Source: Ulvibacter algarum (lineage in GTDB: Bacteria; Bacteroidota; Bacteroidia; Flavobacteriales; Flavobacteriaceae). From it: a DNA stretch of 64,000 bases. A program made the translations under genes and the position numbers. Numbering within the stretch: the first letter of the stretch is position 1; the number at the start of each line of letters is the position of its first letter. The DNA lies in the NCBI GenBank assembly GCA_947488905.1, contig CANLBJ010000001.1:682001-746000 (forward strand), given 5' to 3'. Shown piece by piece: positions 1 to 64,000 of this stretch. The notes beneath the pieces are model-generated. The model saw only the letters and a program-made list of their open reading frames with translations. It did no database searches and was not told the origin of the DNA.

Positions 1-2
1 TT

Positions 3-758
3 TACACACAAACAAAGCGAACAGATGAGGGGTCTAATAGTGTTGATATCCCTAGAGAGACATTTTTTACAAACACTACAGAGGTGTACACCGGTGTTAG
101 TGAGAACAGACGTGTTAATGTAGGTCTTGTTTTTCAAGTAAGAGCAAATAACTTTGGTGGTAGCACATTTGATGCATTGTCTTTTAATGATAATACCACA
201 GATTCTAGAAGTGGATTAACAACCGTTGCACCTTCAATAAGAGTGCAGCCTTTTGCAAGCATTTCAAATTTTTCTATTACAAGTTCATTGTTTATTCCGG
301 TATTTAAAGATGTTGCTAATGCACCTTATTTAGACAAGCGTAGTTTTTTCTGGGAAACTAAGTTTTTCTATGATAAAACTTTTGGTAAAGACAAATGGCA
401 AATTTTTACAGAAGCAGACTTAGGATACAATTTTGGGGAAGATGCAATAGATGCAGATCCGTTAACTGAAAACGTAAGTGAGCGTTTTGCAAATGAGAGT
501 TTGTTTTTACCAGTAAGCGCTTTCTTAAGTTATTTTCCAACAAACAAGTCTACCGTATTTGTAAATGCCCAACAAGCTTTTTTGATAGATTTAGGGAACA
601 ATTTTTCTCAAAATTATACACAATTAGGATTAGGGGGTAAATATCAATTAACAGATGTATTAAATGTAGAGGCTTCTTACGGAAAATTTGTGAGAGGTGA
701 GAGTTTTCAGGGTTTAGGAGAAACATTTAGTATAGGTTTGAGAGCGATTATTAACTAA
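3..758 (+). CDS. Outer-membrane beta-barrel protein, C-terminal part (5' end outside window)
   Basis: The frame is open from the first complete codon at position 3, so the gene begins upstream and the GTG at 84 is not a real start. The visible ~250 residues alternate polar and hydrophobic/aromatic positions as in membrane beta strands (for example SIRVQPFASISNFSITSS and KSTVFVNAQQAFLIDLG) and end in a short strand, GLRAIIN. No enzymatic motif is seen. The role is probably an outer-membrane barrel of unknown substrate. A perfect-stem terminator follows at once. The barrel call is moderately sure; no family is assigned. Confidence 0.6.
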   Translation, partial: YTQTKRTDEGSNSVDIPRETFFTNTTEVYTGVSENRRVNVGLVFQVRANNFGGSTFDALSFNDNTTDSRSGLTTVAPSIRVQPFASISNFSITSSLFIPVFKDVANAPYLDKRSFFWETKFFYDKTFGKDKWQIFTEADLGYNFGEDAIDADPLTENVSERFANESLFLPVSAFLSYFPTNKSTVFVNAQQAFLIDLGNNFSQNYTQLGLGGKYQLTDVLNVEASYGKFVRGESFQGLGETFSIGLRAIIN

Positions 759-787
759 AGTTATTTTATATTTTTGTTCAATTTTTT

Positions 788-822
788 AAACCTTTCAGTA
801 ATATTTTAACTGAAAGGTTTTT
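788..822 (+). terminator. Rho-independent terminator after the barrel gene
   Basis: A 12-bp perfect stem (AAACCTTTCAGT at 788-799 pairing with ACTGAAAGGTTT at 809-820) is closed by a 9-nt AT loop and followed by T residues. It separates the barrel gene from the glycosidase gene, which therefore probably has its own promoter. Confidence 0.85.
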
Positions 823-882
823 AACATGCTATCTAATTTTAACTTTATATCTTTAAAAACTAAAATCATTTTTATTGGCCTT

Positions 883-1890
883 ATGAAAAACAGTATATTT
901 TTATTTTTTGCTTTTGTATTACTTAGTAGTTGTGAGGCGCAACAATCTAAAATTAATGCAGTAAGCTTTGTTTCATCTGGTAAAGAAGTAGCAGAAGAAC
1001 ACGTTGCAGCTGTAAAAAACATTAACGCAAATTATGCTGCAGTAATGCCTTTTGGTTTTATAAAAGATTTAGAGTCGCCAGAGATAATGCATAATACAGA
1101 TAGGCAATGGTTTGGAGAAACTAAAGCAGGTATAATGCAATATGCAAGTATGCTTGAAAAGCAAGAGATAGCCGTAATGGTTAAGCCTCAAATATGGATT
1201 TGGAGAGGTGAGTTTACAGGGTATTTAAAGATGGATTCTGAAGAAAAATGGAAGCAACTTGAAGACTCTTATTCAACATTTATACTTACATATGCAGAAG
1301 CTGCGCAAGAGCTAAATGCCGAAATTTTCTGTATTGGAACAGAGTTAGAGCAATTTATAAATCACAGACCAGAATATTGGTTTACGCTTATTTCAGAAAT
1401 TAAAAAAGTATATAAAGGCAAGTTAACCTATGCTGCAAACTGGGATGAATATAAAAGAGTACCTTTTTGGGAAGAACTAGATTATATAGGTGTGGATGCT
1501 TATTTTCCCATTTCAGAAAGTAAAACACCGTCAATTGAAGAGGCTAAAAAAGGATGGCAACGTTGGAAAAAAGAATTATTAGAAGTTTCTACTGCAAATA
1601 GAAAACCCATTATTTTCACTGAGTATGGCTATAGAAGCGTAGACTTTTCTGGTAAAGAACCTTGGAAAAGTGATCGTTCTATGCCAGGCATAAATATGGA
1701 AGCGCAAACTAATTTAACTAAAGCGCTCATTGAAGAGTTATACCCAGAGCCTTGGTTTAAAGGAGGGTTTATCTGGAAATGGTTTATTGAGCATGATAAA
1801 GTAGGAGGTGCAGAAAACAACCAGTTTACTCCACAAAACAAACCTGTTGAAGAAGAATTGAAAAAGTATTTTAGTCTTTATTCTAAATAG
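883..1890 (+). CDS. GH113-type glycosidase lipoprotein (beta-mannanase-like)
   Basis: This is a 335-residue TIM-barrel protein resembling glycoside hydrolase family 113, whose known members are retaining beta-mannanases. The start at 883 gives a lipoprotein signal with lipobox LSSC (Cys17); an upstream ATG at 826 would put extra residues before the signal and lies next to the terminator. Candidate catalytic residues are Glu154 in IGTELEQF (acid/base) and Glu247 in FTEYGYRS (nucleophile), both at the strand ends expected for clan GH-A. The SSC-EAQ junction suggests surface or periplasmic lipid anchoring. There is no polysaccharide-utilisation locus around it, so the natural substrate is uncertain. 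Confidence 0.75.
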   Translation: MKNSIFLFFAFVLLSSCEAQQSKINAVSFVSSGKEVAEEHVAAVKNINANYAAVMPFGFIKDLESPEIMHNTDRQWFGETKAGIMQYASMLEKQEIAVMVKPQIWIWRGEFTGYLKMDSEEKWKQLEDSYSTFILTYAEAAQELNAEIFCIGTELEQFINHRPEYWFTLISEIKKVYKGKLTYAANWDEYKRVPFWEELDYIGVDAYFPISESKTPSIEEAKKGWQRWKKELLEVSTANRKPIIFTEYGYRSVDFSGKEPWKSDRSMPGINMEAQTNLTKALIEELYPEPWFKGGFIWKWFIEHDKVGGAENNQFTPQNKPVEEELKKYFSLYSK

Positions 1891-1974
1891 ATTTGTGATT
1901 TAAATTAACTATTTTTTTATCGTATTTATACAGCTTTTTTGTTAGGAATACTTTATTTATCCTACTAACTGCTT

Positions 1975-3228
1975 GTGAAAAATGTCATCTACATCCTGCT
2001 GTTTATTGTTACTTCAAGTGCTTGGAGTCAGCAAATTTCAGAAATTGTTATTCAAGGAAATAAAAAAACAAAAACGAGTTTTATTCGTAATATCACAAAA
2101 ATTGAAGAAGGTGCTTCACTTGATTCATTGCTAATTAAGGCAGATATTTCGAGATTAAAAAGACTGCCAGCCATAGCGCATGCCTACTATCAAATTACAC
2201 CTAAAAATGATGGGTCTGTAAAAGTGGTGTATGGTGTTGATGAAAACTTCACAATTATACCTTCTGCAAATATTTATACTACAGATGATGATGAGTTTGC
2301 ATATCGCTTAGGGCTTTATGAGTTTAATGGTCTAGGAAGAAATATCGTTTTTGGAGGTTATTATCAACGAGACATTTATAGCAGTTTTGGGTTAAACTTT
2401 AGGGCACCTTATTTGTTTAGCAAAAATGCAGGGTTAGCAATTAACTATCAAGACCTCACAACCTCAGAGCCTGTTTTTTTAGAAAACGGAACTGCAGATT
2501 ATAAGTATAACAATGAGTCTTATGAGATTCTAGGTTTGTATGAATTCAATTTTAACAATAGAATTGAAGCAGGAGTGAACTACTTTACCGAAACCTATAC
2601 TTATAAAAGCGGGGCAAATAGTCTAGAGGTTCCTCAAGATTTAAAGGTCAATAAATTATTATATATATTAATATATGAATATAATAACGTCAACAGGTTT
2701 TATCATTATGTTGAAGGTTTTAAGAGTACGCTTAACTTTCAATATGTAACCACAAGAGATGAAGCATTACCAGAGTTCTTAATTGGGTTTAATGATTTTG
2801 TGTACTATAAACGTATTGGTAAAAAAGGAAACTGGGCAACAAGATTACGTTTAGGTATTGCAACAAATAATGATAGTCCATTTGCTCCTTTTGCGGTAGA
2901 TAATAACTTAAATATTAGAGGTGTTGGTAATACAATTGATAGGGGTACAGCAGCAATCGTTATAAATACAGAATACAGACATACATTAATAGAAAAAGGA
3001 TGGTTTGTTTTACAAGGTAATGCCTTTGTAGATGGCGGTAGTTGGAGAAATCCGGGAGGTGATTTAGGAGATTTTGGCGATGATCAAAACTTAAGAGTCT
3101 ATCCAGGTGGAGGACTTAGATTTATACATAAAAAAATATTCAATACTGTTTTTAGAATTGACTATGGGGTTGGGGTTACGCAAGATGCAACTCAAGGTTT
3201 TGTGATAGGAATAGGGCAGTATTTTTAG
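1975..3228 (+). CDS. POTRA-containing Omp85/BamA-like outer-membrane protein
   Basis: A 417-residue protein with a GTG start and signal peptide (cleavage near WSQ). Residues ~20-90 look like a single POTRA domain (ISEIVIQGNKKTK, then a short helix with SRLKRLPAIAHAYY). The rest is a 16-stranded-type barrel ending in GIGQYF, the aromatic C-terminus typical of BAM substrates. It is much shorter than BamA (five POTRAs) and belongs with the small surface-antigen (D15)-like proteins common in Flavobacteriaceae. Its role is probably outer-membrane insertion or secretion of a specific protein; the partner is unknown. Confidence 0.7.
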   Translation: MKNVIYILLFIVTSSAWSQQISEIVIQGNKKTKTSFIRNITKIEEGASLDSLLIKADISRLKRLPAIAHAYYQITPKNDGSVKVVYGVDENFTIIPSANIYTTDDDEFAYRLGLYEFNGLGRNIVFGGYYQRDIYSSFGLNFRAPYLFSKNAGLAINYQDLTTSEPVFLENGTADYKYNNESYEILGLYEFNFNNRIEAGVNYFTETYTYKSGANSLEVPQDLKVNKLLYILIYEYNNVNRFYHYVEGFKSTLNFQYVTTRDEALPEFLIGFNDFVYYKRIGKKGNWATRLRLGIATNNDSPFAPFAVDNNLNIRGVGNTIDRGTAAIVINTEYRHTLIEKGWFVLQGNAFVDGGSWRNPGGDLGDFGDDQNLRVYPGGGLRFIHKKIFNTVFRIDYGVGVTQDATQGFVIGIGQYF

Positions 3229-3236
3229 AACATAAA

Positions 3237-3274
3237 AACTCCTTTACGTTCTTTAAAAACCTAAAGGAGCTTTG
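3237..3274. terminator. Weak hairpin between convergent genes
   Basis: CTCCTTTA and TAAAGGAG can pair across a 15-nt loop in the 63-bp gap between the plus-strand barrel gene and the minus-strand hemerythrin gene. The T/A tracts are short, so function as a bidirectional terminator is only likely. Confidence 0.45.
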
Positions 3275-3291
3275 CAAATTATTCATTTTTC

Positions 3292-3741
3292 TTATTTCAT
3301 TTCTTTTCGTTGTGATTCCATTTCTGCATTATATGCTTTTGCAAGATCTGTTTTTTGCTTCTCGTTAAATACTTTACCAGCTAATTGAAAAAACGCTTTT
3401 TCTTCATCTTCAAGATGATGACGCACTTGATGGTCTAATGCTTTCATGTGTGCTAGCCATGCGCTACTATCCATATCTGCTTCGTCAACTTTTTCAATTA
3501 ATTCATCAATTTCGTGGTGTTCGGCAATACCGTGACGGGTATGTTCTACCATCATATCATTGTCAATAAGTTGCTTGTAAAAATTACGTTCTTCAGCAGT
3601 TTCGTGCCCTTTTAACTCAACTTTGAGCTGGTCCCAAATTTCTTTTCTTTCACTTGATTTACCAGAGGTTTTTAAAGCTTTATCTAATAATTCTCTTTGT
3701 ATATCGTGGTCTGCACGTATGGCTTCAAATATGTTTTGCAT
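3292..3741 (-). CDS. Hemerythrin HHE-domain protein
   Basis: This 149-residue all-helical protein carries the di-iron hemerythrin ligand pattern: His12 in helix 1, His46 with Glu50 (GHETAEE) in helix 2, a His75-His76-Glu77 (HHE) triplet in helix 3, and His104, His108/109 and Glu111 in helix 4. Such cytosolic proteins bind O2, NO or iron, or act in nitrosative and oxidative stress defence. It is separated by 111 bp from the glycosyltransferase gene upstream on the same strand and is probably transcribed independently of the arsenosugar run. Confidence 0.8.
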   Translation of the reverse strand: MQNIFEAIRADHDIQRELLDKALKTSGKSSERKEIWDQLKVELKGHETAEERNFYKQLIDNDMMVEHTRHGIAEHHEIDELIEKVDEADMDSSAWLAHMKALDHQVRHHLEDEEKAFFQLAGKVFNEKQKTDLAKAYNAEMESQRKEMK

Positions 3742-3852
3742 GATGTTGGTTTTAGAGTTTCCTCTAAATTACAATCAATTAAAATATAATTGTGTTTAAG
3801 AAATATTAAAAATTACATTCAATATGTTAATAATGAGTTGGATAGATTTTTC

Positions 3853-4620
3853 TTACTCGTCTTCAAAAGCATTTTTTGAGCGTGTAGATTTCTCTTTAGC
3901 AATTTTAGGAACGCGACATTCCTTGATGTTTTTTAAATAATATGCGTATAATTCATTGGCGTCTGCGCCCATCCATTTTTTTATATAGATTGCCCAAAAG
4001 TGATACTGTACAAACCAAACACCTTTGTCTTCATACATTCTAGCAGATGTGCCTATCCATTCTTGAATGACCACAAATGTATCTCGTTTGTATAATTCAT
4101 TGATTAAAATGTTGTCTTCATAGATAATAAATGATTCATCAAAACCGCCTATTTCATTAAATAGCTCACGAGTTATAAACTGGCTCTGATCACCACCACG
4201 GCAGGCACGCCAAGAAAATTTAGTTAAGTAGCTAGCTAGTTTTAGCCACCAGTGGTCGCTATCAAATTTCATTTTAAAACAACCAGCAGGGTTCCCTTTT
4301 TTTACTTCGGAAATGATAAGTTTGTCAAAATTTTTAGGAGGAAAAGAATCTGCGTGTAAAAAGTATAAAATGTTTCCTGTGGCTTTTCTTGAACCGGTAT
4401 TCATTTGTTTTGCCCTTCCTCTTTCTGAAGAAATGGAGAGCAAATTAAAGCTAGACTTTTTAGCAAAAGCATCTATTAATTGTACGGTGTTATCTTGACT
4501 CCCGCCGTCTACAAGTATTATCTCTGCAATATTTTTTAAAGTTGCATTCTTTGTCAGGTTACTGAGCACAGAAGTAATGTTTTCTGCTTCATTAAGAACG
4601 GGGATAATAATACTAATCAT
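3853..4620 (-). CDS. GT2-family glycosyltransferase, TIGR04283 (arsenosugar-associated) type
   Basis: This is a 255-residue GT-A glycosyltransferase: N-terminal IIIPVLNEAENI, then LVDGGSQDNT and the metal-binding acidic motif FLHADSFPP near residue 90. Size and sequence fit the TIGR04283 group, which recurs next to ArsS in arsenosugar gene clusters. It is the last gene of the 15-kb minus-strand arsenosugar-type run, 104 bp beyond the second DUF547 gene. Its likely task is adding a group to the arsenical ribose, but the acceptor is inferred from context only. The gene contains one TTTCCGAAG motif (4305-4313). Confidence 0.75.
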   Translation of the reverse strand: MISIIIPVLNEAENITSVLSNLTKNATLKNIAEIILVDGGSQDNTVQLIDAFAKKSSFNLLSISSERGRAKQMNTGSRKATGNILYFLHADSFPPKNFDKLIISEVKKGNPAGCFKMKFDSDHWWLKLASYLTKFSWRACRGGDQSQFITRELFNEIGGFDESFIIYEDNILINELYKRDTFVVIQEWIGTSARMYEDKGVWFVQYHFWAIYIKKWMGADANELYAYYLKNIKECRVPKIAKEKSTRSKNAFEDE

Positions 4621-4724
4621 ATATGGTAAACTTACGCAAAACGTTTGAAAAAGGTTTTTAAGTTTTAGTAATAACTGTTGTTTTTAAATCTGGCAGATAC
4701 TAAATTTAGAATATTTCAGAAGTA

Positions 4725-5525
4725 CTATTGCTGCTCGTTTAAGTTCCAGTTATAATCTAAATACTCTAAGGTGGCGTTATTGTTTATTTTTACTTTACTA
4801 TACATATTAATGTAGCCTATTATGTCTTGCTCACCATCTACTTTAAAATCTTTAGGGTAAAATTTAAATATAGAAGAAAGCTTTGGGGTGCTTTTAGTCA
4901 ACTCGTTTTTTGAGCCGTTTATAAACTGCTTAGTGGCTAGCTCTAGTTGTTCATTAATGCTGCCTGCAGTATACGCTTCGTCCAATAATTTTGGGCAAGA
5001 AATGGAAGCACAATTTATCGCAAAATGAATACGAGGTTCATTCATTTTTCTGAGAATCCCATTCTCTATTCCGGCTAGTGGTAGCATTTTATTACCAATA
5101 GGAACATTAGCTCCTTTCCATACATTAGTTATATCTTTTATACTTTTTGTAGGGTAATTATTTATAATCGCATCTACCGTATAAGCGTTGTATACGTTAA
5201 TGTAATAGGCGAGTAGTTCTTGAACACTCCAGTCACTATCAGGTTGAAATGATGACATTTTTTGTAGGTATACATCAAGTGCTTCTTGGTCATTAATAAA
5301 CCCTTTATAATCTACAAGACCTTCTTTATTTACGTGCTTTTTAAGGAGTTTGTCCCAGTTGGAATGGTCTACATTTACGGCACTATTTGCGGTGGTAGAG
5401 GTTAATTTGCCTTCTACTTTTTTTATAGGACCTTGACTTATTAATCCCGCAGAAGATAACAGATTACAGCTTTGCAATGTGAAAACCGTTATTAAAATAA
5501 GGACTGTATATTTTATAAATTTCAT
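4725..5525 (-). CDS. DUF547 lipoprotein (downstream copy)
   Basis: This 266-residue lipoprotein has lipobox LQSC (Cys20). The DUF547 core covers residues ~60-260, with YYINVYNAYTVDAIINNYP, HFAINCASISCPKLLDEAY and a C-terminal LDYNWNLN. The conserved Asn-Cys-Ala-Ser and Ser-Cys-Pro cysteines suggest a papain-like or transglutaminase-like fold, but the biochemical role is not known. It is a tandem paralogue of the next gene upstream on the same strand and sits between it and the TIGR04283 glycosyltransferase. Work in the periplasm is inferred from the lipid anchor. Confidence 0.75.
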   Translation of the reverse strand: MKFIKYTVLILITVFTLQSCNLLSSAGLISQGPIKKVEGKLTSTTANSAVNVDHSNWDKLLKKHVNKEGLVDYKGFINDQEALDVYLQKMSSFQPDSDWSVQELLAYYINVYNAYTVDAIINNYPTKSIKDITNVWKGANVPIGNKMLPLAGIENGILRKMNEPRIHFAINCASISCPKLLDEAYTAGSINEQLELATKQFINGSKNELTKSTPKLSSIFKFYPKDFKVDGEQDIIGYINMYSKVKINNNATLEYLDYNWNLNEQQ

Positions 5526-5615
5526 TATTTATTGTTTTATAGAAAAATAGTTTAAACGCCTTTATTATAGGCATTGCTTAACAAAGGCTTAAGTAAGATT
5601 TAGTAAAAGTTTAGT

Positions 5616-6581
5616 CTACTTATTTAGCGCCCAGTTATAATCCATATAACGCACTTTTGCATCTTCGGAAATTTTAATTTCTGAAAATTTGTTTAAGAAA
5701 TCTATAAGGCTTCCGTTTTGTTTAAAATCTTTTGAAAACCATTTAAAGATATTTGAAATCTCTACGTTGTTTTCCGAAATCATATTTCGGCTTGAATCAT
5801 TGATAAACTTTTTTGCTACTAGATTAAGTTGCCCATCAACCTTGCTTGGTATAAAGGCTTCGTTTAATAATGGAGGGCAAGAAAAAGAGGCGCAATTAAT
5901 ACCAAAATGAATACGAGCATCTCCCATTTTACGTAGAATCTGGTGCTCTATTTCGTCAAGATTGTAATATTTTTCACCAAGTTTCCAGAGTCTTTGATCC
6001 CATGGGTTTTTAATATCTTTTATACTAGATAGGGGCTGGTTGCGCAAGATAAGGTCTATTGTCATCGCGTTATAAGCGTTCATCCAGTAAGCAAGTTTTT
6101 GGTTTTTGGTCCAGCTATGTTCTGGTAGGTTTTTACCTAAGGCTGCAATGTAAGCGAGTAGTGATTTGCGATTGCTTTTAAAACCATTGTAGTTTACATT
6201 ACCGGCACTTGACACATTGTTTTTTAAAAGGGTATTAAATGGTTTGTGTAGTTCTGTGTGATCTAAAACTGAGGTGTCAACCGTTGGTTCAACTTCAATT
6301 ATTTTAACAACAGTTGGTGTTGGTAGAGTAATATTTGGTGCTGTTTCGGCTTTAACAACGGGTGCTTTTATTTCTTGAGTAACCGGCGTTTTTGGTGTTT
6401 CTGCAATTGTAGCAATAGGTTGAGAGGTGCCTATTAATTTACCGTGACTTACGGTGGCTTTGCCTTCTGTTACTTGTGTGTTGTTTACTGTATTTTGTGC
6501 TGCGGTATCTTGCACTTGTTTTGCACTACAACAAGAAGTTGCTATGACAGCTGCTGTAATAAGTAAGGCGCTAAATTTCAT
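5616..6581 (-). CDS. DUF547 lipoprotein (upstream copy, with spacer)
   Basis: This 321-residue DUF547 lipoprotein starts at 6581, which places the lipobox ATSC right after the hydrophobic signal; the longer ATG at 6602 adds only seven residues. A low-complexity Thr/Val/Pro/Glu-rich spacer (~residues 25-100) separates the anchor from the DUF547 domain, unlike its neighbour. Core motifs match the paralogue: YWMNAYNAMTIDLILRN, HFGINCASFSCPPLLNEAF and MDYNWALN. The spacer suggests the domain reaches away from the membrane. It contains two copies of the TTTCCGAA motif (5663, 5771). Confidence 0.75.
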   Translation of the reverse strand: MKFSALLITAAVIATSCCSAKQVQDTAAQNTVNNTQVTEGKATVSHGKLIGTSQPIATIAETPKTPVTQEIKAPVVKAETAPNITLPTPTVVKIIEVEPTVDTSVLDHTELHKPFNTLLKNNVSSAGNVNYNGFKSNRKSLLAYIAALGKNLPEHSWTKNQKLAYWMNAYNAMTIDLILRNQPLSSIKDIKNPWDQRLWKLGEKYYNLDEIEHQILRKMGDARIHFGINCASFSCPPLLNEAFIPSKVDGQLNLVAKKFINDSSRNMISENNVEISNIFKWFSKDFKQNGSLIDFLNKFSEIKISEDAKVRYMDYNWALNK

Positions 6582-6663
6582 GATAGTATATGTTTCTGTC
6601 ATAGTAGTCGAAAGTATTGTTGTTACATTTCAAGAAACAAATTATCTAGCTCTTTTTTATAGT

Positions 6664-7545
6664 TTAGTCTTTAGTAAAAGGATATCCTTCTTGTCTTAAA
6701 AATGTCTTCGGAAATTTTTCATCTTCTTCAAAACCTAGTTCAATATCGCGACCATCGTAGGGTATGTGGTCTGTGTTAAATAGATAATCCCAGATGCTTA
6801 ACGAAATTCCATAATTTGCTCCATATTTACTCTTCTCTGGAAGCTCTTTTGCATGATGCCAAATATGCATTTTTGGATTATTAAATACATATTTTAAAAT
6901 ACCATAATCCCAGCCTAAATTAGCGTGATTTAAATGCCCAACAGTTAATGCAAAAAAGTGAACAATGGCCACTTGCTCTACCTGAAAACCACCAATAATT
7001 GCTAACGGAATATATAATATAGACTTGTAAACAATAGGTTCCATCCAGTGATATCTAAGGTGCGCTGCAAAGCCCATCTCTTTTACAGAGTGGTGCAGTT
7101 TATGAAAATTCCAGAGAAAGGGAAATCTATGTAATAAGCGGTGCGTATTCCATTGCACAAAATCTGAGACTAAAAAGAAGATTAATAATCCTACGCCAAA
7201 GGGTAGTGCATTTAAATCAAGAAGTTGAAAATCTTCTAAACTTAAATTTACAAAGCTAAGGGCGTCATTAAAGAGCATCTCTGTAGTGTTTGAAAGAAAA
7301 ATTAGGACAATAAGATTTAACAAAAAGAAATTGAAAAACATATAAAAAATGTCTTGCCAAAAATCTTTTCTAAATATTTTTTGGTCCTTTCTCCAAGGGA
7401 ACAGAATCTCTAAACCCCATACTACTAATGAAACAATGATTAAACCATAAAAGTAATTATCCCAGTGAAACGAAGTTATTTCGCTCAGTAAGTAATTAAA
7501 ATATCCTTGATAGGAATCTTTAAATAGGTCTATATATTTATTCAT
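6664..7545 (-). CDS. Sterol desaturase / fatty-acid hydroxylase superfamily membrane protein
   Basis: A 293-residue integral membrane di-iron protein. About four to five hydrophobic helices alternate with the histidine clusters of the superfamily: HRLLHRFPFLWNFHKLHHS around residue 130, HLRYHW, HLNHANLG, and HIWHHAKE near residue 230. Family members hydroxylate or cleave lipid substrates such as sterols, fatty acids and alkylglycerols. The stop lies 82 bp before the DUF547 gene, and its 5' end is 3 bp from the small membrane gene, indicating one operon. In this context a lipid-modifying step related to the arsenic pathway is possible but unproven. Confidence 0.8.
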   Translation of the reverse strand: MNKYIDLFKDSYQGYFNYLLSEITSFHWDNYFYGLIIVSLVVWGLEILFPWRKDQKIFRKDFWQDIFYMFFNFFLLNLIVLIFLSNTTEMLFNDALSFVNLSLEDFQLLDLNALPFGVGLLIFFLVSDFVQWNTHRLLHRFPFLWNFHKLHHSVKEMGFAAHLRYHWMEPIVYKSILYIPLAIIGGFQVEQVAIVHFFALTVGHLNHANLGWDYGILKYVFNNPKMHIWHHAKELPEKSKYGANYGISLSIWDYLFNTDHIPYDGRDIELGFEEDEKFPKTFLRQEGYPFTKD

Positions 7546-7548
7546 TTT

Positions 7549-7746
7549 TTACTTTTCAATTTTTTTATTTCTTCCTCTCATTATAGAGTATCCAGACAAA
7601 AATCCTGCAAGAAGCCAAATTAATCTAAAGGCCCAAACGTTTACTTCCATACCTAAAAATACAGTTGCAACTTCTGGGTGCATAAATGATTGAGCAATTT
7701 TATAACCGGCAACACCTATGATTATAAAAGAGAATATATGTTTCAT
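7549..7746 (-). CDS. Small two-helix membrane protein
   Basis: This 65-residue protein has two predicted transmembrane segments (FSFIIIGVAGYKI and FRLIWLLAGFLSGYSIM) and a basic C-terminus (RGRNKKIEK). It abuts the phosphorylase gene (stop at 7747, start at 7746) and the hydroxylase gene (3 bp), so it is translated as part of the same operon. I do not recognise a family. A helper subunit for the neighbouring membrane hydroxylase is a guess from position. Confidence 0.65.
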   Translation of the reverse strand: MKHIFSFIIIGVAGYKIAQSFMHPEVATVFLGMEVNVWAFRLIWLLAGFLSGYSIMRGRNKKIEK

Positions 7747-8559
7747 TTATAATTGTTTTATTAACTCTGTAAATAGCGTGATCATTTTTGGTTCTGCTTT
7801 ACCAGCCTGAGCAATGATATCTGGAATATCTACTGGTTTTAAGTTTTCTGGATCACACTCATCTGTTAATACAGAAAGTGCTGCAACAGGTAGACTTAAA
7901 TGATTAGCTACAATGATTTCTGGCACTGTACTCATCCCAACAGCATCTGTTCCTATTAATTTTAAATAACGGTATTCTGCCCTTGTTTCTAGTTGCGGGC
8001 CCACTACGCTTGTGTAAACACCTTTATGTAAATTGATGCCGTTCTCTTTTGCAATGGCTTCTAGCTTAGCATTCATATCTGCATCATAAGGAGCGCTCAT
8101 ATCTACAAAACGTTCACCTAGTTTTTCTACACCTTTAAACGCTAGGGGAGAACCTCCTTGCAAATTAATATGATCGTCAATAAGCATAATCTCTCCCTTT
8201 TTAAAAGCAGTGTTTATAGCACCAGAGGCATTACTCACTAGTAGTTTTTCAATACCTAATTGTCTCATTACACGCACCGGGAAGGTTACATCTTTTAATG
8301 AGTAGCCTTCATAAACGTGAAAGCGACCTTGCATTATAATTACCTTTTTACCAGCGAGCTCGCCAAAAATGAGTTTACCTTTATGAAACTCAACCGTTGC
8401 CGTAGGGAAGTTAGGTATGTGATTATAACTCATCTCTGCTTCTACGGTAACATCTTCTACAATTTTACCAAGTCCTGTACCTAGTATGATACCTACTTCT
8501 GGTTTTCCAAAACCTCTACTTTTTAAAAATTCTACTGCTTCTGTGATGTGTTTTTTCAT
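7747..8559 (-). CDS. Purine-nucleoside phosphorylase, adenine-type residue at the base site
   Basis: A 270-residue trimeric (class I) PNP: IILGTGLGKI at the N-terminus, MQGRFHVYEGY near 76-86, NASGAINTAFKKGE near 110, GPQLETRAEYR (Glu191) and GMSTVPEIIVANH. Aligning from Glu191 (human PNP Glu201) places Asp233 at human Asn243, the residue that selects 6-oxopurines; MTA phosphorylase, which takes adenine nucleosides, has Asp there. I therefore infer phosphorolysis of a 5'-modified adenosine. The gene lies 2 bp from the DUF2064 transferase gene. In the arsenosugar setting the substrate could be 5'-deoxy-5'-dimethylarsinoyl-adenosine. A housekeeping salvage role is the alternative. Confidence 0.85.
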   Translation of the reverse strand: MKKHITEAVEFLKSRGFGKPEVGIILGTGLGKIVEDVTVEAEMSYNHIPNFPTATVEFHKGKLIFGELAGKKVIIMQGRFHVYEGYSLKDVTFPVRVMRQLGIEKLLVSNASGAINTAFKKGEIMLIDDHINLQGGSPLAFKGVEKLGERFVDMSAPYDADMNAKLEAIAKENGINLHKGVYTSVVGPQLETRAEYRYLKLIGTDAVGMSTVPEIIVANHLSLPVAALSVLTDECDPENLKPVDIPDIIAQAGKAEPKMITLFTELIKQL

Positions 8560-8561
8560 AA

Positions 8562-9248
8562 TTATTTTTTTCTCAACTCTTCAGGGAAAAACCCTTGAAA
8601 AGCATCTATATTTTTAATGTCTTCGTAATAATCTACGTCATTTTTTTCATCTAATAACGCTACTTTTTCTTCTTTTAAATTTTTAAGTGTATCACTTAAA
8701 ACGGTATCTGTTCCCCATTTTTTATTGTAGAAAATGTCTGAATTAATCTTCTTCATTCCTAATAAATAATACCCACCATCTTCTGCTGGTCCTAGCACAA
8801 AATCATCTGTTTTTAGTTGCTCAAAAGCATTGTCAATATCGTTTGCCGTCATATCATACATATCACTACCTATGATGATTGCACGCTCGTAACCTAAGTT
8901 AAAAACTTCTTTAAAAGCATTTTCCATACGCACACCTAGATCATCGCCGTGTTGTATTTTTTTACTGTACACGACTGGGTCCCAAAGATCTTCACTTCTT
9001 AGTTTTACAGAATAATATACAAATTTATCAGCTCTTAAAGGTGAGGTTATCGCTACCGTATGTTTTAATAAAAACTTGTAAATATCAAGGGCAGCCTCAT
9101 CACCAACGGTAGCTGCTAGTCTTGTTTTGCATTTACCTAATTCTGGATTACGGGTAAAAATAATAAGCGCATTTTTTGAAGTAGGATAGTGAAAGGTTTC
9201 TTCTTCTTTACCCTGCTCATCACTTGTTTTTAGTCCTAAAATTGCCAT
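8562..9248 (-). CDS. TIGR04282-type (DUF2064) GT-A transferase, arsenosugar-associated
   Basis: This 228-residue GT-A-fold protein carries the nucleotide-binding signature FTRNPELGKCKTRLA at residues 31-45, then IIIGSDMYDM as the metal/nucleotide motif and GPAEDGGYYLLGM. These define the TIGR04282 group, repeatedly found beside ArsS. Activity as a nucleotidyl- or glycosyltransferase on an arsenical ribose is inferred. It sits between rhodanese (14 bp upstream) and phosphorylase (2 bp downstream), consistent with a single transcript. A second, divergent member lies at 16977-17699. Confidence 0.8.
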   Translation of the reverse strand: MAILGLKTSDEQGKEEETFHYPTSKNALIIFTRNPELGKCKTRLAATVGDEAALDIYKFLLKHTVAITSPLRADKFVYYSVKLRSEDLWDPVVYSKKIQHGDDLGVRMENAFKEVFNLGYERAIIIGSDMYDMTANDIDNAFEQLKTDDFVLGPAEDGGYYLLGMKKINSDIFYNKKWGTDTVLSDTLKNLKEEKVALLDEKNDVDYYEDIKNIDAFQGFFPEELRKK

Positions 9249-9262
9249 ATTGCTATATTACA

Positions 9263-9775
9263 TTATTCGCTTTGATTCGGGTATACTTTTATTCCTTTAT
9301 CAAGCCATTTGCTCCACGCCTTAGAGAAGGCATGAACGCTGTCTGTATTTTTGTTATGTCTATTTAAAATAGGGTACTCTTTATTTTTCCACTCAAAGAT
9401 ACCACCATACAAGTTTTGTACATTAGTGAATCCTGCTTTTTTTAATTTTTCGCCCACAATTTCAGATCTAATACCTAGGGAGCAATACACAATAATGGGA
9501 GTGTCTTTATCTTTAATAACTTCGGAAATTTGCTCGCTTGAAAAATGGTTAAATCCAGTAAAAATTGCTCCGTCTATGTGGCTTACTTTAAACTCGTCAT
9601 CTTCTCGAGTATCAAGAATAGTAACGTCACCATTTACTTGTAACATTCTTAATTCTTCTACAGAAATATATGGTATGCTGCGAGTGTTGTATTGGTTTAA
9701 TAAGTGATCAAGTGTTTTTTGAGCATAGCTTTGACTAGCAAAAAGCAGTAATAATATGTAGATATATTTAATCAT
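9263..9775 (-). CDS. Exported single-domain rhodanese
   Basis: This is a 170-residue protein with a signal peptide (cleavage near SYAQ) and one rhodanese domain. The active-site Cys98 lies in VYCSLGIRSE, preceded by the CH2-like LDTREDDEFKVSHIDGA motif. Rhodaneses transfer sulfane sulfur or act on thiols and oxyanions; related folds include arsenate reductases of the Cdc25 type. The gene is 2 bp from the metallophosphoesterase gene and 14 bp from the DUF2064 gene. A periplasmic thiol/arsenic redox role is plausible, but the loop length alone does not prove it. Confidence 0.8.
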   Translation of the reverse strand: MIKYIYILLLLFASQSYAQKTLDHLLNQYNTRSIPYISVEELRMLQVNGDVTILDTREDDEFKVSHIDGAIFTGFNHFSSEQISEVIKDKDTPIIVYCSLGIRSEIVGEKLKKAGFTNVQNLYGGIFEWKNKEYPILNRHNKNTDSVHAFSKAWSKWLDKGIKVYPNQSE

Positions 9776-9777
9776 TT

Positions 9778-10605
9778 TTAAATTCTAATTCCAAAACCTT
9801 GCATTCCACTTTCTACAGCGGGTAAAATTTCTGTATTATCCCATATACCGGTAACTATTGTTCTAGCATATTCTTGGGGCAATAGTCCATTTTGCATTAA
9901 CTGGCTTGTTAATTTATAATTGTATTGCATTGTATAATGTGATACAATCATCTTGCCATCTTTTTCTTCTAAAATAGCATACCACACATGGGGTTCTCCA
10001 TCATTTGCTGGCATACCAATCACGCCAGGATTAATCCATTGTTTATTATCATTAACGTCATTAAAAGGCAACCCGCAATGCCCAGCTATTATCACATCAC
10101 TTTTGGTCGTGTTTAAAACTGCTTCCTTTCTGTCCCAAGGTGTGCTTTTAAATATAAATTCTGAAATATTATCATAAGAACCATGTACCACGGTAATGGC
10201 ATTCCCGGAGTAAGAAAACTGAATGTGATCTGGAAGTTTTTCTATATAATCTAAAGAGTTTTTACTCAACTGACTCTGAGCATACGGATACCACATTTGA
10301 GAAAAGCCATCACAACGACTTCCTTCTCTAAAATCGCAACCACAGTCTTCTGCACCTTCTGTTAACTGCACTTCTACATTGCCAGCAATACTATGAGCGC
10401 CCCATAATTTTAAGAGTTGAACGGTCTCTTCTGGTTGCGCACAATAGCCTACAATGTCGCCAGTGCAGATGCAATTTTCTGGTGCAATGTTTTGCGCTTC
10501 AGAAATCTGCTTGAGTTTTTCTAATGCTTGTAAATTACTGTAAACACCTCCAAAAAGAAGTGTTTTTCCAGTTAGTTTCCCGATCTTTTTTATTTTTTTA
10601 TCCAC
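9778..10605 (-). CDS. Degenerate, cysteine-rich calcineurin-like metallophosphoesterase
   Basis: The protein has 275 residues from the GTG at 10605, which overlaps the symporter gene by 16 bp; a GTG at 10659 would overlap by 70 bp. The YfcE/MJ0936-like fold is recognisable: GGVYSNLQAL, CTGDIVGYCAQP (Asp51), GNVE (Asn76), VVHGS (His141), GHCGLPF (His176) and INPGVIGMP. The usual DxH is G20-V-Y22, GNH(D/E) reads GNVE, and GHxH reads GHCG, so several metal ligands are missing, including the DxH pair and the final His. Seven cysteines (45, 47, 55, 88, 90, 98, 177) lie near these loops. A thiol ligand set or arsenical binding is inferred, not shown. Confidence 0.7.
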   Translation of the reverse strand: MDKKIKKIGKLTGKTLLFGGVYSNLQALEKLKQISEAQNIAPENCICTGDIVGYCAQPEETVQLLKLWGAHSIAGNVEVQLTEGAEDCGCDFREGSRCDGFSQMWYPYAQSQLSKNSLDYIEKLPDHIQFSYSGNAITVVHGSYDNISEFIFKSTPWDRKEAVLNTTKSDVIIAGHCGLPFNDVNDNKQWINPGVIGMPANDGEPHVWYAILEEKDGKMIVSHYTMQYNYKLTSQLMQNGLLPQEYARTIVTGIWDNTEILPAVESGMQGFGIRI

Positions 10606-11927
10606 GATGGTATCAAATATAATAGTATGCAACTTAAAATCCCCCAGACATTTACCCACAATAAGTCTGCGTATTTTCCTTCTGTAAAAATGAGCGAATC
10701 TGGAAACATTTTAAAGACTAATAAAAACCCAAAAAAGAGCCCGCAAATAACACTTAAGTGAAAACTAATTTTAGGGACTTCTTTTTTCCAAAACAAAAAT
10801 ACTGGTGTTAGTCCTATGACCATGGTTCCAGAAATGGTGGTAGCACTTAATATTTCTGCATCTAGAAAAACAGGGATGGTACCTAGTATTGCAATTGCTG
10901 CCATAGATGCTCTACCAAAGGTTAGATAATTTCCCATCTTTAAATCTACTGAGAGTAGTTTTGAAAAAGAAGAGAATGTAGAATCTAATGTAGAGGCAGC
11001 AGAGGTTATCATTATAAAGTTAATCACTAATAAAATCACTACACCAAAGGCTTTACCAACCTCTACAGCTGCTTGTCCTTTCATCCCTTGAGTTTGTGCA
11101 TAGACACCAATTAAACTAAAGAGAACAATGCAAATAGCGCCAATGACACTTGCCCATAAAAAGCTTTTGCGTGTCACTTTTGGCGAAGTGATAAAAGCAC
11201 GGTCTGTTAACACCGGATCGTGAAAAGGATAACTAAATGATTGAATGATAGCAGCAAAAAATAAGTTAAGCCCTAGCTCAAAACTCCAAACTCCAGATAC
11301 AGCAGCTTCTTTTACGGTAAAGTCTCCTTCAGAAAAAATGACACCTAGAATAATCATTAATAACACAGAGAATAAAACCATCTGTATTACATCTGTAAAT
11401 ATAGAACTGCTGAGTCCTCCTTTAATAGCGTAAGCTAATGTGAGAATAGTAAAAACAAGTATCGCCCAATAATAAGAACTACTCCCAGATTCTCCAAAAT
11501 AGGAGCCAATGACCATCGTGTTACTCCATACTTCATTAAAAAGCCTAATAGAAATTAAGATAGAAAAAATGGCCATCGCACTTTTACCAAAACGTGTGGT
11601 CAAAAAATGATGAATACTAGTAAAGCCACCTTCTACACGCATTTTATATAATACAATACCCGCAACAGCAAATGACAAATAATACCCAGCATAGGCAACA
11701 CCACCTACAATACCATAATCAAGACCAAGGTTTGCAGCGTTAGTAATACTCTTTGCAAAAATCCAAGAAATGATAAGGCTACCTGTAAGCCATAGTGCAC
11801 TGGGAGCTTTCTTTTTATGGTTTGCTTTAAAAAAAGCAGCTGGAGTTTTTGCCCAAGGAGACAGAAAAAATAGTATCAAACTTGATACTATAATTAAGCC
11901 CCATTGTAAGTTTATTGTTTCAAACAT
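10590..11927 (-). CDS. Sodium/solute symporter (SSS family)
   Basis: A 445-residue inner-membrane protein with about 12-13 hydrophobic helices and typical SSS features: SLIISWIFAKSITNAANLG in the first helices, the YAIKGGLSSSIFTDVIQ segment after helix 5, and SAASTLDSTFSSFSKLL near residue 310, the Na+-site helix with Ser/Thr. The substrate cannot be read from sequence. Position in the arsenosugar-type operon, overlapping the phosphoesterase gene and downstream of SusD, suggests it moves the compound imported by SusCD or exports the product. Confidence 0.8.
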   Translation of the reverse strand: MFETINLQWGLIIVSSLILFFLSPWAKTPAAFFKANHKKKAPSALWLTGSLIISWIFAKSITNAANLGLDYGIVGGVAYAGYYLSFAVAGIVLYKMRVEGGFTSIHHFLTTRFGKSAMAIFSILISIRLFNEVWSNTMVIGSYFGESGSSSYYWAILVFTILTLAYAIKGGLSSSIFTDVIQMVLFSVLLMIILGVIFSEGDFTVKEAAVSGVWSFELGLNLFFAAIIQSFSYPFHDPVLTDRAFITSPKVTRKSFLWASVIGAICIVLFSLIGVYAQTQGMKGQAAVEVGKAFGVVILLVINFIMITSAASTLDSTFSSFSKLLSVDLKMGNYLTFGRASMAAIAILGTIPVFLDAEILSATTISGTMVIGLTPVFLFWKKEVPKISFHLSVICGLFFGFLLVFKMFPDSLIFTEGKYADLLWVNVWGILSCILLYLIPSWIKK

Positions 11928-11982
11928 TTTTTATTGCTCAGCTATTGTTAATTGTTATTATTTTAATATTCCATCTTTTTTT

Positions 11983-12090
11983 GGACGTTTTGAGCCACGA
12001 CAGATCGCTTCGCTCACTGCACGATACAAGATTAAAAATTTAGTCGTGATTCGTGTAGCGCCTTTGGTGCGGTCGTGGTTCAAACCGTCC
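11983..12090. repeat. Long imperfect inverted repeat downstream of susD
   Basis: The ends are complementary: GGACGTTTTGAGCCACGAC at 11983 pairs with GTCGTGGTTCAAACCGTCC ending at 12090. Shorter nested pairs (CACGA/TCGTG, GCGCC/GGTGC) lie inside. It starts 5 bp beyond the susD stop. A related hairpin lies between susC and susD at 13559-13636. It may act as an mRNA processing or attenuation structure, or be a mobile intergenic repeat. Confidence 0.7.
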
Positions 12091-12095
12091 CTTTT

Positions 12096-13544
12096 TCAAT
12101 CCTCATTCCACCATACGGGTGCGTTTATGCTATTGCCATTTGTAGCTGCTGCCGCTTGATTATAATTGTCTGCATTTAATGCTTCTTCTTCTGCAGGGTA
12201 TGGCATTCTTACAGGAATTAACCCATTATTCAAACTTGCTGAAATATCTAGAAACTCCGGGAATCCTGTTCTTCTGTATTCTATCCAACCCTCATAACCG
12301 TTAATGATTTGTGCAATCCATTTTTGCGTTACAATCTGCTTGATGGGAGTGGCGTTTGCATCGTTAAATGCTGCGGGACCTGTTAAGTAATCTGCTGGCA
12401 ATTCTGTTTGCCAGTATTCAAAAGCCTGTGTCACTCCTGTTTCATATAATGTTTGTGCATCTGCAGTGATGAGGTTTCTTGCTGCTGCTTCTGCTAGATT
12501 TAAGCTTGTTTCCCAAGCTGTGATAAAGTTTGCGTCTAGCGTAGAGGTGTCTTCTCTAAAAGTGGTTCCAGCTAGTGATAATCCTGCAAGCTCAATAGAG
12601 GTGCTAGAGGCGTCAATACCGTTTATTAAACCTGTAAACTCTGTACCGTTTGAGTTTGCAGTGGGTCTAAAAAAGGTTTCAATTCTCGTGTCGTTCAAAT
12701 CTTCTAAAACCGTTTCCATAGTTTCAGAAAGCACGAAGTTGTTAAAATCTCCAACTCTTAATTGAGCGAGTCTAAAGCTATTAGGGTCGGTGTTCGTGAA
12801 ATTAAAAATGGCATTCTCTGAGTTTGAAGTTATAAAATTTCCGTCGTCATAAATAGCTTGTAGCTCTGCGCTCACATCTACCTTTCCCGAAATACGCAAA
12901 AGATGCTTAATGCGTAATGAATTTGCAAAACGAACCCAGCCGTTTAAATCTCCATTAAAGAGAATATCGCCTTCAAGTGGTATCACGTCATCATAGGCTT
13001 CAATTACAGCAATACCTTTGTTTAAGTTGTCAAGAATCCCTCCGTCTGCTTGATAGATATCTTCTTGTAAATCATAACTAGGAGTCACATCGCCGTTTAC
13101 ACCATTAAAGGCTTGACTATACGGTACATCGCCAAACATATCTGTTAGGCCTGCTGCCATATATGCTTTTAAGATGAGGGCAGGGCCTTCATAAACTGCT
13201 GCGGTTTCAGTAGTTCTTGCCGTGTTTAGAATAATCTCGTTGTCTCTTAGGTTTGTGTAAAAAACAGGCCAAGGGTTTCCGCCTAATTGTGGCGATTTTA
13301 AAGCGTGACGATCAAAAAGATTAAAATCTAATGCCGTTCTGTGTTGTGATAAAAGATCGCCAGCCACAAAACCTTCATAGCTCATTTGCTCTCCAAAATC
13401 ATAAATGACTTGGCGTAAAAGCAAACTAGGTTGTACACTGTTTGGTGCATTAGGGTTTGTGTTCGTTTCTTCAAAATCTGCTGTGCAACCAGAGATCACT
13501 AAAAGTAGCGATAGGGTGCAAAGTATATATATTATTTTTTTCAT
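12096..13544 (-). CDS. SusD/RagB-like nutrient-binding outer-membrane lipoprotein
   Basis: This 482-residue surface lipoprotein has lipobox VISGC. The ATG at 13544 is preferred to the one at 13574, which lies inside an intergenic inverted repeat. The sequence fits the SusD-like_2 group: NTNPNAPNSVQPSLLLRQV near the N-terminus, ILKAYMAAGLTDMFGDVPY, WVRFANSLRIKHLLRISG, and C-terminal Q-K-W-I-A and GYEGWIEYRRTGFP helices of the TPR scaffold. It pairs with the SusC porin encoded just upstream. The ligand is unknown; most SusD proteins bind glycans, while this subgroup also includes proteins outside glycan loci. Confidence 0.9.
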   Translation of the reverse strand: MKKIIYILCTLSLLLVISGCTADFEETNTNPNAPNSVQPSLLLRQVIYDFGEQMSYEGFVAGDLLSQHRTALDFNLFDRHALKSPQLGGNPWPVFYTNLRDNEIILNTARTTETAAVYEGPALILKAYMAAGLTDMFGDVPYSQAFNGVNGDVTPSYDLQEDIYQADGGILDNLNKGIAVIEAYDDVIPLEGDILFNGDLNGWVRFANSLRIKHLLRISGKVDVSAELQAIYDDGNFITSNSENAIFNFTNTDPNSFRLAQLRVGDFNNFVLSETMETVLEDLNDTRIETFFRPTANSNGTEFTGLINGIDASSTSIELAGLSLAGTTFREDTSTLDANFITAWETSLNLAEAAARNLITADAQTLYETGVTQAFEYWQTELPADYLTGPAAFNDANATPIKQIVTQKWIAQIINGYEGWIEYRRTGFPEFLDISASLNNGLIPVRMPYPAEEEALNADNYNQAAAATNGNSINAPVWWNED

Positions 13545-13558
13545 CTTCTTATGTTTTT

Positions 13559-13636
13559 GGACGGTTTGACTCACGATCGCTAGTAGAGCTAGTTACACGA
13601 CTAATAAATTCTTTTTAGTCTTGATTCAAAACATCG
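13559..13636. repeat. Inverted repeat between susC and susD
   Basis: GGACGGTTTGACTCACGAT at 13559 resembles the left arm of the repeat at 11983-12090, and GATTCAAAACATCG near 13623-13636 is roughly its complement. It occupies almost the whole susC-susD gap (13545-13654). It could modulate susD expression relative to susC. Confidence 0.6.
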
Positions 13637-13654
13637 TATTTCTAATCGTCTTTT

Positions 13655-16600
13655 TTAAAAGTCAATTCCTAATTTAAACCCTATACTTCTACTTGTGGCA
13701 TAACTCATATCTTCTACACCACTCACAAAGCCATTGCCTTGTACAGCTAACTGTTCTGGATCAAAATGCGGGTTTTCTGTAATAGCAAACAGGTTGCGCC
13801 CTAAAAGACTTACGTTGACGTCTGCCCCTTCTTCTAAGCCTAAAAATCCTTTATTTGTAGCAAAACTATAGCCAATAGAAAACTGTCTTAACTTTAAATA
13901 ACTCGCGTCATATACATTGTTTTCTTCGTGATTACGATCATAAAATTGACGATAATAGCTTTCTGCAGATATTGCATTTGTATTAGGTACGTAGTTTGGA
14001 TTATCTGCAGTACCTGTGTTTACAACACCTTCTGCAATAATACCGCCGTCAGGCCTGTTAGATGTTTCTGCAAGTTGTCCACCTACATTTCCTAAGGCAC
14101 TGGTTCTAGATACGATTTCTCCACCTTGACGCCAGTCTAATAGAAAGTTTACATTCCAGTTCTTATAACTAAAATCATTGCTCCATCCTAACATGAAATC
14201 TGGGTTGTAGTTTCCTAGTTTTTGTAGCTCGTTATCAGCAATAAAGTTTCCGCTATCGTCAATGATAAAGTCGCCATTATCGTTTTTTAAATATCCAGTT
14301 CCATAAAAATCTCCTATGCGACCGCCTTCTTCTACTTGAAACCAGACCGTCTGGTTTGCGCTGTCATAAATACGGCTGTATGCTAATGTTAACCTTCCGT
14401 CGCTTTGCGGTAAATCTTCTACAACAGCTTTGCTTGTGCTAAAATTGAATGTTGAGTTCCATCTAAAGTCATCATTGATAACTGGAGTAAGTCCTGCTAT
14501 AATCTCTAGCCCTTTTGCGCTTACTTGTCCACCATTGACTACTTGCTCATTATAACCAGAAGATACTGCGATAGGTAATGAGATAATCTGGTCTTTAGTA
14601 ATGGCATTGTAATAAGAAACGTCAAAGTTTAAACGGTCTTTTAAGAAACGTACATCAAAACCAACTTCATAATTAGTTACCTGTTCTGGTCTTAAACTTG
14701 AATTTGGTATTGAGCTTTGGTCACTAAAAGTAGGCTGTCCGTTAAAAGGAGTCTGAGATATAAATGCTCCAGAAGTTTGGTAAGGATTTGTATCGTTACC
14801 TACTTGTGCTACACTTGCTCTTAATTTTGCAAAAGAGATGATGTCTGGTAAATCTGTAACATTAGACAAAATAAAAGAAGCAGAAATAGATGGGTAAAAG
14901 AATGATACGTTCTCTTTAGAAGTAGGAGTTGCTAATGCGCTAGACCAATCATTTCTACCAGTGATGTCTACGTATAAAAAGTCTTTGTAGCCCAGTTTTG
15001 CAATCCCGTATAAAGAGTTTATTTTCTTTTCAGAATCAAATTGAAACGCCTCTATAGGAGATGCTGCATTGTTTAAATTAAAAATACCCGGCTGTGCGAG
15101 GTTAACAGTTTGTAGTTGTTTTGTAGAAGCTGTTTGGTTCAGACTATTACCTCCTACGGAAATATCAAAACTAAAATCTTGAAGCTGCTTTTTATAATTT
15201 AGTAAAAAGTCTGTGTTTATTTCTCTGAAGAAAACATCGTGTTCTGCATATCCTCCATTTTGAAAACGGTTGCTACTAAAAGCACGTCTCAATTGTCTTT
15301 TTTCTGAAGAGTAATCCATTCCTGTGCGAAGGGCAATGCTAAATGCTTCTGTGAATTGGTGTTTTAAACTAATGTTTCCGAAGAGACGATCACGATTAAA
15401 ACTGTTTCTATTCTCGTTAAGGATAAAGAATGGATTGTCAAAAAAAGTGTAGTTAAAAGAGTTTTGCTGTACACCTTCAAGACCTGGTTGCCAGTAGTCG
15501 CGTAAGCTATTAATATCTAGAGAGCGAGGTCCCCAAGCTACTAATGAGTAGTTTGCATTCTCGCTACCATACCCATTAGATGGACGGTTATCACTACTAG
15601 AATTTACATAACTAATACTCGTGTTAATTGTCGTTTTTTCTGAAGGTTCAAAGTGCAGTTTTGCAGCGGCAGTCTGTCTGTCAAGATTTACCCCTGGAAT
15701 AATAGCTTCACTTCTTAGGTCTGTAAAAGACAGTCTATAGTTACCGTTACCAAAACCGCTTGCAATAGAAGCGTTATTAATAGTTGTGACACCAGTTTGA
15801 TAAAAATCTTTAAGGTTGTCAGGGTGCGAATTAAAAGCAGTTGGAGTGATAGGAAGCCCACTATATAATGAGGTGTCACCACCGCGAACCACAGTGCCGT
15901 CTGGTAAAACCACTGGCGAGTCAAACTGCGGAATCAATAATCCTTGGTCTAATCTTGGTCCCCAAGAATACGTGATATTATCATTAACACCGCCACCTAA
16001 GCCATCTACATACTCAAACTGACCAGAGTTTCCTTGACCATATTCGTTTTGAAAATCTGGTAATCTAAAAGCAGTATCTACAAAAAGAGAGGTGTTAATG
16101 CTAATACCCATTCCTTTATTATTTGCTCCATCTTTTGTTTCTATGACAATAACTCCGTTAGCTGCTCGTGTTCCATAGAGTGCAGCAGCACTTGCTCCTT
16201 TGAGTACCGTAACACTTTTTATGTCATCTGGATTTACATCCATCGCTCCATTACCAAAATCAATTTCTTGAAATCCTGCTGCAGCTTCGTTTGTAAAATT
16301 AAAAACCGTCTGGTTATTAATAGGGGTGCCGTCTATCACAAACAATGGATTGTTATTACTAAAAGATGCTTCACCTCTAATGGTAATTTTACTTGAAGAC
16401 CCAACACCCGTAGCTCCTTGAGATATAGAAACACCGGCTAGTTTTCCAGAAAGATTGTCTAGAAAATTAACTGCTTTGACTTCGTTTATTTCTTCTGCTG
16501 TTAGCGCTTGAACTACGTACCCTAGTTCTTTTTCGCGACGTTTAATACCTAGTGCTGTGATCACAACTTCGTCAAGTGATTCTTGAGATACGGGTAGGGT

Positions 16601-16873
16601 TACAAATATGCTACTTTGATTTGTGTACGTGTATTCTAAGGTAGAATATCCTATTGCAGAAAAGCTAAGAATGGAGCCAGAAGGCGGTGCTATCATTGAG
16701 AAGTTTCCGTCAATGTCTGACGTTGTTCCTTGTGTGGTGCCTTTGATAATAATATTTGCAAAGGGAATAGGTTCTTGGTCTTGGGCACTTGTTATGATAC
16801 CAGAGACACTAGTTTGAGAGTAGCCCATTGCGGTGCATAAAAGCAGCAATGTGACAATATATAATTGTTTCAT
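13655..16873 (-). CDS. SusC/RagA-type TonB-dependent transporter
   Basis: A 1072-residue outer-membrane transporter: signal peptide (MGYSQ), a CarboxypepD_reg-like domain (~residues 22-105, SGIITSAQDQEPIPFANI), a plug beginning near ALGIKRREKELGYVVQ with IRGEASFSNNNPLFVIDG and VLKGASAAALYGTRAANGVI (the SusC-family hallmark), then a 22-strand barrel ending GFKLGIDF. It partners SusD downstream. Both sit inside the arsenosugar-type run, between the symporter and the DUF2064/ArsS pair, so import of a substrate for that pathway is plausible. A 103-bp gap separates it from the DUF2064 stop. Confidence 0.92.
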   Translation of the reverse strand: MKQLYIVTLLLLCTAMGYSQTSVSGIITSAQDQEPIPFANIIIKGTTQGTTSDIDGNFSMIAPPSGSILSFSAIGYSTLEYTYTNQSSIFVTLPVSQESLDEVVITALGIKRREKELGYVVQALTAEEINEVKAVNFLDNLSGKLAGVSISQGATGVGSSSKITIRGEASFSNNNPLFVIDGTPINNQTVFNFTNEAAAGFQEIDFGNGAMDVNPDDIKSVTVLKGASAAALYGTRAANGVIVIETKDGANNKGMGISINTSLFVDTAFRLPDFQNEYGQGNSGQFEYVDGLGGGVNDNITYSWGPRLDQGLLIPQFDSPVVLPDGTVVRGGDTSLYSGLPITPTAFNSHPDNLKDFYQTGVTTINNASIASGFGNGNYRLSFTDLRSEAIIPGVNLDRQTAAAKLHFEPSEKTTINTSISYVNSSSDNRPSNGYGSENANYSLVAWGPRSLDINSLRDYWQPGLEGVQQNSFNYTFFDNPFFILNENRNSFNRDRLFGNISLKHQFTEAFSIALRTGMDYSSEKRQLRRAFSSNRFQNGGYAEHDVFFREINTDFLLNYKKQLQDFSFDISVGGNSLNQTASTKQLQTVNLAQPGIFNLNNAASPIEAFQFDSEKKINSLYGIAKLGYKDFLYVDITGRNDWSSALATPTSKENVSFFYPSISASFILSNVTDLPDIISFAKLRASVAQVGNDTNPYQTSGAFISQTPFNGQPTFSDQSSIPNSSLRPEQVTNYEVGFDVRFLKDRLNFDVSYYNAITKDQIISLPIAVSSGYNEQVVNGGQVSAKGLEIIAGLTPVINDDFRWNSTFNFSTSKAVVEDLPQSDGRLTLAYSRIYDSANQTVWFQVEEGGRIGDFYGTGYLKNDNGDFIIDDSGNFIADNELQKLGNYNPDFMLGWSNDFSYKNWNVNFLLDWRQGGEIVSRTSALGNVGGQLAETSNRPDGGIIAEGVVNTGTADNPNYVPNTNAISAESYYRQFYDRNHEENNVYDASYLKLRQFSIGYSFATNKGFLGLEEGADVNVSLLGRNLFAITENPHFDPEQLAVQGNGFVSGVEDMSYATSRSIGFKLGIDF

Positions 16874-16938
16874 TAAAGTTGTGGTTTGTCTGTTTTATCG
16901 CAGTCGATAACTTCAGTTTATGAGTGAAGTTTTAATGG

Positions 16939-16960
16939 CCTCTCGACTACGCTCAAGGGG
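16939..16960. repeat. Short TCGACTACGCTCAAG intergenic repeat
   Basis: The motif TCGACT-n-CGCTC lies in the 103-bp gap upstream of susC. The same core recurs at 57487-57500 (TCGACTTCGCTCAA) and, in reverse orientation, inside pdhC at 32137-32158. It looks like a small dispersed repeat. Confidence 0.5.
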
Positions 16961-16976
16961 ACATGGTTCTGTAGTT

Positions 16977-17699
16977 TTAAGAACAAGACAAAGGAGAACC
17001 TTTATTGAAGTATATTTTTTGCTGAAATGTGCTGTATTGAAAAGCAGTAGTCTCGAGTATTAATATTTCCGAAGAAAAAATAGCGCGAAGTACTTTTAAT
17101 ATGGCTTCAGAAATTTTATGAAAACCATCAAAGAGGCTTTTAGCATCTGTAATAGTATCAATGTCTTTAAGGCGCTTGAGGAGCACCACTTCTGTTTTAT
17201 TTTTAGTAAGTAGTTGAGAAATACTTTTTGTTAGCTTAGTCGTTTGCCAAGGTAGTTTTAAGAATAACTCTGCGTTAAATTGTGACTTGTTAATCCCTAA
17301 TAAATAATACCCTCCATCACGTGAAGGCCCTAGAACAATCTCATTTTTTTCAAGCGTTTTTGCCGCTTTTAAAATTTGTTTCGTTTTTAAATTCGGGGTA
17401 TCATTACCAATGGTAATCACATTATCAAACCCTTTTGCGTACACCTGCTCAATGGCATTTGTGTAGCGCTCACCAAAAGAGTTCCCTCTTTGTTGTGCTT
17501 CGGAAAAATGAAAATAGGGGAGACCCGTATTTTCAACTTTAGCTATGGTCTGTTTGTTGAGTTGGTTAAAAAGTACAGCCGATTTAAAGAAGGGTTTTGA
17601 GATTCCCTCTTGTTTGCCAGATTGGGCAAAGATTAATATGGCTGTTTTTTGATTAATGGTTTTAAGTTTTATGATTAATCTACTACCGTCCCTTGACAA
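16977..17699 (-). CDS. Divergent DUF2064 (TIGR04282-like) protein
   Basis: This 240-residue relative of the transferase at 8562-9248 keeps ITIGNDTPNL and VLGPSRDGGYYLLGINKSQFN but lacks the N-terminal GKxKTRL nucleotide-binding signature (it reads FAQSGKQEGISKPFF). The likely start is TTG at 17699, overlapping arsS by 25 bp; no ATG exists before the first domain strand. A ~45-residue C-terminal tail beyond the usual end contains a TTTCCGAAG motif (17066). It is translationally coupled to ArsS, so a role in the same pathway is likely, but catalytic competence is doubtful. Confidence 0.7.
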   Translation of the reverse strand: MSRDGSRLIIKLKTINQKTAILIFAQSGKQEGISKPFFKSAVLFNQLNKQTIAKVENTGLPYFHFSEAQQRGNSFGERYTNAIEQVYAKGFDNVITIGNDTPNLKTKQILKAAKTLEKNEIVLGPSRDGGYYLLGINKSQFNAELFLKLPWQTTKLTKSISQLLTKNKTEVVLLKRLKDIDTITDAKSLFDGFHKISEAILKVLRAIFSSEILILETTAFQYSTFQQKIYFNKGSPLSCS

Positions 17700-18751
17700 C
17701 TACTACCTGCACCTGCGGTACAACCGTAACAGTGTTGTGAGATCATTATGTTTCTATCGTTTAATAGGTCTTCGTTGTAGTCGTTAATGTGTTTAACTTT
17801 ACTTGCAACAGGTAGTTTTAACATTTGGTTAAAATCACAATCGTACAGAAAGCCGTCCCAAGAAATTGAGATTGAGTTTGTACACATTACATTGCTAACT
17901 GCAGCAGGATTGTATGCTTCTACAAGCTGGTACATATAGTCTTCATAATTTTCACTTGCGATGAGGTAATCAAGAAAACGTGCAATAGGTAAGTTTGTAA
18001 TTGCAAATAAGTTGTGAAAACGGATATCAAAATCTTCTAATAAAGCTGCCTTCATTTCTTTTTCCATGCTTGCTTGGTCTCCCGGAAGGTATGCGCCATT
18101 AGGGTTGTAAACCAAATCTAAACGCAAACCACTATCTGGCATTCCGTACCCTCTTTCATTTAACTCTTGTAGTGCTTTTATGCTTAAGTCAAATACACCT
18201 TCACCACGTTGCTTGTCAGTCTTACCTCTAGTCCAGTGAGGCATAGAGCTTACTACGTGTATATTGTGTTTTTTAAAGAAGTCTGGTAAATCGTAGTATT
18301 TTTTATTGGCTCTAATAATTGTAAGATTACTTCGCACTATAAAATCTTTGATACCGGCTTTGCTTGCTTCTTCTACAAACCTTCTAAAGTGAGGGTTCAT
18401 CTCTGGAGCACCACCTGTAAGGTCTAGCGTATGAGCTCCTGTGTTTTTTATCACCTCAAGACATTGCTCCATAGTTTCCCATGTCATAATCTCTTGACGG
18501 TCTGGACCTGCATCTACGTGACAGTGCTCACAAACTTGATTACACATATAGCCTACATTAATTTGTAGAATTTCTAGCTTTTTAGGGCGTAGCGGTAATT
18601 GGTTTGTCTCTTTTATTTTTTGAGCAAAGGTTGGCAATTCTCCATTTGCAAAAATCCCATTGCTTAATATCTCTACTTGACGTTTTGCATTAGCAAGTTC
18701 TGCGTCTCGTTTTTGTAGTGATTGTTGTTTCTTTTTCTTTTCTTTAATCAT
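17675..18751 (-). CDS. arsS: Arsenosugar biosynthesis radical SAM protein ArsS
   Basis: A 358-residue radical SAM enzyme with the [4Fe-4S] motif C70-x3-C74-x2-C77 (CNQVCEHCHVDAGP), a glycine-rich DLTGGAPEMNP and the C-terminal CYGCTAGAGSSCQG that marks the TIGR04167 group. In that group the last Cys is selenocysteine in some bacteria; here the codon is TGT. ArsS is known from cyanobacteria to join a SAM-derived 5'-deoxyadenosyl group to dimethylated arsenic. The Lys-rich N-terminal helix (residues 1-30) is an addition of unknown use. It is the second gene of the minus-strand run, downstream of the peroxidase-like gene. Confidence 0.92.
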   Translation of the reverse strand: MIKEKKKKQQSLQKRDAELANAKRQVEILSNGIFANGELPTFAQKIKETNQLPLRPKKLEILQINVGYMCNQVCEHCHVDAGPDRQEIMTWETMEQCLEVIKNTGAHTLDLTGGAPEMNPHFRRFVEEASKAGIKDFIVRSNLTIIRANKKYYDLPDFFKKHNIHVVSSMPHWTRGKTDKQRGEGVFDLSIKALQELNERGYGMPDSGLRLDLVYNPNGAYLPGDQASMEKEMKAALLEDFDIRFHNLFAITNLPIARFLDYLIASENYEDYMYQLVEAYNPAAVSNVMCTNSISISWDGFLYDCDFNQMLKLPVASKVKHINDYNEDLLNDRNIMISQHCYGCTAGAGSSCQGTVVD

Positions 18752-18899
18752 AGTTCCTTTTCTAGTAAAAGTATTCGTATTCTAATATTTCAGAAGAAAT
18801 TAATGTTGTCTTTGTCGCTCTTTTTTTGAAAAAGATTTGTCGCATAAATTGACTTAGGTATTAGCGACATCTAAGATTTTTTAAAAACTAAGAGCCTGC

Positions 18900-19238
18900 T
18901 TACATTTCTAGTTTATTCACTTTATTCATCATCATTGTTCCATGCACAAGCGTAGCTCCACTTTTTATTGCAGCTCCTACGTGGATGGCTTCCATCATTT
19001 GTTCTTTAGTGACACCTCTTTGCAGAGTGTCTTTTGTGTATGCATCTATGCAATAAGGACATTGCTCTGTGTGAGCAACAGCGAGTGCTATTAATGCTTT
19101 TTCGCGTGCTGTCAACGCTCCTTCTTCAAAGACTTTACCGTAGTAATCAAAAAATTTGTTGCCTAGTTCTTCGCTCCATTCAGTGATTTTTCCAAATTTG
19201 CGTAAATCTGCAGGGTCGTAATAATTGTTAGATGCCAT
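18900..19238 (-). CDS. Arsenosugar-associated AhpD/peroxidase-like protein
   Basis: A 112-residue carboxymuconolactone-decarboxylase-family protein with the AhpD-type redox motif C60-P-Y-C63 (EQCPYCIDAYTKD) and the helix MEAIHVGAAIKSGATLVHG. It matches the small TIGR04169-type protein found beside ArsS. The start at 19238 (MASNNYYDP) is preferred over 19259, which lies in an inverted repeat. It likely handles a thiol or peroxide step, but its substrate is unknown. It is probably the first gene of the arsenosugar run; 148 bp separate it from arsS. Confidence 0.85.
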   Translation of the reverse strand: MASNNYYDPADLRKFGKITEWSEELGNKFFDYYGKVFEEGALTAREKALIALAVAHTEQCPYCIDAYTKDTLQRGVTKEQMMEAIHVGAAIKSGATLVHGTMMMNKVNKLEM

Positions 19239-19251
19239 AATGTTTTTATAT

Positions 19252-19290
19252 ACGAGCAAAACTCGTTTAAGGTTTGAACTAATTGCTCGT
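19252..19290. promoter_or_regulatory. Inverted repeat upstream of the arsenosugar run
   Basis: ACGAGCAA at 19252-19259 is repeated in inverted form as TTGCTCGT at 19283-19290, and ACGAG-N5-CTCGT forms a second, tighter repeat at 19252-19266. Next to the right arm, the minus strand reads TATATTTA, one base from the TAnnTTTG -7 element. This would place the repeat between promoter and start, as an operator or leader hairpin. No regulator gene is adjacent. Confidence 0.4.
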
Positions 19291-19343
19291 AAATATACAC
19301 ATTAGACTAATAAACTTTACTTAGCTTACAATAGAGGTAGTGA

Positions 19344-20105
19344 TTAATCAAAACTATAAGAGATTCCTGTAGAAAAATCGTACTGCGAACTTGGAATGCC
19401 AACTGCAGGAAATGTATCGTAAGTAAATGTATATGAGATTTTTATAGAAACGTTGTTGAACATGCCTACAAGTAAAGAACTTTGGTTTGAGACTCTATAA
19501 TCACTAAAATTTTTTAAAATAGGCTGGTAATAGGTTGTGCTAATAAAAGCAATGTTGTCTTTTGGGTATAAACTAAAAGAAAGGTAACTACTATTTCTTA
19601 TATGTTTTTGCACAGGAGTGATATCGTCTGTAAGCTTTTCGTTTTCATACATAGCAAGGCTTCCTATATAAAATTTGTATTTGTCTGAGTTGGTTAGCTT
19701 ATATCTAACACCTGTTCCTACAAGTGTGCGATGTGCTATTAAGTTAATTTTGTTTTGTTGAAGTTGAGTAAATACTTCCCAGATTACTCTTTTAGAAATT
19801 TTATAATTATATCTAGCGTGTAATATGCTGCTATTCTCCAGATCTGCTCCTTCTATTTTCTGAAATGCTAAGTCATTTTTTAATAATACTAAGTGTTTGT
19901 TCATTTTGTATTGAACGTGAATGTCACTTGAGAATGTTAAAAAGTCACGAGTATTTCTTTTTAGCGCAAATTTTACAGCGGCATTTCCAGAAAACCCTGA
20001 AGTGTCTGTCACTTTTCTAAGTGATTCTGCGTTAAGTATTTGAGCGTTCATGGTGCGCCAGTAACCAGAAGCTAATAAAATTATAAACGTAAAAAGTAGT
20101 CTCAT
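19344..20105 (-). CDS. DUF481 outer-membrane protein
   Basis: This 253-residue barrel of the DUF481 (YdiY-like) family has a signal peptide cleaved near NAQ, repeated amphipathic strands (FSSDIHVQYKMNKHLVLLKN, VIWEVFTQLQQNKINLIAHR, GTGVRYKLTNSDKYKFYIGS) and C-terminal ISYSFD. Start 20105 is supported by a TAGCTTTG -7 element on the minus strand at 20130-20137, which lies downstream of the alternative start at 20132. Its function is unknown. It is separated from the arsenosugar run by 105 bp and its own promoter. Confidence 0.75.
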   Translation of the reverse strand: MRLLFTFIILLASGYWRTMNAQILNAESLRKVTDTSGFSGNAAVKFALKRNTRDFLTFSSDIHVQYKMNKHLVLLKNDLAFQKIEGADLENSSILHARYNYKISKRVIWEVFTQLQQNKINLIAHRTLVGTGVRYKLTNSDKYKFYIGSLAMYENEKLTDDITPVQKHIRNSSYLSFSLYPKDNIAFISTTYYQPILKNFSDYRVSNQSSLLVGMFNNVSIKISYTFTYDTFPAVGIPSSQYDFSTGISYSFD

Positions 20106-20129
20106 GTTTTTGTCTAATCTAACAAAAAT

Positions 20130-20137
20130 CAAAGCTA
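20130..20137 (-). promoter_or_regulatory. -7 promoter element for the DUF481 gene
   Basis: Minus strand TAGCTTTG matches the Bacteroidota -7 consensus TAnnTTTG and lies 25 bp upstream of the ATG at 20105. No clear TTG -33 element is seen. Confidence 0.5.
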
Positions 20138-20272
20138 TAAAATTTACTGATATTAAAATAGTTAAAAAAAATATGTTAATATTTTGTTTAAATGGATATT
20201 TTTTCGTTTTATGGGTATATATTTGAAAAAGTTAGCTTTAGGCTAATTCTATTAACAAGAAACATTACAAGA

Positions 20273-20497
20273 ATGGATATAATTAAAGAAGCACTAGAGT
20301 TTGAGGTGCAAAAAACAAGTTTTAAGACTACGAGTGAGCGTATTCACGCATCAAGAAAGGCTAAAGAAATGATTCTTGGAGTCAATGAAGTATATAAAGA
20401 AACAAAAGATCCAGAATTAATGGATTTAATGAAACGTCTTACTGCAGTAAAACAGAAGATAGAGAAGCGTCTTAAGGGACGTTCATTAACGGCTTAA
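20273..20497 (+). CDS. Small charged helical protein of unknown function
   Basis: This 74-residue protein is rich in Lys and Glu and predicted wholly helical (MDIIKEALEFEVQKTS, then KAKEMILGVNEVYKE, then LMDLMKRLTAVKQKIEKRL). The ATG at 20273 is chosen over one at 20192, whose extra 27 residues are AT-rich hydrophobic sequence. It is followed 18 bp later by a strong terminator, so it is probably monocistronic. I do not recognise the family. The basic C-terminus (EKRLKGRS) would suit nucleic-acid or ribosome binding, but that is speculation. Confidence 0.65.
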   Translation: MDIIKEALEFEVQKTSFKTTSERIHASRKAKEMILGVNEVYKETKDPELMDLMKRLTAVKQKIEKRLKGRSLTA

Positions 20498-20514
20498 TAA
20501 ATATTGATTTATAT

Positions 20515-20544
20515 AAACCCATTCTTAAGAGGATGGGTTTTTTT
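20515..20544 (+). terminator. Rho-independent terminator
   Basis: AAACCCAT at 20515-20522 pairs with ATGGGTTT at 20533-20540, with a 10-nt loop and a run of seven T. It ends the small helical-protein gene. Confidence 0.85.
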
Positions 20545-20675
20545 ATGCTTTATTTTTAAGTGAGCTCATTTCTGAAGTAGAAATGAGAGCTTATGTAACG
20601 TGTTGTATTCTAATCAATTTCTCATTTAATTTCAATAATTAAGAATTGTGTTTTATATTCACAAAAACTAAAATC

Positions 20676-21752
20676 ATGAAAAAACTTCTACTTCTTTTTG
20701 CAGTCTTTTTTGCTGCAAGTACAATGGCTCAATCTTACACAAATGCAGAAAGCGTTGAGTGGGACAGTGCAAATAATCGCTGGTTAGTAGCAAATGGTTC
20801 TAATATCATTATTGATGATGGTAATGGTAATTTAAGTTTTTTTGGGACTGCTTCTGCCTCACATGGTATGGAGGTTGTAGGCGATATTTTATTTGCAATA
20901 GATAGTAACGTGATTAAAGGGTATTTGTTAAGCGATGCTAGTGAGGTGATGAGTCTTTCTATACCTGGAGTAGGTTTTTTAAACGGGATGGGGAGTGATT
21001 CTGCAAATGGAATTCTTTACATAAGTGATTTTGGGAATAACAAGATATTTAGTGTGGACGTTTCAGACGTAAATAATCCATCTTATGAGGAGATAGTAAG
21101 TAATACTGGTGAAACGCCTAATGGGGTTCTTTTTGATGAGGGTGCAGATAATAGGTTATTGTTTGTAACCTGGGGAAACAATGCTAAGATTAAGGCGGTA
21201 GATTTAACAGATTTTAGTGTTAGTGATGTGGTGAGTAATACCGGTGTTGCTAATATAGATGGGATTGTAAGGCAAACCTCTTTTGGAGATTATTATATAT
21301 CATCATGGAGTCCAGCGCGTATTGTAAGGTATGATACCGAATTTAATTTTATTGAAAACTTTATAACTAGCGGTATAAGTGCACCAGCAGATTTAGGGAT
21401 AAATAACGACTTTTTTCAAATAGCAATACCTGTTGGTAATAATGTAATTTTTGAGCTTGTACCTTGGGAAGTTGGAGTGCAAGAATTTGACTTTAATGAA
21501 ATAGGTTTTAAGGTTTCAGAAAACCCAATACAGGTAAATAGTTATATAGAATTTACCCTTGAAGATACAGCTAAAATGAGCATCGATTTATTTAATATAG
21601 AAGGGAAGAAAGTCTCTTCGTTTTTAAAAACCTCAAATTTAACGGGGTTCAATAAAATAGGCCTGCCATCAGAAAATCTTTCATCTGGCACCTATTTTTT
21701 ACATGTGACTATGAATAACAAAAAGCAAATAATGAAATTGCTTGTTAAATAA
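20676..21752 (+). CDS. Secreted SMP-30/NHL-like beta-propeller with T9SS sorting domain
   Basis: This 358-residue exported protein has a signal peptide from the ATG at 20676 (MKKLLLLFAVFFAASTMAQ). About 250 residues of repeated propeller blades follow (GMGSDSANGILYISDFGNNKI, TPNGVLFDEGADNRLLFVTWG, PADLGINNDFFQIAIPVGNN; cf. SMP-30/gluconolactonase and NHL folds). It ends in a T9SS type A C-terminal domain (FKVSENPIQVNSYIEFTLED ... GTYFLHVTMNNKKQIMKLLVK). It should be exported through the PorU/PorV system encoded 3 kb away. Catalytic residues were not identified. It is convergent with murF with no spacer. Confidence 0.75.
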   Translation: MKKLLLLFAVFFAASTMAQSYTNAESVEWDSANNRWLVANGSNIIIDDGNGNLSFFGTASASHGMEVVGDILFAIDSNVIKGYLLSDASEVMSLSIPGVGFLNGMGSDSANGILYISDFGNNKIFSVDVSDVNNPSYEEIVSNTGETPNGVLFDEGADNRLLFVTWGNNAKIKAVDLTDFSVSDVVSNTGVANIDGIVRQTSFGDYYISSWSPARIVRYDTEFNFIENFITSGISAPADLGINNDFFQIAIPVGNNVIFELVPWEVGVQEFDFNEIGFKVSENPIQVNSYIEFTLEDTAKMSIDLFNIEGKKVSSFLKTSNLTGFNKIGLPSENLSSGTYFLHVTMNNKKQIMKLLVK

Positions 21753-23036
21753 TTACAGTAAGTTTAAACTTCTCTCGAGAGCCATACCGCGCGAGCCTTT
21801 TATTAAAATGGTAGCGTTGTGTGGCTTTTGGTGTTTTAGGTTTGATTCTAAATCGTCAAAAGTAGGACAGAGTTTAATGTGATTGTTTTCAGCTTTAACT
21901 TTACTGAAATTTTCTCCCACCAAGTAAGCAATACCGCCAATTTTTTGTGAAGCAATCATATTTGCTATTGCTTGATGTTCTTCTGCCGCCGTTGCACCAA
22001 GCTCAAACATATCACCTAGAATCAATATTTTGTTTTCTCCTGCTGTTTGTTTAAAATTTTCTAATGCTGCGGTCATACTTGAGGGGTTTGCGTTATAAGC
22101 ATCAAGAATTATGGTGTGTCCGTTTTGTATAATTATTTGAGATCTATTATTTGTAGGCACATACTCTTCAATGGCTTCTTTTATTTTTGTTGCCGAAACT
22201 TTAAAGTATTGACCAATAGTTATGGCTGCAGCTATGTTGTGGTAGTTGTAGAGACCTATTAAGTTGCTATTAATACTTTGACCTTGATAAGAGATTATAA
22301 GCTCTTTAGTGGCTTCTAGTAGTTTTATCTCACAATCATTGCCTTCACTCCCAAAAGTGTATCTTTTATCTTTTTTAGTGAGCTCTAATTGTTTTGTGTC
22401 ATTTGCATTTACAAACAGCAATCCATCACCTTTGACTATATGTTTATAAAGTTCTGTTTTTCCTTTTATGACACCTTCTAGACTGCCAAAACCCTCTAGA
22501 TGTGCTTTACCAAAATTTGTGATATAGCCATAATTAGGCATTGCAATTGTGCAAAGTGCTTCAATCTCTTTAAGATGGTTTGCGCCCATTTCTACAATAC
22601 CAATTTCTGTTTCTTTGGTCATAGATAACAATGTGAGAGGTACACCTATATGGTTGTTTAGGTTTCCAATAGTGGCTGTCGTTTTATATTTTTTAGAGAG
22701 TACAGCGTTTATTAATTCTTTTGTAGTTGTTTTACCATTGCTGCCCGTTAACGCCAGTATAGGAATGTTGAGATATTGCCTATGGTAGCTAGCTAATTTT
22801 TGAAGGAGTTTTAAACTGTTGCCAGTAAGAATAGTTTTTCCTGTATTTTCATGAAAGCCTATTTGGTCAATGACTACTTTATAAGCTCCTAGTTCTAATG
22901 CTTGCTTGGCAAATTTATTTCCGTTAAAGTTTTCGCCACTGAGCGCAAAAAACAAACACCCTTTTATGATTTTACGTGTATCAGTACAAATACCGGTACT
23001 GGCTAAAAAGTCTTTATGCAGTTGTTCTATGTTCAT
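21753..23036 (-). CDS. murF: UDP-MurNAc-tripeptide:D-Ala-D-Ala ligase MurF
   Basis: A 427-residue Mur ligase that adds D-Ala-D-Ala to the UDP-MurNAc tripeptide in the cytoplasm. The N-terminal UDP-binding domain has TDTRKIIKGCLFFALSGENF; the ATP P-loop is TGSNGKTTTKE (residues 97-107); then come GNLNNHIGVPLTLL, the carbamoylated-Lys/His region MGANHLKEIE and TNFGKAHLEGFGS, and the C-terminal domain with LDAYNANPSSM and LILGDMFELG. The length is usual for Bacteroidota. It lies downstream of gldJ on the same strand but behind a terminator. Confidence 0.95.
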   Translation of the reverse strand: MNIEQLHKDFLASTGICTDTRKIIKGCLFFALSGENFNGNKFAKQALELGAYKVVIDQIGFHENTGKTILTGNSLKLLQKLASYHRQYLNIPILALTGSNGKTTTKELINAVLSKKYKTTATIGNLNNHIGVPLTLLSMTKETEIGIVEMGANHLKEIEALCTIAMPNYGYITNFGKAHLEGFGSLEGVIKGKTELYKHIVKGDGLLFVNANDTKQLELTKKDKRYTFGSEGNDCEIKLLEATKELIISYQGQSINSNLIGLYNYHNIAAAITIGQYFKVSATKIKEAIEEYVPTNNRSQIIIQNGHTIILDAYNANPSSMTAALENFKQTAGENKILILGDMFELGATAAEEHQAIANMIASQKIGGIAYLVGENFSKVKAENNHIKLCPTFDDLESNLKHQKPHNATILIKGSRGMALERSLNLL

Positions 23037-23051
23037 AAAATAAAAGTACTA

Positions 23052-23084
23052 AAAAACCCTTCACTATTAATGAAGGGTTTTTAA
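23052..23084 (-). terminator. Terminator between gldJ and murF
   Basis: AAAAACCCTTCA (23052-23063) pairs perfectly with TGAAGGGTTTTT (23071-23082), with an AT loop. It lies downstream of gldJ on the minus strand, so murF is probably transcribed from its own start or by read-through. Confidence 0.85.
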
Positions 23085-23103
23085 AATATGTGTTCCTAAA
23101 ATA

Positions 23104-24777
23104 TTAGTTTCTTGGAGACTTGTTTGTTTTACTCTTAGAACCTACACGTGACATTGCACATCTAAACCCTATGTAATCTGTAGCCATATCTTGTGGGAAA
23201 TATCTACGTTGAGCTGGGTCTAACCAGTAGTCTCTATCTCTCCAAGAACCACCTTTATAAACTCTTACTTCATTATTAATTAAAGTAGAACGCTTATTGT
23301 TTTTGTCATATTGACGATCCATTGTACCACTACTATCTGCATCAACTTTATGTTGAGGTGAGTTGTACATACGCTTGCTTTCGTCAAGTTCTTCTGTGTC
23401 TTCACCAAAAGACTGGAAGTAACGAGAAGAGCTTCTGTCACCATCTCTAAAGTCACGGTTGTCACTTTCAGAAAACTGAGTTCTTAAGTAAGTCTCATTT
23501 TCATCTACTGGTACTTGTAAGATTTCACCTGGAAGGTTACGTGCCACAATTTTACCGTTAGATAGTGTATCATAAACAATAGAGTCTGAAGTTACAATTT
23601 TCACTTTTCCATCTTCACCTATGGCGTTTTTAGAATATACATTACCACGGTAGTAGTTAAAGTCATTAAACTCATCATCTACAATAGGTCTGTAAACATC
23701 TGCTACCCATTCTGCAACGTTACCTGCCATATCATATAAACCAAAGTCGTTAGGTTGGTAGCTTTTAATCTCTGCAGTAATATCTGCACCATCATCACTC
23801 CATCCAGCAATACCACCATAATCACCATCACCTTGCTTAAAGTTTGCTAGTTGATCACCACGACTTTTTCTTTTACCAGAACGTGTGTACTGACCATCCC
23901 AAGGGTATTTTTTTCTACCTCTGTATACATTGTAGCTTCTTAAGTCTCCAAGACCAAGTGCTGCATATTCCCACTCTGCTTCTGTAGGTAGGCGATATGC
24001 TGGTAATAAAAGACCATCTTTACCTTGAATGTAAAGATTAGTACTGTCTTTACTTCTTTTAAGCATACTTTCAGATTTTTTACCACCTCTAGTGATAGAA
24101 TCTTGACCACCATATGCCATAGTTGGAGCATTAAGGTAAGTGTCTGTACTAAAAGTTTGTCCAGCTTTAGCTTCAAAACGTGAGCCTCTTGCTGTTACAC
24201 CTTCTTCTTCAAGAATAAGTTCGTTAACTCTGTCTGTTCTCCATTTTGAAAATTCTACAGCTTGTATCCAGCTAACTCCTACAACAGGATATTGTGCATA
24301 AGCTGGGTGACGTAAGTAGTTATTGGTCATAACTTCATTATAACCTAAACGGTTTCTCCAAACTAAAGTGTCAGGAAGAGCTCCGGTATAAATGTTTCTG
24401 TAATCGTCGTTTTCTGGTGGGAATACTTGCTTTAACCAATCTAAGTATTGCAGGTACATAAGGTTTGTTACCTCAGTCTCATCCATATAGAATGATTGTA
24501 CGTGCTGTTGGTTAGGTGAGTTGTTCCAGTCATGCATAGGGTCATCCTGTACTTTACCCATTGTAAAGGTACCACCTTCTACAAAGACAAGTCCTGGTCC
24601 AGTTTCTTGCTCCTTAGCATCTGGGTTATATTGAAACCCTCCATCTTTAGAGTTTAGTTTCCATCCTGTAGCTCTAGAACTATCTTTATAATCTCTAGAT
24701 TTGTTACAACTGGTAAAAAATGCAGCCACGGCAACTATTAAAAGCAGTCGTAGGGCTAGTGTTTTCGTTAAGTTCAT
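23104..24777 (-). CDS. gldJ: Gliding-motility / T9SS lipoprotein GldJ
   Basis: This is a 557-residue lipoprotein with lipobox FFTSC and an FGE-sulfatase (formylglycine-generating enzyme-like) fold: LVFVEGGTFTMGKVQDDP, MDETEVTNLMYLQYLDWL, PVVGVSWIQAVEFSKWRTDR, RLPTEAEWEYAALG, NDFGLYDMAGNVAEWVADVY and VYKGGSWRDRDYW ... FRCAMSRVG. GldJ supports gliding and type IX secretion in Flavobacteriia. The ATG at 24777 fits the signal and lies downstream of the promoter (24804-24833); the ATG at 24825 lies within it. It is divergent from porU, the usual arrangement in Flavobacteriaceae. Confidence 0.93.
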   Translation of the reverse strand: MNLTKTLALRLLLIVAVAAFFTSCNKSRDYKDSSRATGWKLNSKDGGFQYNPDAKEQETGPGLVFVEGGTFTMGKVQDDPMHDWNNSPNQQHVQSFYMDETEVTNLMYLQYLDWLKQVFPPENDDYRNIYTGALPDTLVWRNRLGYNEVMTNNYLRHPAYAQYPVVGVSWIQAVEFSKWRTDRVNELILEEEGVTARGSRFEAKAGQTFSTDTYLNAPTMAYGGQDSITRGGKKSESMLKRSKDSTNLYIQGKDGLLLPAYRLPTEAEWEYAALGLGDLRSYNVYRGRKKYPWDGQYTRSGKRKSRGDQLANFKQGDGDYGGIAGWSDDGADITAEIKSYQPNDFGLYDMAGNVAEWVADVYRPIVDDEFNDFNYYRGNVYSKNAIGEDGKVKIVTSDSIVYDTLSNGKIVARNLPGEILQVPVDENETYLRTQFSESDNRDFRDGDRSSSRYFQSFGEDTEELDESKRMYNSPQHKVDADSSGTMDRQYDKNNKRSTLINNEVRVYKGGSWRDRDYWLDPAQRRYFPQDMATDYIGFRCAMSRVGSKSKTNKSPRN

Positions 24778-24803
24778 AGTTTGTTTATGAAAAAATTGGG
24801 TTC

Positions 24804-24833
24804 GCAATATAGTGATTAACGCCATAAAAGCAA
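24804..24833 (-). promoter_or_regulatory. Promoter of gldJ
   Basis: The minus strand reads TTG (24831-24833), 19 nt, then TATATTGC (24804-24811), close to the Bacteroidota TTG-N19-TAnnTTTG promoter. It is 27 bp upstream of the GldJ start at 24777. Confidence 0.5.
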
Positions 24834-24989
24834 TATTATTTTAAAAATATATAATGTTAGTTTGTTTCGCCTTTTTCTACTAACATATTTCTGAAACGTT
24901 ACAATTTTGATTTTATTATTCGCAATATAACACAATTTAAAAACTTTAAGATGCATCATACTAAGTGTATCTTTACCACGTTACTATTT

Positions 24990-27900
24990 ATGATGAAAAA
25001 ATATCTCATTTACTTACTTCTGTTCTTGCCTTTGGGTTTAATTGCTCAGCAAAAAAGTTTTACCCTTAATTGGGATTCTTTTGCTGAAATATCTAACAAC
25101 CAAACAACTTCTAAAAAATCTACCGAAAGTAAGGCGTTGCCTGCTAATGAACGCCTAAGTGTGACTGTGTTAGATGATCGTGTGATTTATGGTACTAAAT
25201 GGGAGGAGAGTCGTGAAGTAGATTCAAACTCTGCACGTATTAAGAATGTAAGATATGGAAACTTGTCTGCTATAGAATTAAAGAAAATAAGTGGATTAGA
25301 CATTAAAGATAATTTAGGTCTTACTGTTATGTCAACAAAAGCACGTGAAAAATCTTTCACGGTTTTAAAAATGAACCCTATAATTAAGCAAAATGGTCAA
25401 ATAAAAAAGGTGATATCATTTTCTGTTGATTATGGATACTCGTCAAGTAACCGTCAATCAAATAGAATGGCAATTACAAATTCTGTTTTAGCTACAGGCG
25501 AATGGTTTAAATTTAAAATTGAAAAAACAGGTGTTCATAAAATTTCAAAATCTTTTTTAGAAGATTTAGGGATGAATGTATCTTCTATTAATCCTGCTAA
25601 TTTGAAGGTTTACGGCCACGGTGGTGAAACACTCTCTTTGTTAAATAGTCAAAATGAAATCGCAGATTTTGATCTGCCAGAAACTTCTATAAAAGTGGTA
25701 GGTGGTGAAGATGGAAGTTTTGACGCCAATGATTTCATTTTGTTTTACGGAACAAGTACCGAAGGTTACAGTGTTGAGAATGATAGTAATATTAACCCTT
25801 ATGCAGATGAATCTTATTATTATGTTACGGTTTCTGGTGGTCCGGGACTGCGTGTGCAAACAATGGAAGAACCTGATGGGTCACCAAATGAATTGATTAC
25901 GACATTTACAGATGAGCAGTTTCATGAAGAAGATGAAGAGTCACCTACTTATGTAGGGAGAAGATGGTTGGGTAATCGCTTTGATATTGAGAATGACCAG
26001 ACGTATACTTTTGATGTTTTAAACCCTGCGCCAGGAGAAAATATAGATGTGATTATTAGAGCTGGAGCTATATCTGAGTCCGTTACTTCTATGGCTATCT
26101 CAGTAAATAGTGTGAGTGCAGATCCTTTTACGTTTACAAAAACTTCTGATCAAACTTTGATTTCTGAAAGAGACACCGATCCAGCTATTTCAGTTCCATC
26201 ATCTGGAGAGGTTACGGTTAATTTGATATATAATAATGCAGGTAATCCATCTAGTAAAGCTTATCTTGATTATATTAGGGTGATATCTACTAGGTTGTTA
26301 CAAGGAGGTAATGGGCAAATAAACTTTAGAAAAGAAGGGGTCGAATTATTGTCTGGTATTGCAGAATATACAGTGTCTAACGCATCACAAATTACAGAGG
26401 TGTGGGATGTTACCGAGAGAGGGAATATTAGATCAAAACTAAATCAAGAAAGTGCGGGTAACTTTTCTTTTAAATCATTTTTAGGGACCAAGAAAAAATA
26501 CGTTGCTTTAGATGCAAGTGATTATTATACACCTGTTATGATTGCTAATAAAACAGTCGCAAATCAAAATCTAAAAGGTACTTTACTAAAAGGAGCAGAT
26601 GGTAATTTTAGTGATGTAGATTATTTGATTATTGCACCTCCATTTTTATTGCAACCAGCCTTGAGGCTTGCTTCACATCACACGACAGTTAACGGTTTGC
26701 GTGTAAAAGTAGTGAGTACAGATAAGATTTATGAAGAGTTTAGTAGCGGTAAACAAGATATTAGTGCTATTAGAAATATGGTGCGCTATGTGTATGAAAA
26801 TGCTTCTGCAGATGAGAATAGGGTGAAGTATTTATGTTTGTTTGGCGATAACTCTATAGATAATAAAGATAGACTAACTAACAATATTAACCCATTGCCT
26901 ATTTTTCATACTTTGAGTAGTTTTAGTACGGTTTCGTCTTTTATGAGTGATGATTTCTACGGAAATATGGATATAAATGAAGGGACGATAGGTGGAAAAA
27001 CGATAGATGATTCTGGTGAGGTTGATAGCGACGGTGATTTAATACCACGTCCAGATGTTGATCTTTTAGATATTGCGGTGGGAAGGATATTGGCAGATAA
27101 TGTACTGCTTGCAAACACCCTTGTAGACAAAATTATCGCGTATGAATCTAAGTCATCTTATGGTAACTGGCGCAATAATTTTACGCTAATATCTGATGAT
27201 GTAGATGTGGGCTGGGAGTTTCAAGCTTTACAAGTAAATCTAGATGAACTAGGTGATGAAATTGAAAGCCAGAAGCCATTTATTAATGTAAAAAAAATAC
27301 ATAGTGATGCTTATGAGCAACAGTCTTCTGCTGGTGGTGATCGCTATCCTGCAGTAAATGCTGCGATAATTGAAGATATAGAAGTAGGTAGTTTAATTGT
27401 TAACTACTTTGGTCACGGTGGGGAAGATGGTCTTGCTAAAGAGTTTATTGTTACTAGAGAGATTGCTTCTACTTTAAAAAATGAAAATCGTTATCCGTGT
27501 ATTGTGACGGTTACTTGCGAGTTTACAAAATTTGATAACCCAGAAAGGATTACCGCTGGTGAGCTTATCTATTGGAATCCTGATGGAGGTGCGATATCAC
27601 TAGTGACAACTACACGTTCTGTTTCGGTTACCTTGGGTGTTGAGTTTAACCAAGAGATGGCAGAACAGTTATTTGGGTACGGTACAAATGAAGTAAATAC
27701 ACCAGCAGAGGCTTTGCGTATCTCAAAAAACAATATTAGTAACAATCTTAGAAGAGTTATCTTCTATATAGGAGATCCTGCAATGCATTTAGCATTTCCG
27801 AAGCAAAGAATAAATTTAACAACATTAAATGATGAGCCTGTTGCTTCTTCAACAGTAGTGCTAGAGGCACTTAGTAAAGTGAAGATGGGTGGTGAGATAA

Positions 27901-28904
27901 CCGACGAGAATGGAGTGTTACTTTCTAATTATAACGGAATTGTAGAGACAAAAATATTTGATAAGAACGTTACGCGTACTACCTTAGGTAACGATGGGGT
28001 GACAGATGGTGATGGTAATTTAAGAGTGTTTGATTTTAAAGTGTTAGGTACGGGTATTTTTAATGGGCAAGCAACGGTTACAAATGGTAAGTTTGAGTTT
28101 GAGTTTGTAGTGCCACGTGATATTCAGATTCCTGTGGGTAATGGGCGAGTTAGTTTTTATGCTCAGCGCAACGGTCAGTTAGAAGATCATACAGGTTATA
28201 GTCTTGATGTAAAAATAGGAGGTTTAAATGAAAATGCTCCAGTAGATAACGTGGGTCCAGAGATTCAGTTGTTTATGAATGACGAAAGTTTTGTGAGTGG
28301 TGGCATTACTAATGCTTCTCCTAATCTTATTGCTAAGCTTGCAGATACTAATGGTATTAATACTGCCAGCGGTATAGGTCACGATATGATTGCTATTCTT
28401 GATGGCGATGAGTCTAATCCATTTGTGCTTAATGAGTTTTATCAAGCTGAGGTTGATGACTTTACAAAAGGAGAAACATTGTATAAATTTAGAGATCTAG
28501 AAGATGGTTTGCATACCCTTACTTTTAAAGCTTGGGATGTATATAATAATTCTTCTACTGCAGAAATTCAATTTGTAGTAGCAGGTGATGATGTATTGCG
28601 TTTAGAGCGCGTACTTAATTACCCTAATCCGTTTGTAAATTATACCGAGTTTTGGTTTGAACATAATAGGCCAGGGGAGCCTTTAGATGTTCAGGTTCAG
28701 ATTTTTACAGTTACAGGTAAGATTGTAAAGACACTTAATCAACAAGTGGTTACGGCTGGAAGTCAATCTCGTGATATTGTCTGGGATGGTCTAGATGATT
28801 TTGGAGATAAGATAGGAAAAGGTGTCTATGTATATAAGATTACGGTAAAAAGCACGTTAAATAACAAGCAAGTTGAAAAGTATGAAAAACTTGTTATCCT
28901 TTAA
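24990..28904 (+). CDS. porU: Type IX secretion sortase PorU
   Basis: A 1304-residue C25 (gingipain-like) protease that cleaves the C-terminal sorting signals of T9SS cargo at the cell surface. The signal peptide starts at the double Met at 24990. The catalytic domain spans ~residues 530-930; the His is in NYFGHGGEDG (His809) and the nucleophile in VTVTCEFTKF (Cys843). The C-terminus is an Ig-like FlgD-type module (VLNYPNPFVNYTEF ... DIVWDGLDDFGDKIGKGVYVY), normal for PorU and not a cleaved sorting signal. The length matches the family (~1100-1300). porV follows after 34 bp. Confidence 0.95.
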   Translation: MMKKYLIYLLLFLPLGLIAQQKSFTLNWDSFAEISNNQTTSKKSTESKALPANERLSVTVLDDRVIYGTKWEESREVDSNSARIKNVRYGNLSAIELKKISGLDIKDNLGLTVMSTKAREKSFTVLKMNPIIKQNGQIKKVISFSVDYGYSSSNRQSNRMAITNSVLATGEWFKFKIEKTGVHKISKSFLEDLGMNVSSINPANLKVYGHGGETLSLLNSQNEIADFDLPETSIKVVGGEDGSFDANDFILFYGTSTEGYSVENDSNINPYADESYYYVTVSGGPGLRVQTMEEPDGSPNELITTFTDEQFHEEDEESPTYVGRRWLGNRFDIENDQTYTFDVLNPAPGENIDVIIRAGAISESVTSMAISVNSVSADPFTFTKTSDQTLISERDTDPAISVPSSGEVTVNLIYNNAGNPSSKAYLDYIRVISTRLLQGGNGQINFRKEGVELLSGIAEYTVSNASQITEVWDVTERGNIRSKLNQESAGNFSFKSFLGTKKKYVALDASDYYTPVMIANKTVANQNLKGTLLKGADGNFSDVDYLIIAPPFLLQPALRLASHHTTVNGLRVKVVSTDKIYEEFSSGKQDISAIRNMVRYVYENASADENRVKYLCLFGDNSIDNKDRLTNNINPLPIFHTLSSFSTVSSFMSDDFYGNMDINEGTIGGKTIDDSGEVDSDGDLIPRPDVDLLDIAVGRILADNVLLANTLVDKIIAYESKSSYGNWRNNFTLISDDVDVGWEFQALQVNLDELGDEIESQKPFINVKKIHSDAYEQQSSAGGDRYPAVNAAIIEDIEVGSLIVNYFGHGGEDGLAKEFIVTREIASTLKNENRYPCIVTVTCEFTKFDNPERITAGELIYWNPDGGAISLVTTTRSVSVTLGVEFNQEMAEQLFGYGTNEVNTPAEALRISKNNISNNLRRVIFYIGDPAMHLAFPKQRINLTTLNDEPVASSTVVLEALSKVKMGGEITDENGVLLSNYNGIVETKIFDKNVTRTTLGNDGVTDGDGNLRVFDFKVLGTGIFNGQATVTNGKFEFEFVVPRDIQIPVGNGRVSFYAQRNGQLEDHTGYSLDVKIGGLNENAPVDNVGPEIQLFMNDESFVSGGITNASPNLIAKLADTNGINTASGIGHDMIAILDGDESNPFVLNEFYQAEVDDFTKGETLYKFRDLEDGLHTLTFKAWDVYNNSSTAEIQFVVAGDDVLRLERVLNYPNPFVNYTEFWFEHNRPGEPLDVQVQIFTVTGKIVKTLNQQVVTAGSQSRDIVWDGLDDFGDKIGKGVYVYKITVKSTLNNKQVEKYEKLVIL

Positions 28905-28922
28905 AAATTAAAATTATATTTG
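28891..28922 (+). promoter_or_regulatory. Promoter of porV
   Basis: TTG at 28891-28893, 21 nt, then TATATTTG at 28915-28922, close to TTG-N19-21-TAnnTTTG. It overlaps the last codons of porU and is 16 bp upstream of the porV ATG, so porV can be expressed apart from porU. Confidence 0.55.
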
Positions 28923-28938
28923 TCAAAATTTACGATTT

Positions 28939-30102
28939 ATGAAGAAATTTATCATCCCAATTATGTTGGGTTTATTCGCAATTAAAGCTACAGCACAAGA
29001 AACGGACTCGTCACTAGAAAATCGTGTTATTACAACTGGAGTTCCTTTTCTATTAATCTCTGCTGATGCTAGAGCTTCTGGTATGGGTGATATAGGTGTT
29101 GCAACCTCTGCAGATGCATTCTCACAACAATGGAATCCTGCTAAATATGCTTTTGCAATTTCAAAAAATGGAGTTGGTGTTACTTATACTCCTTATTTAA
29201 GTCAATTAGTTAATGATATTTTCTTAGGAAATTTAACGTATTATAATCGTATTAATGAGCGAAGTGCATTTGCTGCAAGTTTAAGATACTTTAGTCTAGG
29301 AGAAATAGAATTAAGAGAAACTGCAGATCAAAGTCCATTAGTTGTGAATCCAAACGAATTTACTTTTGATGCATCTTATGCTTTGCGTTTAAGTGAGCGT
29401 TTTTCAATGGCAGTTACGGGTCGTTACTTAACTTCAGATTTAAAATTACAAGTAGCAGATGACGATTCAAGTTCTGCAAGTAGTTTTGCAGTAGATATCT
29501 CTGGGTACTACCAGAGTGAAGAAGTTGCTTATGATGATTTTGATGGTAGATGGAGAGCAGGTTTTAATGTTTCTAACATTGGGCCTAAATTAAAATATGA
29601 TGAAGTAGGTCAAGAAAACAACCTTCCTACTAACCTAGGTTTAGGTGGTGGTTTTGACTTTATATTAGATGAGTATAATAAAGTAGGTTTAACAGCAGAG
29701 TTTAACAAGTTGTTAGTGCCTACACCACAAGATTTTGATAACGACGGTGATATTGATGCTGCAGATGATGATGAGTATGAAGATATCTCTTTCTTTTCTG
29801 GTATGTTTCAGTCTTTTGGTGATGCACCAGACGGTTTAAGCGAAGAGTTAAAAGAATTTACTTGGGCTTTAGGAGCAGAGTATGTGTATCAAGATTCTTT
29901 TTCTTTTAGAACAGGTTACTTTAACGAAAGTGAAGAAAAAGGATCACGTAAATTCTTATCATTAGGAGCTGGATTTAAATATACTTCAATTAACATTGAT
30001 GTATCCTATTTGTTCTCAACTTCAAAAGTAAGAAGCCCGCTAGAAGGAACACTTCGTTTTGGGTTAACGTTTAACTTTGGTGACGAGTACGACGAGTACT
30101 AG
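28939..30102 (+). CDS. porV: Type IX secretion outer-membrane protein PorV (LptO)
   Basis: A 387-residue FadL-like barrel that carries cargo from the translocon to PorU. The signal peptide ends at ATAQE. Conserved N-terminal features are TTGVPFLLISADARASGMGDIGVATS and QQWNPAKYAF; an acidic extracellular stretch (DFDNDGDIDAADDDEYED) follows near residue 270, and the end is LRFGLTFNFGDEYDEY. The length matches PorV of other Flavobacteriia. It directly follows porU, forming the attachment-complex pair. Confidence 0.95.
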   Translation: MKKFIIPIMLGLFAIKATAQETDSSLENRVITTGVPFLLISADARASGMGDIGVATSADAFSQQWNPAKYAFAISKNGVGVTYTPYLSQLVNDIFLGNLTYYNRINERSAFAASLRYFSLGEIELRETADQSPLVVNPNEFTFDASYALRLSERFSMAVTGRYLTSDLKLQVADDDSSSASSFAVDISGYYQSEEVAYDDFDGRWRAGFNVSNIGPKLKYDEVGQENNLPTNLGLGGGFDFILDEYNKVGLTAEFNKLLVPTPQDFDNDGDIDAADDDEYEDISFFSGMFQSFGDAPDGLSEELKEFTWALGAEYVYQDSFSFRTGYFNESEEKGSRKFLSLGAGFKYTSINIDVSYLFSTSKVRSPLEGTLRFGLTFNFGDEYDEY

Positions 30103-30129
30103 ACCTAATAAAGTTTAAATCAATACATA

Positions 30130-30615
30130 TTGAAAAAACTAAAAATAGAAACAACTCTAGATGTCTTTGATTCAGTTTCAGAACTGCCTCAAGAGATTCA
30201 AGAATTAATGAATAAGGCGCAGCAAGCACGTGAAAAAGCTTATGCGCCTTATTCGTCTTTTAAAGTGGGTGCAGCTATGCAGCTTGCTAATGGTGAGGTT
30301 GTGTTAGGTAATAATCAAGAAAATGCCGCATACCCTTCTGGTTTGTGTGCAGAGCGTGTAGCAATTTTTTATGCAGGCGCAACGTATCCGGGAGTAGCAA
30401 TAGATTCAATTGCCTTAACCGTAAGGTCATTAGAGCATAAAGTAGATACGCCTACACCACCTTGTGGCGCGTGCAGACAAGCGATTGCAGAATACGAAGT
30501 CAATCAAAAAAGCCCTATTAAAATATACTTCATGGGTGAGACAGGAAAAGTGGTAATGGCAGATAGTATAAAAGTGCTTTTACCGTTTATATTTGATAAT
30601 ACATTCTTAAAATAG
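30130..30615 (+). CDS. cdd: Cytidine deaminase
   Basis: This 161-residue tetrameric-type cytidine deaminase has the zinc motifs CAERVAIF (catalytic Glu after Cys-Ala) and PPCGACRQAI, plus YAPYSSFKVGAAM. It deaminates cytidine and deoxycytidine in pyrimidine salvage. The start is TTG at 30130; relatives begin with the same MKKLKI-type residues, so the TTG is credible and no ATG is available. It follows porV after 27 bp and could be co-transcribed. Confidence 0.92.
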   Translation: MKKLKIETTLDVFDSVSELPQEIQELMNKAQQAREKAYAPYSSFKVGAAMQLANGEVVLGNNQENAAYPSGLCAERVAIFYAGATYPGVAIDSIALTVRSLEHKVDTPTPPCGACRQAIAEYEVNQKSPIKIYFMGETGKVVMADSIKVLLPFIFDNTFLK

Positions 30616-30721
30616 CCTAATCAAACTTCTTTAATAGATGTTTTTCTTCCTACTCAAACGTTATAGTTCAAAAAACTGATTATAATTTGAGTACACGGTT
30701 TTCTAGTCAACATTAATATCT

Positions 30722-30729
30722 TATTTTTG
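30722..30729 (+). promoter_or_regulatory. -7 element upstream of pdhA
   Basis: TATTTTTG matches TAnnTTTG and is 45 bp upstream of the pdhA ATG at 30775. No TTG at the right distance is evident, so the call is tentative. It lies across the TTG at 30727, arguing against that upstream start. Confidence 0.4.
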
Positions 30730-30774
30730 TTATTCGTGCCTACCTATAAGGCAACTCTAATTTTAGGAAATCAG

Positions 30775-31773
30775 ATGAAGAAAATTACGAAAAAAACATA
30801 TTTAGATTGGTATGAGAACATGCTATTCTGGCGCAAGTTTGAAGATAAACTAGCACAAGTATACATCAATCAAAAAGTAAGAGGGTTTTTACATTTATAC
30901 AATGGTCAAGAAGCCGTATTAGCTGGAGCACTCCATGCGATGGATCTTACCAAAGATAAAATGATCACTGCTTACAGAAATCATGTACAACCTATAGGGA
31001 TGGGAGTAGACCCTAAAAGAGTAATGGCAGAGTTATACGGTAAAGCTACTGGTACTTCTCAAGGTCTTGGTGGTTCTATGCATATTTTTTCTAAAGAACA
31101 TCGTTTTTATGGTGGTCATGGTATTGTAGGAGGGCAAATACCTCTAGGAGCTGGACTTGCCTTTGGAGATAAATATCAAGGTAATAATGCAGTTACTTTA
31201 TGCTATATGGGTGATGGAGCCGTAAGACAAGGTTCGTTACACGAGACTTTTAACATGGCAATGCTCTGGAAACTTCCAGTAGTATTCTGTTGTGAGAACA
31301 ACGGGTATGCAATGGGAACCTCTGTAGCAAGAGCATCAAACCATACAGATATTTATAAACTTGGGTTAGGCTACGAGATGCCTTGTAAGCCAGTAGATGG
31401 TATGAAGCCAGAAGTGGTTGCAAAAGAGATGGATGAGGCAATGGAGCGCGCAAGAAGAGGAGAAGGGCCTACATTTTTAGAGATTAGAACTTATAGATAT
31501 AGAGGTCACTCTATGAGTGATGCGCAACATTACCGTACTAAAGAAGAAGTTGCTAAAAAACAAGAAGAAGATCCAATCTCTTATGTTTTACATAACATTT
31601 ATGAAAATAAATGGGCGACTGAAGCAGAAATCAAAACGATTGACAAACGAGTTAAAGACTTGGTAAAAGAATGTGAACAGTTTGCAGAAGATTCTCCATA
31701 TCCAGATAAGAATGTGATGTACGACGTTGTTTACGATCAAGAAAATTATCCATTTATACCACACAAATTATAG
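30775..31773 (+). CDS. pdhA: Pyruvate dehydrogenase E1 component, alpha subunit
   Basis: A 332-residue ThDP-dependent E1-alpha: MLFWRKFEDKLAQVY, HLYNGQEAVLAGA, GSMHIFSKEHRFYGGHGIVG, and the ThDP/Mg motif GDGAVRQGSLHETFNMAMLWKLP (GDG to N). The phosphorylation-loop equivalent is YRYRGHSMSDAQHYR. The start at 30775 is preceded by an AGGAAATCAG stretch. The E2 gene follows after 3 bp. No E1-beta gene is adjacent, as is usual in this phylum where pdhB lies elsewhere. Confidence 0.95.
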   Translation: MKKITKKTYLDWYENMLFWRKFEDKLAQVYINQKVRGFLHLYNGQEAVLAGALHAMDLTKDKMITAYRNHVQPIGMGVDPKRVMAELYGKATGTSQGLGGSMHIFSKEHRFYGGHGIVGGQIPLGAGLAFGDKYQGNNAVTLCYMGDGAVRQGSLHETFNMAMLWKLPVVFCCENNGYAMGTSVARASNHTDIYKLGLGYEMPCKPVDGMKPEVVAKEMDEAMERARRGEGPTFLEIRTYRYRGHSMSDAQHYRTKEEVAKKQEEDPISYVLHNIYENKWATEAEIKTIDKRVKDLVKECEQFAEDSPYPDKNVMYDVVYDQENYPFIPHKL

Positions 31774-31776
31774 ACT

Positions 31777-33384
31777 ATGGCTACAGTAATTAACATGCCG
31801 CGATTGAGCGACACCATGGAAGAAGGAACTGTTGCTACTTGGCTTAAAAAAGTGGGCGATAAAGTAGAAGAAGGTGATATCCTTGCCGAAATAGAAACAG
31901 ACAAAGCCACTATGGAGTTTGAGTCTTTCTATGAAGGAACACTACTACACATAGGTATTCAAGAGGGCGATACTGCTATGGTAGACACTCTTTTAGCAAT
32001 CATAGGGGAAGAAGGAGAAGATATCTCTGAGCTCCTTAATGGCGGCGGAAATACTAAAGATTCAAGCACAGCAGATAAAGAAGAAGAGGTAAAGGCTAGT
32101 TCAACTGCTAATACCGAAGAAAATGAAGGAGAAAGTGCACCGAGCGGAGTCGAGGTGCCAGAAGGCGTTCAAGTAATCACAATGCCACGCTTAAGTGATA
32201 CTATGGAAGAAGGTACAGTTGCATCTTGGTTAAAAAAAGAAGGAGATGTAATTGAAGAAGGTGATATCCTTGCAGAAATTGAGACAGATAAAGCCACTAT
32301 GGAGTTTGAGTCTTTCTATAACGGAACACTTTTAAAAATAGGAATACAAGAAGGCGAGACTGCAAAAGTAGATGCCTTATTAGCAATAGTGGGTCCAGTA
32401 GGAACAGATGTTTCTGGCGTTACTGGTAATAAACCTAAAGCAGAGGCTCCTAAAAAAGAAGCTAAAGTAGAGGCACCAAAGCAAGAAGTGAAAAAAGAAG
32501 TTTCAAGTAAAACTTCAACTTCAACTTCAAATTCTTCTTCAGACAAAAGAATTTTCGCTTCACCATTGGCTAAAAAAATGGCAGCAGACCAAGGTATCAA
32601 TTTAAATTTGGTACAAGGTAGCGGCGAGAATGGACGTATTGTAAAAGTTGATATAGAAAATTATCAACCAAGTGGAGCAACAGCTTATACACCAGTAGGT
32701 GTAGAAAGTTTTGAAGAGATTAAAAACTCTCAAATGCGTAAAACTATTGCAAAGCGTCTAGGCGAATCTAAATTTACAGCACCTCATTACTATCTAACAG
32801 TTGAGTTAGATATGGATAGTGCTATAACATCTAGAGCAGCAATAAATAGCGATCCAGATGTAAGGATTAGTTATAACGACATGGTTGTTAAAGCTTGTGC
32901 AATGGCATTACGTAAACATCCGCAGGTAAATAGCCAGTGGACGGGTGATGCAACACGTATAGCAAAGCATATACACATAGGTGTAGCTGTAGCTGTAGAT
33001 GAAGGCTTGCTAGTGCCAGTTTTAAAATTTGCAGATCAAATGACATTCTCTCAAATAGGGGCTAATGTTAAAGAACTTGCAGGAAAGGCTAGAACTAAAA
33101 AAATCACACCTCAAGAAATGGACGGTAGTACATTTACGGTTTCTAATCTAGGGATGTTTGGGATAAAAGAGTTTACCTCAATTATAAATGCGCCAAATTC
33201 AGCTATATTATCTGTAGGTGCTATTGTACAAAAACCCGTTGTTAAAAACGGAGTGATTGTAGTAGGTAATACTATGACTGTTACATTAGCTTGTGACCAT
33301 AGAACGGTAGATGGAGCAACGGGAGCTAAGTTTTTACAAACGCTTCGTAACTACATTGAGAATCCGGTGACTATGTTTGTTTAA
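31777..33384 (+). CDS. pdhC: Pyruvate dehydrogenase E2 (dihydrolipoamide acetyltransferase)
   Basis: A 535-residue E2 with two lipoyl domains (~1-80 and ~132-210; lipoyl lysines Lys43 and Lys172, each in ETDKATMEFES), a peripheral-subunit-binding domain (~260-295, FASPLAKKMAADQGINL) and a catalytic core ending in DHRTVDGATGAKFL. The two lipoyl domains are nearly identical at DNA level, suggesting recent duplication or gene conversion. The linker between them contains a short inverted repeat (32137-32158) of a dispersed intergenic type. It is co-transcribed with pdhA. Confidence 0.95.
   Translation: MATVINMPRLSDTMEEGTVATWLKKVGDKVEEGDILAEIETDKATMEFESFYEGTLLHIGIQEGDTAMVDTLLAIIGEEGEDISELLNGGGNTKDSSTADKEEEVKASSTANTEENEGESAPSGVEVPEGVQVITMPRLSDTMEEGTVASWLKKEGDVIEEGDILAEIETDKATMEFESFYNGTLLKIGIQEGETAKVDALLAIVGPVGTDVSGVTGNKPKAEAPKKEAKVEAPKQEVKKEVSSKTSTSTSNSSSDKRIFASPLAKKMAADQGINLNLVQGSGENGRIVKVDIENYQPSGATAYTPVGVESFEEIKNSQMRKTIAKRLGESKFTAPHYYLTVELDMDSAITSRAAINSDPDVRISYNDMVVKACAMALRKHPQVNSQWTGDATRIAKHIHIGVAVAVDEGLLVPVLKFADQMTFSQIGANVKELAGKARTKKITPQEMDGSTFTVSNLGMFGIKEFTSIINAPNSAILSVGAIVQKPVVKNGVIVVGNTMTVTLACDHRTVDGATGAKFLQTLRNYIENPVTMFV
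32137..32158. repeat. Dispersed inverted repeat inside the pdhC linker
   Basis: GCACC (32137-32141) pairs with GGTGC (32154-32158) around GAGCGGAGTCGA, the reverse orientation of the TCGACT-n-CGCTC core seen between genes at 16942 and 57487. It encodes part of the inter-lipoyl linker (SAPSGVEVPEG). Confidence 0.6.
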
Positions 33385-33397
33385 AATTAAAGAACAC

Positions 33398-33463
33398 AAA
33401 CCTCACAAGTCTTCTTTCTATTTCATAGTTTTTTTATGAAGTGAAGATTTGTGAGGTTTTTTA
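33398..33463 (+). terminator. Strong terminator after pdhC
   Basis: A 17-bp stem (AAACCTCACAAGTCTTC at 33398-33414 with GAAGATTTGTGAGGTTT at 33443-33459, one G-U pair) is followed by T residues. It ends the pdhAC transcript. Confidence 0.85.
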
Positions 33464-33472
33464 TTTACAGTT

Positions 33473-34156
33473 ATGAAAAAAAATATAATTATTACAGGAA
33501 CAAGCCGTGGTATAGGCTACGAGCTTGTGGCATTACTTGCAAATGCAGGGCATAATGTACTTGCATTATCACGTAACTCAGCACCCGTTTCTGGAATGGG
33601 CATTGATAATTGTTATTGCTTTTCTTGTGATATTACGCACGAACCAGATCTAAAAAAGGTGACAAGTTTCTTAAAAGAAAAATGGTCTCACGTAGATGTG
33701 CTTATTAATAACTCTGGATATTTAGTTTCTAAGCCTTTTGCAAAATTAAAAATGCAAGACTTTAAAGATTCTTATGAGGTGAATGTTTATGGTGCAGCTG
33801 CACTTACACAACGTGTTTTACCATTTATGAAAAAAGACGGGCACGTAGTAAACATTAGCAGTATGGGTGGCGTACAAGGGAGTGCAAAGTTTCCTGGGCT
33901 TGCTGCATACAGTAGTAGTAAGGGAGCATTGATTACCCTAACAGAAGTCTTAGCAGAAGAGTATAAAGAAACTGGGCCATCTTTTAATGTGTTAGCATTA
34001 GGGGCCGTACAAACAGAAATGCTTGAAGAGGCTTTCCCAGGATATAAAGCACCATTATCTGCAAAAGAAATGGGACAATATATTATGGATTTTGCCTTAA
34101 CAGGATCTAAGTTTTACAATGGTAAAGTGTTAGAGGTTTCTAGTTCAACCCCTTAA
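33473..34156 (+). CDS. Short-chain dehydrogenase/reductase
   Basis: A 227-residue classical SDR: NAD(P)-binding GTSRGIGYELV at residues 8-18, LINNSGYLV (NAG-like), catalytic Ser in VVNISSMGGVQG and the Tyr-x3-Lys pair in AAYSSSKGAL. The Asn-Ser-Tyr-Lys tetrad appears complete. The substrate cannot be deduced. Five bases separate it from the SprT-like gene, so the two form an operon with manC and the DUF389 gene. Confidence 0.85.
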   Translation: MKKNIIITGTSRGIGYELVALLANAGHNVLALSRNSAPVSGMGIDNCYCFSCDITHEPDLKKVTSFLKEKWSHVDVLINNSGYLVSKPFAKLKMQDFKDSYEVNVYGAAALTQRVLPFMKKDGHVVNISSMGGVQGSAKFPGLAAYSSSKGALITLTEVLAEEYKETGPSFNVLALGAVQTEMLEEAFPGYKAPLSAKEMGQYIMDFALTGSKFYNGKVLEVSSSTP

Positions 34157-34161
34157 TATTA

Positions 34162-34758
34162 ATGGAAGCGGTACTCCAGAAATACATTCCTGAGGCGGCA
34201 GTCCCATCTGTGATACAATTGATTGAAAAAAATCATGTGCATCTTAAAATAGTAAACGAGCGTGTTACTAGACACGGTGATTACAGAAAAAATCAAGACG
34301 GTACACACCAAATAACCGTCAATACTACCTTAAATACCTATCGTTTTTTTATTACATTAATTCACGAGATTGCCCATTTGGTGGCTTTTGAGCAATATGG
34401 GCGTGCCATAAAACCGCACGGTAAAGAATGGAAATTCACTTTTCAGCAATTAATGTTACCGTATATTAATCCGCAGATATTTCCGCAGAAATTATTACCA
34501 CTTATTGCGCTTCATTTTAAGAACCCCAAGGCTTCTAGCGATACAGATGCGAGATTGTCTATTGCTTTAAAACAATATGACCCCCCAAACGATAAAAACT
34601 ATATCTTTGAGATACCCGCTGGAGGGACTTTTAGGTTATACAACGGTAAAATATTTAAGCGTGGCAATAAAAGAGTAAAGCGTTATGAGTGTGTAGAAGT
34701 TGCCACGGGAAGGGTGTATCTCTTTAACCCAAACGCAGAAGTAGAATTTTTAAATTAA
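34162..34758 (+). CDS. SprT-like metalloprotease-fold protein
   Basis: A 198-residue protein with a zinc motif H68-E-I-A-H72 (TLIHEIAHLVAFEQYG) and the following conserved KPHGKEWKFTF segment of SprT-like domains. The C-terminal ~50 residues (FRLYNGKIFKRGNKRVKRYEC) resemble the small C-terminal domain of the family. It is cytosolic with no signal peptide. A protease or nucleic-acid-linked role is known for eukaryotic Spartan only; bacterial function is open. It sits in a tight gene string. Confidence 0.8.
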   Translation: MEAVLQKYIPEAAVPSVIQLIEKNHVHLKIVNERVTRHGDYRKNQDGTHQITVNTTLNTYRFFITLIHEIAHLVAFEQYGRAIKPHGKEWKFTFQQLMLPYINPQIFPQKLLPLIALHFKNPKASSDTDARLSIALKQYDPPNDKNYIFEIPAGGTFRLYNGKIFKRGNKRVKRYECVEVATGRVYLFNPNAEVEFLN

Positions 34759-34762
34759 AAGT

Positions 34763-35848
34763 ATGGATACAAATAATTATGCAGTAATAATGGCAGGTGG
34801 TATTGGTTCACGATTCTGGCCTATGAGCACGACAGATTTCCCTAAGCAATTTATAGATATGCTTGGTACGGGAAAGTCGTTGTTGCAGCAAACTTTTTCT
34901 AGAATTGCAAAGTTTGTGCCTGAGCAGAATATTTTAATCCTTACTAATGATAGGTATAAAGATCTAGTTTTAGAACAATTACCTTCATTAACAGAAAAAC
35001 AATTAGTGCTTGAACCTGCAATGCGCAATACAGCGCCTTGTATATTGCTAGCGGCATTAAAGATAGCAAAGTGGAATCCTGAAGCAAAAATGCTAGTGGC
35101 TCCCAGTGATCACTGGATAGAAGATGAAGCCGCCTTTGCAAAAGATGTGCTCACTAGTTTTAAAGCGATAGGTGATACAGATAAGTTGATTACTTTAGGT
35201 ATTAAGCCTACTTTTCCTAATACAGGTTATGGCTATATAGAAGTGGGTGCTATTGTTTCTTCGGAAACGGGCTTGCACGAAGTAACCCAGTTTAGAGAAA
35301 AACCAGATTATCAAACAGCAAAGGAGTTTATTGCTCAAGGTAATTTTTTATGGAATGCAGGGATTTTTGCCTGGAGTGTTTCGGGAGTTATAAATGCATT
35401 TGAATCCCATCTTCCAGATATGTTACACATTTTTAACGCAGGAACTCCTGTTTTAAATACTTCTAATGAAACTGCTTTTGTGGCAGAAAATTATATAAAG
35501 GCAGAGAATATTTCTATTGACTTTGGTATCTTAGAGAAGTCTGAAAATGTGCACGTTATTAAAGCAAATTTTGACTGGAATGATCTAGGAACTTGGGGTG
35601 CGTTACACGATAAAATGACAACTAATGATGATGAGAATGCAGTAGTAAGAGCTGTACCGCATTTGCGTGAAGCAACGGGTAATATGATACTTACTGAAAA
35701 AGAGAAACTTGTGGTTGTTGATGGTTTAAGTGATTATATCATAATAGACAAAGAAGAAAGTTTATTAATATTTCCGAAGAAAAAAGAGCAAGAAATAAAA
35801 CAGTTATTGACTGAGCTTAAAGAAAAGTTTGGCGAGAAATACACATAG
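34763..35848 (+). CDS. Mannose-1-phosphate guanylyltransferase
   Basis: A 361-residue nucleotidyltransferase making GDP-mannose from GTP and mannose-1-phosphate. The signature is VIMAGGIGSRFWPMSTTDFPKQF at residues 8-30; then LAPSDHWI-type VAPSDHWIEDE, the FREKPD motif, NFLWNAGIFAW and FDWNDLGTWGAL. It has no isomerase domain, so it is the short form. It is four bases from the SprT-like gene and eight from the DUF389 gene. The product feeds surface polysaccharide synthesis. Confidence 0.92.
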   Translation: MDTNNYAVIMAGGIGSRFWPMSTTDFPKQFIDMLGTGKSLLQQTFSRIAKFVPEQNILILTNDRYKDLVLEQLPSLTEKQLVLEPAMRNTAPCILLAALKIAKWNPEAKMLVAPSDHWIEDEAAFAKDVLTSFKAIGDTDKLITLGIKPTFPNTGYGYIEVGAIVSSETGLHEVTQFREKPDYQTAKEFIAQGNFLWNAGIFAWSVSGVINAFESHLPDMLHIFNAGTPVLNTSNETAFVAENYIKAENISIDFGILEKSENVHVIKANFDWNDLGTWGALHDKMTTNDDENAVVRAVPHLREATGNMILTEKEKLVVVDGLSDYIIIDKEESLLIFPKKKEQEIKQLLTELKEKFGEKYT

Positions 35849-35856
35849 TAATAATT

Positions 35857-37281
35857 ATGGAAGGAAATAATGATGTAAAAGCTACACCTAATGGAGAAGA
35901 GTTTGAACATATAAAACTCAATGCGTGGGAGTCAATTAAAAAGTTTTTTATAGAGCTTTTTAATATACAAAATGATACAGATCGTGATGCAACCATAGAT
36001 GCCGTTAAAAAAGATATTTCTTTTAAAGGGCACACGGCTTGGATTCTTATTTTTTCCATTTTTATAGCCTCTATTGGTCTTAATGTTTCTAGTACGGCAG
36101 TTGTTATTGGTGCGATGCTTATCTCTCCTTTAATGGGGCCTATTGTGGGTATAGGTCTATCGCTGGCTATTAATGATATAGATACCATGAAGCGCTCATT
36201 TATTAATCTGGGTGTGATGATGGTTTTGAGTGTTTTAACCGCAACTTTATATTTTTGGTTATCTCCTTTAACAGAAGAAACTGCCGAGTTAGTTGCTAGA
36301 ACTGCTCCCAATATATTAGATGTATTTGTGGCTATTTTTGGTGGCTTAGGCCTTATAGTTGCAAAAACTAAGAGTGGTACAATTGCAAGTGTAATTTTTG
36401 GTGTGGCTATTGCTACAGCGTTAATGCCGCCTTTATGTACTGTAGGGTATGGTCTTGCAATAGGTAATTTAAGTTATGCTGGTGGAGCTCTATTTTTGTT
36501 CTCAATTAATGCAGTATTTATTGCGTTAGCAACTTTTTTAGTGGCAAAAATATTAAGGTTCCCTATGGTGAGATATGCAAACACCAAGAGAAGAAAAATG
36601 ATTACACGTCTTGTGTCTCTAGTTGCATTAATTGTTATTGTGCCAAGTGTATACTTTTTTATTAAGTTGCTAGACGAACAGGTATTTACTAATAAAGTGA
36701 ATGAGTTTGTTAAAACAGAATTGAAATATGAGGGTGCTGAGATTGTAAAGTCTACACAAGATTATCAATCTAAAAACCTTGAGGTTTACTTAATAGGAAA
36801 GCCTGTGCCACAAACTATTATTGATACTTGGGTTGCTAAAATTAAAGAAACCGAAACTATCCATGATGTAAACTTACGTATATATCAAGGTACAGATAAC
36901 TCTGGTGAGTTAAAAGAGCAAATATCTGGTTCATTAAAAGCAGATATATTGAGTGAACTCTACATTAATAATGAACAAAAAATAAGAGATAAGACTGAGC
37001 GTATTGCTTTTTTAGAAAATGAAATAGCGAAACTTTCTGTTGCAAAAGAAGGTATTCCTTTTGCAGACATAAGTGCCGAGATTAAAGCAATGTTTGATAA
37101 TCTTGAAACTATAGGGTATGCAGAAAGAATACAAAATAATTTTAAGGTAATAGACACATTACCTGTCTTCACAATGACCTGGAATGAGAAAGTAAGAAGC
37201 AAGGATAAGATTGAAAATAATAATCGTATCGCTGCCTTGTTAAAAGTGAGACTGAAGCTAGATACTTTAAAAGTAGAGTGA
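35857..37281 (+). CDS. DUF389 (TIGR00341-type) membrane protein
   Basis: A 474-residue protein with an N-terminal cytosolic stretch, then six or so transmembrane segments carrying the DUF389 hallmark VVIGAMLISPLMGPIVGIGLSLA and VAIATALMPPLCTVGYGLA, and a ~200-residue C-terminal soluble region with a coiled-coil part (KIRDKTERIAFLENEIAKL). The function of the family is unknown. It is the last gene of the SDR-sprT-manC string and is followed by a strong bidirectional terminator. Confidence 0.85.
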   Translation: MEGNNDVKATPNGEEFEHIKLNAWESIKKFFIELFNIQNDTDRDATIDAVKKDISFKGHTAWILIFSIFIASIGLNVSSTAVVIGAMLISPLMGPIVGIGLSLAINDIDTMKRSFINLGVMMVLSVLTATLYFWLSPLTEETAELVARTAPNILDVFVAIFGGLGLIVAKTKSGTIASVIFGVAIATALMPPLCTVGYGLAIGNLSYAGGALFLFSINAVFIALATFLVAKILRFPMVRYANTKRRKMITRLVSLVALIVIVPSVYFFIKLLDEQVFTNKVNEFVKTELKYEGAEIVKSTQDYQSKNLEVYLIGKPVPQTIIDTWVAKIKETETIHDVNLRIYQGTDNSGELKEQISGSLKADILSELYINNEQKIRDKTERIAFLENEIAKLSVAKEGIPFADISAEIKAMFDNLETIGYAERIQNNFKVIDTLPVFTMTWNEKVRSKDKIENNNRIAALLKVRLKLDTLKVE

Positions 37282-37381
37282 TACTCTTGTGAAAGCCTGT
37301 TTTAGCATTTGTTTTATTAAAGGTGCTTTTTTGGTGTATTATAATAAGAGTTGTTTTATTTTTCTTAAAGTATATTAAATT

Positions 37382-37412
37382 AAAAAAGGGTGCTCAAAGA
37401 GCACCCTTTTTT
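37382..37412. terminator. Bidirectional terminator between convergent genes
   Basis: A perfect 14-bp stem (AAAAAAGGGTGCTC / GAGCACCCTTTTTT) with a three-base loop gives A-tract and T-tract on either side. It serves both the DUF389 gene and the FG-GAP gene. Confidence 0.92.
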
Positions 37413-37430
37413 AATGATATTTAATATCAA

Positions 37431-39050
37431 TTACTTCTTCACAAACTTATAATTTACCGCTTTATTGTCAACTTGTAGTTGTACAAAATATGCGCCAGCG
37501 TTTAAGTTAGATACATTGATGTCTCTGTTTTGAGAGATTGTAGTGTTTAATACTACTCTTCCGTTTGTGTCTATTACTGTTACAGGAGTGTTCTCTAAAC
37601 CTTTAAGAGAGAAGTTAAGAACTTCTGTTGTAGGGTTAGGGTAGATGTTAATCCCTTCTGCATCAAATGTAGTAACGTTAAGAGATTCTCCAGACCCTTC
37701 TACTACATTGTACATATTGTTTACTTCAAGATCTACAATAGACTCTAAAAGACCATTAGGCCATTGTACGGTTACAGACTCTATTACTTCATCGCTACCT
37801 AGTCCAAAATGAGCTACTAAAGAATTCATATGACTAAATCCTTGTCCAGATCTTACTTCTCTAATTTGAGTTCCTAAATCACTAACTACAGTTACTCTTG
37901 CTCCAATACCGTGAATGTTACTATCTACACCTTGTAATGATATTTTAATATAGTTGTTGTCTCCACCATTATTAATAAAAAGATTACCATCGTTTGCAAC
38001 ATCTAGGTAGCCATCGTTATTTAAATCTGCAATTGCTCCTTCATCAAAAGGTAGGTTGATTCCTGTAAAAGTTAAGTCGCCATTATTAAGGTATAATTCT
38101 CTTGACATTTCAGAAAAGATATCTATGTACCCATCATTATTAAAATCTCCTGCTTGGTTTTCCCAGGCACCAAGGTCTGTAGGGTTAATTCCTGTAGAAC
38201 CAATAATGTCTGTGAAGTTACCTGTACCATCATTGATCATAAATCTGTTCTCAAAATCATGGTTTACAATAAAAGCGTCAAAATCACCATCATTATCAAA
38301 GTCTTCAAAAACGGTTGACCAAGATTGTGCATTATCGCGCATACCTATTTCTAATCCGTTTTCTGTAAAAGTACCATCACCGTTGTTTGTGTACATCGCG
38401 TTATCTCTGTTGACGTTTCCTGGTTCTGCACCACCACGACATTTAGTTAAATACATGTCTTGATCACCATCATTATCATAATCTACCCATATTGCCGCGT
38501 AGTTACCTGGACGGTTAAGGGTGTTTATTAATGATTGGTCTTCTGTCATATTACCATTACCGTCATTACGGTATGGATGGCTTAAATCTACATCGTGACA
38601 CACAAAGGCATCTAAATCTCCATCAAGGTCGATATCTGCTATGGTAGATCTTTGTGAGAAAATATAATCTGTGTTTGAGGCATCCTCTTCGTACGTACTC
38701 CCGTCTGCACTAGCAAATAAAAATGACACTCTTTGACCATTACCTAAAACAAAGTCCATATAACCGTCTTCGTTTAAGTCTCCGGCAGCAACACTCCAGT
38801 TAGGATCGTTTTGTATTGCCATCGCTCTCCATACAGAGTTAAATGTTCCGTCAGTTTGCTGATAATCTATACCAATACCTTGGGTAGAGATTCTTACGTA
38901 GTCATCAAGACCATCACCATCTACATCTACTGCGGTTTCTGATGTGTCTGGGTAGTCTCCAATCATTGCAGCCTGGTTAGTAAAAGAAACCTGAGCCATT
39001 AGAGTTGCTGAAAAAGCCATTGCAGCAATAAAAAGTATATTTTTTTTCAT
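37431..39050 (-). CDS. Secreted FG-GAP/VCBS-repeat protein with ASPIC/UnbV and T9SS domains
   Basis: A 539-residue exported protein. The signal peptide ends at LMAQ; about seven FG-GAP-type blades with calcium-binding D-x-D-x-D-G loops follow (DVDGDGLDDY, DLDGDLDAF, DYDNDGDQDMY, DFDNDGDFDAF, DFNNDGYIDIF). Next are an ASPIC/UnbV domain (~375-440, IREVRSGQGFSHMNSLVAHFGLG) and a T9SS type A domain (INIYPNPTTEVLNFSLKG ... VNYKFVKK). It probably binds calcium and acts at the surface; the ligand is unknown. It is monocistronic. Confidence 0.9.
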   Translation of the reverse strand: MKKNILFIAAMAFSATLMAQVSFTNQAAMIGDYPDTSETAVDVDGDGLDDYVRISTQGIGIDYQQTDGTFNSVWRAMAIQNDPNWSVAAGDLNEDGYMDFVLGNGQRVSFLFASADGSTYEEDASNTDYIFSQRSTIADIDLDGDLDAFVCHDVDLSHPYRNDGNGNMTEDQSLINTLNRPGNYAAIWVDYDNDGDQDMYLTKCRGGAEPGNVNRDNAMYTNNGDGTFTENGLEIGMRDNAQSWSTVFEDFDNDGDFDAFIVNHDFENRFMINDGTGNFTDIIGSTGINPTDLGAWENQAGDFNNDGYIDIFSEMSRELYLNNGDLTFTGINLPFDEGAIADLNNDGYLDVANDGNLFINNGGDNNYIKISLQGVDSNIHGIGARVTVVSDLGTQIREVRSGQGFSHMNSLVAHFGLGSDEVIESVTVQWPNGLLESIVDLEVNNMYNVVEGSGESLNVTTFDAEGINIYPNPTTEVLNFSLKGLENTPVTVIDTNGRVVLNTTISQNRDINVSNLNAGAYFVQLQVDNKAVNYKFVKK

Positions 39051-39116
39051 TTCATTTGGTTTTTTAATGGCTTAAATTTACAGTAAATATGTTGATTTTA
39101 AATGAAATAGCGGTTT

Positions 39117-39881
39117 TTATTTACCTTTAAGCTGCACTTCCCTTATTTTCTTAAATAGGTCTGAAGAATAAACAAAGTCTGTTACATCTTTGTTGTCTGT
39201 CTTAAAAATGTCTTCTTGATTTCCTTTCCAGACTAAAAGCCCATTCTTTAAAAAGTTGATATGTTCTCCTATTTCCATTACAGAGTTCATATCGTGAGTA
39301 ACAACAACCGTTGTAATGTCAAACTCGTGTGTGATTTCTTGTATTAGGTTATCTATTACTGTAGCGGTTTTTGGGTCAAGACCAGAGTTAGGTTCATCAC
39401 AAAATAAATATTTAGGCCTATTAACAATTGCTCTTGCAATAGAGACCCTTTTTTGCATACCACCAGAAATTTCTGCAGGATATTTTTTGTTTTCGCCTTG
39501 TAGATTAACACGTTCTAGAACATCGTTTACACGGGTTAACATTTCTTCTTTAGATTGTTTTGTGAACATTCTAAGCGGGAACATAACATTTTCTTCTATA
39601 GTCATAGAGTCAAATAAGGCTCCGCCTTGAAAAAGCATTCCTATATTTTCTCTTAGTTCTCTTTGTTGGTCATCATCCATATCTTGTATGGCTTTATCTT
39701 CATAATAAATGCGACCTTCTTCTGGTGTAAATAAACCCAGTAAACATTTTAACATGACACTCTTACCACTACCACTTTGACCAATAATAAGATTAGTCTT
39801 ACCTTTTACAAAAGTGGTCGAGATACCTTTTAAGATTTCCTGATCACCAAAACTTTTTTTAACGTTCTCTACAGTAATCAT
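39117..39881 (-). CDS. ABC transporter ATPase, MlaF-type
   Basis: A 254-residue ATPase with Walker A GQSGSGKSV, Q-loop LFQGGALFDSM, signature SGGMQKR and Walker B YLFCDEPNSGLDP followed by the switch His in VVVTHDMNSV. The LFQGGALFDSM stretch and the C-terminal tail match MlaF/Mkl, the ATPase of Mce-type phospholipid transport across the envelope. It overlaps the permease gene by one base (stop/start). No MCE-domain gene is adjacent. Confidence 0.9.
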   Translation of the reverse strand: MITVENVKKSFGDQEILKGISTTFVKGKTNLIIGQSGSGKSVMLKCLLGLFTPEEGRIYYEDKAIQDMDDDQQRELRENIGMLFQGGALFDSMTIEENVMFPLRMFTKQSKEEMLTRVNDVLERVNLQGENKKYPAEISGGMQKRVSIARAIVNRPKYLFCDEPNSGLDPKTATVIDNLIQEITHEFDITTVVVTHDMNSVMEIGEHINFLKNGLLVWKGNQEDIFKTDNKDVTDFVYSSDLFKKIREVQLKGK

Positions 39882-40618
39882 TAGCTTAAAAGGAGTTGAG
39901 TGATTATATAATTTGCTAGTATAATAAGTACACTAGTCCATACAAAAGAATTTGTACTTGCTTTTCCTACTTCTAGAGCACCACCTTTCATGTAATATCC
40001 TTGCCAAGAGGGCACAGTAGCAATAATGAAGGCAAAAACAAAGGTCTTTAAAAATGCATACACCAAGTGAAAAGGCTCAAAGGTGTCTCTTAAACCAATA
40101 CCAAAGTCTGTTGAGTTTGTAAAACCACCATATACACCAGCAACATAACCTCCCATTATACCTAGAAACATCGCTAGAGCAATAACAAGTGGGTAAAACA
40201 TCATAGCTACTATCTTCGGAAATACTAAATAATTAAGTGAGTTAATACCCATAACTTCTAGTGCATCTATCTGTTCAGTAACGCGCATAGAGCCAATACT
40301 CGAAGTGATAAAAGAACCAACTTTACCTGCCATAATAATGGACATAAATGTTGGTGCAAATTCTAAAATTATAGATTGTCTAGTAGCAAAAGCAATTAAT
40401 GATTTAGGAATAAGAGGATTGGTTAAATTAAGTGCGGTCTGTATGGTTATTACTCCTCCCACGAAGAAAGAAATAAAAGCTACAATACCTAAACTCCCAA
40501 TAACAAGGTCATCTATTTCTTTAAAAATAAGTTCGCGCAAAACAGAGCCTTTGGTAAAACCTCCAAAAACTTTTTTTAACATTAAAAAATAAGAACCAAT
40601 GTCACTTAAATATTTCAT
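39881..40618 (-). CDS. ABC transporter permease, MlaE-type
   Basis: A 245-residue integral membrane protein of the MlaE family: the N-terminal amphipathic helix is followed by ~5 hydrophobic segments and the conserved ALEVMGINSLNYLVFPKIVAM and AGKVGSFITSSIGSMRVTEQ motifs. It forms the membrane part of a phospholipid transporter with the ATPase encoded downstream. The gene is 29 bp from alkaline phosphatase, upstream on the same strand. Confidence 0.9.
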   Translation of the reverse strand: MKYLSDIGSYFLMLKKVFGGFTKGSVLRELIFKEIDDLVIGSLGIVAFISFFVGGVITIQTALNLTNPLIPKSLIAFATRQSIILEFAPTFMSIIMAGKVGSFITSSIGSMRVTEQIDALEVMGINSLNYLVFPKIVAMMFYPLVIALAMFLGIMGGYVAGVYGGFTNSTDFGIGLRDTFEPFHLVYAFLKTFVFAFIIATVPSWQGYYMKGGALEVGKASTNSFVWTSVLIILANYIITQLLLS

Positions 40619-40647
40619 ACCTAATTGTTGTCGCTAATTTAAGAGCG

Positions 40648-41727
40648 CTATTTTTTCTTTTTATTTAAAGAAGAAACCATTTTTGTAAATATCTCTGTAT
40701 TCTCATATATGCCTGCAAATTTTTCTGCACCAGGCCCTTTTGCAAAGACAGGAATCATAGTAGCACTATGGCCACCAGTAGAGAAAGACATTTTTATTTT
40801 ATTATAGTTGGTGCCATCTGCGGCAAGAGTGAATCCTCCTGTTTCGTGATCTGCTGTTACTATCACTAGTGTGTTTTTATGTTTTTTTGCATAGGCTAAT
40901 GCTACGCCTATTGTTTTGTCAAAGTCTAGTAATTCGCTCACTAAATAATCTGCATCATTTGCGTGACCACCCCAATCTATTTGAGATCCTTCTACCATCA
41001 AGAAAAAACCGTTCTTATTTTTAGATAAGTGGTCTAATGCAAGTGATGTAGCGTTAGGTAAAAAATCACCTCTATCTTCAGAAATCTTTGGCATTGCGTC
41101 ATCAGCTAGAAGCATTGCTTGTTTTTTTGTTGTAGTTGATAACGGTAATTTATCTGTTGTAACCTCAAACCCTTTTTCTTTAAAAGACGCGATAAGATCT
41201 TTTCCGTCCTCTCTTCTTTCAAAAAACTTTAAGCCTCCACCTGCAAAAAAGTCTATTTCAGAAGTTGGTAAATAAGTGGCTATCTCTGGGTATTTTCTTC
41301 TAGAATCTACGTGAGCAAAAAATGATGCTGGTGTAGCGTGTACAATTGATGAGGTGCTTATTAATCCTGTTGCCATCCCTTGATTAGATACATAGTCTAT
41401 AATGTTTCTGGCTGGTTTTTTATCTACATCTACACCTATTGCTCCATTAAAAGATTTTATACCACAAGCAAAAGCAGTGGCTCCTGCTGCACTATCTGTA
41501 ACTAGATGGTGTGCAGAAGAGGTTTTAATAAGCCCAATGGTATTAAATTTTTCAAAGTTTGAAGTTTTTTCTCCATAAAATTGAGCTGCAGAAATCTCAC
41601 TAAGCCCCATCCCGTCGCCAATAAGAAGAATAATGTTCTTAGGTTGTGTTTCCGTTTGTTGAGCAATACCTATTGTTGATGCCACAATACAGAGTGCTGC
41701 GGTTAAATGTTTTATTTTAAATGACAT
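40648..41727 (-). CDS. Alkaline phosphatase (PhoA superfamily)
   Basis: A 359-residue exported phosphomonoesterase. The signal peptide ends near GIAQQ; the metal site is LIGDGMGLSEI, the nucleophile Ser79 lies in VTDSAAGATAF, and the other ligands are in MVEGSQIDWGGHANDADYL, VTADHETGGF and STGGHSATMIPV. It is shorter than E. coli PhoA but complete in motifs, as in other marine Flavobacteriaceae. It should release phosphate from organic phosphate in the periplasm. No Pho box was recognised. Confidence 0.92.
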   Translation of the reverse strand: MSFKIKHLTAALCIVASTIGIAQQTETQPKNIILLIGDGMGLSEISAAQFYGEKTSNFEKFNTIGLIKTSSAHHLVTDSAAGATAFACGIKSFNGAIGVDVDKKPARNIIDYVSNQGMATGLISTSSIVHATPASFFAHVDSRRKYPEIATYLPTSEIDFFAGGGLKFFERREDGKDLIASFKEKGFEVTTDKLPLSTTTKKQAMLLADDAMPKISEDRGDFLPNATSLALDHLSKNKNGFFLMVEGSQIDWGGHANDADYLVSELLDFDKTIGVALAYAKKHKNTLVIVTADHETGGFTLAADGTNYNKIKMSFSTGGHSATMIPVFAKGPGAEKFAGIYENTEIFTKMVSSLNKKKK

Positions 41728-41801
41728 ATTTATTAGCTAATTTGTATTTCAAAAGTACTCAAAAAGACTTTTGGTAAAGTTAATGAAAGGTTATAAAGGT
41801 G

Positions 41802-42650
41802 CTAGAATATTTTTTTACGTATCCCTTCTTTACGCAATTTACGTAAAAACTCACCTTCATCTTCAGAAAGCAAAAAGGATGCCTTCTTTTCTTTTGCTTG
41901 TTTAAAACCTTTTAAGCAATCAAAAAAGTAGTGAGTGTTTCTTTTTTTAAGTGCTAATTTTGCTGCAGCAATAGTTGTTAAAGATTTGCCGTATCTCATT
42001 CTGTAAAAAGCTTCTCCTTGTTTTAAGCCTGCTTTTGTGGCATATTTATTACCTGTTGGCTTAAGGTGTTTTACTTTTAAACCCTCGATAGTTACAATTT
42101 TATAATTGTGATATCTTGCCACTATTTCATCAACGGTATCCCAGCCCATCGCGCTTTTAAGACCGCCTATTTTTTTAAAACAATCTCTAGAATATGCTTT
42201 TAAGGCGCCGCGTATGTGGTCTTTGTTGGTTAAATTTTCTAGAACCCAATCTTTGTCTTTTTCAATATAGCAGAAACCGCCAACCATTCCTGTTGTAGCA
42301 GATTCTTTAAATACGCTACTTATCTGTTCTAGATAATTGTTAGGAAAAATAAGATCTGCATCATATTTGCAAATAATATCATACTTGTCATCAAGTTGGT
42401 TAAGGCCAAATTTAAAAGCTTCAATAACTTTACTTCCGGGAGAATGGCCTTCTATAGATGGTTTTGTGATAAAAGAGATATTCTCGTTATTACTAGAGTA
42501 TTCCTGTAGTATTTTTAGAGTGTCATCTGTTGATGAGTCATCAACTACAAGAATTTTAGTTGCTTGTACCGTTTGATTAAGTAGTGAATCTAATGTTTTT
42601 TTAATGTGTTTTGCTTCGTTATAAGCTGGTATGACGATGTATATTCTCAT
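41802..42650 (-). CDS. GT2-family glycosyltransferase
   Basis: A 282-residue GT-A enzyme: YIVIPAYNEAKHIKKTLDSL, VVDDSSTDDTLKIL and the DxD equivalent YDADLIFP (around residue 94). The C-terminus is basic with ~60 residues that may contact the membrane. It starts at the base that ends the methyltransferase gene, so the two are translationally coupled, with the KAS III-like gene just upstream. The acceptor is unknown; membership in a lipid-linked pathway is inferred from neighbours. Confidence 0.85.
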   Translation of the reverse strand: MRIYIVIPAYNEAKHIKKTLDSLLNQTVQATKILVVDDSSTDDTLKILQEYSSNNENISFITKPSIEGHSPGSKVIEAFKFGLNQLDDKYDIICKYDADLIFPNNYLEQISSVFKESATTGMVGGFCYIEKDKDWVLENLTNKDHIRGALKAYSRDCFKKIGGLKSAMGWDTVDEIVARYHNYKIVTIEGLKVKHLKPTGNKYATKAGLKQGEAFYRMRYGKSLTTIAAAKLALKKRNTHYFFDCLKGFKQAKEKKASFLLSEDEGEFLRKLRKEGIRKKIF

Positions 42651-43171
42651 TAAACACGCTCTGCATATATAAGATAATATCTAGGCGTAAATCTTCTAAG
42701 AATAGGGCGGAAGCCTATTTTTTTAACGGGATTTGTAAACTTTACACGTTTTTTAATTTTCCATCCTGCTTTTTCTAAAAGCCAATCAAATTGCCAATCT
42801 TCAAACTCATGATAATGGCGATCTCTAATATCATCTTTATTTTGATAAGCAGCAGCAAACCATAGTTTTAAAGGAACGGAGGCTACTATTTTTTTAGCTT
42901 TTATATCTTTAAGTGCATTAAATGGAGATACTAGGTGTTCAAAAATCTCAAAAGCAGTCACAACAGTATAATCGTCGCTTTTAACTGCAGATGTATCGAC
43001 ATCAAGATCTTCACCATTAGTGTTTGTAACCACATAACCTTCCTTTCTTAAAATTTCAGAAAACGGATTTGTTACCCCTAGATCAAGAATTTTATCTTCT
43101 TTAGAGATCACCTCTTGTAAGAAGTCTAAAGTGATATTATATCTTTTTTTGGGAAACGTATTTTTATACAT
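42650..43171 (-). CDS. Class I SAM-dependent methyltransferase-like protein
   Basis: A small (173-residue) methyltransferase-fold protein: motif I ILDLGVTNPFSEIL, motif II-like NTNGEDLDVD and VVTAFEIFEHLVSPFNALKD. The glycine-rich loop is poorer than usual (LGVTNPF). It contains no cysteine, so it is not an ArsM arsenite methyltransferase. It overlaps the glycosyltransferase gene by one base and follows the KAS III-like gene by 19 bp. The substrate is unknown. Confidence 0.75.
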   Translation of the reverse strand: MYKNTFPKKRYNITLDFLQEVISKEDKILDLGVTNPFSEILRKEGYVVTNTNGEDLDVDTSAVKSDDYTVVTAFEIFEHLVSPFNALKDIKAKKIVASVPLKLWFAAAYQNKDDIRDRHYHEFEDWQFDWLLEKAGWKIKKRVKFTNPVKKIGFRPILRRFTPRYYLIYAERV

Positions 43172-43190
43172 CCTTAAAGATTAGTGATGA

Positions 43191-44252
43191 TTAAACTCTA
43201 TAGAGAATTGCGTTAATGTTCATGCCGGCACCTACGCTAGCAAACATTATAAGGTCTCCTTTGTTGACTTCGTGGTTTTCTAATTTTCCGTTAAGTACAA
43301 GGTCGTATAAGGTAGGCACTGTTGCAACACTAGAGTTACCTAGTTTATTGATGCTCATAGGCATAATAAATTCTGGTGCTTCCATATCGTACAGTTTATA
43401 AAAACGCTTAATAATAGCTTCATCCATTTTTTCATTTGCTTGATGGATAAATATCTTTTTAAGCTCTTTTATATCAAGACCGCTTTCATCCATTGTTGCC
43501 TTCATAGCGTCTGGCACATTAATTAATGCAAAGTTGTAAATCTTACGACCATACATTTTTATATAACGACGTCTATCTGTAATCTCTTGATTATTGGTCT
43601 CACCAAAAAAGATGAAATTTGCTTCATCATAAGCATAAGTTGCACTCTTGTGGGTAATATAACCAGAGTCATCATTGTCTGTAGCTTCTACTACTGTAGC
43701 TCCAGCTCCATCACTGTAAATCATAGAGTCTCTATCATGAGGGTCTACCACACGTGATAATGCTTCTGCTCCTATAACAAGGCAGCGCTTAGCCATTCCA
43801 GATTTTATATAAGCGTGAGCTTGTATCATACCCTCAACCCATCCTGGACAACCAAAAAGGATATCATAACCAACACAATATGGGTTTTGAATTCTAAGTT
43901 TGTTTTTTACTCTAGAGGCTAAACTAGGCACAGTATCACTCTGTAAGTCACCGTGCTTAACGTCACCATAATTTTGGGCAACAATAATATAGTCTAAAGT
44001 TTCTTTGTCAATACCTGCATTTGCTATAGCACGTTCTGCTGCAAAAAATGCCATGTCAGATGTGTTGAGGTCATCTCTAAGATATCTTCTTTCTGCGATA
44101 CCAGTAATGGCTTTAAATTTTTCGATAATGACGTCGTTTTCGTGCGGAAATGACGAACCGTCTTCATTAAAGAAATCATGATTTTCAAAATCATCATTCT
44201 TAGCAACGCCCTCAGGGATATAACTTCCTACTCCAATTATCTTCGTACCCAT
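43191..44252 (-). CDS. 3-oxoacyl-ACP synthase III (FabH)-like thiolase-fold enzyme
   Basis: A 353-residue condensing enzyme with the KAS III triad: Cys135 in LFGCPGWVEG, His270 in IFIHQANEKMD and Asn306 in GNSSVATVP. It is longer than housekeeping FabH (~330) and differs around the active-site entrance, so a specialised acyl condensation is likely. It leads a three-gene operon with methyltransferase and glycosyltransferase. Together they suggest synthesis of a glycosylated acyl product, but the product cannot be named. Confidence 0.85.
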   Translation of the reverse strand: MGTKIIGVGSYIPEGVAKNDDFENHDFFNEDGSSFPHENDVIIEKFKAITGIAERRYLRDDLNTSDMAFFAAERAIANAGIDKETLDYIIVAQNYGDVKHGDLQSDTVPSLASRVKNKLRIQNPYCVGYDILFGCPGWVEGMIQAHAYIKSGMAKRCLVIGAEALSRVVDPHDRDSMIYSDGAGATVVEATDNDDSGYITHKSATYAYDEANFIFFGETNNQEITDRRRYIKMYGRKIYNFALINVPDAMKATMDESGLDIKELKKIFIHQANEKMDEAIIKRFYKLYDMEAPEFIMPMSINKLGNSSVATVPTLYDLVLNGKLENHEVNKGDLIMFASVGAGMNINAILYRV

Positions 44253-44391
44253 ATTTATAAAAAATTTTGACTAAAATACACAAAACAGATTAGGTATTAA
44301 GAGATTACACTCTAATAATGGCTGTTTTGAGAGATTCTTACTTTTTGATTGCTGAAATGTTAATTCTTTAATTTTCAGCATTTATATTGAG

Positions 44392-44435
44392 AATAGTGAG
44401 TCATATTTAAGTTTTAATAAATACGACTCACTATT
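44392..44435. repeat. 18-bp stem hairpin between gcvP and the KAS III-like gene
   Basis: AATAGTGAGTCATATTTA (44392-44409) and TAAATACGACTCACTATT (44418-44435) pair at 17 of 18 positions across an 8-nt loop. It lies in the 235-bp gap downstream of gcvP. No strong T-tract follows on the minus strand, so it may be an RNA-stability hairpin more than a classical terminator. A second weaker hairpin (TGCTGAAA/TTTCAGCA) lies beside it. Confidence 0.7.
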
Positions 44436-44487
44436 AATTTAATTATTCAGCTTGTCTCAACGCTTTAAAATTTCCGAAGAAATTAAA

Positions 44488-47331
44488 TTACATATAAGCT
44501 TCAATAGGCTCACAGGTACAGATTAGATTTCTATCACCATAAGCATCGTCTACACGACGTACTGCTGGCCAGAATTTATTGTCTTTAATATGTTCTAATG
44601 GAAAAGCTGCCTGTTGACGTGTGTATGGGAAATCCCACGTATCATTTGTTAACATTGCTTGTGTGTGAGGTGCATTTTTAAGCACATTGTTTACATCATC
44701 TTTGTCTGTTGCATCAATTTCTTTTTTAATAGAAATCATTGCGTCACAAAAACGATCTAGCTCTTGCTTGCTTTCACTTTCTGTAGGCTCAATCATCATA
44801 GTACCTGCTACCGGAAATGAAACCGTAGGTGCATGAAAACCATAATCCATAAGTCTCTTAGCGATATCTGTAACTTCTATTCCTTTTTCTTTAAAAGGTC
44901 TACAGTCTATAATCATCTCGTGAGCTGCTCTACCTTGTTCTCCAGAATACAGTGTTTCATAATGCCCTTTAAAACGCTCTTTAATATAGTTTGCATTTAA
45001 GATGGCATATTGTGTAGATTTTTTTAACCCATTTTCTCCTAGCATACATATGTAAGCATAGCTAATTAAGCAGGCTAATGCGCTACCCCAAGGGGCTGCA
45101 GAGATTGCTGTAATGGCAGATTCTCCTCCTGTTTCTATTACAGGATTAGAAGGTAAAAATGGAACAAGTTGTTTTGCTACACAAATAGGTCCTACTCCAG
45201 GACCTCCACCACCGTGAGGGATGGCAAATGTTTTGTGTAAGTTAAGGTGACAAACATCTGCACCAATAGCACCAGGATTAGTCAATGCTACTTGCGCGTT
45301 CATGTTAGCGCCATCCATATACACTTGTCCACCATTTTCGTGAATCAAACTAGTGATTTCTTTAATAGCAGACTCATAAACACCATGTGTAGATGGGTAC
45401 GTTACCATTAATGCAGCAAGGTTGTCTTTATGTTCTTCTGCTTTTGCTCTTAAGTCATCAACATCAATGTTTCCGTTTTCATTTGCTTTTGTAACAACTA
45501 CTTTCATACCAGCCATTACTGCACTTGCGGGGTTTGTACCGTGAGCAGAAGATGGTATTAAACAAATGTTTCTGTGGTGTTCATTGCGAGATTCGTGATA
45601 CGCTTTTATCACCATTAAACCTGCATATTCTCCTTGAGCTCCACTATTAGGTTGTAGAGAAGTGCCTGCAAAACCTGTGATTTCTGTAAGTTGCTCTTCT
45701 AGCTTTTTAAGCATAAACTGATATCCACCTGCTTGTTTAATAGGGACAAATGGGTGCATATTACCCCACATTGGGTCACTTAAAGGTAGCATCTCTGCTG
45801 CTGCATTAAGTTTCATTGTACAAGAGCCAAGAGCAATCATAGAATGATTAAGAGAAAGATCTTTACGTTCTAACTTCTTGATGTAACGCATTAATTCTGT
45901 CTCACTATGGTAGCTGTTAAAGACCTCGTTTGTTAAAAATTCTGTCTGTCTAGCAATACCATTTGGGATCGCATTTCCTTCTAATAATTCTTCTACATAA
46001 ATGCGGTCTTTGCTTACAGCTTCTGCAAAAACACCTATAATTTTATTTAAATCGTTAAGTGTTGTTGTTTCGTTTATTGATATAGAAACAGTCTCTTCAT
46101 CTTTGTAATAAAAGTTGATTCCTTCTGCTTCTGCTCTAAAATCTATTTTAGAAATATCTGTTTTGATAGATATTGTATCAAAATAGGTTTCGTTAGCTTG
46201 ATTGTAACCTAGCTTTTCTAATGCATCTGCAAGTGTTGCTGCAGTATTGTGTACTTTATTAGCTATGTATTTTAATCCTTCAGGTCCGTGATATACAGCA
46301 TACATCCCGGCCATTACAGCAAGTAAAACTTGTGCAGTACAAATGTTACTAGTAGCTCTGTCTCTTTTTATATGTTGTTCACGTGTTTGTAATGCCATAC
46401 GTAAACCACGATTGCCATCCACATCTTTAGTCACTCCAATAATACGACCTGGAATACTTCTTTTGTATTCTTCTTTAGTTGCAAAATAAGCTGCGTGAGG
46501 TCCACCGTAACCTAATGGAATACCAAAACGTTGTGTGGTACCTACAACAACATCTACCCCAAAATTACCAGGAGCTTCTAGTTTTACTAAGCTTAAAATA
46601 TCTGCAGCAACAGCTACTTTTATACCAGCATCATTTGCATCGCTCACAAATGATTTATAATCAAAAACTCTCCCGCTTTTACCAGGGTATTGAAGAATAG
46701 CCCCAAAAAACTCTGAAGAGAAATCAAATTCCTCATGGTTTCCTATTACTAGCTCGATACCAATAGGTGTAGATCTAGTTTGTAATAAGGATAGTGTTTG
46801 TGGTAAAATGTCTTCTGAAACAAAAAACTTATTTGCTCCACTTTTCTTTTGTGCTCTTTCTCTAACAGCAAATAAAAGTGCCATAGCCTCTGCTGCAGCT
46901 GTACTTTCATCTAATAAAGAAGCGTTTGCTAATTCCATTCCTGTCAAGTCTATGACCATAGTCTGGTAGTTAAGTAACGCCTCAAGACGCCCTTGAGCAA
47001 TCTCTGCTTGATAAGGAGTGTATGCAGTATACCAACCCGGGTTTTCAAGAATATTACGCTGTATTACAGGCGGTATAATAGCTTGATGATAACCAAGACC
47101 TATGTAGGTTTTAAACACCTGATTTTTAGAAGAAAGTTCTGTAATGTGCTCCAAGTATTCTTGCTCGCTCATAGAGTCATCAAGTTTGATGTCTTCTTTT
47201 AGGCGAATGTCGTTAGGAATCGTTTCAGAAATAAGTTGTTCCATAGAATCAACTCCTACGGTTTTTAACATACTATCAAGGTCTGCCCTGCGAGGGCCTA
47301 TGTGTCTATAAGCAAAAGAATCTGTCTTCAT
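44488..47331 (-). CDS. gcvP: Glycine dehydrogenase (decarboxylating), GcvP
   Basis: A 947-residue full-length P-protein of the glycine cleavage system. The N-terminal half contains YTPYQAEIAQGRLEALLNYQ; the C-terminal half has the PLP-binding Lys700 in LNLHKTFAIPHGGGGPG and the typical GSCTMKLNAAAEMLP. It decarboxylates glycine and passes the aminomethyl group to GcvH. A 24-bp palindrome overlaps its promoter (47393-47421). It stands alone; gcvH and gcvT are not in the window. Confidence 0.97.
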   Translation of the reverse strand: MKTDSFAYRHIGPRRADLDSMLKTVGVDSMEQLISETIPNDIRLKEDIKLDDSMSEQEYLEHITELSSKNQVFKTYIGLGYHQAIIPPVIQRNILENPGWYTAYTPYQAEIAQGRLEALLNYQTMVIDLTGMELANASLLDESTAAAEAMALLFAVRERAQKKSGANKFFVSEDILPQTLSLLQTRSTPIGIELVIGNHEEFDFSSEFFGAILQYPGKSGRVFDYKSFVSDANDAGIKVAVAADILSLVKLEAPGNFGVDVVVGTTQRFGIPLGYGGPHAAYFATKEEYKRSIPGRIIGVTKDVDGNRGLRMALQTREQHIKRDRATSNICTAQVLLAVMAGMYAVYHGPEGLKYIANKVHNTAATLADALEKLGYNQANETYFDTISIKTDISKIDFRAEAEGINFYYKDEETVSISINETTTLNDLNKIIGVFAEAVSKDRIYVEELLEGNAIPNGIARQTEFLTNEVFNSYHSETELMRYIKKLERKDLSLNHSMIALGSCTMKLNAAAEMLPLSDPMWGNMHPFVPIKQAGGYQFMLKKLEEQLTEITGFAGTSLQPNSGAQGEYAGLMVIKAYHESRNEHHRNICLIPSSAHGTNPASAVMAGMKVVVTKANENGNIDVDDLRAKAEEHKDNLAALMVTYPSTHGVYESAIKEITSLIHENGGQVYMDGANMNAQVALTNPGAIGADVCHLNLHKTFAIPHGGGGPGVGPICVAKQLVPFLPSNPVIETGGESAITAISAAPWGSALACLISYAYICMLGENGLKKSTQYAILNANYIKERFKGHYETLYSGEQGRAAHEMIIDCRPFKEKGIEVTDIAKRLMDYGFHAPTVSFPVAGTMMIEPTESESKQELDRFCDAMISIKKEIDATDKDDVNNVLKNAPHTQAMLTNDTWDFPYTRQQAAFPLEHIKDNKFWPAVRRVDDAYGDRNLICTCEPIEAYM

Positions 47332-47724
47332 ATAATTGATGTGGCTGTACCACTTTTATAAGATTGATTTTCAGTGAAATTTTGGTATGCAATTGCATCC
47401 TAAATTTAGGATGCAAAAATACAATTTTAACTGTAATTTTTAAAGTAGTTTACACCTACCATAAAATTACTTTTCAACCGTTTAAAATGATATTATATAT
47501 TTTTGAAAAAAGAGTGCTATAAGGTGTAATAATGCAGTCTTCTAGTGGTTAAAGCATTATGTGGTTTTGTTATAGTCTATTGCTACATTAAATTACTAAC
47601 AATATGAGGTCCGTTTTCTACAGAAACATTAAGAAAACATTATGTGTTAATTTTTAAATTAACTGAAGAACGAAAAAATGGAACTTAATAAATATGTAAT
47701 AAATTGTTTCTTTAGATTTACATA
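47332..47724. other. 393-bp divergent intergenic region between gcvP and the UbiA-like gene
   Basis: It holds the gcvP promoter and palindrome on the left. A TATTTTTG box lies at 47498-47505 on the plus strand, followed by a small hairpin (AATAATGC/GCATTATG near 47529-47565). On the right a 15-codon open frame (47678-47725) ends in TAATG overlapping the next start. No structured riboswitch was recognised. Confidence 0.5.
47393..47421 (-). promoter_or_regulatory. gcvP promoter with overlapping 24-bp palindrome
   Basis: The minus strand has TATTTTTG (47414-47421), the -7 consensus, with TTA at the -33 distance (N19). The palindrome at 47393-47416 (core GCATCCTAAATTTAGGATGC) is perfect and overlaps the -7 box and the expected start point. 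This is a typical repressor-operator layout, possibly responding to glycine or one-carbon status (inference). Confidence 0.6.
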
Positions 47725-48549
47725 ATGAAATTCTTCAAAGCATTTTTTGCTTTTTATATTAATAGCAGTGTTCATGTTGCTATTGCCGTGACGGCTCTTG
47801 TAAGTTTGACAGCTTTACGCGAAAATTTACAATTAGAGTGGTCCTTTTATGCGTTCATATTTTTAGGAGTAATTACGGGTTACAATTTTGTAAAATATGC
47901 AGAAGTAGCTGGTTTACATCACAGAAGTTTAGCAAAAGGATTAAAAACTATTCAGGTTTTCTCTGCAGTTTGTGCTTTGCTTTTAGTGTTTGTAGTTTGG
48001 CAGTTGCCTTTAAAAGTAATGGGCTATACGGCTATATTTGGGGTGTTGACATTCTTTTATGCAGTCCCAATAATCGCGGGTAGTAATCTAAGAAGTGTAA
48101 GTGGTATAAAAATTATTGTGGTTGCTCTAGTCTGGGCAGGAATGACTGTAATTGTGCCTGTAGAGGCTACAGAAGGTGTGTTGAGTTTTACAGTTTGGAT
48201 ACTGTTTTTTCAGCGATTTTTATTAGTAATTGTGTGGATCTTAGCTTTTGAGATTAGAGATGTAAAATATGATTTACTTTCTCTAGGCACAATGCCTCAA
48301 CAGCTGGGGGTTAATAGAACAAAAATTGTAGGGCTTGTGCTACTTTTTGTTGCTTCACTATGTGAGTTTTATATTGCTGGTGGTCAACTATGGAGAATTT
48401 CAGCAACAATGATAATGCTAGTAGTTACAGGCGTTTTGTTGATCAAAGCAAGTACTGCACAGAGTCGTTATTATGCTTCATTCTGGGTAGAGAGTATTCC
48501 TGTTTGGTGGTTATTATTTACTCATCTCTTTATTCAGTTTGGCCCTTAA
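47725..48549 (+). CDS. UbiA-like integral membrane protein
   Basis: A 274-residue protein with about eight transmembrane helices and the general layout of UbiA prenyltransferases. The second Asp-rich motif is partly kept (EIRDVKYDLLSLGTMPQQLG), but the first, normally NDxxDxxxD, reads NFVKYAEVAG. Without the first metal site, ordinary prenyl transfer is doubtful. It is known widely as a hypothetical protein in this family. Its last 36 bp overlap the convergent small zinc-motif gene. The ATG overlaps the stop of a 15-codon frame. Confidence 0.65.
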   Translation: MKFFKAFFAFYINSSVHVAIAVTALVSLTALRENLQLEWSFYAFIFLGVITGYNFVKYAEVAGLHHRSLAKGLKTIQVFSAVCALLLVFVVWQLPLKVMGYTAIFGVLTFFYAVPIIAGSNLRSVSGIKIIVVALVWAGMTVIVPVEATEGVLSFTVWILFFQRFLLVIVWILAFEIRDVKYDLLSLGTMPQQLGVNRTKIVGLVLLFVASLCEFYIAGGQLWRISATMIMLVVTGVLLIKASTAQSRYYASFWVESIPVWWLLFTHLFIQFGP

Positions 48550-48768
48550 AGCTTCTTTGTCAGTTTTAGGCATAGTTGCTAAACTTGCTTTATTGCAGGC
48601 GCTAGTAAGTTTTGAGTTTCTAATAGTGTGCGATTTGCAGATTTTGCAAAAAAGAATGTGTATTTTTAATTGAATACGTTCCATTCCAGTCGCTTCATTA
48701 TATTGTGCTTTATCGCAATAATGAGCGCTTGTCTCACAATCAATCATTAATTTTTGTAGTAGTTTCAT
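48514..48768 (-). CDS. Putative small zinc-binding anti-sigma factor
   Basis: An 84-residue protein containing H-x3-C-x2-C (HILFCKIC), the core of ZAS-type anti-sigma domains, with an extra upstream Cys pair (DCETSAHYC) and a charged C-terminal tail (LRAKLNKEMSK). It lies 4 bp downstream of the ECF sigma gene, the usual place for the cognate anti-sigma. There is no membrane helix, so it would be soluble. It overlaps the convergent UbiA-like gene by 36 bp. Confidence 0.65.
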   Translation of the reverse strand: MKLLQKLMIDCETSAHYCDKAQYNEATGMERIQLKIHILFCKICKSHTIRNSKLTSACNKASLATMPKTDKEALRAKLNKEMSK

Positions 48769-48772
48769 GATA

Positions 48773-49324
48773 TTATAACCAGTTTTTTTCTAAGCAAGTC
48801 GCTAATGAGGTTCTTGCTCTGTGAATGATTACCCAAAGATTAGACGGAGTAATATTAAATTCATTACAGATAGCTTCTGTGTCAAAATTATCTATTGTCT
48901 TCATCTTAAAAATAGTTGATTGCTTTGAAGGCAGCAGATCTAAACAATTGTAAATCGCGTCACCCAGTTCTGTGTTTTCAATAGTGTCTTCTGCAGTTTT
49001 ATCAAAGGGGTCTTTAACTCTTTCTTCTAGCCAATCTCCCTCAGAGTCTTCACTAGAGTACTGCATGCGCACTTCTGCTTTTCCTTTGTTACTATTGGTT
49101 TTACGATAATGATCTATAATTTTTCTTTTAAGAATAGATATGAGCCATGTACGCTCACTCGCTTCACCCTTAAAGTTTTTTGCAGATTTAAGTCCTGCCA
49201 AGAAAGTTTCAGAAATAAGATCTTGCGCAACCTCATGATCATTAACGCGAACAATAGTGAAGTTATAAAGGTAGTCGCTGTAACGGTCTACCCATTTTGT
49301 GGGGTCGATAATGTGGTTTGACAT
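48773..49324 (-). CDS. ECF-type RNA polymerase sigma factor
   Basis: A 183-residue sigma-70-family protein with region 2 (DYLYNFTIVRVNDHEVAQDLISETFLAGLKS, ERTWLISILKRKIIDHYRKT) and region 4 (LLPSKQSTIFKMKTIDNFDTEAICNEFNITPSNLWVIIHRAR). An acidic linker (residues ~95-125) joins them. It probably controls a small regulon under the adjacent zinc protein. It is divergent from the M28 peptidase gene (150-bp gap). Confidence 0.88.
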   Translation of the reverse strand: MSNHIIDPTKWVDRYSDYLYNFTIVRVNDHEVAQDLISETFLAGLKSAKNFKGEASERTWLISILKRKIIDHYRKTNSNKGKAEVRMQYSSEDSEGDWLEERVKDPFDKTAEDTIENTELGDAIYNCLDLLPSKQSTIFKMKTIDNFDTEAICNEFNITPSNLWVIIHRARTSLATCLEKNWL

Positions 49325-49451
49325 AATGTTTTCAAAAATAAGAAAGATTATGTTACCTAAGTCGAGATGTGATAATTATAATTGATATAACGATTAGATT
49401 TTTGTGAGGTTTATTCACTGATACTTCAACAATTAAAGAGAGAGAATTGTT

Positions 49452-49459
49452 TATTTTTG
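49452..49459 (+). promoter_or_regulatory. -7 element of the M28 peptidase gene
   Basis: TATTTTTG matches TAnnTTTG and is 15 bp upstream of the ATG at 49475, predicting a very short leader. It overlaps the TTG at 49457, ruling that out as a start. Confidence 0.5.
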
Positions 49460-49474
49460 AAGAAAATAGACATT

Positions 49475-50917
49475 ATGAAAAATTTATTATTACTGCTTGT
49501 ATTTATTGCTACTACTATGCAGGCGCAGCAACTTGATGAAGCAAGGTTTTATGCAAAAATGGCAAAGCAAGATGCAGAGGAGTTGCAATATGAGTTTCCA
49601 GATGAGGTGACTATTATTGCTAAACAAGGTAGCGAAGCTGTAGTTTATATGACTCAAAAAGCAAGTCACGAACTACACGAAAAAGTACTCGTTCATGGAC
49701 CGGGATATATGTTTAAAACTACAGAGGCAGAAGCCCTAGCGAGTTTAATGCAGCCAGTTACATCTGTAAGATCTGTTATAGATTTTACAATAACAGAAGA
49801 TGCCTTAGTAAACCAAGCAATTAATGTGATAGATGCAGGTACAATAGCTGATCATATTGTAGAACTAGAAGATTATGGTACACGTCATCACACAACGAGT
49901 ACAGGTACTCAAGCAGCGATAGACTTAAAAGCAAAATGGGAGGCAATGGCAGCCTCTTATGGTAGAGACGATGTGAGTGTACGTCTCTTTAATCACACAA
50001 ATACAAATATGCCTTCTGTAATAATGACTATTGAAGGAGCAGTACTGCCAGAAGAATTTGTTATCGTTGGAGGGCATTTAGATTCTACCTCTTCGCAGTC
50101 GCAAACAAACGCACCCGGAGCAGATGATGACGCATCTGGAATTGCAACTATAACAGAAGCTACTAGAGCACTTTTTGAAATAAACTACACACCACAAAGA
50201 ACCATAGAGGTTATGGCTTACGCGGCAGAAGAAATTGGTCTTGTGGGCTCTGCAGAGATTGCATCACAATATGCAAATGATGGAGTAGATGTAGGTGCAG
50301 TTGTACAGTTTGATATGACTAATTTTAATGGTTCTTCTAATGATGTTTCTTTTGTGACAGATTTTACAAATGCAACATTAAATAATTACTTAATGAGTTT
50401 ATTAGATCATTATAATGCAAGTGGACCTCACCAAGTAACTTACGGAACTTCTTTATGTAACTATGGTTGCTCTGACCACGCTAGTTGGACAGAAGAAGGT
50501 TTTATGGCATCGTTTCCTTTTGAAGCAGATTTTGGCGATCATAATCCAGCAATCCATACTCCAAATGATACTTTTAGTGTCTCTGGTACAGCAACACATG
50601 CTACTAAGTTTGCAAAACTGTGTGTTGAGTTTTTGATAGAAGCATCAAAAAATACTGTGTTAGGCCTAGATGAAGCAACTTTAAATGCTGTGGTTGTTAC
50701 CACGGGCAATGGTAGTGTTAATTATACATTAGGAGAAACAAGCCAAACATTTAAAGAGGTTGTTTTGTATAATGCTTTAGGTGCTAAAATTACAGCAAAA
50801 GAGATTCGCACAAACCAGGGTAGTATTGCAACAACAAATCTATCTCAAGGGTTATATATTCTATCTTTTGTTACAGAAACAAATCAAGTAGTTTCTAAAA
50901 AGGTGGTTATAAATTAA
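49475..50917 (+). CDS. Secreted M28-family aminopeptidase with T9SS sorting domain
   Basis: A 480-residue exported zinc peptidase. The signal peptide is MKNLLLLLVFIATTMQAQ; a propeptide-like region runs to ~140. The M28 core has GGHLDSTSS (His, Asp), APGADDDASG (bridging Asp), AYAAEEIGLVGS (catalytic Glu and ligand Glu), VQFDMTNF (Asp) and NPAIHTPNDT (His). It ends in a T9SS type A domain (VVLYNALGAKITAKEI ... SKKVVIN). It probably releases amino acids from peptides outside the cell. Confidence 0.9.
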   Translation: MKNLLLLLVFIATTMQAQQLDEARFYAKMAKQDAEELQYEFPDEVTIIAKQGSEAVVYMTQKASHELHEKVLVHGPGYMFKTTEAEALASLMQPVTSVRSVIDFTITEDALVNQAINVIDAGTIADHIVELEDYGTRHHTTSTGTQAAIDLKAKWEAMAASYGRDDVSVRLFNHTNTNMPSVIMTIEGAVLPEEFVIVGGHLDSTSSQSQTNAPGADDDASGIATITEATRALFEINYTPQRTIEVMAYAAEEIGLVGSAEIASQYANDGVDVGAVVQFDMTNFNGSSNDVSFVTDFTNATLNNYLMSLLDHYNASGPHQVTYGTSLCNYGCSDHASWTEEGFMASFPFEADFGDHNPAIHTPNDTFSVSGTATHATKFAKLCVEFLIEASKNTVLGLDEATLNAVVVTTGNGSVNYTLGETSQTFKEVVLYNALGAKITAKEIRTNQGSIATTNLSQGLYILSFVTETNQVVSKKVVIN

Positions 50918-50936
50918 CCTTATATTTTTATATAAA

Positions 50937-50972
50937 AAAAACGCTCTTTATTAATTTAAAGGGCGTTTTTTT
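50937..50972. terminator. Bidirectional terminator
   Basis: AAAACGCTCTTTA and TAAAGGGCGTTTT form a stem with A- and T-tracts, between the M28 gene and the minus-strand SRPBCC gene, whose stop codon lies inside the hairpin. Confidence 0.85.
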
Positions 50973-51414
50973 CTGCGGAAATTTTAAGGGCTTCATTCCT
51001 CGTTATTAAAAAGGAAGTAAGGTGCTTTTTGAGAAAAAGTTTATCAAACACGCGACCAAAAATACCATAGGGTACTTTATAACTAAGAATGTCTTTCATT
51101 GATGTTTCGCCGCTTTGTTCCTCAAAAATATGCTGATGTGCAAAATAGGTGAAATGACCTTTAATCATTACGTCAACAAATTTGTGTGGCGATTCTAATT
51201 TAATGATTTTACTTGTATGCTTGAGCCAAACCCCAAAATGTTTACCGCGCCAAGTAACGGTCTCATTAAGATTTATAAGTCCTTCTGTTTTGCCAGCAAT
51301 AGCTTGCTCTTTTGTCTTTGATGCAGATTTTGTATGAAAAGTGATGTCACGAGAAAGGTTAAACACCTCTTTAATTGGGGCTTTAATTAACGTGTGTAAA
51401 TTAATTGTAGTCAT
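50956..51414 (-). CDS. SRPBCC-family protein
   Basis: A 152-residue START/SRPBCC fold protein: LIKAPIKEVFNLSRDITFHTKSA, ETVTWRGKHFGVWLKHTSKI, VDVMIKGHFTYFAHQHIFEE and VPYGIFGRVFDKLFLKKHL. This group often lies beside TIGR01777 oxidoreductases, as here (4 bp). It would bind a hydrophobic ligand in the cytosol. It is the last gene of the operon that begins at 53415. Confidence 0.8.
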   Translation of the reverse strand: MTTINLHTLIKAPIKEVFNLSRDITFHTKSASKTKEQAIAGKTEGLINLNETVTWRGKHFGVWLKHTSKIIKLESPHKFVDVMIKGHFTYFAHQHIFEEQSGETSMKDILSYKVPYGIFGRVFDKLFLKKHLTSFLITRNEALKISAEKNAL

Positions 51415-51418
51415 AAGT

Positions 51419-52330
51419 CTATTTAATTAAATCTGTGAGTGTTTTGTCGAGTGTGTCAAACTTGAAAGTAAAACCACTTTTGATCAATCGAGTAGGAATT
51501 ACATTTCTACTTTTCAAGATTAATTCTGGTTCTGTATTAATGATTTTTGCGCCAAGTGATAACAAAAATGCAGGCATTGGTATAGCAATGGGCATCTTTA
51601 GTTTCTTGCAAATGCTTTTCATTAATAAACTGTTTGTAGTAGGTTTTGGAGAGACAACATTTATTACACCTTCTATTTGATTACTGTTAATAATATGCTC
51701 TACGCTTCTTGCAAAATCAAGTTCATGAATAAAACTTACCTTTTGATTTCCGGGTCCTTGTTTGCCGCCCATTCCTATTTGGGCTAGTTTTTTTATAGGA
51801 ATAAACGCACCTCCATTTTTACCAAAAACAATAGAAGTTCTCAAAGCAACTTGTCTTGTTTTGTCTAATTGATGGCTAAAAAATTCTTGCTCCCAAGCCT
51901 TTGCAATCCCTACAGAAAAACCATCGCCAATCTCCCCTGTGTCTTCATTCATTTCTTTATCTAAAGAATGTCTGTAGATAGTTGCGGTAGATGAGTTAAG
52001 CCAAACTTTAGGGGGGATATCACATTGAGCAATCACTTCTCCTAACACTTTAGTCGAGTCTATTCTTGAAGATAGAATGAGTGCTTTGTTTTTATCTGTA
52101 TACCTACAATCTACAGACTTCCCTGTCATATTTATGAGTACATCTGCATCTTCAAAAACTTGTGCCCATTCACCTTGAGTCTTTCCGTCCCAGACTAAAT
52201 ATTCAACATTGTTTTTGTTGCGTTTTTTAGATCGTGTTAAAACGTAAATCTTTTCCACTTTTGGGCTAAAATGTGCTACAAGCACATTTCCGAGGAAACC
52301 AGTGCCACCAGCTATGATTAGTGTTTTCAT
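51419..52330 (-). CDS. TIGR01777-family NAD(P)-dependent epimerase-like oxidoreductase
   Basis: A 303-residue extended-SDR protein: IIAGGTGFLGNVLVAHF at the N-terminus, LINMTGKSVDCRYTDKNKALILSSRIDST and WLNSSTATIYRH, with a C-terminal DUF1731-like part (PIAIPMPAFLLSLGAKIINTEPELILKSRNVIPTRL). The TIGR01777 group (YfcH) has no settled substrate. The start codon overlaps the end of the membrane gene upstream by 4 bp. Confidence 0.88.
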   Translation of the reverse strand: MKTLIIAGGTGFLGNVLVAHFSPKVEKIYVLTRSKKRNKNNVEYLVWDGKTQGEWAQVFEDADVLINMTGKSVDCRYTDKNKALILSSRIDSTKVLGEVIAQCDIPPKVWLNSSTATIYRHSLDKEMNEDTGEIGDGFSVGIAKAWEQEFFSHQLDKTRQVALRTSIVFGKNGGAFIPIKKLAQIGMGGKQGPGNQKVSFIHELDFARSVEHIINSNQIEGVINVVSPKPTTNSLLMKSICKKLKMPIAIPMPAFLLSLGAKIINTEPELILKSRNVIPTRLIKSGFTFKFDTLDKTLTDLIK

Positions 52331-52731
52331 GTTGTTTTGATTTGTGGTTGTTGTGTAGTACCCTTTGTGTATTGTCTAGATTTTTTTCTACCTCTTAAAA
52401 AGAAGAATAAGTTAAGCATTAACATAATCCCTAGGTATATAGAAAATCCACCTATTTTCATACTTAACTTTTCTATTAATGATTGATAACTAATTAGTTC
52501 ATTACTATAAGTTGATATTTTTACAATTAATAATGCCCAGCCTATATTGATTAGGTAAAACCCAACTTCAAATAATTTGTTGGTCGCAAGAGCAATGTCT
52601 TCTTTGCCTCTAAAGATGTCTATCATGAAAAGTTTTCCGTTTTTGAAAAGCATTTTTGAAACATAGATTGTTAAACTAATAACAACGATGATGTAAAAAA
52701 GATAGCCGATAATGATTCGATAATTTTCCAT
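52327..52731 (-). CDS. Small membrane protein, paralogue B
   Basis: A 134-residue protein with three hydrophobic segments and a basic, Thr/Gln-rich tail. It shares an alignable core with the next upstream protein: FKNGKLFMIDIF, VNK/TNK-x-L, GFYLINIGWALLIVKI versus FYKNGEIFLLSIF and GYYLVNIGYSLAVISF. The two genes are therefore a tandem duplication. The family was not recognised. It is in the GbsR-linked operon. Confidence 0.75.
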   Translation of the reverse strand: MENYRIIIGYLFYIIVVISLTIYVSKMLFKNGKLFMIDIFRGKEDIALATNKLFEVGFYLINIGWALLIVKISTYSNELISYQSLIEKLSMKIGGFSIYLGIMLMLNLFFFLRGRKKSRQYTKGTTQQPQIKTT

Positions 52732-52733
52732 AA

Positions 52734-53090
52734 TTAAGTATTTAAAAGTTTGCGTTTAGAAATTTGTTTTAAAATGATAATGTTGTTGTAATGTAGTATT
52801 GCTAAAAAGATGATGATTGCCCCAATTACAAATGATAGTGATTCTATCATTGTGGTAATAGAGTCTACTTTTGTCCAGAACGATATTACTGCAAGTGAGT
52901 ACCCAATATTGACTAAGTAGTATCCCATTAATAAAATCTTGTTTACCGTTTTAACCGTGTTTTGTTCTTCAAAAATAGAAAGCAAGAATATTTCTCCATT
53001 CTTATAAAACATCCATCCTACCTTAATAGTGATAAATAGTATTATCGGTAGATAAATGAGATAGGTAATTATGTTATAGTTTGGTACCAT
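52734..53090 (-). CDS. Small membrane protein, paralogue A
   Basis: A 118-residue protein with three to four hydrophobic segments. Its core FYKNGEIFLLSIF ... VNKILLMGYYLVNIGYSL matches its downstream neighbour. The start overlaps the preceding gene by 17 bp and its stop is 2 bp from the next start, so expression is tightly coupled. Function is unknown. Confidence 0.75.
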   Translation of the reverse strand: MVPNYNIITYLIYLPIILFITIKVGWMFYKNGEIFLLSIFEEQNTVKTVNKILLMGYYLVNIGYSLAVISFWTKVDSITTMIESLSFVIGAIIIFLAILHYNNIIILKQISKRKLLNT

Positions 53091-53415
53091 CTATTTTTGT
53101 TATTTGATATAGAATTCCAATAAAGTATAGTGCTAAAACCCACGTAAAACCCCAAGCAGAAAAAATAACAGAGTCCTTATCAAAAATAAATGGTACAGCA
53201 CATGTTATTACTGTTAATACAAAATAGAGGATTAGCTGGTATTGGATGTTTTTTGTGAGTTTATTTAAACCAAACAACAAATAGAAAGCGGTTACCAGTT
53301 GAAAAACTCCAAATAGAACATGCAGCATTGCTCCAAACCAAATTGTTAAATAAAGAAGCAATGTGATTGCTAGAACCCACCAATTTGCATAATAAACTTT
53401 TTTTAAATTCTTCAT
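53074..53415 (-). CDS. Four-helix membrane protein, first gene of the GbsR-linked operon
   Basis: A 113-residue protein with about four transmembrane helices (WWVLAITLLLYLTIWFGAML, LFGVFQLVTAFYLLFG, LILYFVLTVITCAVPF, AWGFTWVLALYFIGILY). It is unlike its two downstream neighbours. A TTTCAATA-N2-TATTGAAA palindrome lies 10-34 bp upstream, shared with the regulator gene. Function is unknown. Confidence 0.7.
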   Translation of the reverse strand: MKNLKKVYYANWWVLAITLLLYLTIWFGAMLHVLFGVFQLVTAFYLLFGLNKLTKNIQYQLILYFVLTVITCAVPFIFDKDSVIFSAWGFTWVLALYFIGILYQITKIDGTKL

Positions 53416-53424
53416 GTTTTTATT

Positions 53425-53449
53425 TTTAAACTTTCAATAAATATTGAAA
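53425..53449 (-). promoter_or_regulatory. Palindromic operator in front of the membrane/oxidoreductase operon
   Basis: The palindrome TTTCAATA-AA-TATTGAAA (53432-53449) with an upstream TTTAAAC flank is almost the same as the site preceding the GbsR gene. It overlaps a TATGTTTC box, one base off the -7 consensus on the minus strand, so binding would block transcription. Confidence 0.7.
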
Positions 53450-53489
53450 CATATTAATCAGAGTAAAGGGAATTTAAATTCCCTCATTA

Positions 53490-53993
53490 TTATTTAAAGA
53501 GTTTTACTAGTGTCTTTGTAATCCAGTTTTGTTCTTGGTTCACAATCCTGTTCATCATCGTGTCTGCTGTATCTGCAAGATCATACATAGCCTTGGTTTG
53601 TTTTATAAACTCTTTAGTCTTTGCAGTGCCATCATCAGTAATGTTTGATATTTCTTTTAAAACTCTAATAGTAGGCTGTAATTCTCTACGGCTACGTTCT
53701 TTTGCGATCTGTCTAGATAGCTCTGTCACATCTTTTTCACTGGTAAAGAACTCTTTGCGCTCTCCAGTAACGCCTATTTTATAGACAATGCCCCATTCCA
53801 TTAAAGCTCTTAAATTCATACTGGCATTTCCGCGAGAGATATCTAACTCTTCCATAATGTCTTCCATAGATAATGGGTCTGGTGAGATGAACAACAATGC
53901 GTGTATTTGCGCCATTGCTTTATTAATACCCCATAAAGTGCCAAAGGCTCCCCAAGTATTTATAAATTTATCTTTTGCTTCTTTAAATTCCAT
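53490..53993 (-). CDS. GbsR/MarR-family transcriptional regulator
   Basis: A 167-residue winged-helix regulator: LWGINKAMAQIHALLFISPDPLSMEDIMEELDISRGNASMNLRALMEWGIV is the HTH with the GbsR-type N-terminal helix; the C-terminal helices should form the dimer. A TACATTTG -7 box at 53998-54005 sits so close to the ATG that the mRNA should be nearly leaderless. The palindrome at 54018-54043 implies autoregulation, and its copy at 53425 implies control of the following operon. Confidence 0.88.
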   Translation of the reverse strand: MEFKEAKDKFINTWGAFGTLWGINKAMAQIHALLFISPDPLSMEDIMEELDISRGNASMNLRALMEWGIVYKIGVTGERKEFFTSEKDVTELSRQIAKERSRRELQPTIRVLKEISNITDDGTAKTKEFIKQTKAMYDLADTADTMMNRIVNQEQNWITKTLVKLFK

Positions 53994-53997
53994 AGTA

Positions 53998-54043
53998 CAA
54001 ATGTAAGTGAATATTTTAAACTTTCAGTAATTATTGAAAGTTT
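53998..54043 (-). promoter_or_regulatory. GbsR promoter and autoregulatory palindrome
   Basis: The minus-strand -7 box TACATTTG is at 53998-54005. The palindrome AAACTTTCAGTA-AT-TATTGAAAGTTT spans 54018-54043 (near-perfect 12-bp arms) and covers the -33 region. Together with the site at 53425 it gives the consensus TTTCArTA-N2-TATTGAAA. Confidence 0.7.
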
Positions 54044-54084
54044 ATTTTAAATGAAATTGTGTTAGTCCTGTTTTAGAGTGTAAT

Positions 54085-54258
54085 TTAAGAGAACAACGAG
54101 AGAAGATAAATTATTAAGATAATGACACCAACACTAATTGATGTCACAGCGATTCCTTTCTCTCTTGGTTTGTGTTCTCTGTCTTCTATTTCAGACTTGA
54201 GTGTGTATTTGTAGAACGTAAAGCCTAGGATTATTAAGATGATTGCTAAGAGAAACAA
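54085..54258 (-). CDS. Small two-helix membrane protein (57 residues)
   Basis: An open frame of 57 codons with two clear transmembrane segments (LFLLAIILIILGFTFY and ISVGVIILIIYLLSLF) joined by a charged loop (KSEIEDREHKPREKG). It starts at a TTG three bases after the stop of the upstream lipoprotein gene, which suggests translational coupling. No ATG is available. The hydrophobic/charged pattern supports real coding. Function is unknown. Confidence 0.6.
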   Translation of the reverse strand: MFLLAIILIILGFTFYKYTLKSEIEDREHKPREKGIAVTSISVGVIILIIYLLSLFS

Positions 54259-54261
54259 GAT

Positions 54262-54711
54262 TTATAAAGCGATGTTTATTCTTGAAAAAGTGAGTGTGAT
54301 GTCACCTTTGTCAAACCTCATAACAAGAGTCTTCTCATCAAGAGTCTCAATATAATAACACTCTGCATAAGCCCCATTAGTGTTAATGTATCTAAAGTTT
54401 TCTGCAGATTTTGTAGAAGCTTCATTGCTACAATTTGTACTAATGTTATACGGCACATCTTTTTTAGCAATCACATCTTGATATTTATTTGTACTCGTTT
54501 TTTCTTCAAAAATCACCGTGCTATTTGGGTCTAAAGTATTAGACCAAGATCCTTGAATCATCTCGTGAACACGATCATAAGACGAAAAAATTGTTGCTCC
54601 AGAAACAGTCTCCACTTGAGCTTCTTTTCTATCTGTTTTAACTTCAGTCTTTGCATCTTTACAAGAATAAAGAGCTAAAAAGAGTAATGTGATTATGTAA
54701 AAGTTTTTCAT
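54262..54711 (-). CDS. Hypothetical lipoprotein
   Basis: A 149-residue lipoprotein (lipobox LYSC, Cys17) with a ~110-residue mature domain: MIQGSWSNTLDPNSTVIFEEKTSTNKYQ, a central Cys pair (NCSNEA ... AECYYI) and a strand-rich end. It resembles lipocalin-like small domains that report SxxDPxS-type repeats, but I cannot assign a family. It is followed after 3 bp by the small two-helix gene. Confidence 0.7.
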   Translation of the reverse strand: MKNFYIITLLFLALYSCKDAKTEVKTDRKEAQVETVSGATIFSSYDRVHEMIQGSWSNTLDPNSTVIFEEKTSTNKYQDVIAKKDVPYNISTNCSNEASTKSAENFRYINTNGAYAECYYIETLDEKTLVMRFDKGDITLTFSRINIAL

Positions 54712-54751
54712 AAATCTAGTTCTAAAAAAAATCAGTTATTATTTCTAATTC

Positions 54752-56770
54752 CTATTTCAAAAGGCCAGCACGCTTTAATAACGCTTCTGGGTTAGGCTCT
54801 TGACCTCTAAAAGCTTTATACAGTTCCATTGGGTCAACAGTTCCTCCTTGTGATAAAACAGTGTTTTTAAACTTAGTAGCCACTGTTTTATTAAAAATCC
54901 CTTCTTGTTTAAAGTAAGCAAAAGCATCTGCATCAAGTACTTCTGCCCATTTGTAACTATAGTAACCTGCACTGTATCCACCCTGAAAGATATGACTGAA
55001 AGCAGTACTCATGCAAGTCTCTGGTGTCTCTGGGTATAAAGCAGTGTCCCCAAAAGCTTCTGTCTCAAATTTCTTTACTTCTGAAATATCAGAAGGGTCA
55101 CTACCGTGCCATGACATATCTAATAGCCCAAAACTTAATTGTCTCATAGTCTGCATTCCTTCGTGAAAAGTAGCTGATTCTTTTATTTTTTGCACCAGTT
55201 CCATCGGGATCACTTCTCCGGTTTCATAATGAGTAGCAAAGAGTTCTAGTGTTTCTTTTTCATAACACCAGTTTTCTAATATCTGACTAGGTAGCTCAAC
55301 AAAATCCCAATACACATTTGTACCAGATAATCCTTTATAGGTTGTGTTTGCAAGCATCCCGTGTAAACCGTGACCAAACTCGTGAAATAAAGTTGTCACT
55401 TCATTAAAAGTTAAAAGAGAAGGTTTGCTAGCGGTAGGTTTTGTAAAGTTGCACACATTTGATATATGTGGTCTATCATTAATTCCGTCTAGTTTTTGTT
55501 GCGGTTTAAAACTTGTCATCCAAGCACCACCACGTTTTCCTGGGCGAGGGTGAAAGTCTGCATAAAATATAGCAACTAGTTCTCCTTCTGCATCTGTAAC
55601 GCGATACGTTTTTACGTCTTCGTGGTATTTTTCTATCGTGTTGTCAATCTCAAATTCAAGACCAAACAGCTTGTTAGCTACTGTAAATACTCCGTTTATT
55701 ACATTTTCTAATTTAAAATATGGCTTTAACTGCTCATCATCTAAGCTAAACTTCTGTTGTTTTAACTTTTCGGCATAAAAAGAACTGTCCCATTTTTGCA
55801 ATTGATCTATCCCGTCAAGTTCTTTTGCAAAAGTTTCAAGCTCGTCAAACTCTTTTTGAGCGGCTGGTTTTGCTTTTACCATTAGTTCTTTTAAAAAAGA
55901 CAATACTTTTTGTGGCGTCTCTGCCATACGTTCTTCAAGTACAAAATGCGCGTGACTCTCATAGCCTAATAGCTGCGCACGTTGATGGCGAAGATTTACA
56001 ATATCTAATACATTTTGCTCGTTATTATTGTCGTTTTTCTGAAATGCTCTCGCACCAAAAGCAAGTGATAATTCTTTACGTAACTCCCTGTTCTCAGCAT
56101 ATTTCACAAAAGGAACATAACTAGGGTAGTCTAATGTAAATACCCAGCCTTTAAGTTCTTTTTCTGCGGCTGTTTGAGCAGCAGCTTCTTTTACGCCATC
56201 AGGTAATCCAGCAAGATCTGCTTCATTAGTGATGTGCATTTGGTATGCGTTAGTTTCTGCTAGCACGTTTTCGCCAAAGGTTAGCTTTAGCTTAGAAAGT
56301 TCTGCATCTATTTTACGAAGTTTTGTTTTCTTGTCGTCAGAAAGATTTGCACCATTTCTACTAAAACCTTTGTACTGTTTATCAAGCAACATCTTTTGCT
56401 CACCGGTAAAATCATAAGATTCGCGAGCGTCATAAACCGTCTTTACTTTTTTAAATAAGGCTTCGTTTAAAAGTAAATCGTTGCCAAACTCCGTTAATAA
56501 AGGAGAAAGCTCTTGCGCTATTTTCTGAATCTCATCATTAGTCTCTGCACTGTTTAGGTTAAAAAACACACTGGTGGCTCTGTCTAGCTGCTGCCCTGTG
56601 TTTTCTAGTGCTTCTACCGTATTTGCAAAAGTAGGTGCGTCTGTATTCTCAACGATAGCATTCACTTCTTCTTTAGTATCAATAATCAATTGTTTGATAG
56701 CAGGAGCGAAGTGCTCGTTTTTTATTTGAGTAAATGGTGCGGTGTCAAAAGGTTGTAAGAGTGGGTTCAT
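54752..56770 (-). CDS. M3-family oligopeptidase (Dcp/PrlC-like)
   Basis: A 672-residue cytosolic zinc metallopeptidase. The active site is H463-E-F-G-H467 (TLFHEFGHGLHGML), with the third ligand Glu in WDFVELPSQILENWC. Other family parts are FYADFHPRPGKRGGAWM and the C-terminal FSHIFQGGYSAGYYSYKWAEVLDADAF. The length matches peptidyl-dipeptidase/oligopeptidase A. It cleaves short peptides, including signal-peptide fragments in relatives. The gene stands alone. Confidence 0.93.
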   Translation of the reverse strand: MNPLLQPFDTAPFTQIKNEHFAPAIKQLIIDTKEEVNAIVENTDAPTFANTVEALENTGQQLDRATSVFFNLNSAETNDEIQKIAQELSPLLTEFGNDLLLNEALFKKVKTVYDARESYDFTGEQKMLLDKQYKGFSRNGANLSDDKKTKLRKIDAELSKLKLTFGENVLAETNAYQMHITNEADLAGLPDGVKEAAAQTAAEKELKGWVFTLDYPSYVPFVKYAENRELRKELSLAFGARAFQKNDNNNEQNVLDIVNLRHQRAQLLGYESHAHFVLEERMAETPQKVLSFLKELMVKAKPAAQKEFDELETFAKELDGIDQLQKWDSSFYAEKLKQQKFSLDDEQLKPYFKLENVINGVFTVANKLFGLEFEIDNTIEKYHEDVKTYRVTDAEGELVAIFYADFHPRPGKRGGAWMTSFKPQQKLDGINDRPHISNVCNFTKPTASKPSLLTFNEVTTLFHEFGHGLHGMLANTTYKGLSGTNVYWDFVELPSQILENWCYEKETLELFATHYETGEVIPMELVQKIKESATFHEGMQTMRQLSFGLLDMSWHGSDPSDISEVKKFETEAFGDTALYPETPETCMSTAFSHIFQGGYSAGYYSYKWAEVLDADAFAYFKQEGIFNKTVATKFKNTVLSQGGTVDPMELYKAFRGQEPNPEALLKRAGLLK

Positions 56771-56797
56771 TGAAAATGTAAAATGTTATTGTATTGT

Positions 56798-57018
56798 CGG
56801 TCCTTCGGTACGTTTTTAATAAAATGAGCTGCATTTTATTAAAAACACTCAGGAACCTTTTATTGTACTGATGATTAATAATTTGTAAAGGGTTTAAAAT
56901 GTTTTTTTCTCAAGCAATGTCAAATGAAACTAACAATCTAAGGTTGCTGAGTGATTTAAAACACTGACTATATTCATTTATACTAACTCTACTTCTTAGT
57001 TTTAAATTGTACCGAAGC
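56798..57018. repeat. ~220-bp intergenic repeat element, copy 1
   Basis: It begins CGGTCCTTCGGTACGTTTTT, contains CACTCAGGAACCTT (56846-56859) and its inverted partner AAGGTTGCTGAGTG (56940-56953), and ends with TTGTACCGAAG inside the 3' end of purE. A second copy with the same order is at 59579-59771. Confidence 0.65.
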
Positions 57019-57483
57019 AGCACCTTCTTCAACCTTCATTTTTAGGCCTTCTTTGTAAGCAATTACTTTGTCAAGAACACATTTGTCTGCCGTGCTTACT
57101 ATTTGTGCTGCAAGAATTCCTGCGTTTTTTGCGCCATTTAAAGCTACGGTTGCAACAGGAACTCCTCCTGGCATTTGTAAAATAGATAATACAGAGTCCC
57201 AGCCGTCAATGCTGTTGCTAGATTTTACAGGAACACCAATAACTGGTAAGGGTGATAATGAGGCTACCATTCCTGGTAAATGAGCTGCGCCGCCGGCACC
57301 TGCGATGATTACTTTAATGCCGCGCGTATGTGCGTTTTTACTAAAGTCAAATAGTTTTTCTGGCGTTCTGTGAGCAGACACAATGTCTACTTCAATCTCA
57401 ATATCAAAACCTCTTAGGATGTCTATTGCATCTTGCATCACTGGCATATCGCTAGTGCTTCCCATTATTACTGCTACTTTCAT
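56989..57483 (-). CDS. purE: N5-carboxyaminoimidazole ribonucleotide mutase PurE
   Basis: A 164-residue class I PurE, converting N5-CAIR to CAIR in purine synthesis: VAVIMGSTSDMPVMQDA, VSAHRTPEKLFDF, IIAGAGGAAHLPGMVASLSPLPVIGVPV and LSILQMPGGVPVATVA. The ATG at 57483 is chosen; a longer ATG at 57507 would encode a TCGACT-repeat peptide. Its 3' end overlaps the right arm of an intergenic repeat. It follows purK by 53 bp. Confidence 0.95.
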   Translation of the reverse strand: MKVAVIMGSTSDMPVMQDAIDILRGFDIEIEVDIVSAHRTPEKLFDFSKNAHTRGIKVIIAGAGGAAHLPGMVASLSPLPVIGVPVKSSNSIDGWDSVLSILQMPGGVPVATVALNGAKNAGILAAQIVSTADKCVLDKVIAYKEGLKMKVEEGAASVQFKTKK

Positions 57484-57536
57484 ATTTCGACTTCGCTCAA
57501 TATACATTGAGGCTTGTTAAATTTGTTTGTTTCTAT

Positions 57537-58694
57537 TTATTTACTAATCACTTTAATCAATCCCTTTACCTCTTGCGCAATCTCTCTCGCTTTATCAATA
57601 TCTTCATTAACAATAGTAACGTGTCCCATTTTCCTGAAAGGGCGGGTTTGTTTTTTGCCATAAATGTGCGGTGTCACGCCATCCATCGCCATAATTTTTT
57701 CAATATTTTGATATACAACATCTCCCGTGTGTCCTTCTGCACCCACGAGGTTTACCATAATACCACCTACTTTACTGTCAGTGTTACCAAGAGGTAGGTC
57801 AAGAATGGCTCTTATTTGTTGTTCAAACTGGTTTGTATAACTAGCCTCAATACTATAATGCCCACTATTGTGAGGTCTTGGTGCTACTTCGTTTATTATT
57901 ATTTTGTCATCTTCAGTCTGGAACATTTCTACAGCAAGTAAGCCCACATGTTTAAATGCTTCGGAAACTTTAACGGCGATATCTCGTGCGTTTGTTGCTA
58001 CCTTGTCATCTATTCTTGCTGGGCAGATTACATATTCTACTTGGTTAGCAACGGGGTGAAACTCCATCTCAACCACCGGATATGTTTTTACCTCGCCCGA
58101 AGGATTACGTACTACAATTACTGCCAACTCATTTTTAAACGGAATTAAACTTTCTGCAATACAAGGTCTATCTGCTAAGGGTATAATATCACTTTCATTT
58201 CTTATTACAGAAACGCCTGTACCGTCATAACCACCTGTACAGCTTTTCCAAACAAATGGGAGTGTCAAGTCTTTACGAACAATAGCTTCGGTTAATTCTG
58301 CTTTAGTATTGAAAACCAAAAACGGAGCCGTAGGTATATTGTGTTGTTTGTAAAAGTTTTTTTGAACGCCTTTATCCTGAATGTTCTTTAAAGTTTCAGA
58401 AGAAGGGTACACCTTTTTACCTTCGCTTTCTAGTTGTGCTAAAGCTTCAATGTTTACGCCTTCAATCTCAAAAGTAAGTACGTCTACTTTTTTTCCGAAG
58501 TTATAAACGGTCTCATAATCCATCAAGTCACCTTGTTCAAAATGGTCGCAACTAATACGAAAGGGGGCTTCTGCGCTTGGATCAAGAACGTGTGTTCTTA
58601 TATCAAATTTGCGGGTTTCGTAGCCCATCATCTTACCAAGTTGGCCGCCGCCTAAAATCCCTAATGTGAAGTTTGAAGAAAAGTAATTTGTCAT
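57537..58694 (-). CDS. purK: 5-(carboxyamino)imidazole ribonucleotide synthase PurK
   Basis: A 385-residue ATP-grasp enzyme that makes N5-CAIR from AIR, bicarbonate and ATP, upstream of PurE. It has LGILGGGQLGKMMGYETRKF, FEIEGVN, the ATP-binding VWKSCTGGYDGTGVSVI and NEVAPRPHNSGHYSIEASYTNQFEQ. It is upstream of purE on the same strand, so the pair is co-transcribed. Confidence 0.95.
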   Translation of the reverse strand: MTNYFSSNFTLGILGGGQLGKMMGYETRKFDIRTHVLDPSAEAPFRISCDHFEQGDLMDYETVYNFGKKVDVLTFEIEGVNIEALAQLESEGKKVYPSSETLKNIQDKGVQKNFYKQHNIPTAPFLVFNTKAELTEAIVRKDLTLPFVWKSCTGGYDGTGVSVIRNESDIIPLADRPCIAESLIPFKNELAVIVVRNPSGEVKTYPVVEMEFHPVANQVEYVICPARIDDKVATNARDIAVKVSEAFKHVGLLAVEMFQTEDDKIIINEVAPRPHNSGHYSIEASYTNQFEQQIRAILDLPLGNTDSKVGGIMVNLVGAEGHTGDVVYQNIEKIMAMDGVTPHIYGKKQTRPFRKMGHVTIVNEDIDKAREIAQEVKGLIKVISK

Positions 58695-58708
58695 AACTAC
58701 AAATGTAG

Positions 58709-58741
58709 AGAAATCGAAATCGAAATCGAAGTCGAAACTGA
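58709..58741. repeat. Short GAAATC tandem repeat
   Basis: Three GAAATC units followed by GAAGTC and GAAACT lie between purK and adk, just beyond the purK start. It is a hexanucleotide microsatellite that could vary in length. Confidence 0.6.
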
Positions 58742-58868
58742 AAAAAGCACCCTATATTCTAAGTAGGTATAATGCGCTTTGTGCTCTCTGTATCTCAATG
58801 ATGCCACTACATATAAAATCTACCTAATTTTTCTGAACTCCTAACTCTCAACTCTTAACTAGATTGGG

Positions 58869-58876
58869 TATCTTTG
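58869..58876 (+). promoter_or_regulatory. -7 promoter element of adk
   Basis: TATCTTTG matches TAnnTTTG exactly. Transcription would begin near 58883, excluding the TTG at 58874 as a start and leaving ATGs at 58907 and 58994. No TTG at -33 is visible. Confidence 0.55.
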
Positions 58877-58906
58877 CAGCCATTAAATTATGGAACGCTT
58901 ATTGAA

Positions 58907-59572
58907 ATGTGGGAATTTATAAAATCAATATTTGGGATTAAAAGCTCGAGTGAAAATTCACAGCACGTTTCCGAAGCAAAAACAACAATTAGAATGAAGT
59001 ATATCGTATTATTTGGCCCTCCAGGTGCAGGAAAAGGAACACAAGCAGACGTATTAAAAGAAAAGTACAACATGATACACCTGTCTACAGGTGATATGTT
59101 TAGGTACAATATGAAGAATAATACTGAGCTTGGGATACTTGCCAAAACGTACACAGAAAAAGGGCATTTAGTGCCAGATAGTGTTACTAATGAAATGCTT
59201 AAAGCAGAGGTAGACCGTAGACTTAAAGAAGAGCACAACGGCTTTATTCTTGATGGATATCCAAGAACAAAGGAGCAGGCTAAAACACTTACAGACTTTT
59301 TAGCTGCAAAAGGTACAGCAGTAGACGGTATGGTTGCACTAGAGGTTGATGATGAGGTTTTAGTAAAAAGATTGTTGGAGAGAGGTAAAACAAGCGGCCG
59401 TGCAGATGATGCTAATGAAGAGGTGATACGTGAGCGCGTTGCAGAATATTATCGCAAAACAGATATTTTAAAAGAATACTATCAAGCCGAAGATAAATAT
59501 TATGGTGTTGATGGAGTAGGTAGTATAGAAGAAATTACTGAGCGATTGAGCGAAGTTTTTGATAAGCTATAA
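58907..59572 (+). CDS. adk: Adenylate kinase, with possible N-terminal extension
   Basis: Converts AMP and ATP to two ADP. P-loop GPPGAGKGTQ, the AMP-binding STGDMFRYNM, GFILDGYPRTKEQA, and the LID start RLLERGKTSGRADD. The LID is short, as in ~190-residue adenylate kinases. The start is ambiguous: ATG 58907 gives 221 residues with a 29-residue Ser/Lys-rich extension, ATG 58994 gives the standard 192 residues (MKYIVLFGPP). The promoter at 58869 leaves a normal leader for 58907. obgE follows after a repeat element. Confidence 0.9.
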   Translation: MWEFIKSIFGIKSSSENSQHVSEAKTTIRMKYIVLFGPPGAGKGTQADVLKEKYNMIHLSTGDMFRYNMKNNTELGILAKTYTEKGHLVPDSVTNEMLKAEVDRRLKEEHNGFILDGYPRTKEQAKTLTDFLAAKGTAVDGMVALEVDDEVLVKRLLERGKTSGRADDANEEVIRERVAEYYRKTDILKEYYQAEDKYYGVDGVGSIEEITERLSEVFDKL

Positions 59573-59578
59573 ACATTC

Positions 59579-59771
59579 CGGCCCTTCAATACAATTATAA
59601 TAATATTCTTTATAAGAATTTTATCATAATCACTCAGGAACCTTAAATTCCTAATTTAATTTACAAATTGTAATTATTATATAATAATCTCAGGTGCCTG
59701 AGTGATTTTAAAAGCAAGCAAATAGCAATGTCTAATAGCAGTTGTGATCTTTTAAAATTGTATCGAAGGCC
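59579..59771. repeat. ~190-bp intergenic repeat element, copy 2
   Basis: It begins CGGCCCTTCAATACAATTAT and ends AATTGTATCGAAGGCC (outer inverted arms). Inside are CACTCAGGAACCTT (59631-59644) and its partner AGGTGCCTGAGTG (59692-59704). The layout is the same as copy 1 at 56798-57018. It fills the adk-obgE gap. Confidence 0.7.
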
Positions 59772-59783
59772 AATTCAAATAAA

Positions 59784-60800
59784 ATGACTGAAGGAAATTT
59801 TACAGACTACGTTAAGATACATGTCCAATCTGGAAAAGGAGGGCAAGGAAGTGCGCATTTACGTCGCGAAAAATATATACCTAAAGGTGGGCCTGATGGA
59901 GGTGATGGTGGTCGTGGTGGTCATATTATTTTAGTAGCAAATAGTAACATGTGGACCTTACACCACTTAAAGTTTAAACGTCACTTAAGAGCGGGGCACG
60001 GTGAACGTGGTAGTAAAAACACAAGTACTGGAGCAGATGGAGCAGATGTTTTTGTAGATGTGCCATTAGGTACTGTTGTTATTAATACAGAAACCGGTGA
60101 ACGTTTAAAAGAATTACTTGAAGATGGGGAGCAACTTATTATCGCTAAAGGTGGTATGGGTGGTCGTGGTAATGACCATTTTAAGTCTTCTACAAACCAA
60201 ACACCGCGATACGCACAGCCAGGAATGGATGGTGAAGAAGGAGATTTTACACTAGAGATGAAAGTGCTTGCAGATGTTGGACTAGTTGGTTTTCCTAATG
60301 CAGGGAAATCTACTTTACTTTCTGTAATTACAGCGGCAAAACCAAAAATTGCTAACTACGAGTTTACAACTTTAAAGCCTAATCTTGGTATTGTAGAATA
60401 TAGAGATCATAGAACGTTTGTGATGGCAGATATCCCAGGTATTATTGAGGGAGCTGCAGAAGGAAAAGGACTGGGACATTATTTTTTACGTCACATAGAG
60501 CGTAACTCTACTTTATTATTTTTAATCCCTGCAGATGCAGATGATATTAAAGAACAATACAATATTTTACTTGACGAGTTAAAACGCTACAACCCAGAAT
60601 TATTGGATAAAGATAAGCTAGTTGCCATCTCAAAAAGCGACATGCTAGACGAAGAGCTCAAAGCAGAAATGAAGGCAGAGCTTGACAAAGACTTTGAAGG
60701 GATTCCTTATTTGTTTTTTAGTTCTGTGGCTCAGATTGGGTTGATGGAGTTGAAAGATACGCTGTGGAAAATGTTGAATGGGAGTACGGTGCAAGAATAA
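59784..60800 (+). CDS. obgE: GTPase ObgE (Obg/CgtA)
   Basis: A 338-residue ribosome-associated GTPase: the glycine-rich Obg fold (~1-160; [17 protein letters not shown]) is followed by the G domain with G1 GFPNAGKST (169-177), G3 [10 protein letters not shown] and the Obg-type insert. The C-terminal OCT extension is absent, as is common in Bacteroidota. It lies downstream of adk after the repeat element. Confidence 0.95.
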
Positions 60801-60827
60801 ATCACAAACATTATTAAATTTTGATTT

Positions 60828-62084
60828 ATGAAACAATTAGTATTTATTATTACATTTTTATTTTTCTCGATTATTGGTTTTGGACAGTGTCCAACAAGTA
60901 ATATTACCTTATCTTCTCAGGAAGAGATAAATGCATTTGCGGTAAATTACCCAGGATGCAACCAGTTTGAAGTGAATATAACTATAAGTGGAACAGATAT
61001 TACAGATTTTTCAGGGTTGAGTCAAATTGAGTCGAATACTGGTTTTTTTAATATAATAGATAACCCTAATCTAATTTCTTTTTCAGGTTTAGGGACTATT
61101 CAATTGATAGGAGATTTTTCAGGAATATTTATACAGAACAATCCAATTTTAGAAACACTGACACCTTTTACTCAAGGAGTAGAAGATATTTCAGGTTTAG
61201 CTTTAAATAATTGTCCACTTATAGACAATCTTCAAGCATTTGAAGCTCTTACAAATGTTTATGAAGTTCAAATTATAGGGAACCAAGGATTGATAAGCCT
61301 TAGTGGATTAGAAAATATTATATCGGTTGATACTATAAATGTGTCTGACAACCCTTTTCTTGAAAGCTTGATGGGGTTAAATGGAGTTTCTGGACAAATA
61401 GGAGAGTTAATAATTCAATCTTGTAATTCACTTGAAAATTTGGAAGGATTAGAAGGAATAACTAGTGAGAATAATTTTGGAATTAATATTTTTAATAATC
61501 AAGGGTTAACCAGTTTGAGTGGATTGCAAAATATTACTACACTATCATTTTTAAATATAACTAATAATGATCAACTAGTATCATTTGATGGGTTAAATAT
61601 ATCGGATGGGATTAACGGTATTTATATCATTGGTAATGATGGTCTTACAGATATTCAGGCTTTAGCAAACGTTAACATAGATTTATTATTTGAATGTATC
61701 ATAGAATCAAATTCAAATCTTTCTATCTGTAATATGGATTCTCTTTGTAATTATCTTTCTACAGATGGAGTTGCTCTAATAGAGGGTAATGCTACTGGTT
61801 GTGCTACTGTAAATGAAGTTAAAATAGCTTGTGGGATATTGTCTATGTCTGAAAATTTATTAACTACTATTTTGGCATACCCTAACCCTGTTTCTGAAAT
61901 ATTAACCATCGAAACTACAAATACTTTAAATTATAATAACGCTAAAGTGAGAACCATTCTAGGAGAAATAATTCTTGAAACTACAGTTAATCAAATTGAT
62001 TTTAGCAAAATTTCATCAGGCATATATTTTGTCGAAGTCACAACAAACGAAGGAACGATTACTAAGAAAATAGTTAAAAAGTAA
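60828..62084 (+). CDS. Secreted leucine-rich/receptor-L-like protein with T9SS domain
   Basis: A 418-residue exported protein. The signal peptide ends at GFGQ; then comes a solenoid of ~10 repeats of about 25 residues with pattern SLSGLENI-x-N-x-L (ISGTDITDFSGLSQIESNT, ISLSGLENIISVDTINVSDN, LTSLSGLQNITTLSFLNITN). The end is a T9SS type A domain (YPNPVSEILTIETTN ... GTITKKIVKK). The solenoid resembles receptor L domains and likely mediates binding at the surface. The ligand is unknown. The gap to obgE is 27 bp. Confidence 0.82.
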   Translation: MKQLVFIITFLFFSIIGFGQCPTSNITLSSQEEINAFAVNYPGCNQFEVNITISGTDITDFSGLSQIESNTGFFNIIDNPNLISFSGLGTIQLIGDFSGIFIQNNPILETLTPFTQGVEDISGLALNNCPLIDNLQAFEALTNVYEVQIIGNQGLISLSGLENIISVDTINVSDNPFLESLMGLNGVSGQIGELIIQSCNSLENLEGLEGITSENNFGINIFNNQGLTSLSGLQNITTLSFLNITNNDQLVSFDGLNISDGINGIYIIGNDGLTDIQALANVNIDLLFECIIESNSNLSICNMDSLCNYLSTDGVALIEGNATGCATVNEVKIACGILSMSENLLTTILAYPNPVSEILTIETTNTLNYNNAKVRTILGEIILETTVNQIDFSKISSGIYFVEVTTNEGTITKKIVKK

Positions 62085-62130
62085 CATGCTTTCATGGCGT
62101 ACTTTTTGATTCAATAATGAAAAATTTACT

Positions 62131-62652
62131 ATGAAATATTTCTTGTTAAGTTCAATTTGCTTGTTGCTAATTTCTTGTGGGTCTACAGTAGCTGTAGATT
62201 ATGAAAAGAATACAGACTGGGAGCAGTATAAAACATACCAGTTCTATCGTGAGATGAATTCTAATCTAAATGAGTTAGATGAAAAGCGTGTAGTAAAGGC
62301 TATAGACAGCACTTTAAAAATTAAAGGTTTTCAGCGCACAGATTACAATACGTATTGGGTTGCATTTTTTGTAGAAGAAACACTTTCTAATTCTAGAAAT
62401 ACTATAGGTGTAGGCTTAGGAACTGGTGGTAGAGGAGTAAGTGTAGGTGGTGGTATTGGTATCCCAATAGGAGGGAAAGTGATTAATCAAAAAATGACCA
62501 TTGAGGTGAGAGAGGGGCAACCTAATGGCAAACTAGTATGGCAAGCTGTCTATGATGGCGAACTCAAAGAAAAAGCAAAGCCAAAACAGAAAGAAGCTTA
62601 TTACAATAAAATCATCCCTATGATGCTTAAAGATTTCCCGCCAGAAAAGTAG
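62131..62652 (+). CDS. DUF4136 lipoprotein
   Basis: A 173-residue lipoprotein with lipobox LISC (Cys16) and the DUF4136 pattern: DYEKNTDWEQYKTYQFY, KRVVKAIDSTLKIKGFQRT and a glycine-rich loop (GVGLGTGGRGVSVGGG), then KLVWQAVYDG and a C-terminal helix ending in FPPEK. The function of the family is unknown; members are envelope lipoproteins. It is probably monocistronic. Confidence 0.82.
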   Translation: MKYFLLSSICLLLISCGSTVAVDYEKNTDWEQYKTYQFYREMNSNLNELDEKRVVKAIDSTLKIKGFQRTDYNTYWVAFFVEETLSNSRNTIGVGLGTGGRGVSVGGGIGIPIGGKVINQKMTIEVREGQPNGKLVWQAVYDGELKEKAKPKQKEAYYNKIIPMMLKDFPPEK

Positions 62653-62824
62653 TATGCAGTGGCAGTTGCGGTATGCAGAATTTTTTAAACTATTTTATAT
62701 AACTATTGTAACATTGAGCACAGTCAAAATGCTTCAAATAGCGAATTTTCAACATTTCATAAATTGCTCACAACATTGTCTTAGACTGCATACAGACTGA
62801 CATTGTTTTTCATTTTTTTTTAAA

Positions 62825-62875
62825 CTGCAACTGCAACTGCAACTGCAACTGCAACTGCAACTGCAACTGCAACTG
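62825..62875. repeat. CTGCAA hexanucleotide tandem repeat
   Basis: Eight perfect CTGCAA units plus CTG lie 9 bp from the stop of the alpha-2-macroglobulin gene, within a 231-bp gap. Related TATGCAG/CTGCATA sequences flank it (near 62656 and 62788). Such runs change copy number by slippage. Its effect here would be on the 3' mRNA end. Confidence 0.9.
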
Positions 62876-62883
62876 TCTACTCC

Positions 62884-64000
62884 CTACTCTTCTACATTAA
62901 TCCTAACCCCTTCACTGTGACTGCTAAATTCTGGTGCATACATACTTTGTATCGTAGTAATGCCATTACTAAACGTACCAGCGTTATTCACGCGTAAATC
63001 ATACTCAAAAACGTAAATGCCTTTTCTTAAATTGTCAAAAAAGAAGTTGGTACTCGCATCTTTTGTTGCTTGATAATACCCTAATCCGTCTTGATATTTA
63101 TAAGTAGATATTACATCTATTGGCTCTAATCCTGCCGCGCGCATATCTTTCATATGTACAAAATCCATCTCACGGTCAGAACGTAATTCTATACGTACTC
63201 TCACTAAATCGCCCACTTTTAAAGCGGTAGCTTCTGTTATTTCTGAAAGCTCCTCTCCTGTAGCTGTGTTCTTTTTTAAGAATAGTTTTTTCTTTAATTG
63301 CAGTGGTGTTTCAGTAGTTGTGATTTTATCTAAATCTTCAAAATATTGCCAGTATAAACCACCCCATGCAATGCCTTCTCCTTTTTTCTCCATCGTTACG
63401 GTTGCCATCGTTTCAGCTATTTCCGAAGTATTCCAACTTGTTTTAAAATAACCAGTTCCAGCTTCTACTTTTACGTCATCCATCGTTGAAGGGTCAATCA
63501 CTTTATCGCCTACTGTTACTTTTACGGCTTCTGTCACTGATAGCCAGTCAGTGCCTTGCAATAACAATGCGTACACCGCCTCGCTAGTAGCTTTTGTAGT
63601 GCTCCATTGGTTGGTTTGCTTGTTTTTAAGTAACCATACTTTTAGGTTGTCAATAGTTGTGAGGTCTTTGTCTATTTCAGAAAACACCTCGATCATTAAT
63701 GCTTGGGTTTCTACAGGTGCTTGGTACCAGTGCCACGATGGTGTGTTGCTCTTCCAGTACATTCCTAATTCTTCACTAGTGATACTGTTCTCTTTAAGAG
63801 ATTTTGTAATCTTTTGAGCAGAGGTAGTTTTGCCGTTTCTTTGTAAAACCAAAGCAATCATTCCTTGACTGTACAGATTTCTAGCTGTCCAGTATTGTTC
63901 CATTTGTCCTAAATAATAGTTGCTAATGCGCGTTACTTCTTTGCTCTTTTTTAGCTCTGGAAAAAAGCTACGCATATATAAATACTGCGTTTGCATCCTA
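62884..64000 (-). CDS. Alpha-2-macroglobulin-family protein, C-terminal part (5' end outside window)
   Basis: The frame stays open to the window edge, so only the last ~370 residues of a large (family ~1900) protein are seen. They include alpha-toroid helices (LYSQGMIALVLQRNG, WSTTKATSEAVYALLLQG) and the bacterial MG10 domain near the end (DRHFELRSDREMD-like ELRSDREMDFVHMKDMRAA, GLEPIDVISTYKYQDG, NFFFDNLRKGIYVFEYDLRV). The family traps proteases and is often a periplasmic lipoprotein. The thioester motif is not in the visible part. Confidence 0.85.
   Translation of the reverse strand, partial: RMQTQYLYMRSFFPELKKSKEVTRISNYYLGQMEQYWTARNLYSQGMIALVLQRNGKTTSAQKITKSLKENSITSEELGMYWKSNTPSWHWYQAPVETQALMIEVFSEIDKDLTTIDNLKVWLLKNKQTNQWSTTKATSEAVYALLLQGTDWLSVTEAVKVTVGDKVIDPSTMDDVKVEAGTGYFKTSWNTSEIAETMATVTMEKKGEGIAWGGLYWQYFEDLDKITTTETPLQLKKKLFLKKNTATGEELSEITEATALKVGDLVRVRIELRSDREMDFVHMKDMRAAGLEPIDVISTYKYQDGLGYYQATKDASTNFFFDNLRKGIYVFEYDLRVNNAGTFSNGITTIQSMYAPEFSSHSEGVRINVEE

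Follow-up and report, generated by a model that had tools for sequence, protein, structure and literature searches.

An arsenosugar-type operon of Ulvibacter algarum without ArsM that may draw on imported methylated arsenic

Ulvibacter algarum carries an arsenosugar-type operon in a genome from which ArsM is missing. We propose that this operon runs on an imported methylated arsenical that is delivered to ArsS, so that ArsM, with methylated arsenic arriving ready-made, was no longer needed and disappeared from this species; we give this proposal an even chance of being right. Import is predicted from gene content and from the correlated evolution of a transport cassette with ArsM loss, and the transported compound, its hand-off, the later steps and the product are likewise predictions.

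Gene content and the two modules of the locus

The operon occupies positions 3853..19238 of the window, by which we mean the whole 64,000-nucleotide stretch of U. algarum DNA that was analyzed. NCBIfam profiles were scored against their curated cut-offs, and Pfam was used for the remaining ORFs; all ORFs were confirmed at the coordinates given below, all on the minus strand. Since the gene order recurs in relatives, the gene run is more than a chance arrangement. The non-signature genes are present near ArsS in relatives as well, and the original prediction of an arsenosugar-type gene run on one strand is borne out by ORF positions, family scores and recurrent order. Two separable modules make up the locus: one is the biosynthetic core, the other a cassette with the order DUF2064–SusC–SusD–symporter–phosphoesterase.

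ArsS, the radical SAM arsenosugar enzyme (17675..18751), scored 428 bits with TIGR04167 (cut-off, 300), and its cysteines C70, C74, C77, C290, C305, C341, C344 and C352, which comprise the radical SAM CxxxCxxC motif and C-terminal cysteines, were kept in 81/81 sequences. Based on family membership and on the published reaction, in which a 5′-deoxyadenosyl group is joined to dimethylarsenic (as summarized in PMC12159101, citing Cheng 2021), the window ArsS is predicted to adenosylate dimethylarsenic(III). Its partner, an AhpD-like thiol oxidoreductase with a CxxC motif (18900..19259; TIGR04169, 190 bits against a cut-off of 120), has both cysteines in 68/68 sequences; the ORF extends to 19259 from a TTG, and 19238 is a plausible start. 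This protein was encoded by a separate ORF in 21 of 22 ArsS regions and fused to the phosphoesterase in the remaining one, and its ORF was uncalled in 5 of 49 cassette regions. Further along the operon lie a rhodanese-domain protein (9263..9775; NF045521, 205 bits against 145) and a CofC-like TIGR04282/DUF2064 protein with an intact KTR motif (8562..9248; 214 bits against 134), a KTR or KKR motif being found in 60/60 copies of this intact type. For the purine-nucleoside phosphorylase (PNP; 7747..8559; TIGR01700, 298 bits against 293), the genome yielded no second TIGR01697-type copy, so it may also be the housekeeping enzyme. The run ends with a fatty-acid hydroxylase superfamily protein (6664..7545; PF04116, 94 bits), two DUF547 proteins that are probable lipoproteins (5616..6602 and 4725..5525; PF04784) and a family-2 glycosyltransferase (3853..4620; TIGR04283, 225 bits against 182). 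An ORF for a 65-aa membrane protein (7549..7746) was missing from the gene list of the original prediction; when 81 other regions were searched with tblastn, 5 of them contained it.

In the cassette, the SusC/RagA TonB-dependent outer membrane transporter (13655..16873; TIGR04056, 600 bits against 368) and the SusD-like lipoprotein (12096..13574; PF12771, SusD-like_2, 283 bits), whose Cys30 was kept in 52/52 sequences, form a predicted uptake system. They are followed by a sodium:solute symporter family (SSF) protein (10590..11927; PF00474, 33 bits), whose PDB matches, to SLC5 transporters, are distant (best E 9e-5), the weak best match being a choline transporter. The first cassette gene (16977..17699) had been counted as one of two DUF2064/TIGR04282 proteins; this assignment holds for the copy at 8562..9248, whereas the cassette copy is degenerate, lacking the N-terminal KTR motif and scoring 111 bits, below the cut-off of 134, with a match confined to model positions 70–188, and we rejected it as a full TIGR04282 member. 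In this degenerate type the KTR motif was absent from its place in 51/56 copies, those whose ORF covers the N-terminus. We also rejected the type as a cassette-only marker, because it occurs at cassette-less ArsS loci (G039, G072, G109, G206 and G236).

The last cassette gene (9778..10659, with a true start probably nearer 10605) encodes a Cys-rich metallophosphoesterase-like protein (Metallophos_2, PF12850, 40 bits against 27; PDB 3rqz, E 2.5e-11). It had been called degenerate, and rightly so: the catalytic and metal-binding motifs DxH, GNH and GHxH of the calcineurin-like family are all replaced, by GGVYSN, GNVE and GHCG, so that the residues of one metal site are lost, and the protein has invariant cysteines. 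Among 14 non-cassette homologues, by contrast, DxH and GHxH were each present in 14/14, with GNH in 9 and GNY in 5. The five homologues with GNY in place of GNH also share the CGC motif, yet keep DxH and GHxH, indicating that part of the seemingly special phosphoesterase traits predates the cassette. Fusions of the phosphoesterase to AhpD were seen in 9/51 cassette genomes. The cassette was complete in 45 of the 49 cassette regions fetched; the symporter accompanied the phosphoesterase in 49/49 of these regions, with ArsS adjoining this pair in 48, and in 70/70 named full-flank loci, and SusCD was missing from 3/49 and 5/70, respectively.

ArsM and ArsS in U. algarum and its sister species

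The absence of ArsM noted in the original prediction extends to the whole genome, which is listed as 100% complete: neither of the two ArsM families searched gave a match above its cut-off. The best genome-wide match to canonical ArsM (NF008823; cut-off, 263 bits) reached 47 bits, and arsenosugar-type ArsM (NF038099) gave no match at E 1e-60. A BLAST search with an arsenosugar-type ArsM protein returned only a weak match, to the same ORF as the best NF008823 match; we read this ORF as a UbiE/MenG-type methyltransferase and rejected an ArsM elsewhere in the genome. ArsS is thus accompanied by ArsM neither in the locus nor in the genome. By contrast, Patiriisocius marinus and P. marinistellae carry the same operon with an arsenosugar-type ArsM between PNP and the fatty-acid hydroxylase, placed between the 65-aa membrane ORF and the hydroxylase. 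In the corresponding PNP/hydroxylase gap of the window, tblastn detected no ArsM remnant; the gap holds the 65-aa ORF, which is also present in relatives, and a decayed ArsM there was rejected.

Because ArsM is gone from its sister-species position, the pathway might be decaying in the window species, with ArsM lost first and the rest to follow. We consider this very unlikely. The remaining genes of the operon have intact ORFs, and ArsS and the AhpD-like protein are 93% and 99% identical to those of P. marinus, although dS was saturated or not computable for this comparison, so that dN/dS is only indicative and was dropped as a strong argument. In addition, 13 cassette genera in the sample lacked arsenosugar-type ArsM (hand count), with two species sampled for each of eight genera, which speaks for a stable state. 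No class-specific ArsS residue separated ArsM-less from ArsM-bearing species (largest frequency difference, 0.67). Together with the identity to the ArsM-keeping P. marinus, this suggests that the ArsS substrate is probably unchanged, and we rejected a changed substrate in the ArsM-less species. It is also conceivable that this ArsS branch as a whole acts on a non-arsenic substrate, as our literature search found no biochemistry of flavobacterial members; we find this hardly probable, since, of 226 genomes carrying arsenosugar-type ArsM, 225 encode ArsS too, often in one operon with it.

The cassette and ArsM loss across the family

We surveyed 397 genomes of the family, with 246 genomes of the order for a wider search. 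ArsS was present in 288/397, suggesting that organoarsenical synthesis may be a normal trait of the family and not an oddity. The cassette marker was found in 51/397 family genomes, 51/51 of them ArsS-positive, as were 6/6 strong marker matches in the order sample. Among ArsS genomes, the cassette occurred in 30/45 without intact ArsM, as against 21/243 of the others (Fisher odds ratio 21, p 2e-16). Of the 63 ArsS genomes without arsenosugar-type ArsM, 18/33 cassette-negative ones had canonical ArsM above the cut-off, compared with 1/30 cassette-positive ones, and in this single genome (G362) the ArsM has an in-frame stop. A test of correlated evolution, run on the ArsS tree and not on a species tree, gave a likelihood ratio of 29.2, which was reached in 0/93 null simulations (maximum, 11.0). 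The fitted ArsM loss rate was 12.3 with the cassette and 0.31 without it; the ArsM gain rate in the dependent model was also higher with the cassette (8.1 against 3.4), meaning faster turnover both ways.

Since 21 cassette genomes keep ArsM, the cassette does not serve solely to replace it. Another 15 ArsS genomes (9/15 at least 90% complete) have neither the cassette nor either kind of ArsM, indicating that ArsS can persist without both, or that other methyltransferases exist. Both groups would fit a cassette that imports a non-arsenic cargo, such as an acceptor or a sugar, with ArsM lost because dimethylarsenic leaks in unaided. However, a fitted ArsM loss rate about 40 times higher with the cassette is not what leakage by itself would predict, and we think this explanation improbable. 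The earlier suggestion that methylated arsenic might be imported is one that we judge right as a possibility.

Proposed route and related systems

In our import proposal, TonB-powered SusC/SusD would carry a methylated arsenical that is in short supply, in the simplest case dimethylarsinate of algal origin, through the outer membrane, and the SSS symporter would move this compound through the inner one. Together, the degenerate, Cys-rich phosphoesterase and the CxxC AhpD-like protein may reduce it to, or hold it as, dimethylarsenic(III), which ArsS would join to a 5′-deoxyadenosyl group. PNP would then remove adenine, the KTR-type TIGR04282 protein may activate a sugar phosphate, and the TIGR04283 protein would transfer it. 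The original prediction that the membrane genes together point to a lipid-linked product is unsupported, because the modules are separable and the cassette tracks ArsM loss; for the SusCD–symporter–phosphoesterase cassette, import of a substrate is a better reading than handling of a product.

Counting against the import proposal, SusCD systems usually carry cargo larger than dimethylarsinate. As their ligands are usually sugar-sized or larger, the cassette might import arsenosugars of algae, taken up whole, or the head groups of arsenolipids, to be rebuilt or broken down, and not a simple methylated arsenical. The 80 retained cassette-marker loci include the genera Polaribacter, Leeuwenhoekiella and Winogradskyella, which are often alga-associated. 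Microalgae contain arsenosugars (PMC10456119), which fits the same idea. We nevertheless regard uptake of whole arsenosugars as unlikely: ArsS, kept in every cassette genome, would be unnecessary if the As–sugar bond came ready-made, and the phosphoesterase has lost catalytic residues.

Extending the import of a methylated arsenical to marine flavobacteria in general, we suggest somewhat tentatively that they may take up methylated arsenic by a dedicated TonB- and sodium-powered system in which the Cys-rich phosphoesterase has been repurposed to reduce or carry arsenic. Arsenic would then be a nutrient from which a component of the cell is made, and ArsM-less species may live on methylated arsenic from phytoplankton or ArsM-bearing neighbours. 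If so, algal and bacterial arsenic cycles would be linked, and the purpose of arsenosugars could be tested by transporter deletion. Uptake of small organoarsenicals by cells in general is called largely unknown in a recent review (PMC12608789), and a cassette importing methylated arsenic would supply genes for it in bacteria. A literature search that covered few subscription journals and no preprints found no paper joining dimethylarsinate-type compounds with TonB-dependent transport, or arsM with Polaribacter, which is weak evidence of novelty, and for arsenosugars and flavobacteria it returned only an algal-food review.

An ArsM–ArsS route to arsenosugars has reportedly been worked out in cyanobacteria; the window ArsS belongs to the same family above the cut-off, and relatives have the NF038099 ArsM in the same operon, whereas the window lacks ArsM and adds the SusCD–symporter–phosphoesterase cassette, PNP, DUF547 proteins and the fatty-acid hydroxylase. 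The bisenarsan and arsinothricin clusters are likewise bacterial organoarsenic biosynthesis loci, but use other C–As chemistry, and their description in the relevant part of PMC12159101 notes no uptake cassette. As in Bacteroidota SusCD nutrient-uptake loci, SusC, SusD and an inner-membrane carrier adjoin; unlike those loci, the window operon has no recognized glycan-degrading enzyme, is tied to ArsS and includes the degenerate Cys-rich phosphoesterase. Finally, in the HpnH/HpnG route to ribosylhopane, a radical SAM adenosyl transfer is also followed by adenine removal, the acceptor being hopene instead of arsenic, and HpnH is a weak match of the window ArsS (31 bits).

Gene content of the locus and its missing methyltransferase

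The genes named in the original prediction were all found on the minus strand, and their identities were backed by NCBIfam and Pfam. ArsS, the AhpD-like protein (TIGR04169), TIGR04283, the rhodanese (NF045521), the purine-nucleoside phosphorylase (PNP) and one TIGR04282 protein scored above the curated NCBIfam cut-offs, while the second TIGR04282 copy fell below its own (111 bits against 134). Only 2-14 bases separate the PNP, TIGR04282, rhodanese and phosphoesterase genes, and there is an overlap between the symporter and the phosphoesterase ORF in its called form, so that the stretch from PNP to symporter is spaced as in an operon. ArsS and AhpD, with 93% and 99% identity to Patiriisocius marinus, were the best conserved of 15 genes compared, a hemerythrin-like neighbour excepted. 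The PNP is the sole TIGR01697-type copy found in the genome and therefore may fill two roles.

The predicted absence of ArsM extended to the whole genome: a profile search for the canonical family NF008823 gave nothing over cut-off in the window's own genome, and NF038099, the arsenosugar-type ArsM, was likewise not found there, a protein search returning only a weak match to a methyltransferase already met. A methyltransferase of 322 aa, missing from the window, emerged from the neighbourhood comparison in 14 of 22 ArsS regions, and this protein is NF038099 (569 bits against 400). In the two sister species, P. marinus and P. marinistellae, it lies between PNP and the FA-hydroxylase, a gap that in the window holds a 65-aa ORF alone. 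The window thus carries an operon that lacks ArsM but is otherwise complete, an absence most simply explained by loss. The 65-aa membrane ORF (7549-7746, minus strand) had no Pfam match and occurs in 5 of 81 other regions.

Core and cassette in relatives

The association of the non-signature genes with ArsS held when we compared the regions of 21 order-sample relatives and 60 further ones (49 picked for the cassette, 11 without it), where the locus splits into two modules. The core consists of AhpD-ArsS-rhodanese-TIGR04282-PNP-ArsM-FA hydroxylase-DUF547-TIGR04283, with some genes lost and the order varying; the cassette, a predicted importer, consists of a degenerate TIGR04282-SusC-SusD-symporter (SSS)-phosphoesterase. 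Among the 49 cassette regions, 45 had the complete cassette, all 49 the symporter and phosphoesterase, and 46 both SusC and SusD; ArsS was present in 48, a called AhpD in 44 and ArsM in 18. In a compact form, the cassette immediately precedes ArsS and the remaining core is missing. A scan of named genomes with two short patterns found 228 relatives, of which the 80 most window-like were retained. Among these, 70 loci had full flanks: all 70 had symporter, ArsS, AhpD, PNP and TIGR04282, 65 had SusC and SusD, and 34 had ArsM. Of twenty regions negative for the cassette and positive for ArsM, some of them truncated at the end of a contig, AhpD was found in 18, ArsM in 15 and PNP in 14.

Phosphoesterase and AhpD are fused in 9 of 51 family cassette genomes, as single frames of 409-442 aa (L141, L145, L146, L149, L150, L153, L154, L157 and the G201 region), which may reflect a single inherited event. 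Downstream of ArsS, the G102, G109, G167 and G201 regions share a protein family of ~204 aa; the G102 member, which was scanned, is a TetR-type regulator. In three genomes of one genus (L249, L252, L140), ArsS is just 52-55% identical to that of the window and adjoins a DUF547 gene, and no TIGR04169-like neighbour of ArsS was detected.

Association of the cassette with ArsM absence

In the order sample (n=246), ArsS exceeded the cut-off in 22 genomes, and NF038099 (17 genomes) and the cassette phosphoesterase (at least 55% identity; 6 genomes, two of them, G188 and G218, outside the window's family) always accompanied it; 17 further genomes with weak phosphoesterase matches (at most 32% identity) were left out of the count. 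In the family sample (n=397), ArsS was present in 288 genomes, NF038099 in 226 (225 with ArsS) and the cassette marker in 51, all with ArsS. Canonical ArsM was searched for in just the 63 ArsS genomes without NF038099 and was over cut-off in 19: 18 of the 33 cassette-negative but only 1 of the 30 cassette-positive genomes. The single cassette-bearing case, G362, has one in-frame stop in this gene (contig 1, 464811-465596), consistent with recent loss. This leaves 45 ArsS genomes with no intact copy of either ArsM kind. The cassette was present in 30 of these 45 and absent from 15, as against 21 with and 222 without among the rest (Fisher odds ratio 21, p 2.3e-16). Requiring a completeness of 90% or more reduced the 45 to 38, 29 with the cassette and 9 without. 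By genus, as hand-collapsed from tables, NF038099 was lacking in 13 of 37 cassette genera versus 15 of 148 other ArsS genera (p 5e-4).

As a phylogenetic control, we used a tree of ArsS, a locus rather than a species tree, from 121 genomes (54 with the cassette, 67 without). Its family genomes comprised 50 of the 51 with the cassette and, sampled at the same fraction, 4 of the 15 with neither cassette nor intact ArsM and 59 of the 222 that carry ArsM but no cassette. Dependent evolution of cassette and ArsM was favoured over independent evolution with NF038099 alone (LR 20.7, p 4e-4) and with any ArsM tested (LR 29.2, p 7e-6; G150, G188 and G218 were coded, by assumption, as lacking canonical ArsM). 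Simulation under independence, with 93 data sets, gave LR values of 4.3 on average and 11.0 at most, none as high as 29.2. By parsimony, ArsM changed 21 times and the cassette 15 times. The fitted rates, which are imprecise and in part at bounds, were 12.3 with the cassette versus 0.31 without for ArsM loss, and 8.1 versus 3.4 for gain. Both being higher with the cassette, ArsM turnover is faster in both directions, with the balance shifted to loss.

A predicted import route and the cassette phosphoesterase

Most likely, the locus works by import: a methylated arsenical would be taken in by SusCD and the symporter, reduced or held by AhpD and the phosphoesterase, adenosylated by ArsS, and converted to a glycoside through PNP, TIGR04282 and TIGR04283. 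The ArsS step is taken from a published account (PMC12159101). The arsenosugar pathway itself is already known; for its frequency in the window's family and for the import cassette, the open-access literature searched showed no prior report.

Fourteen phosphoesterase homologues from other loci all have DxH and GHxH, with GNH in nine and GNY in five. The cassette protein departs from all three motifs, with GGVYSN, GHCG and GNVE in their place, and retains D68, N94, H159 and H194 (the comparison drew on PDB 3rqz and 2kkn). In this fold, such changes would strip one metal of its ligands and take away the catalytic histidine, leaving the other metal site in place. Hydrolysis by the cassette protein is unlikely. 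C73, C106, C108 and C116 occur in 55 of 55 copies, C63 in 53 and C195 in 52, and a candidate thiol site for trivalent arsenic would be a fitting idea. The CGC motif made up of C106 and C108 also occurs in the five GNY homologues and is therefore older than the cassette. These distant homologues (L095-L099), which keep DxH and GHTH, have GNY in place of GNH and carry CGC, are possible intermediates toward the cassette form.

Of 56 copies of the cassette TIGR04282, five have ORFs that were called too short to include the N-terminus, and the remaining 51 lack the KTR motif at its position; the other TIGR04282 type has KTR or KKR there in 60 of 60 copies.
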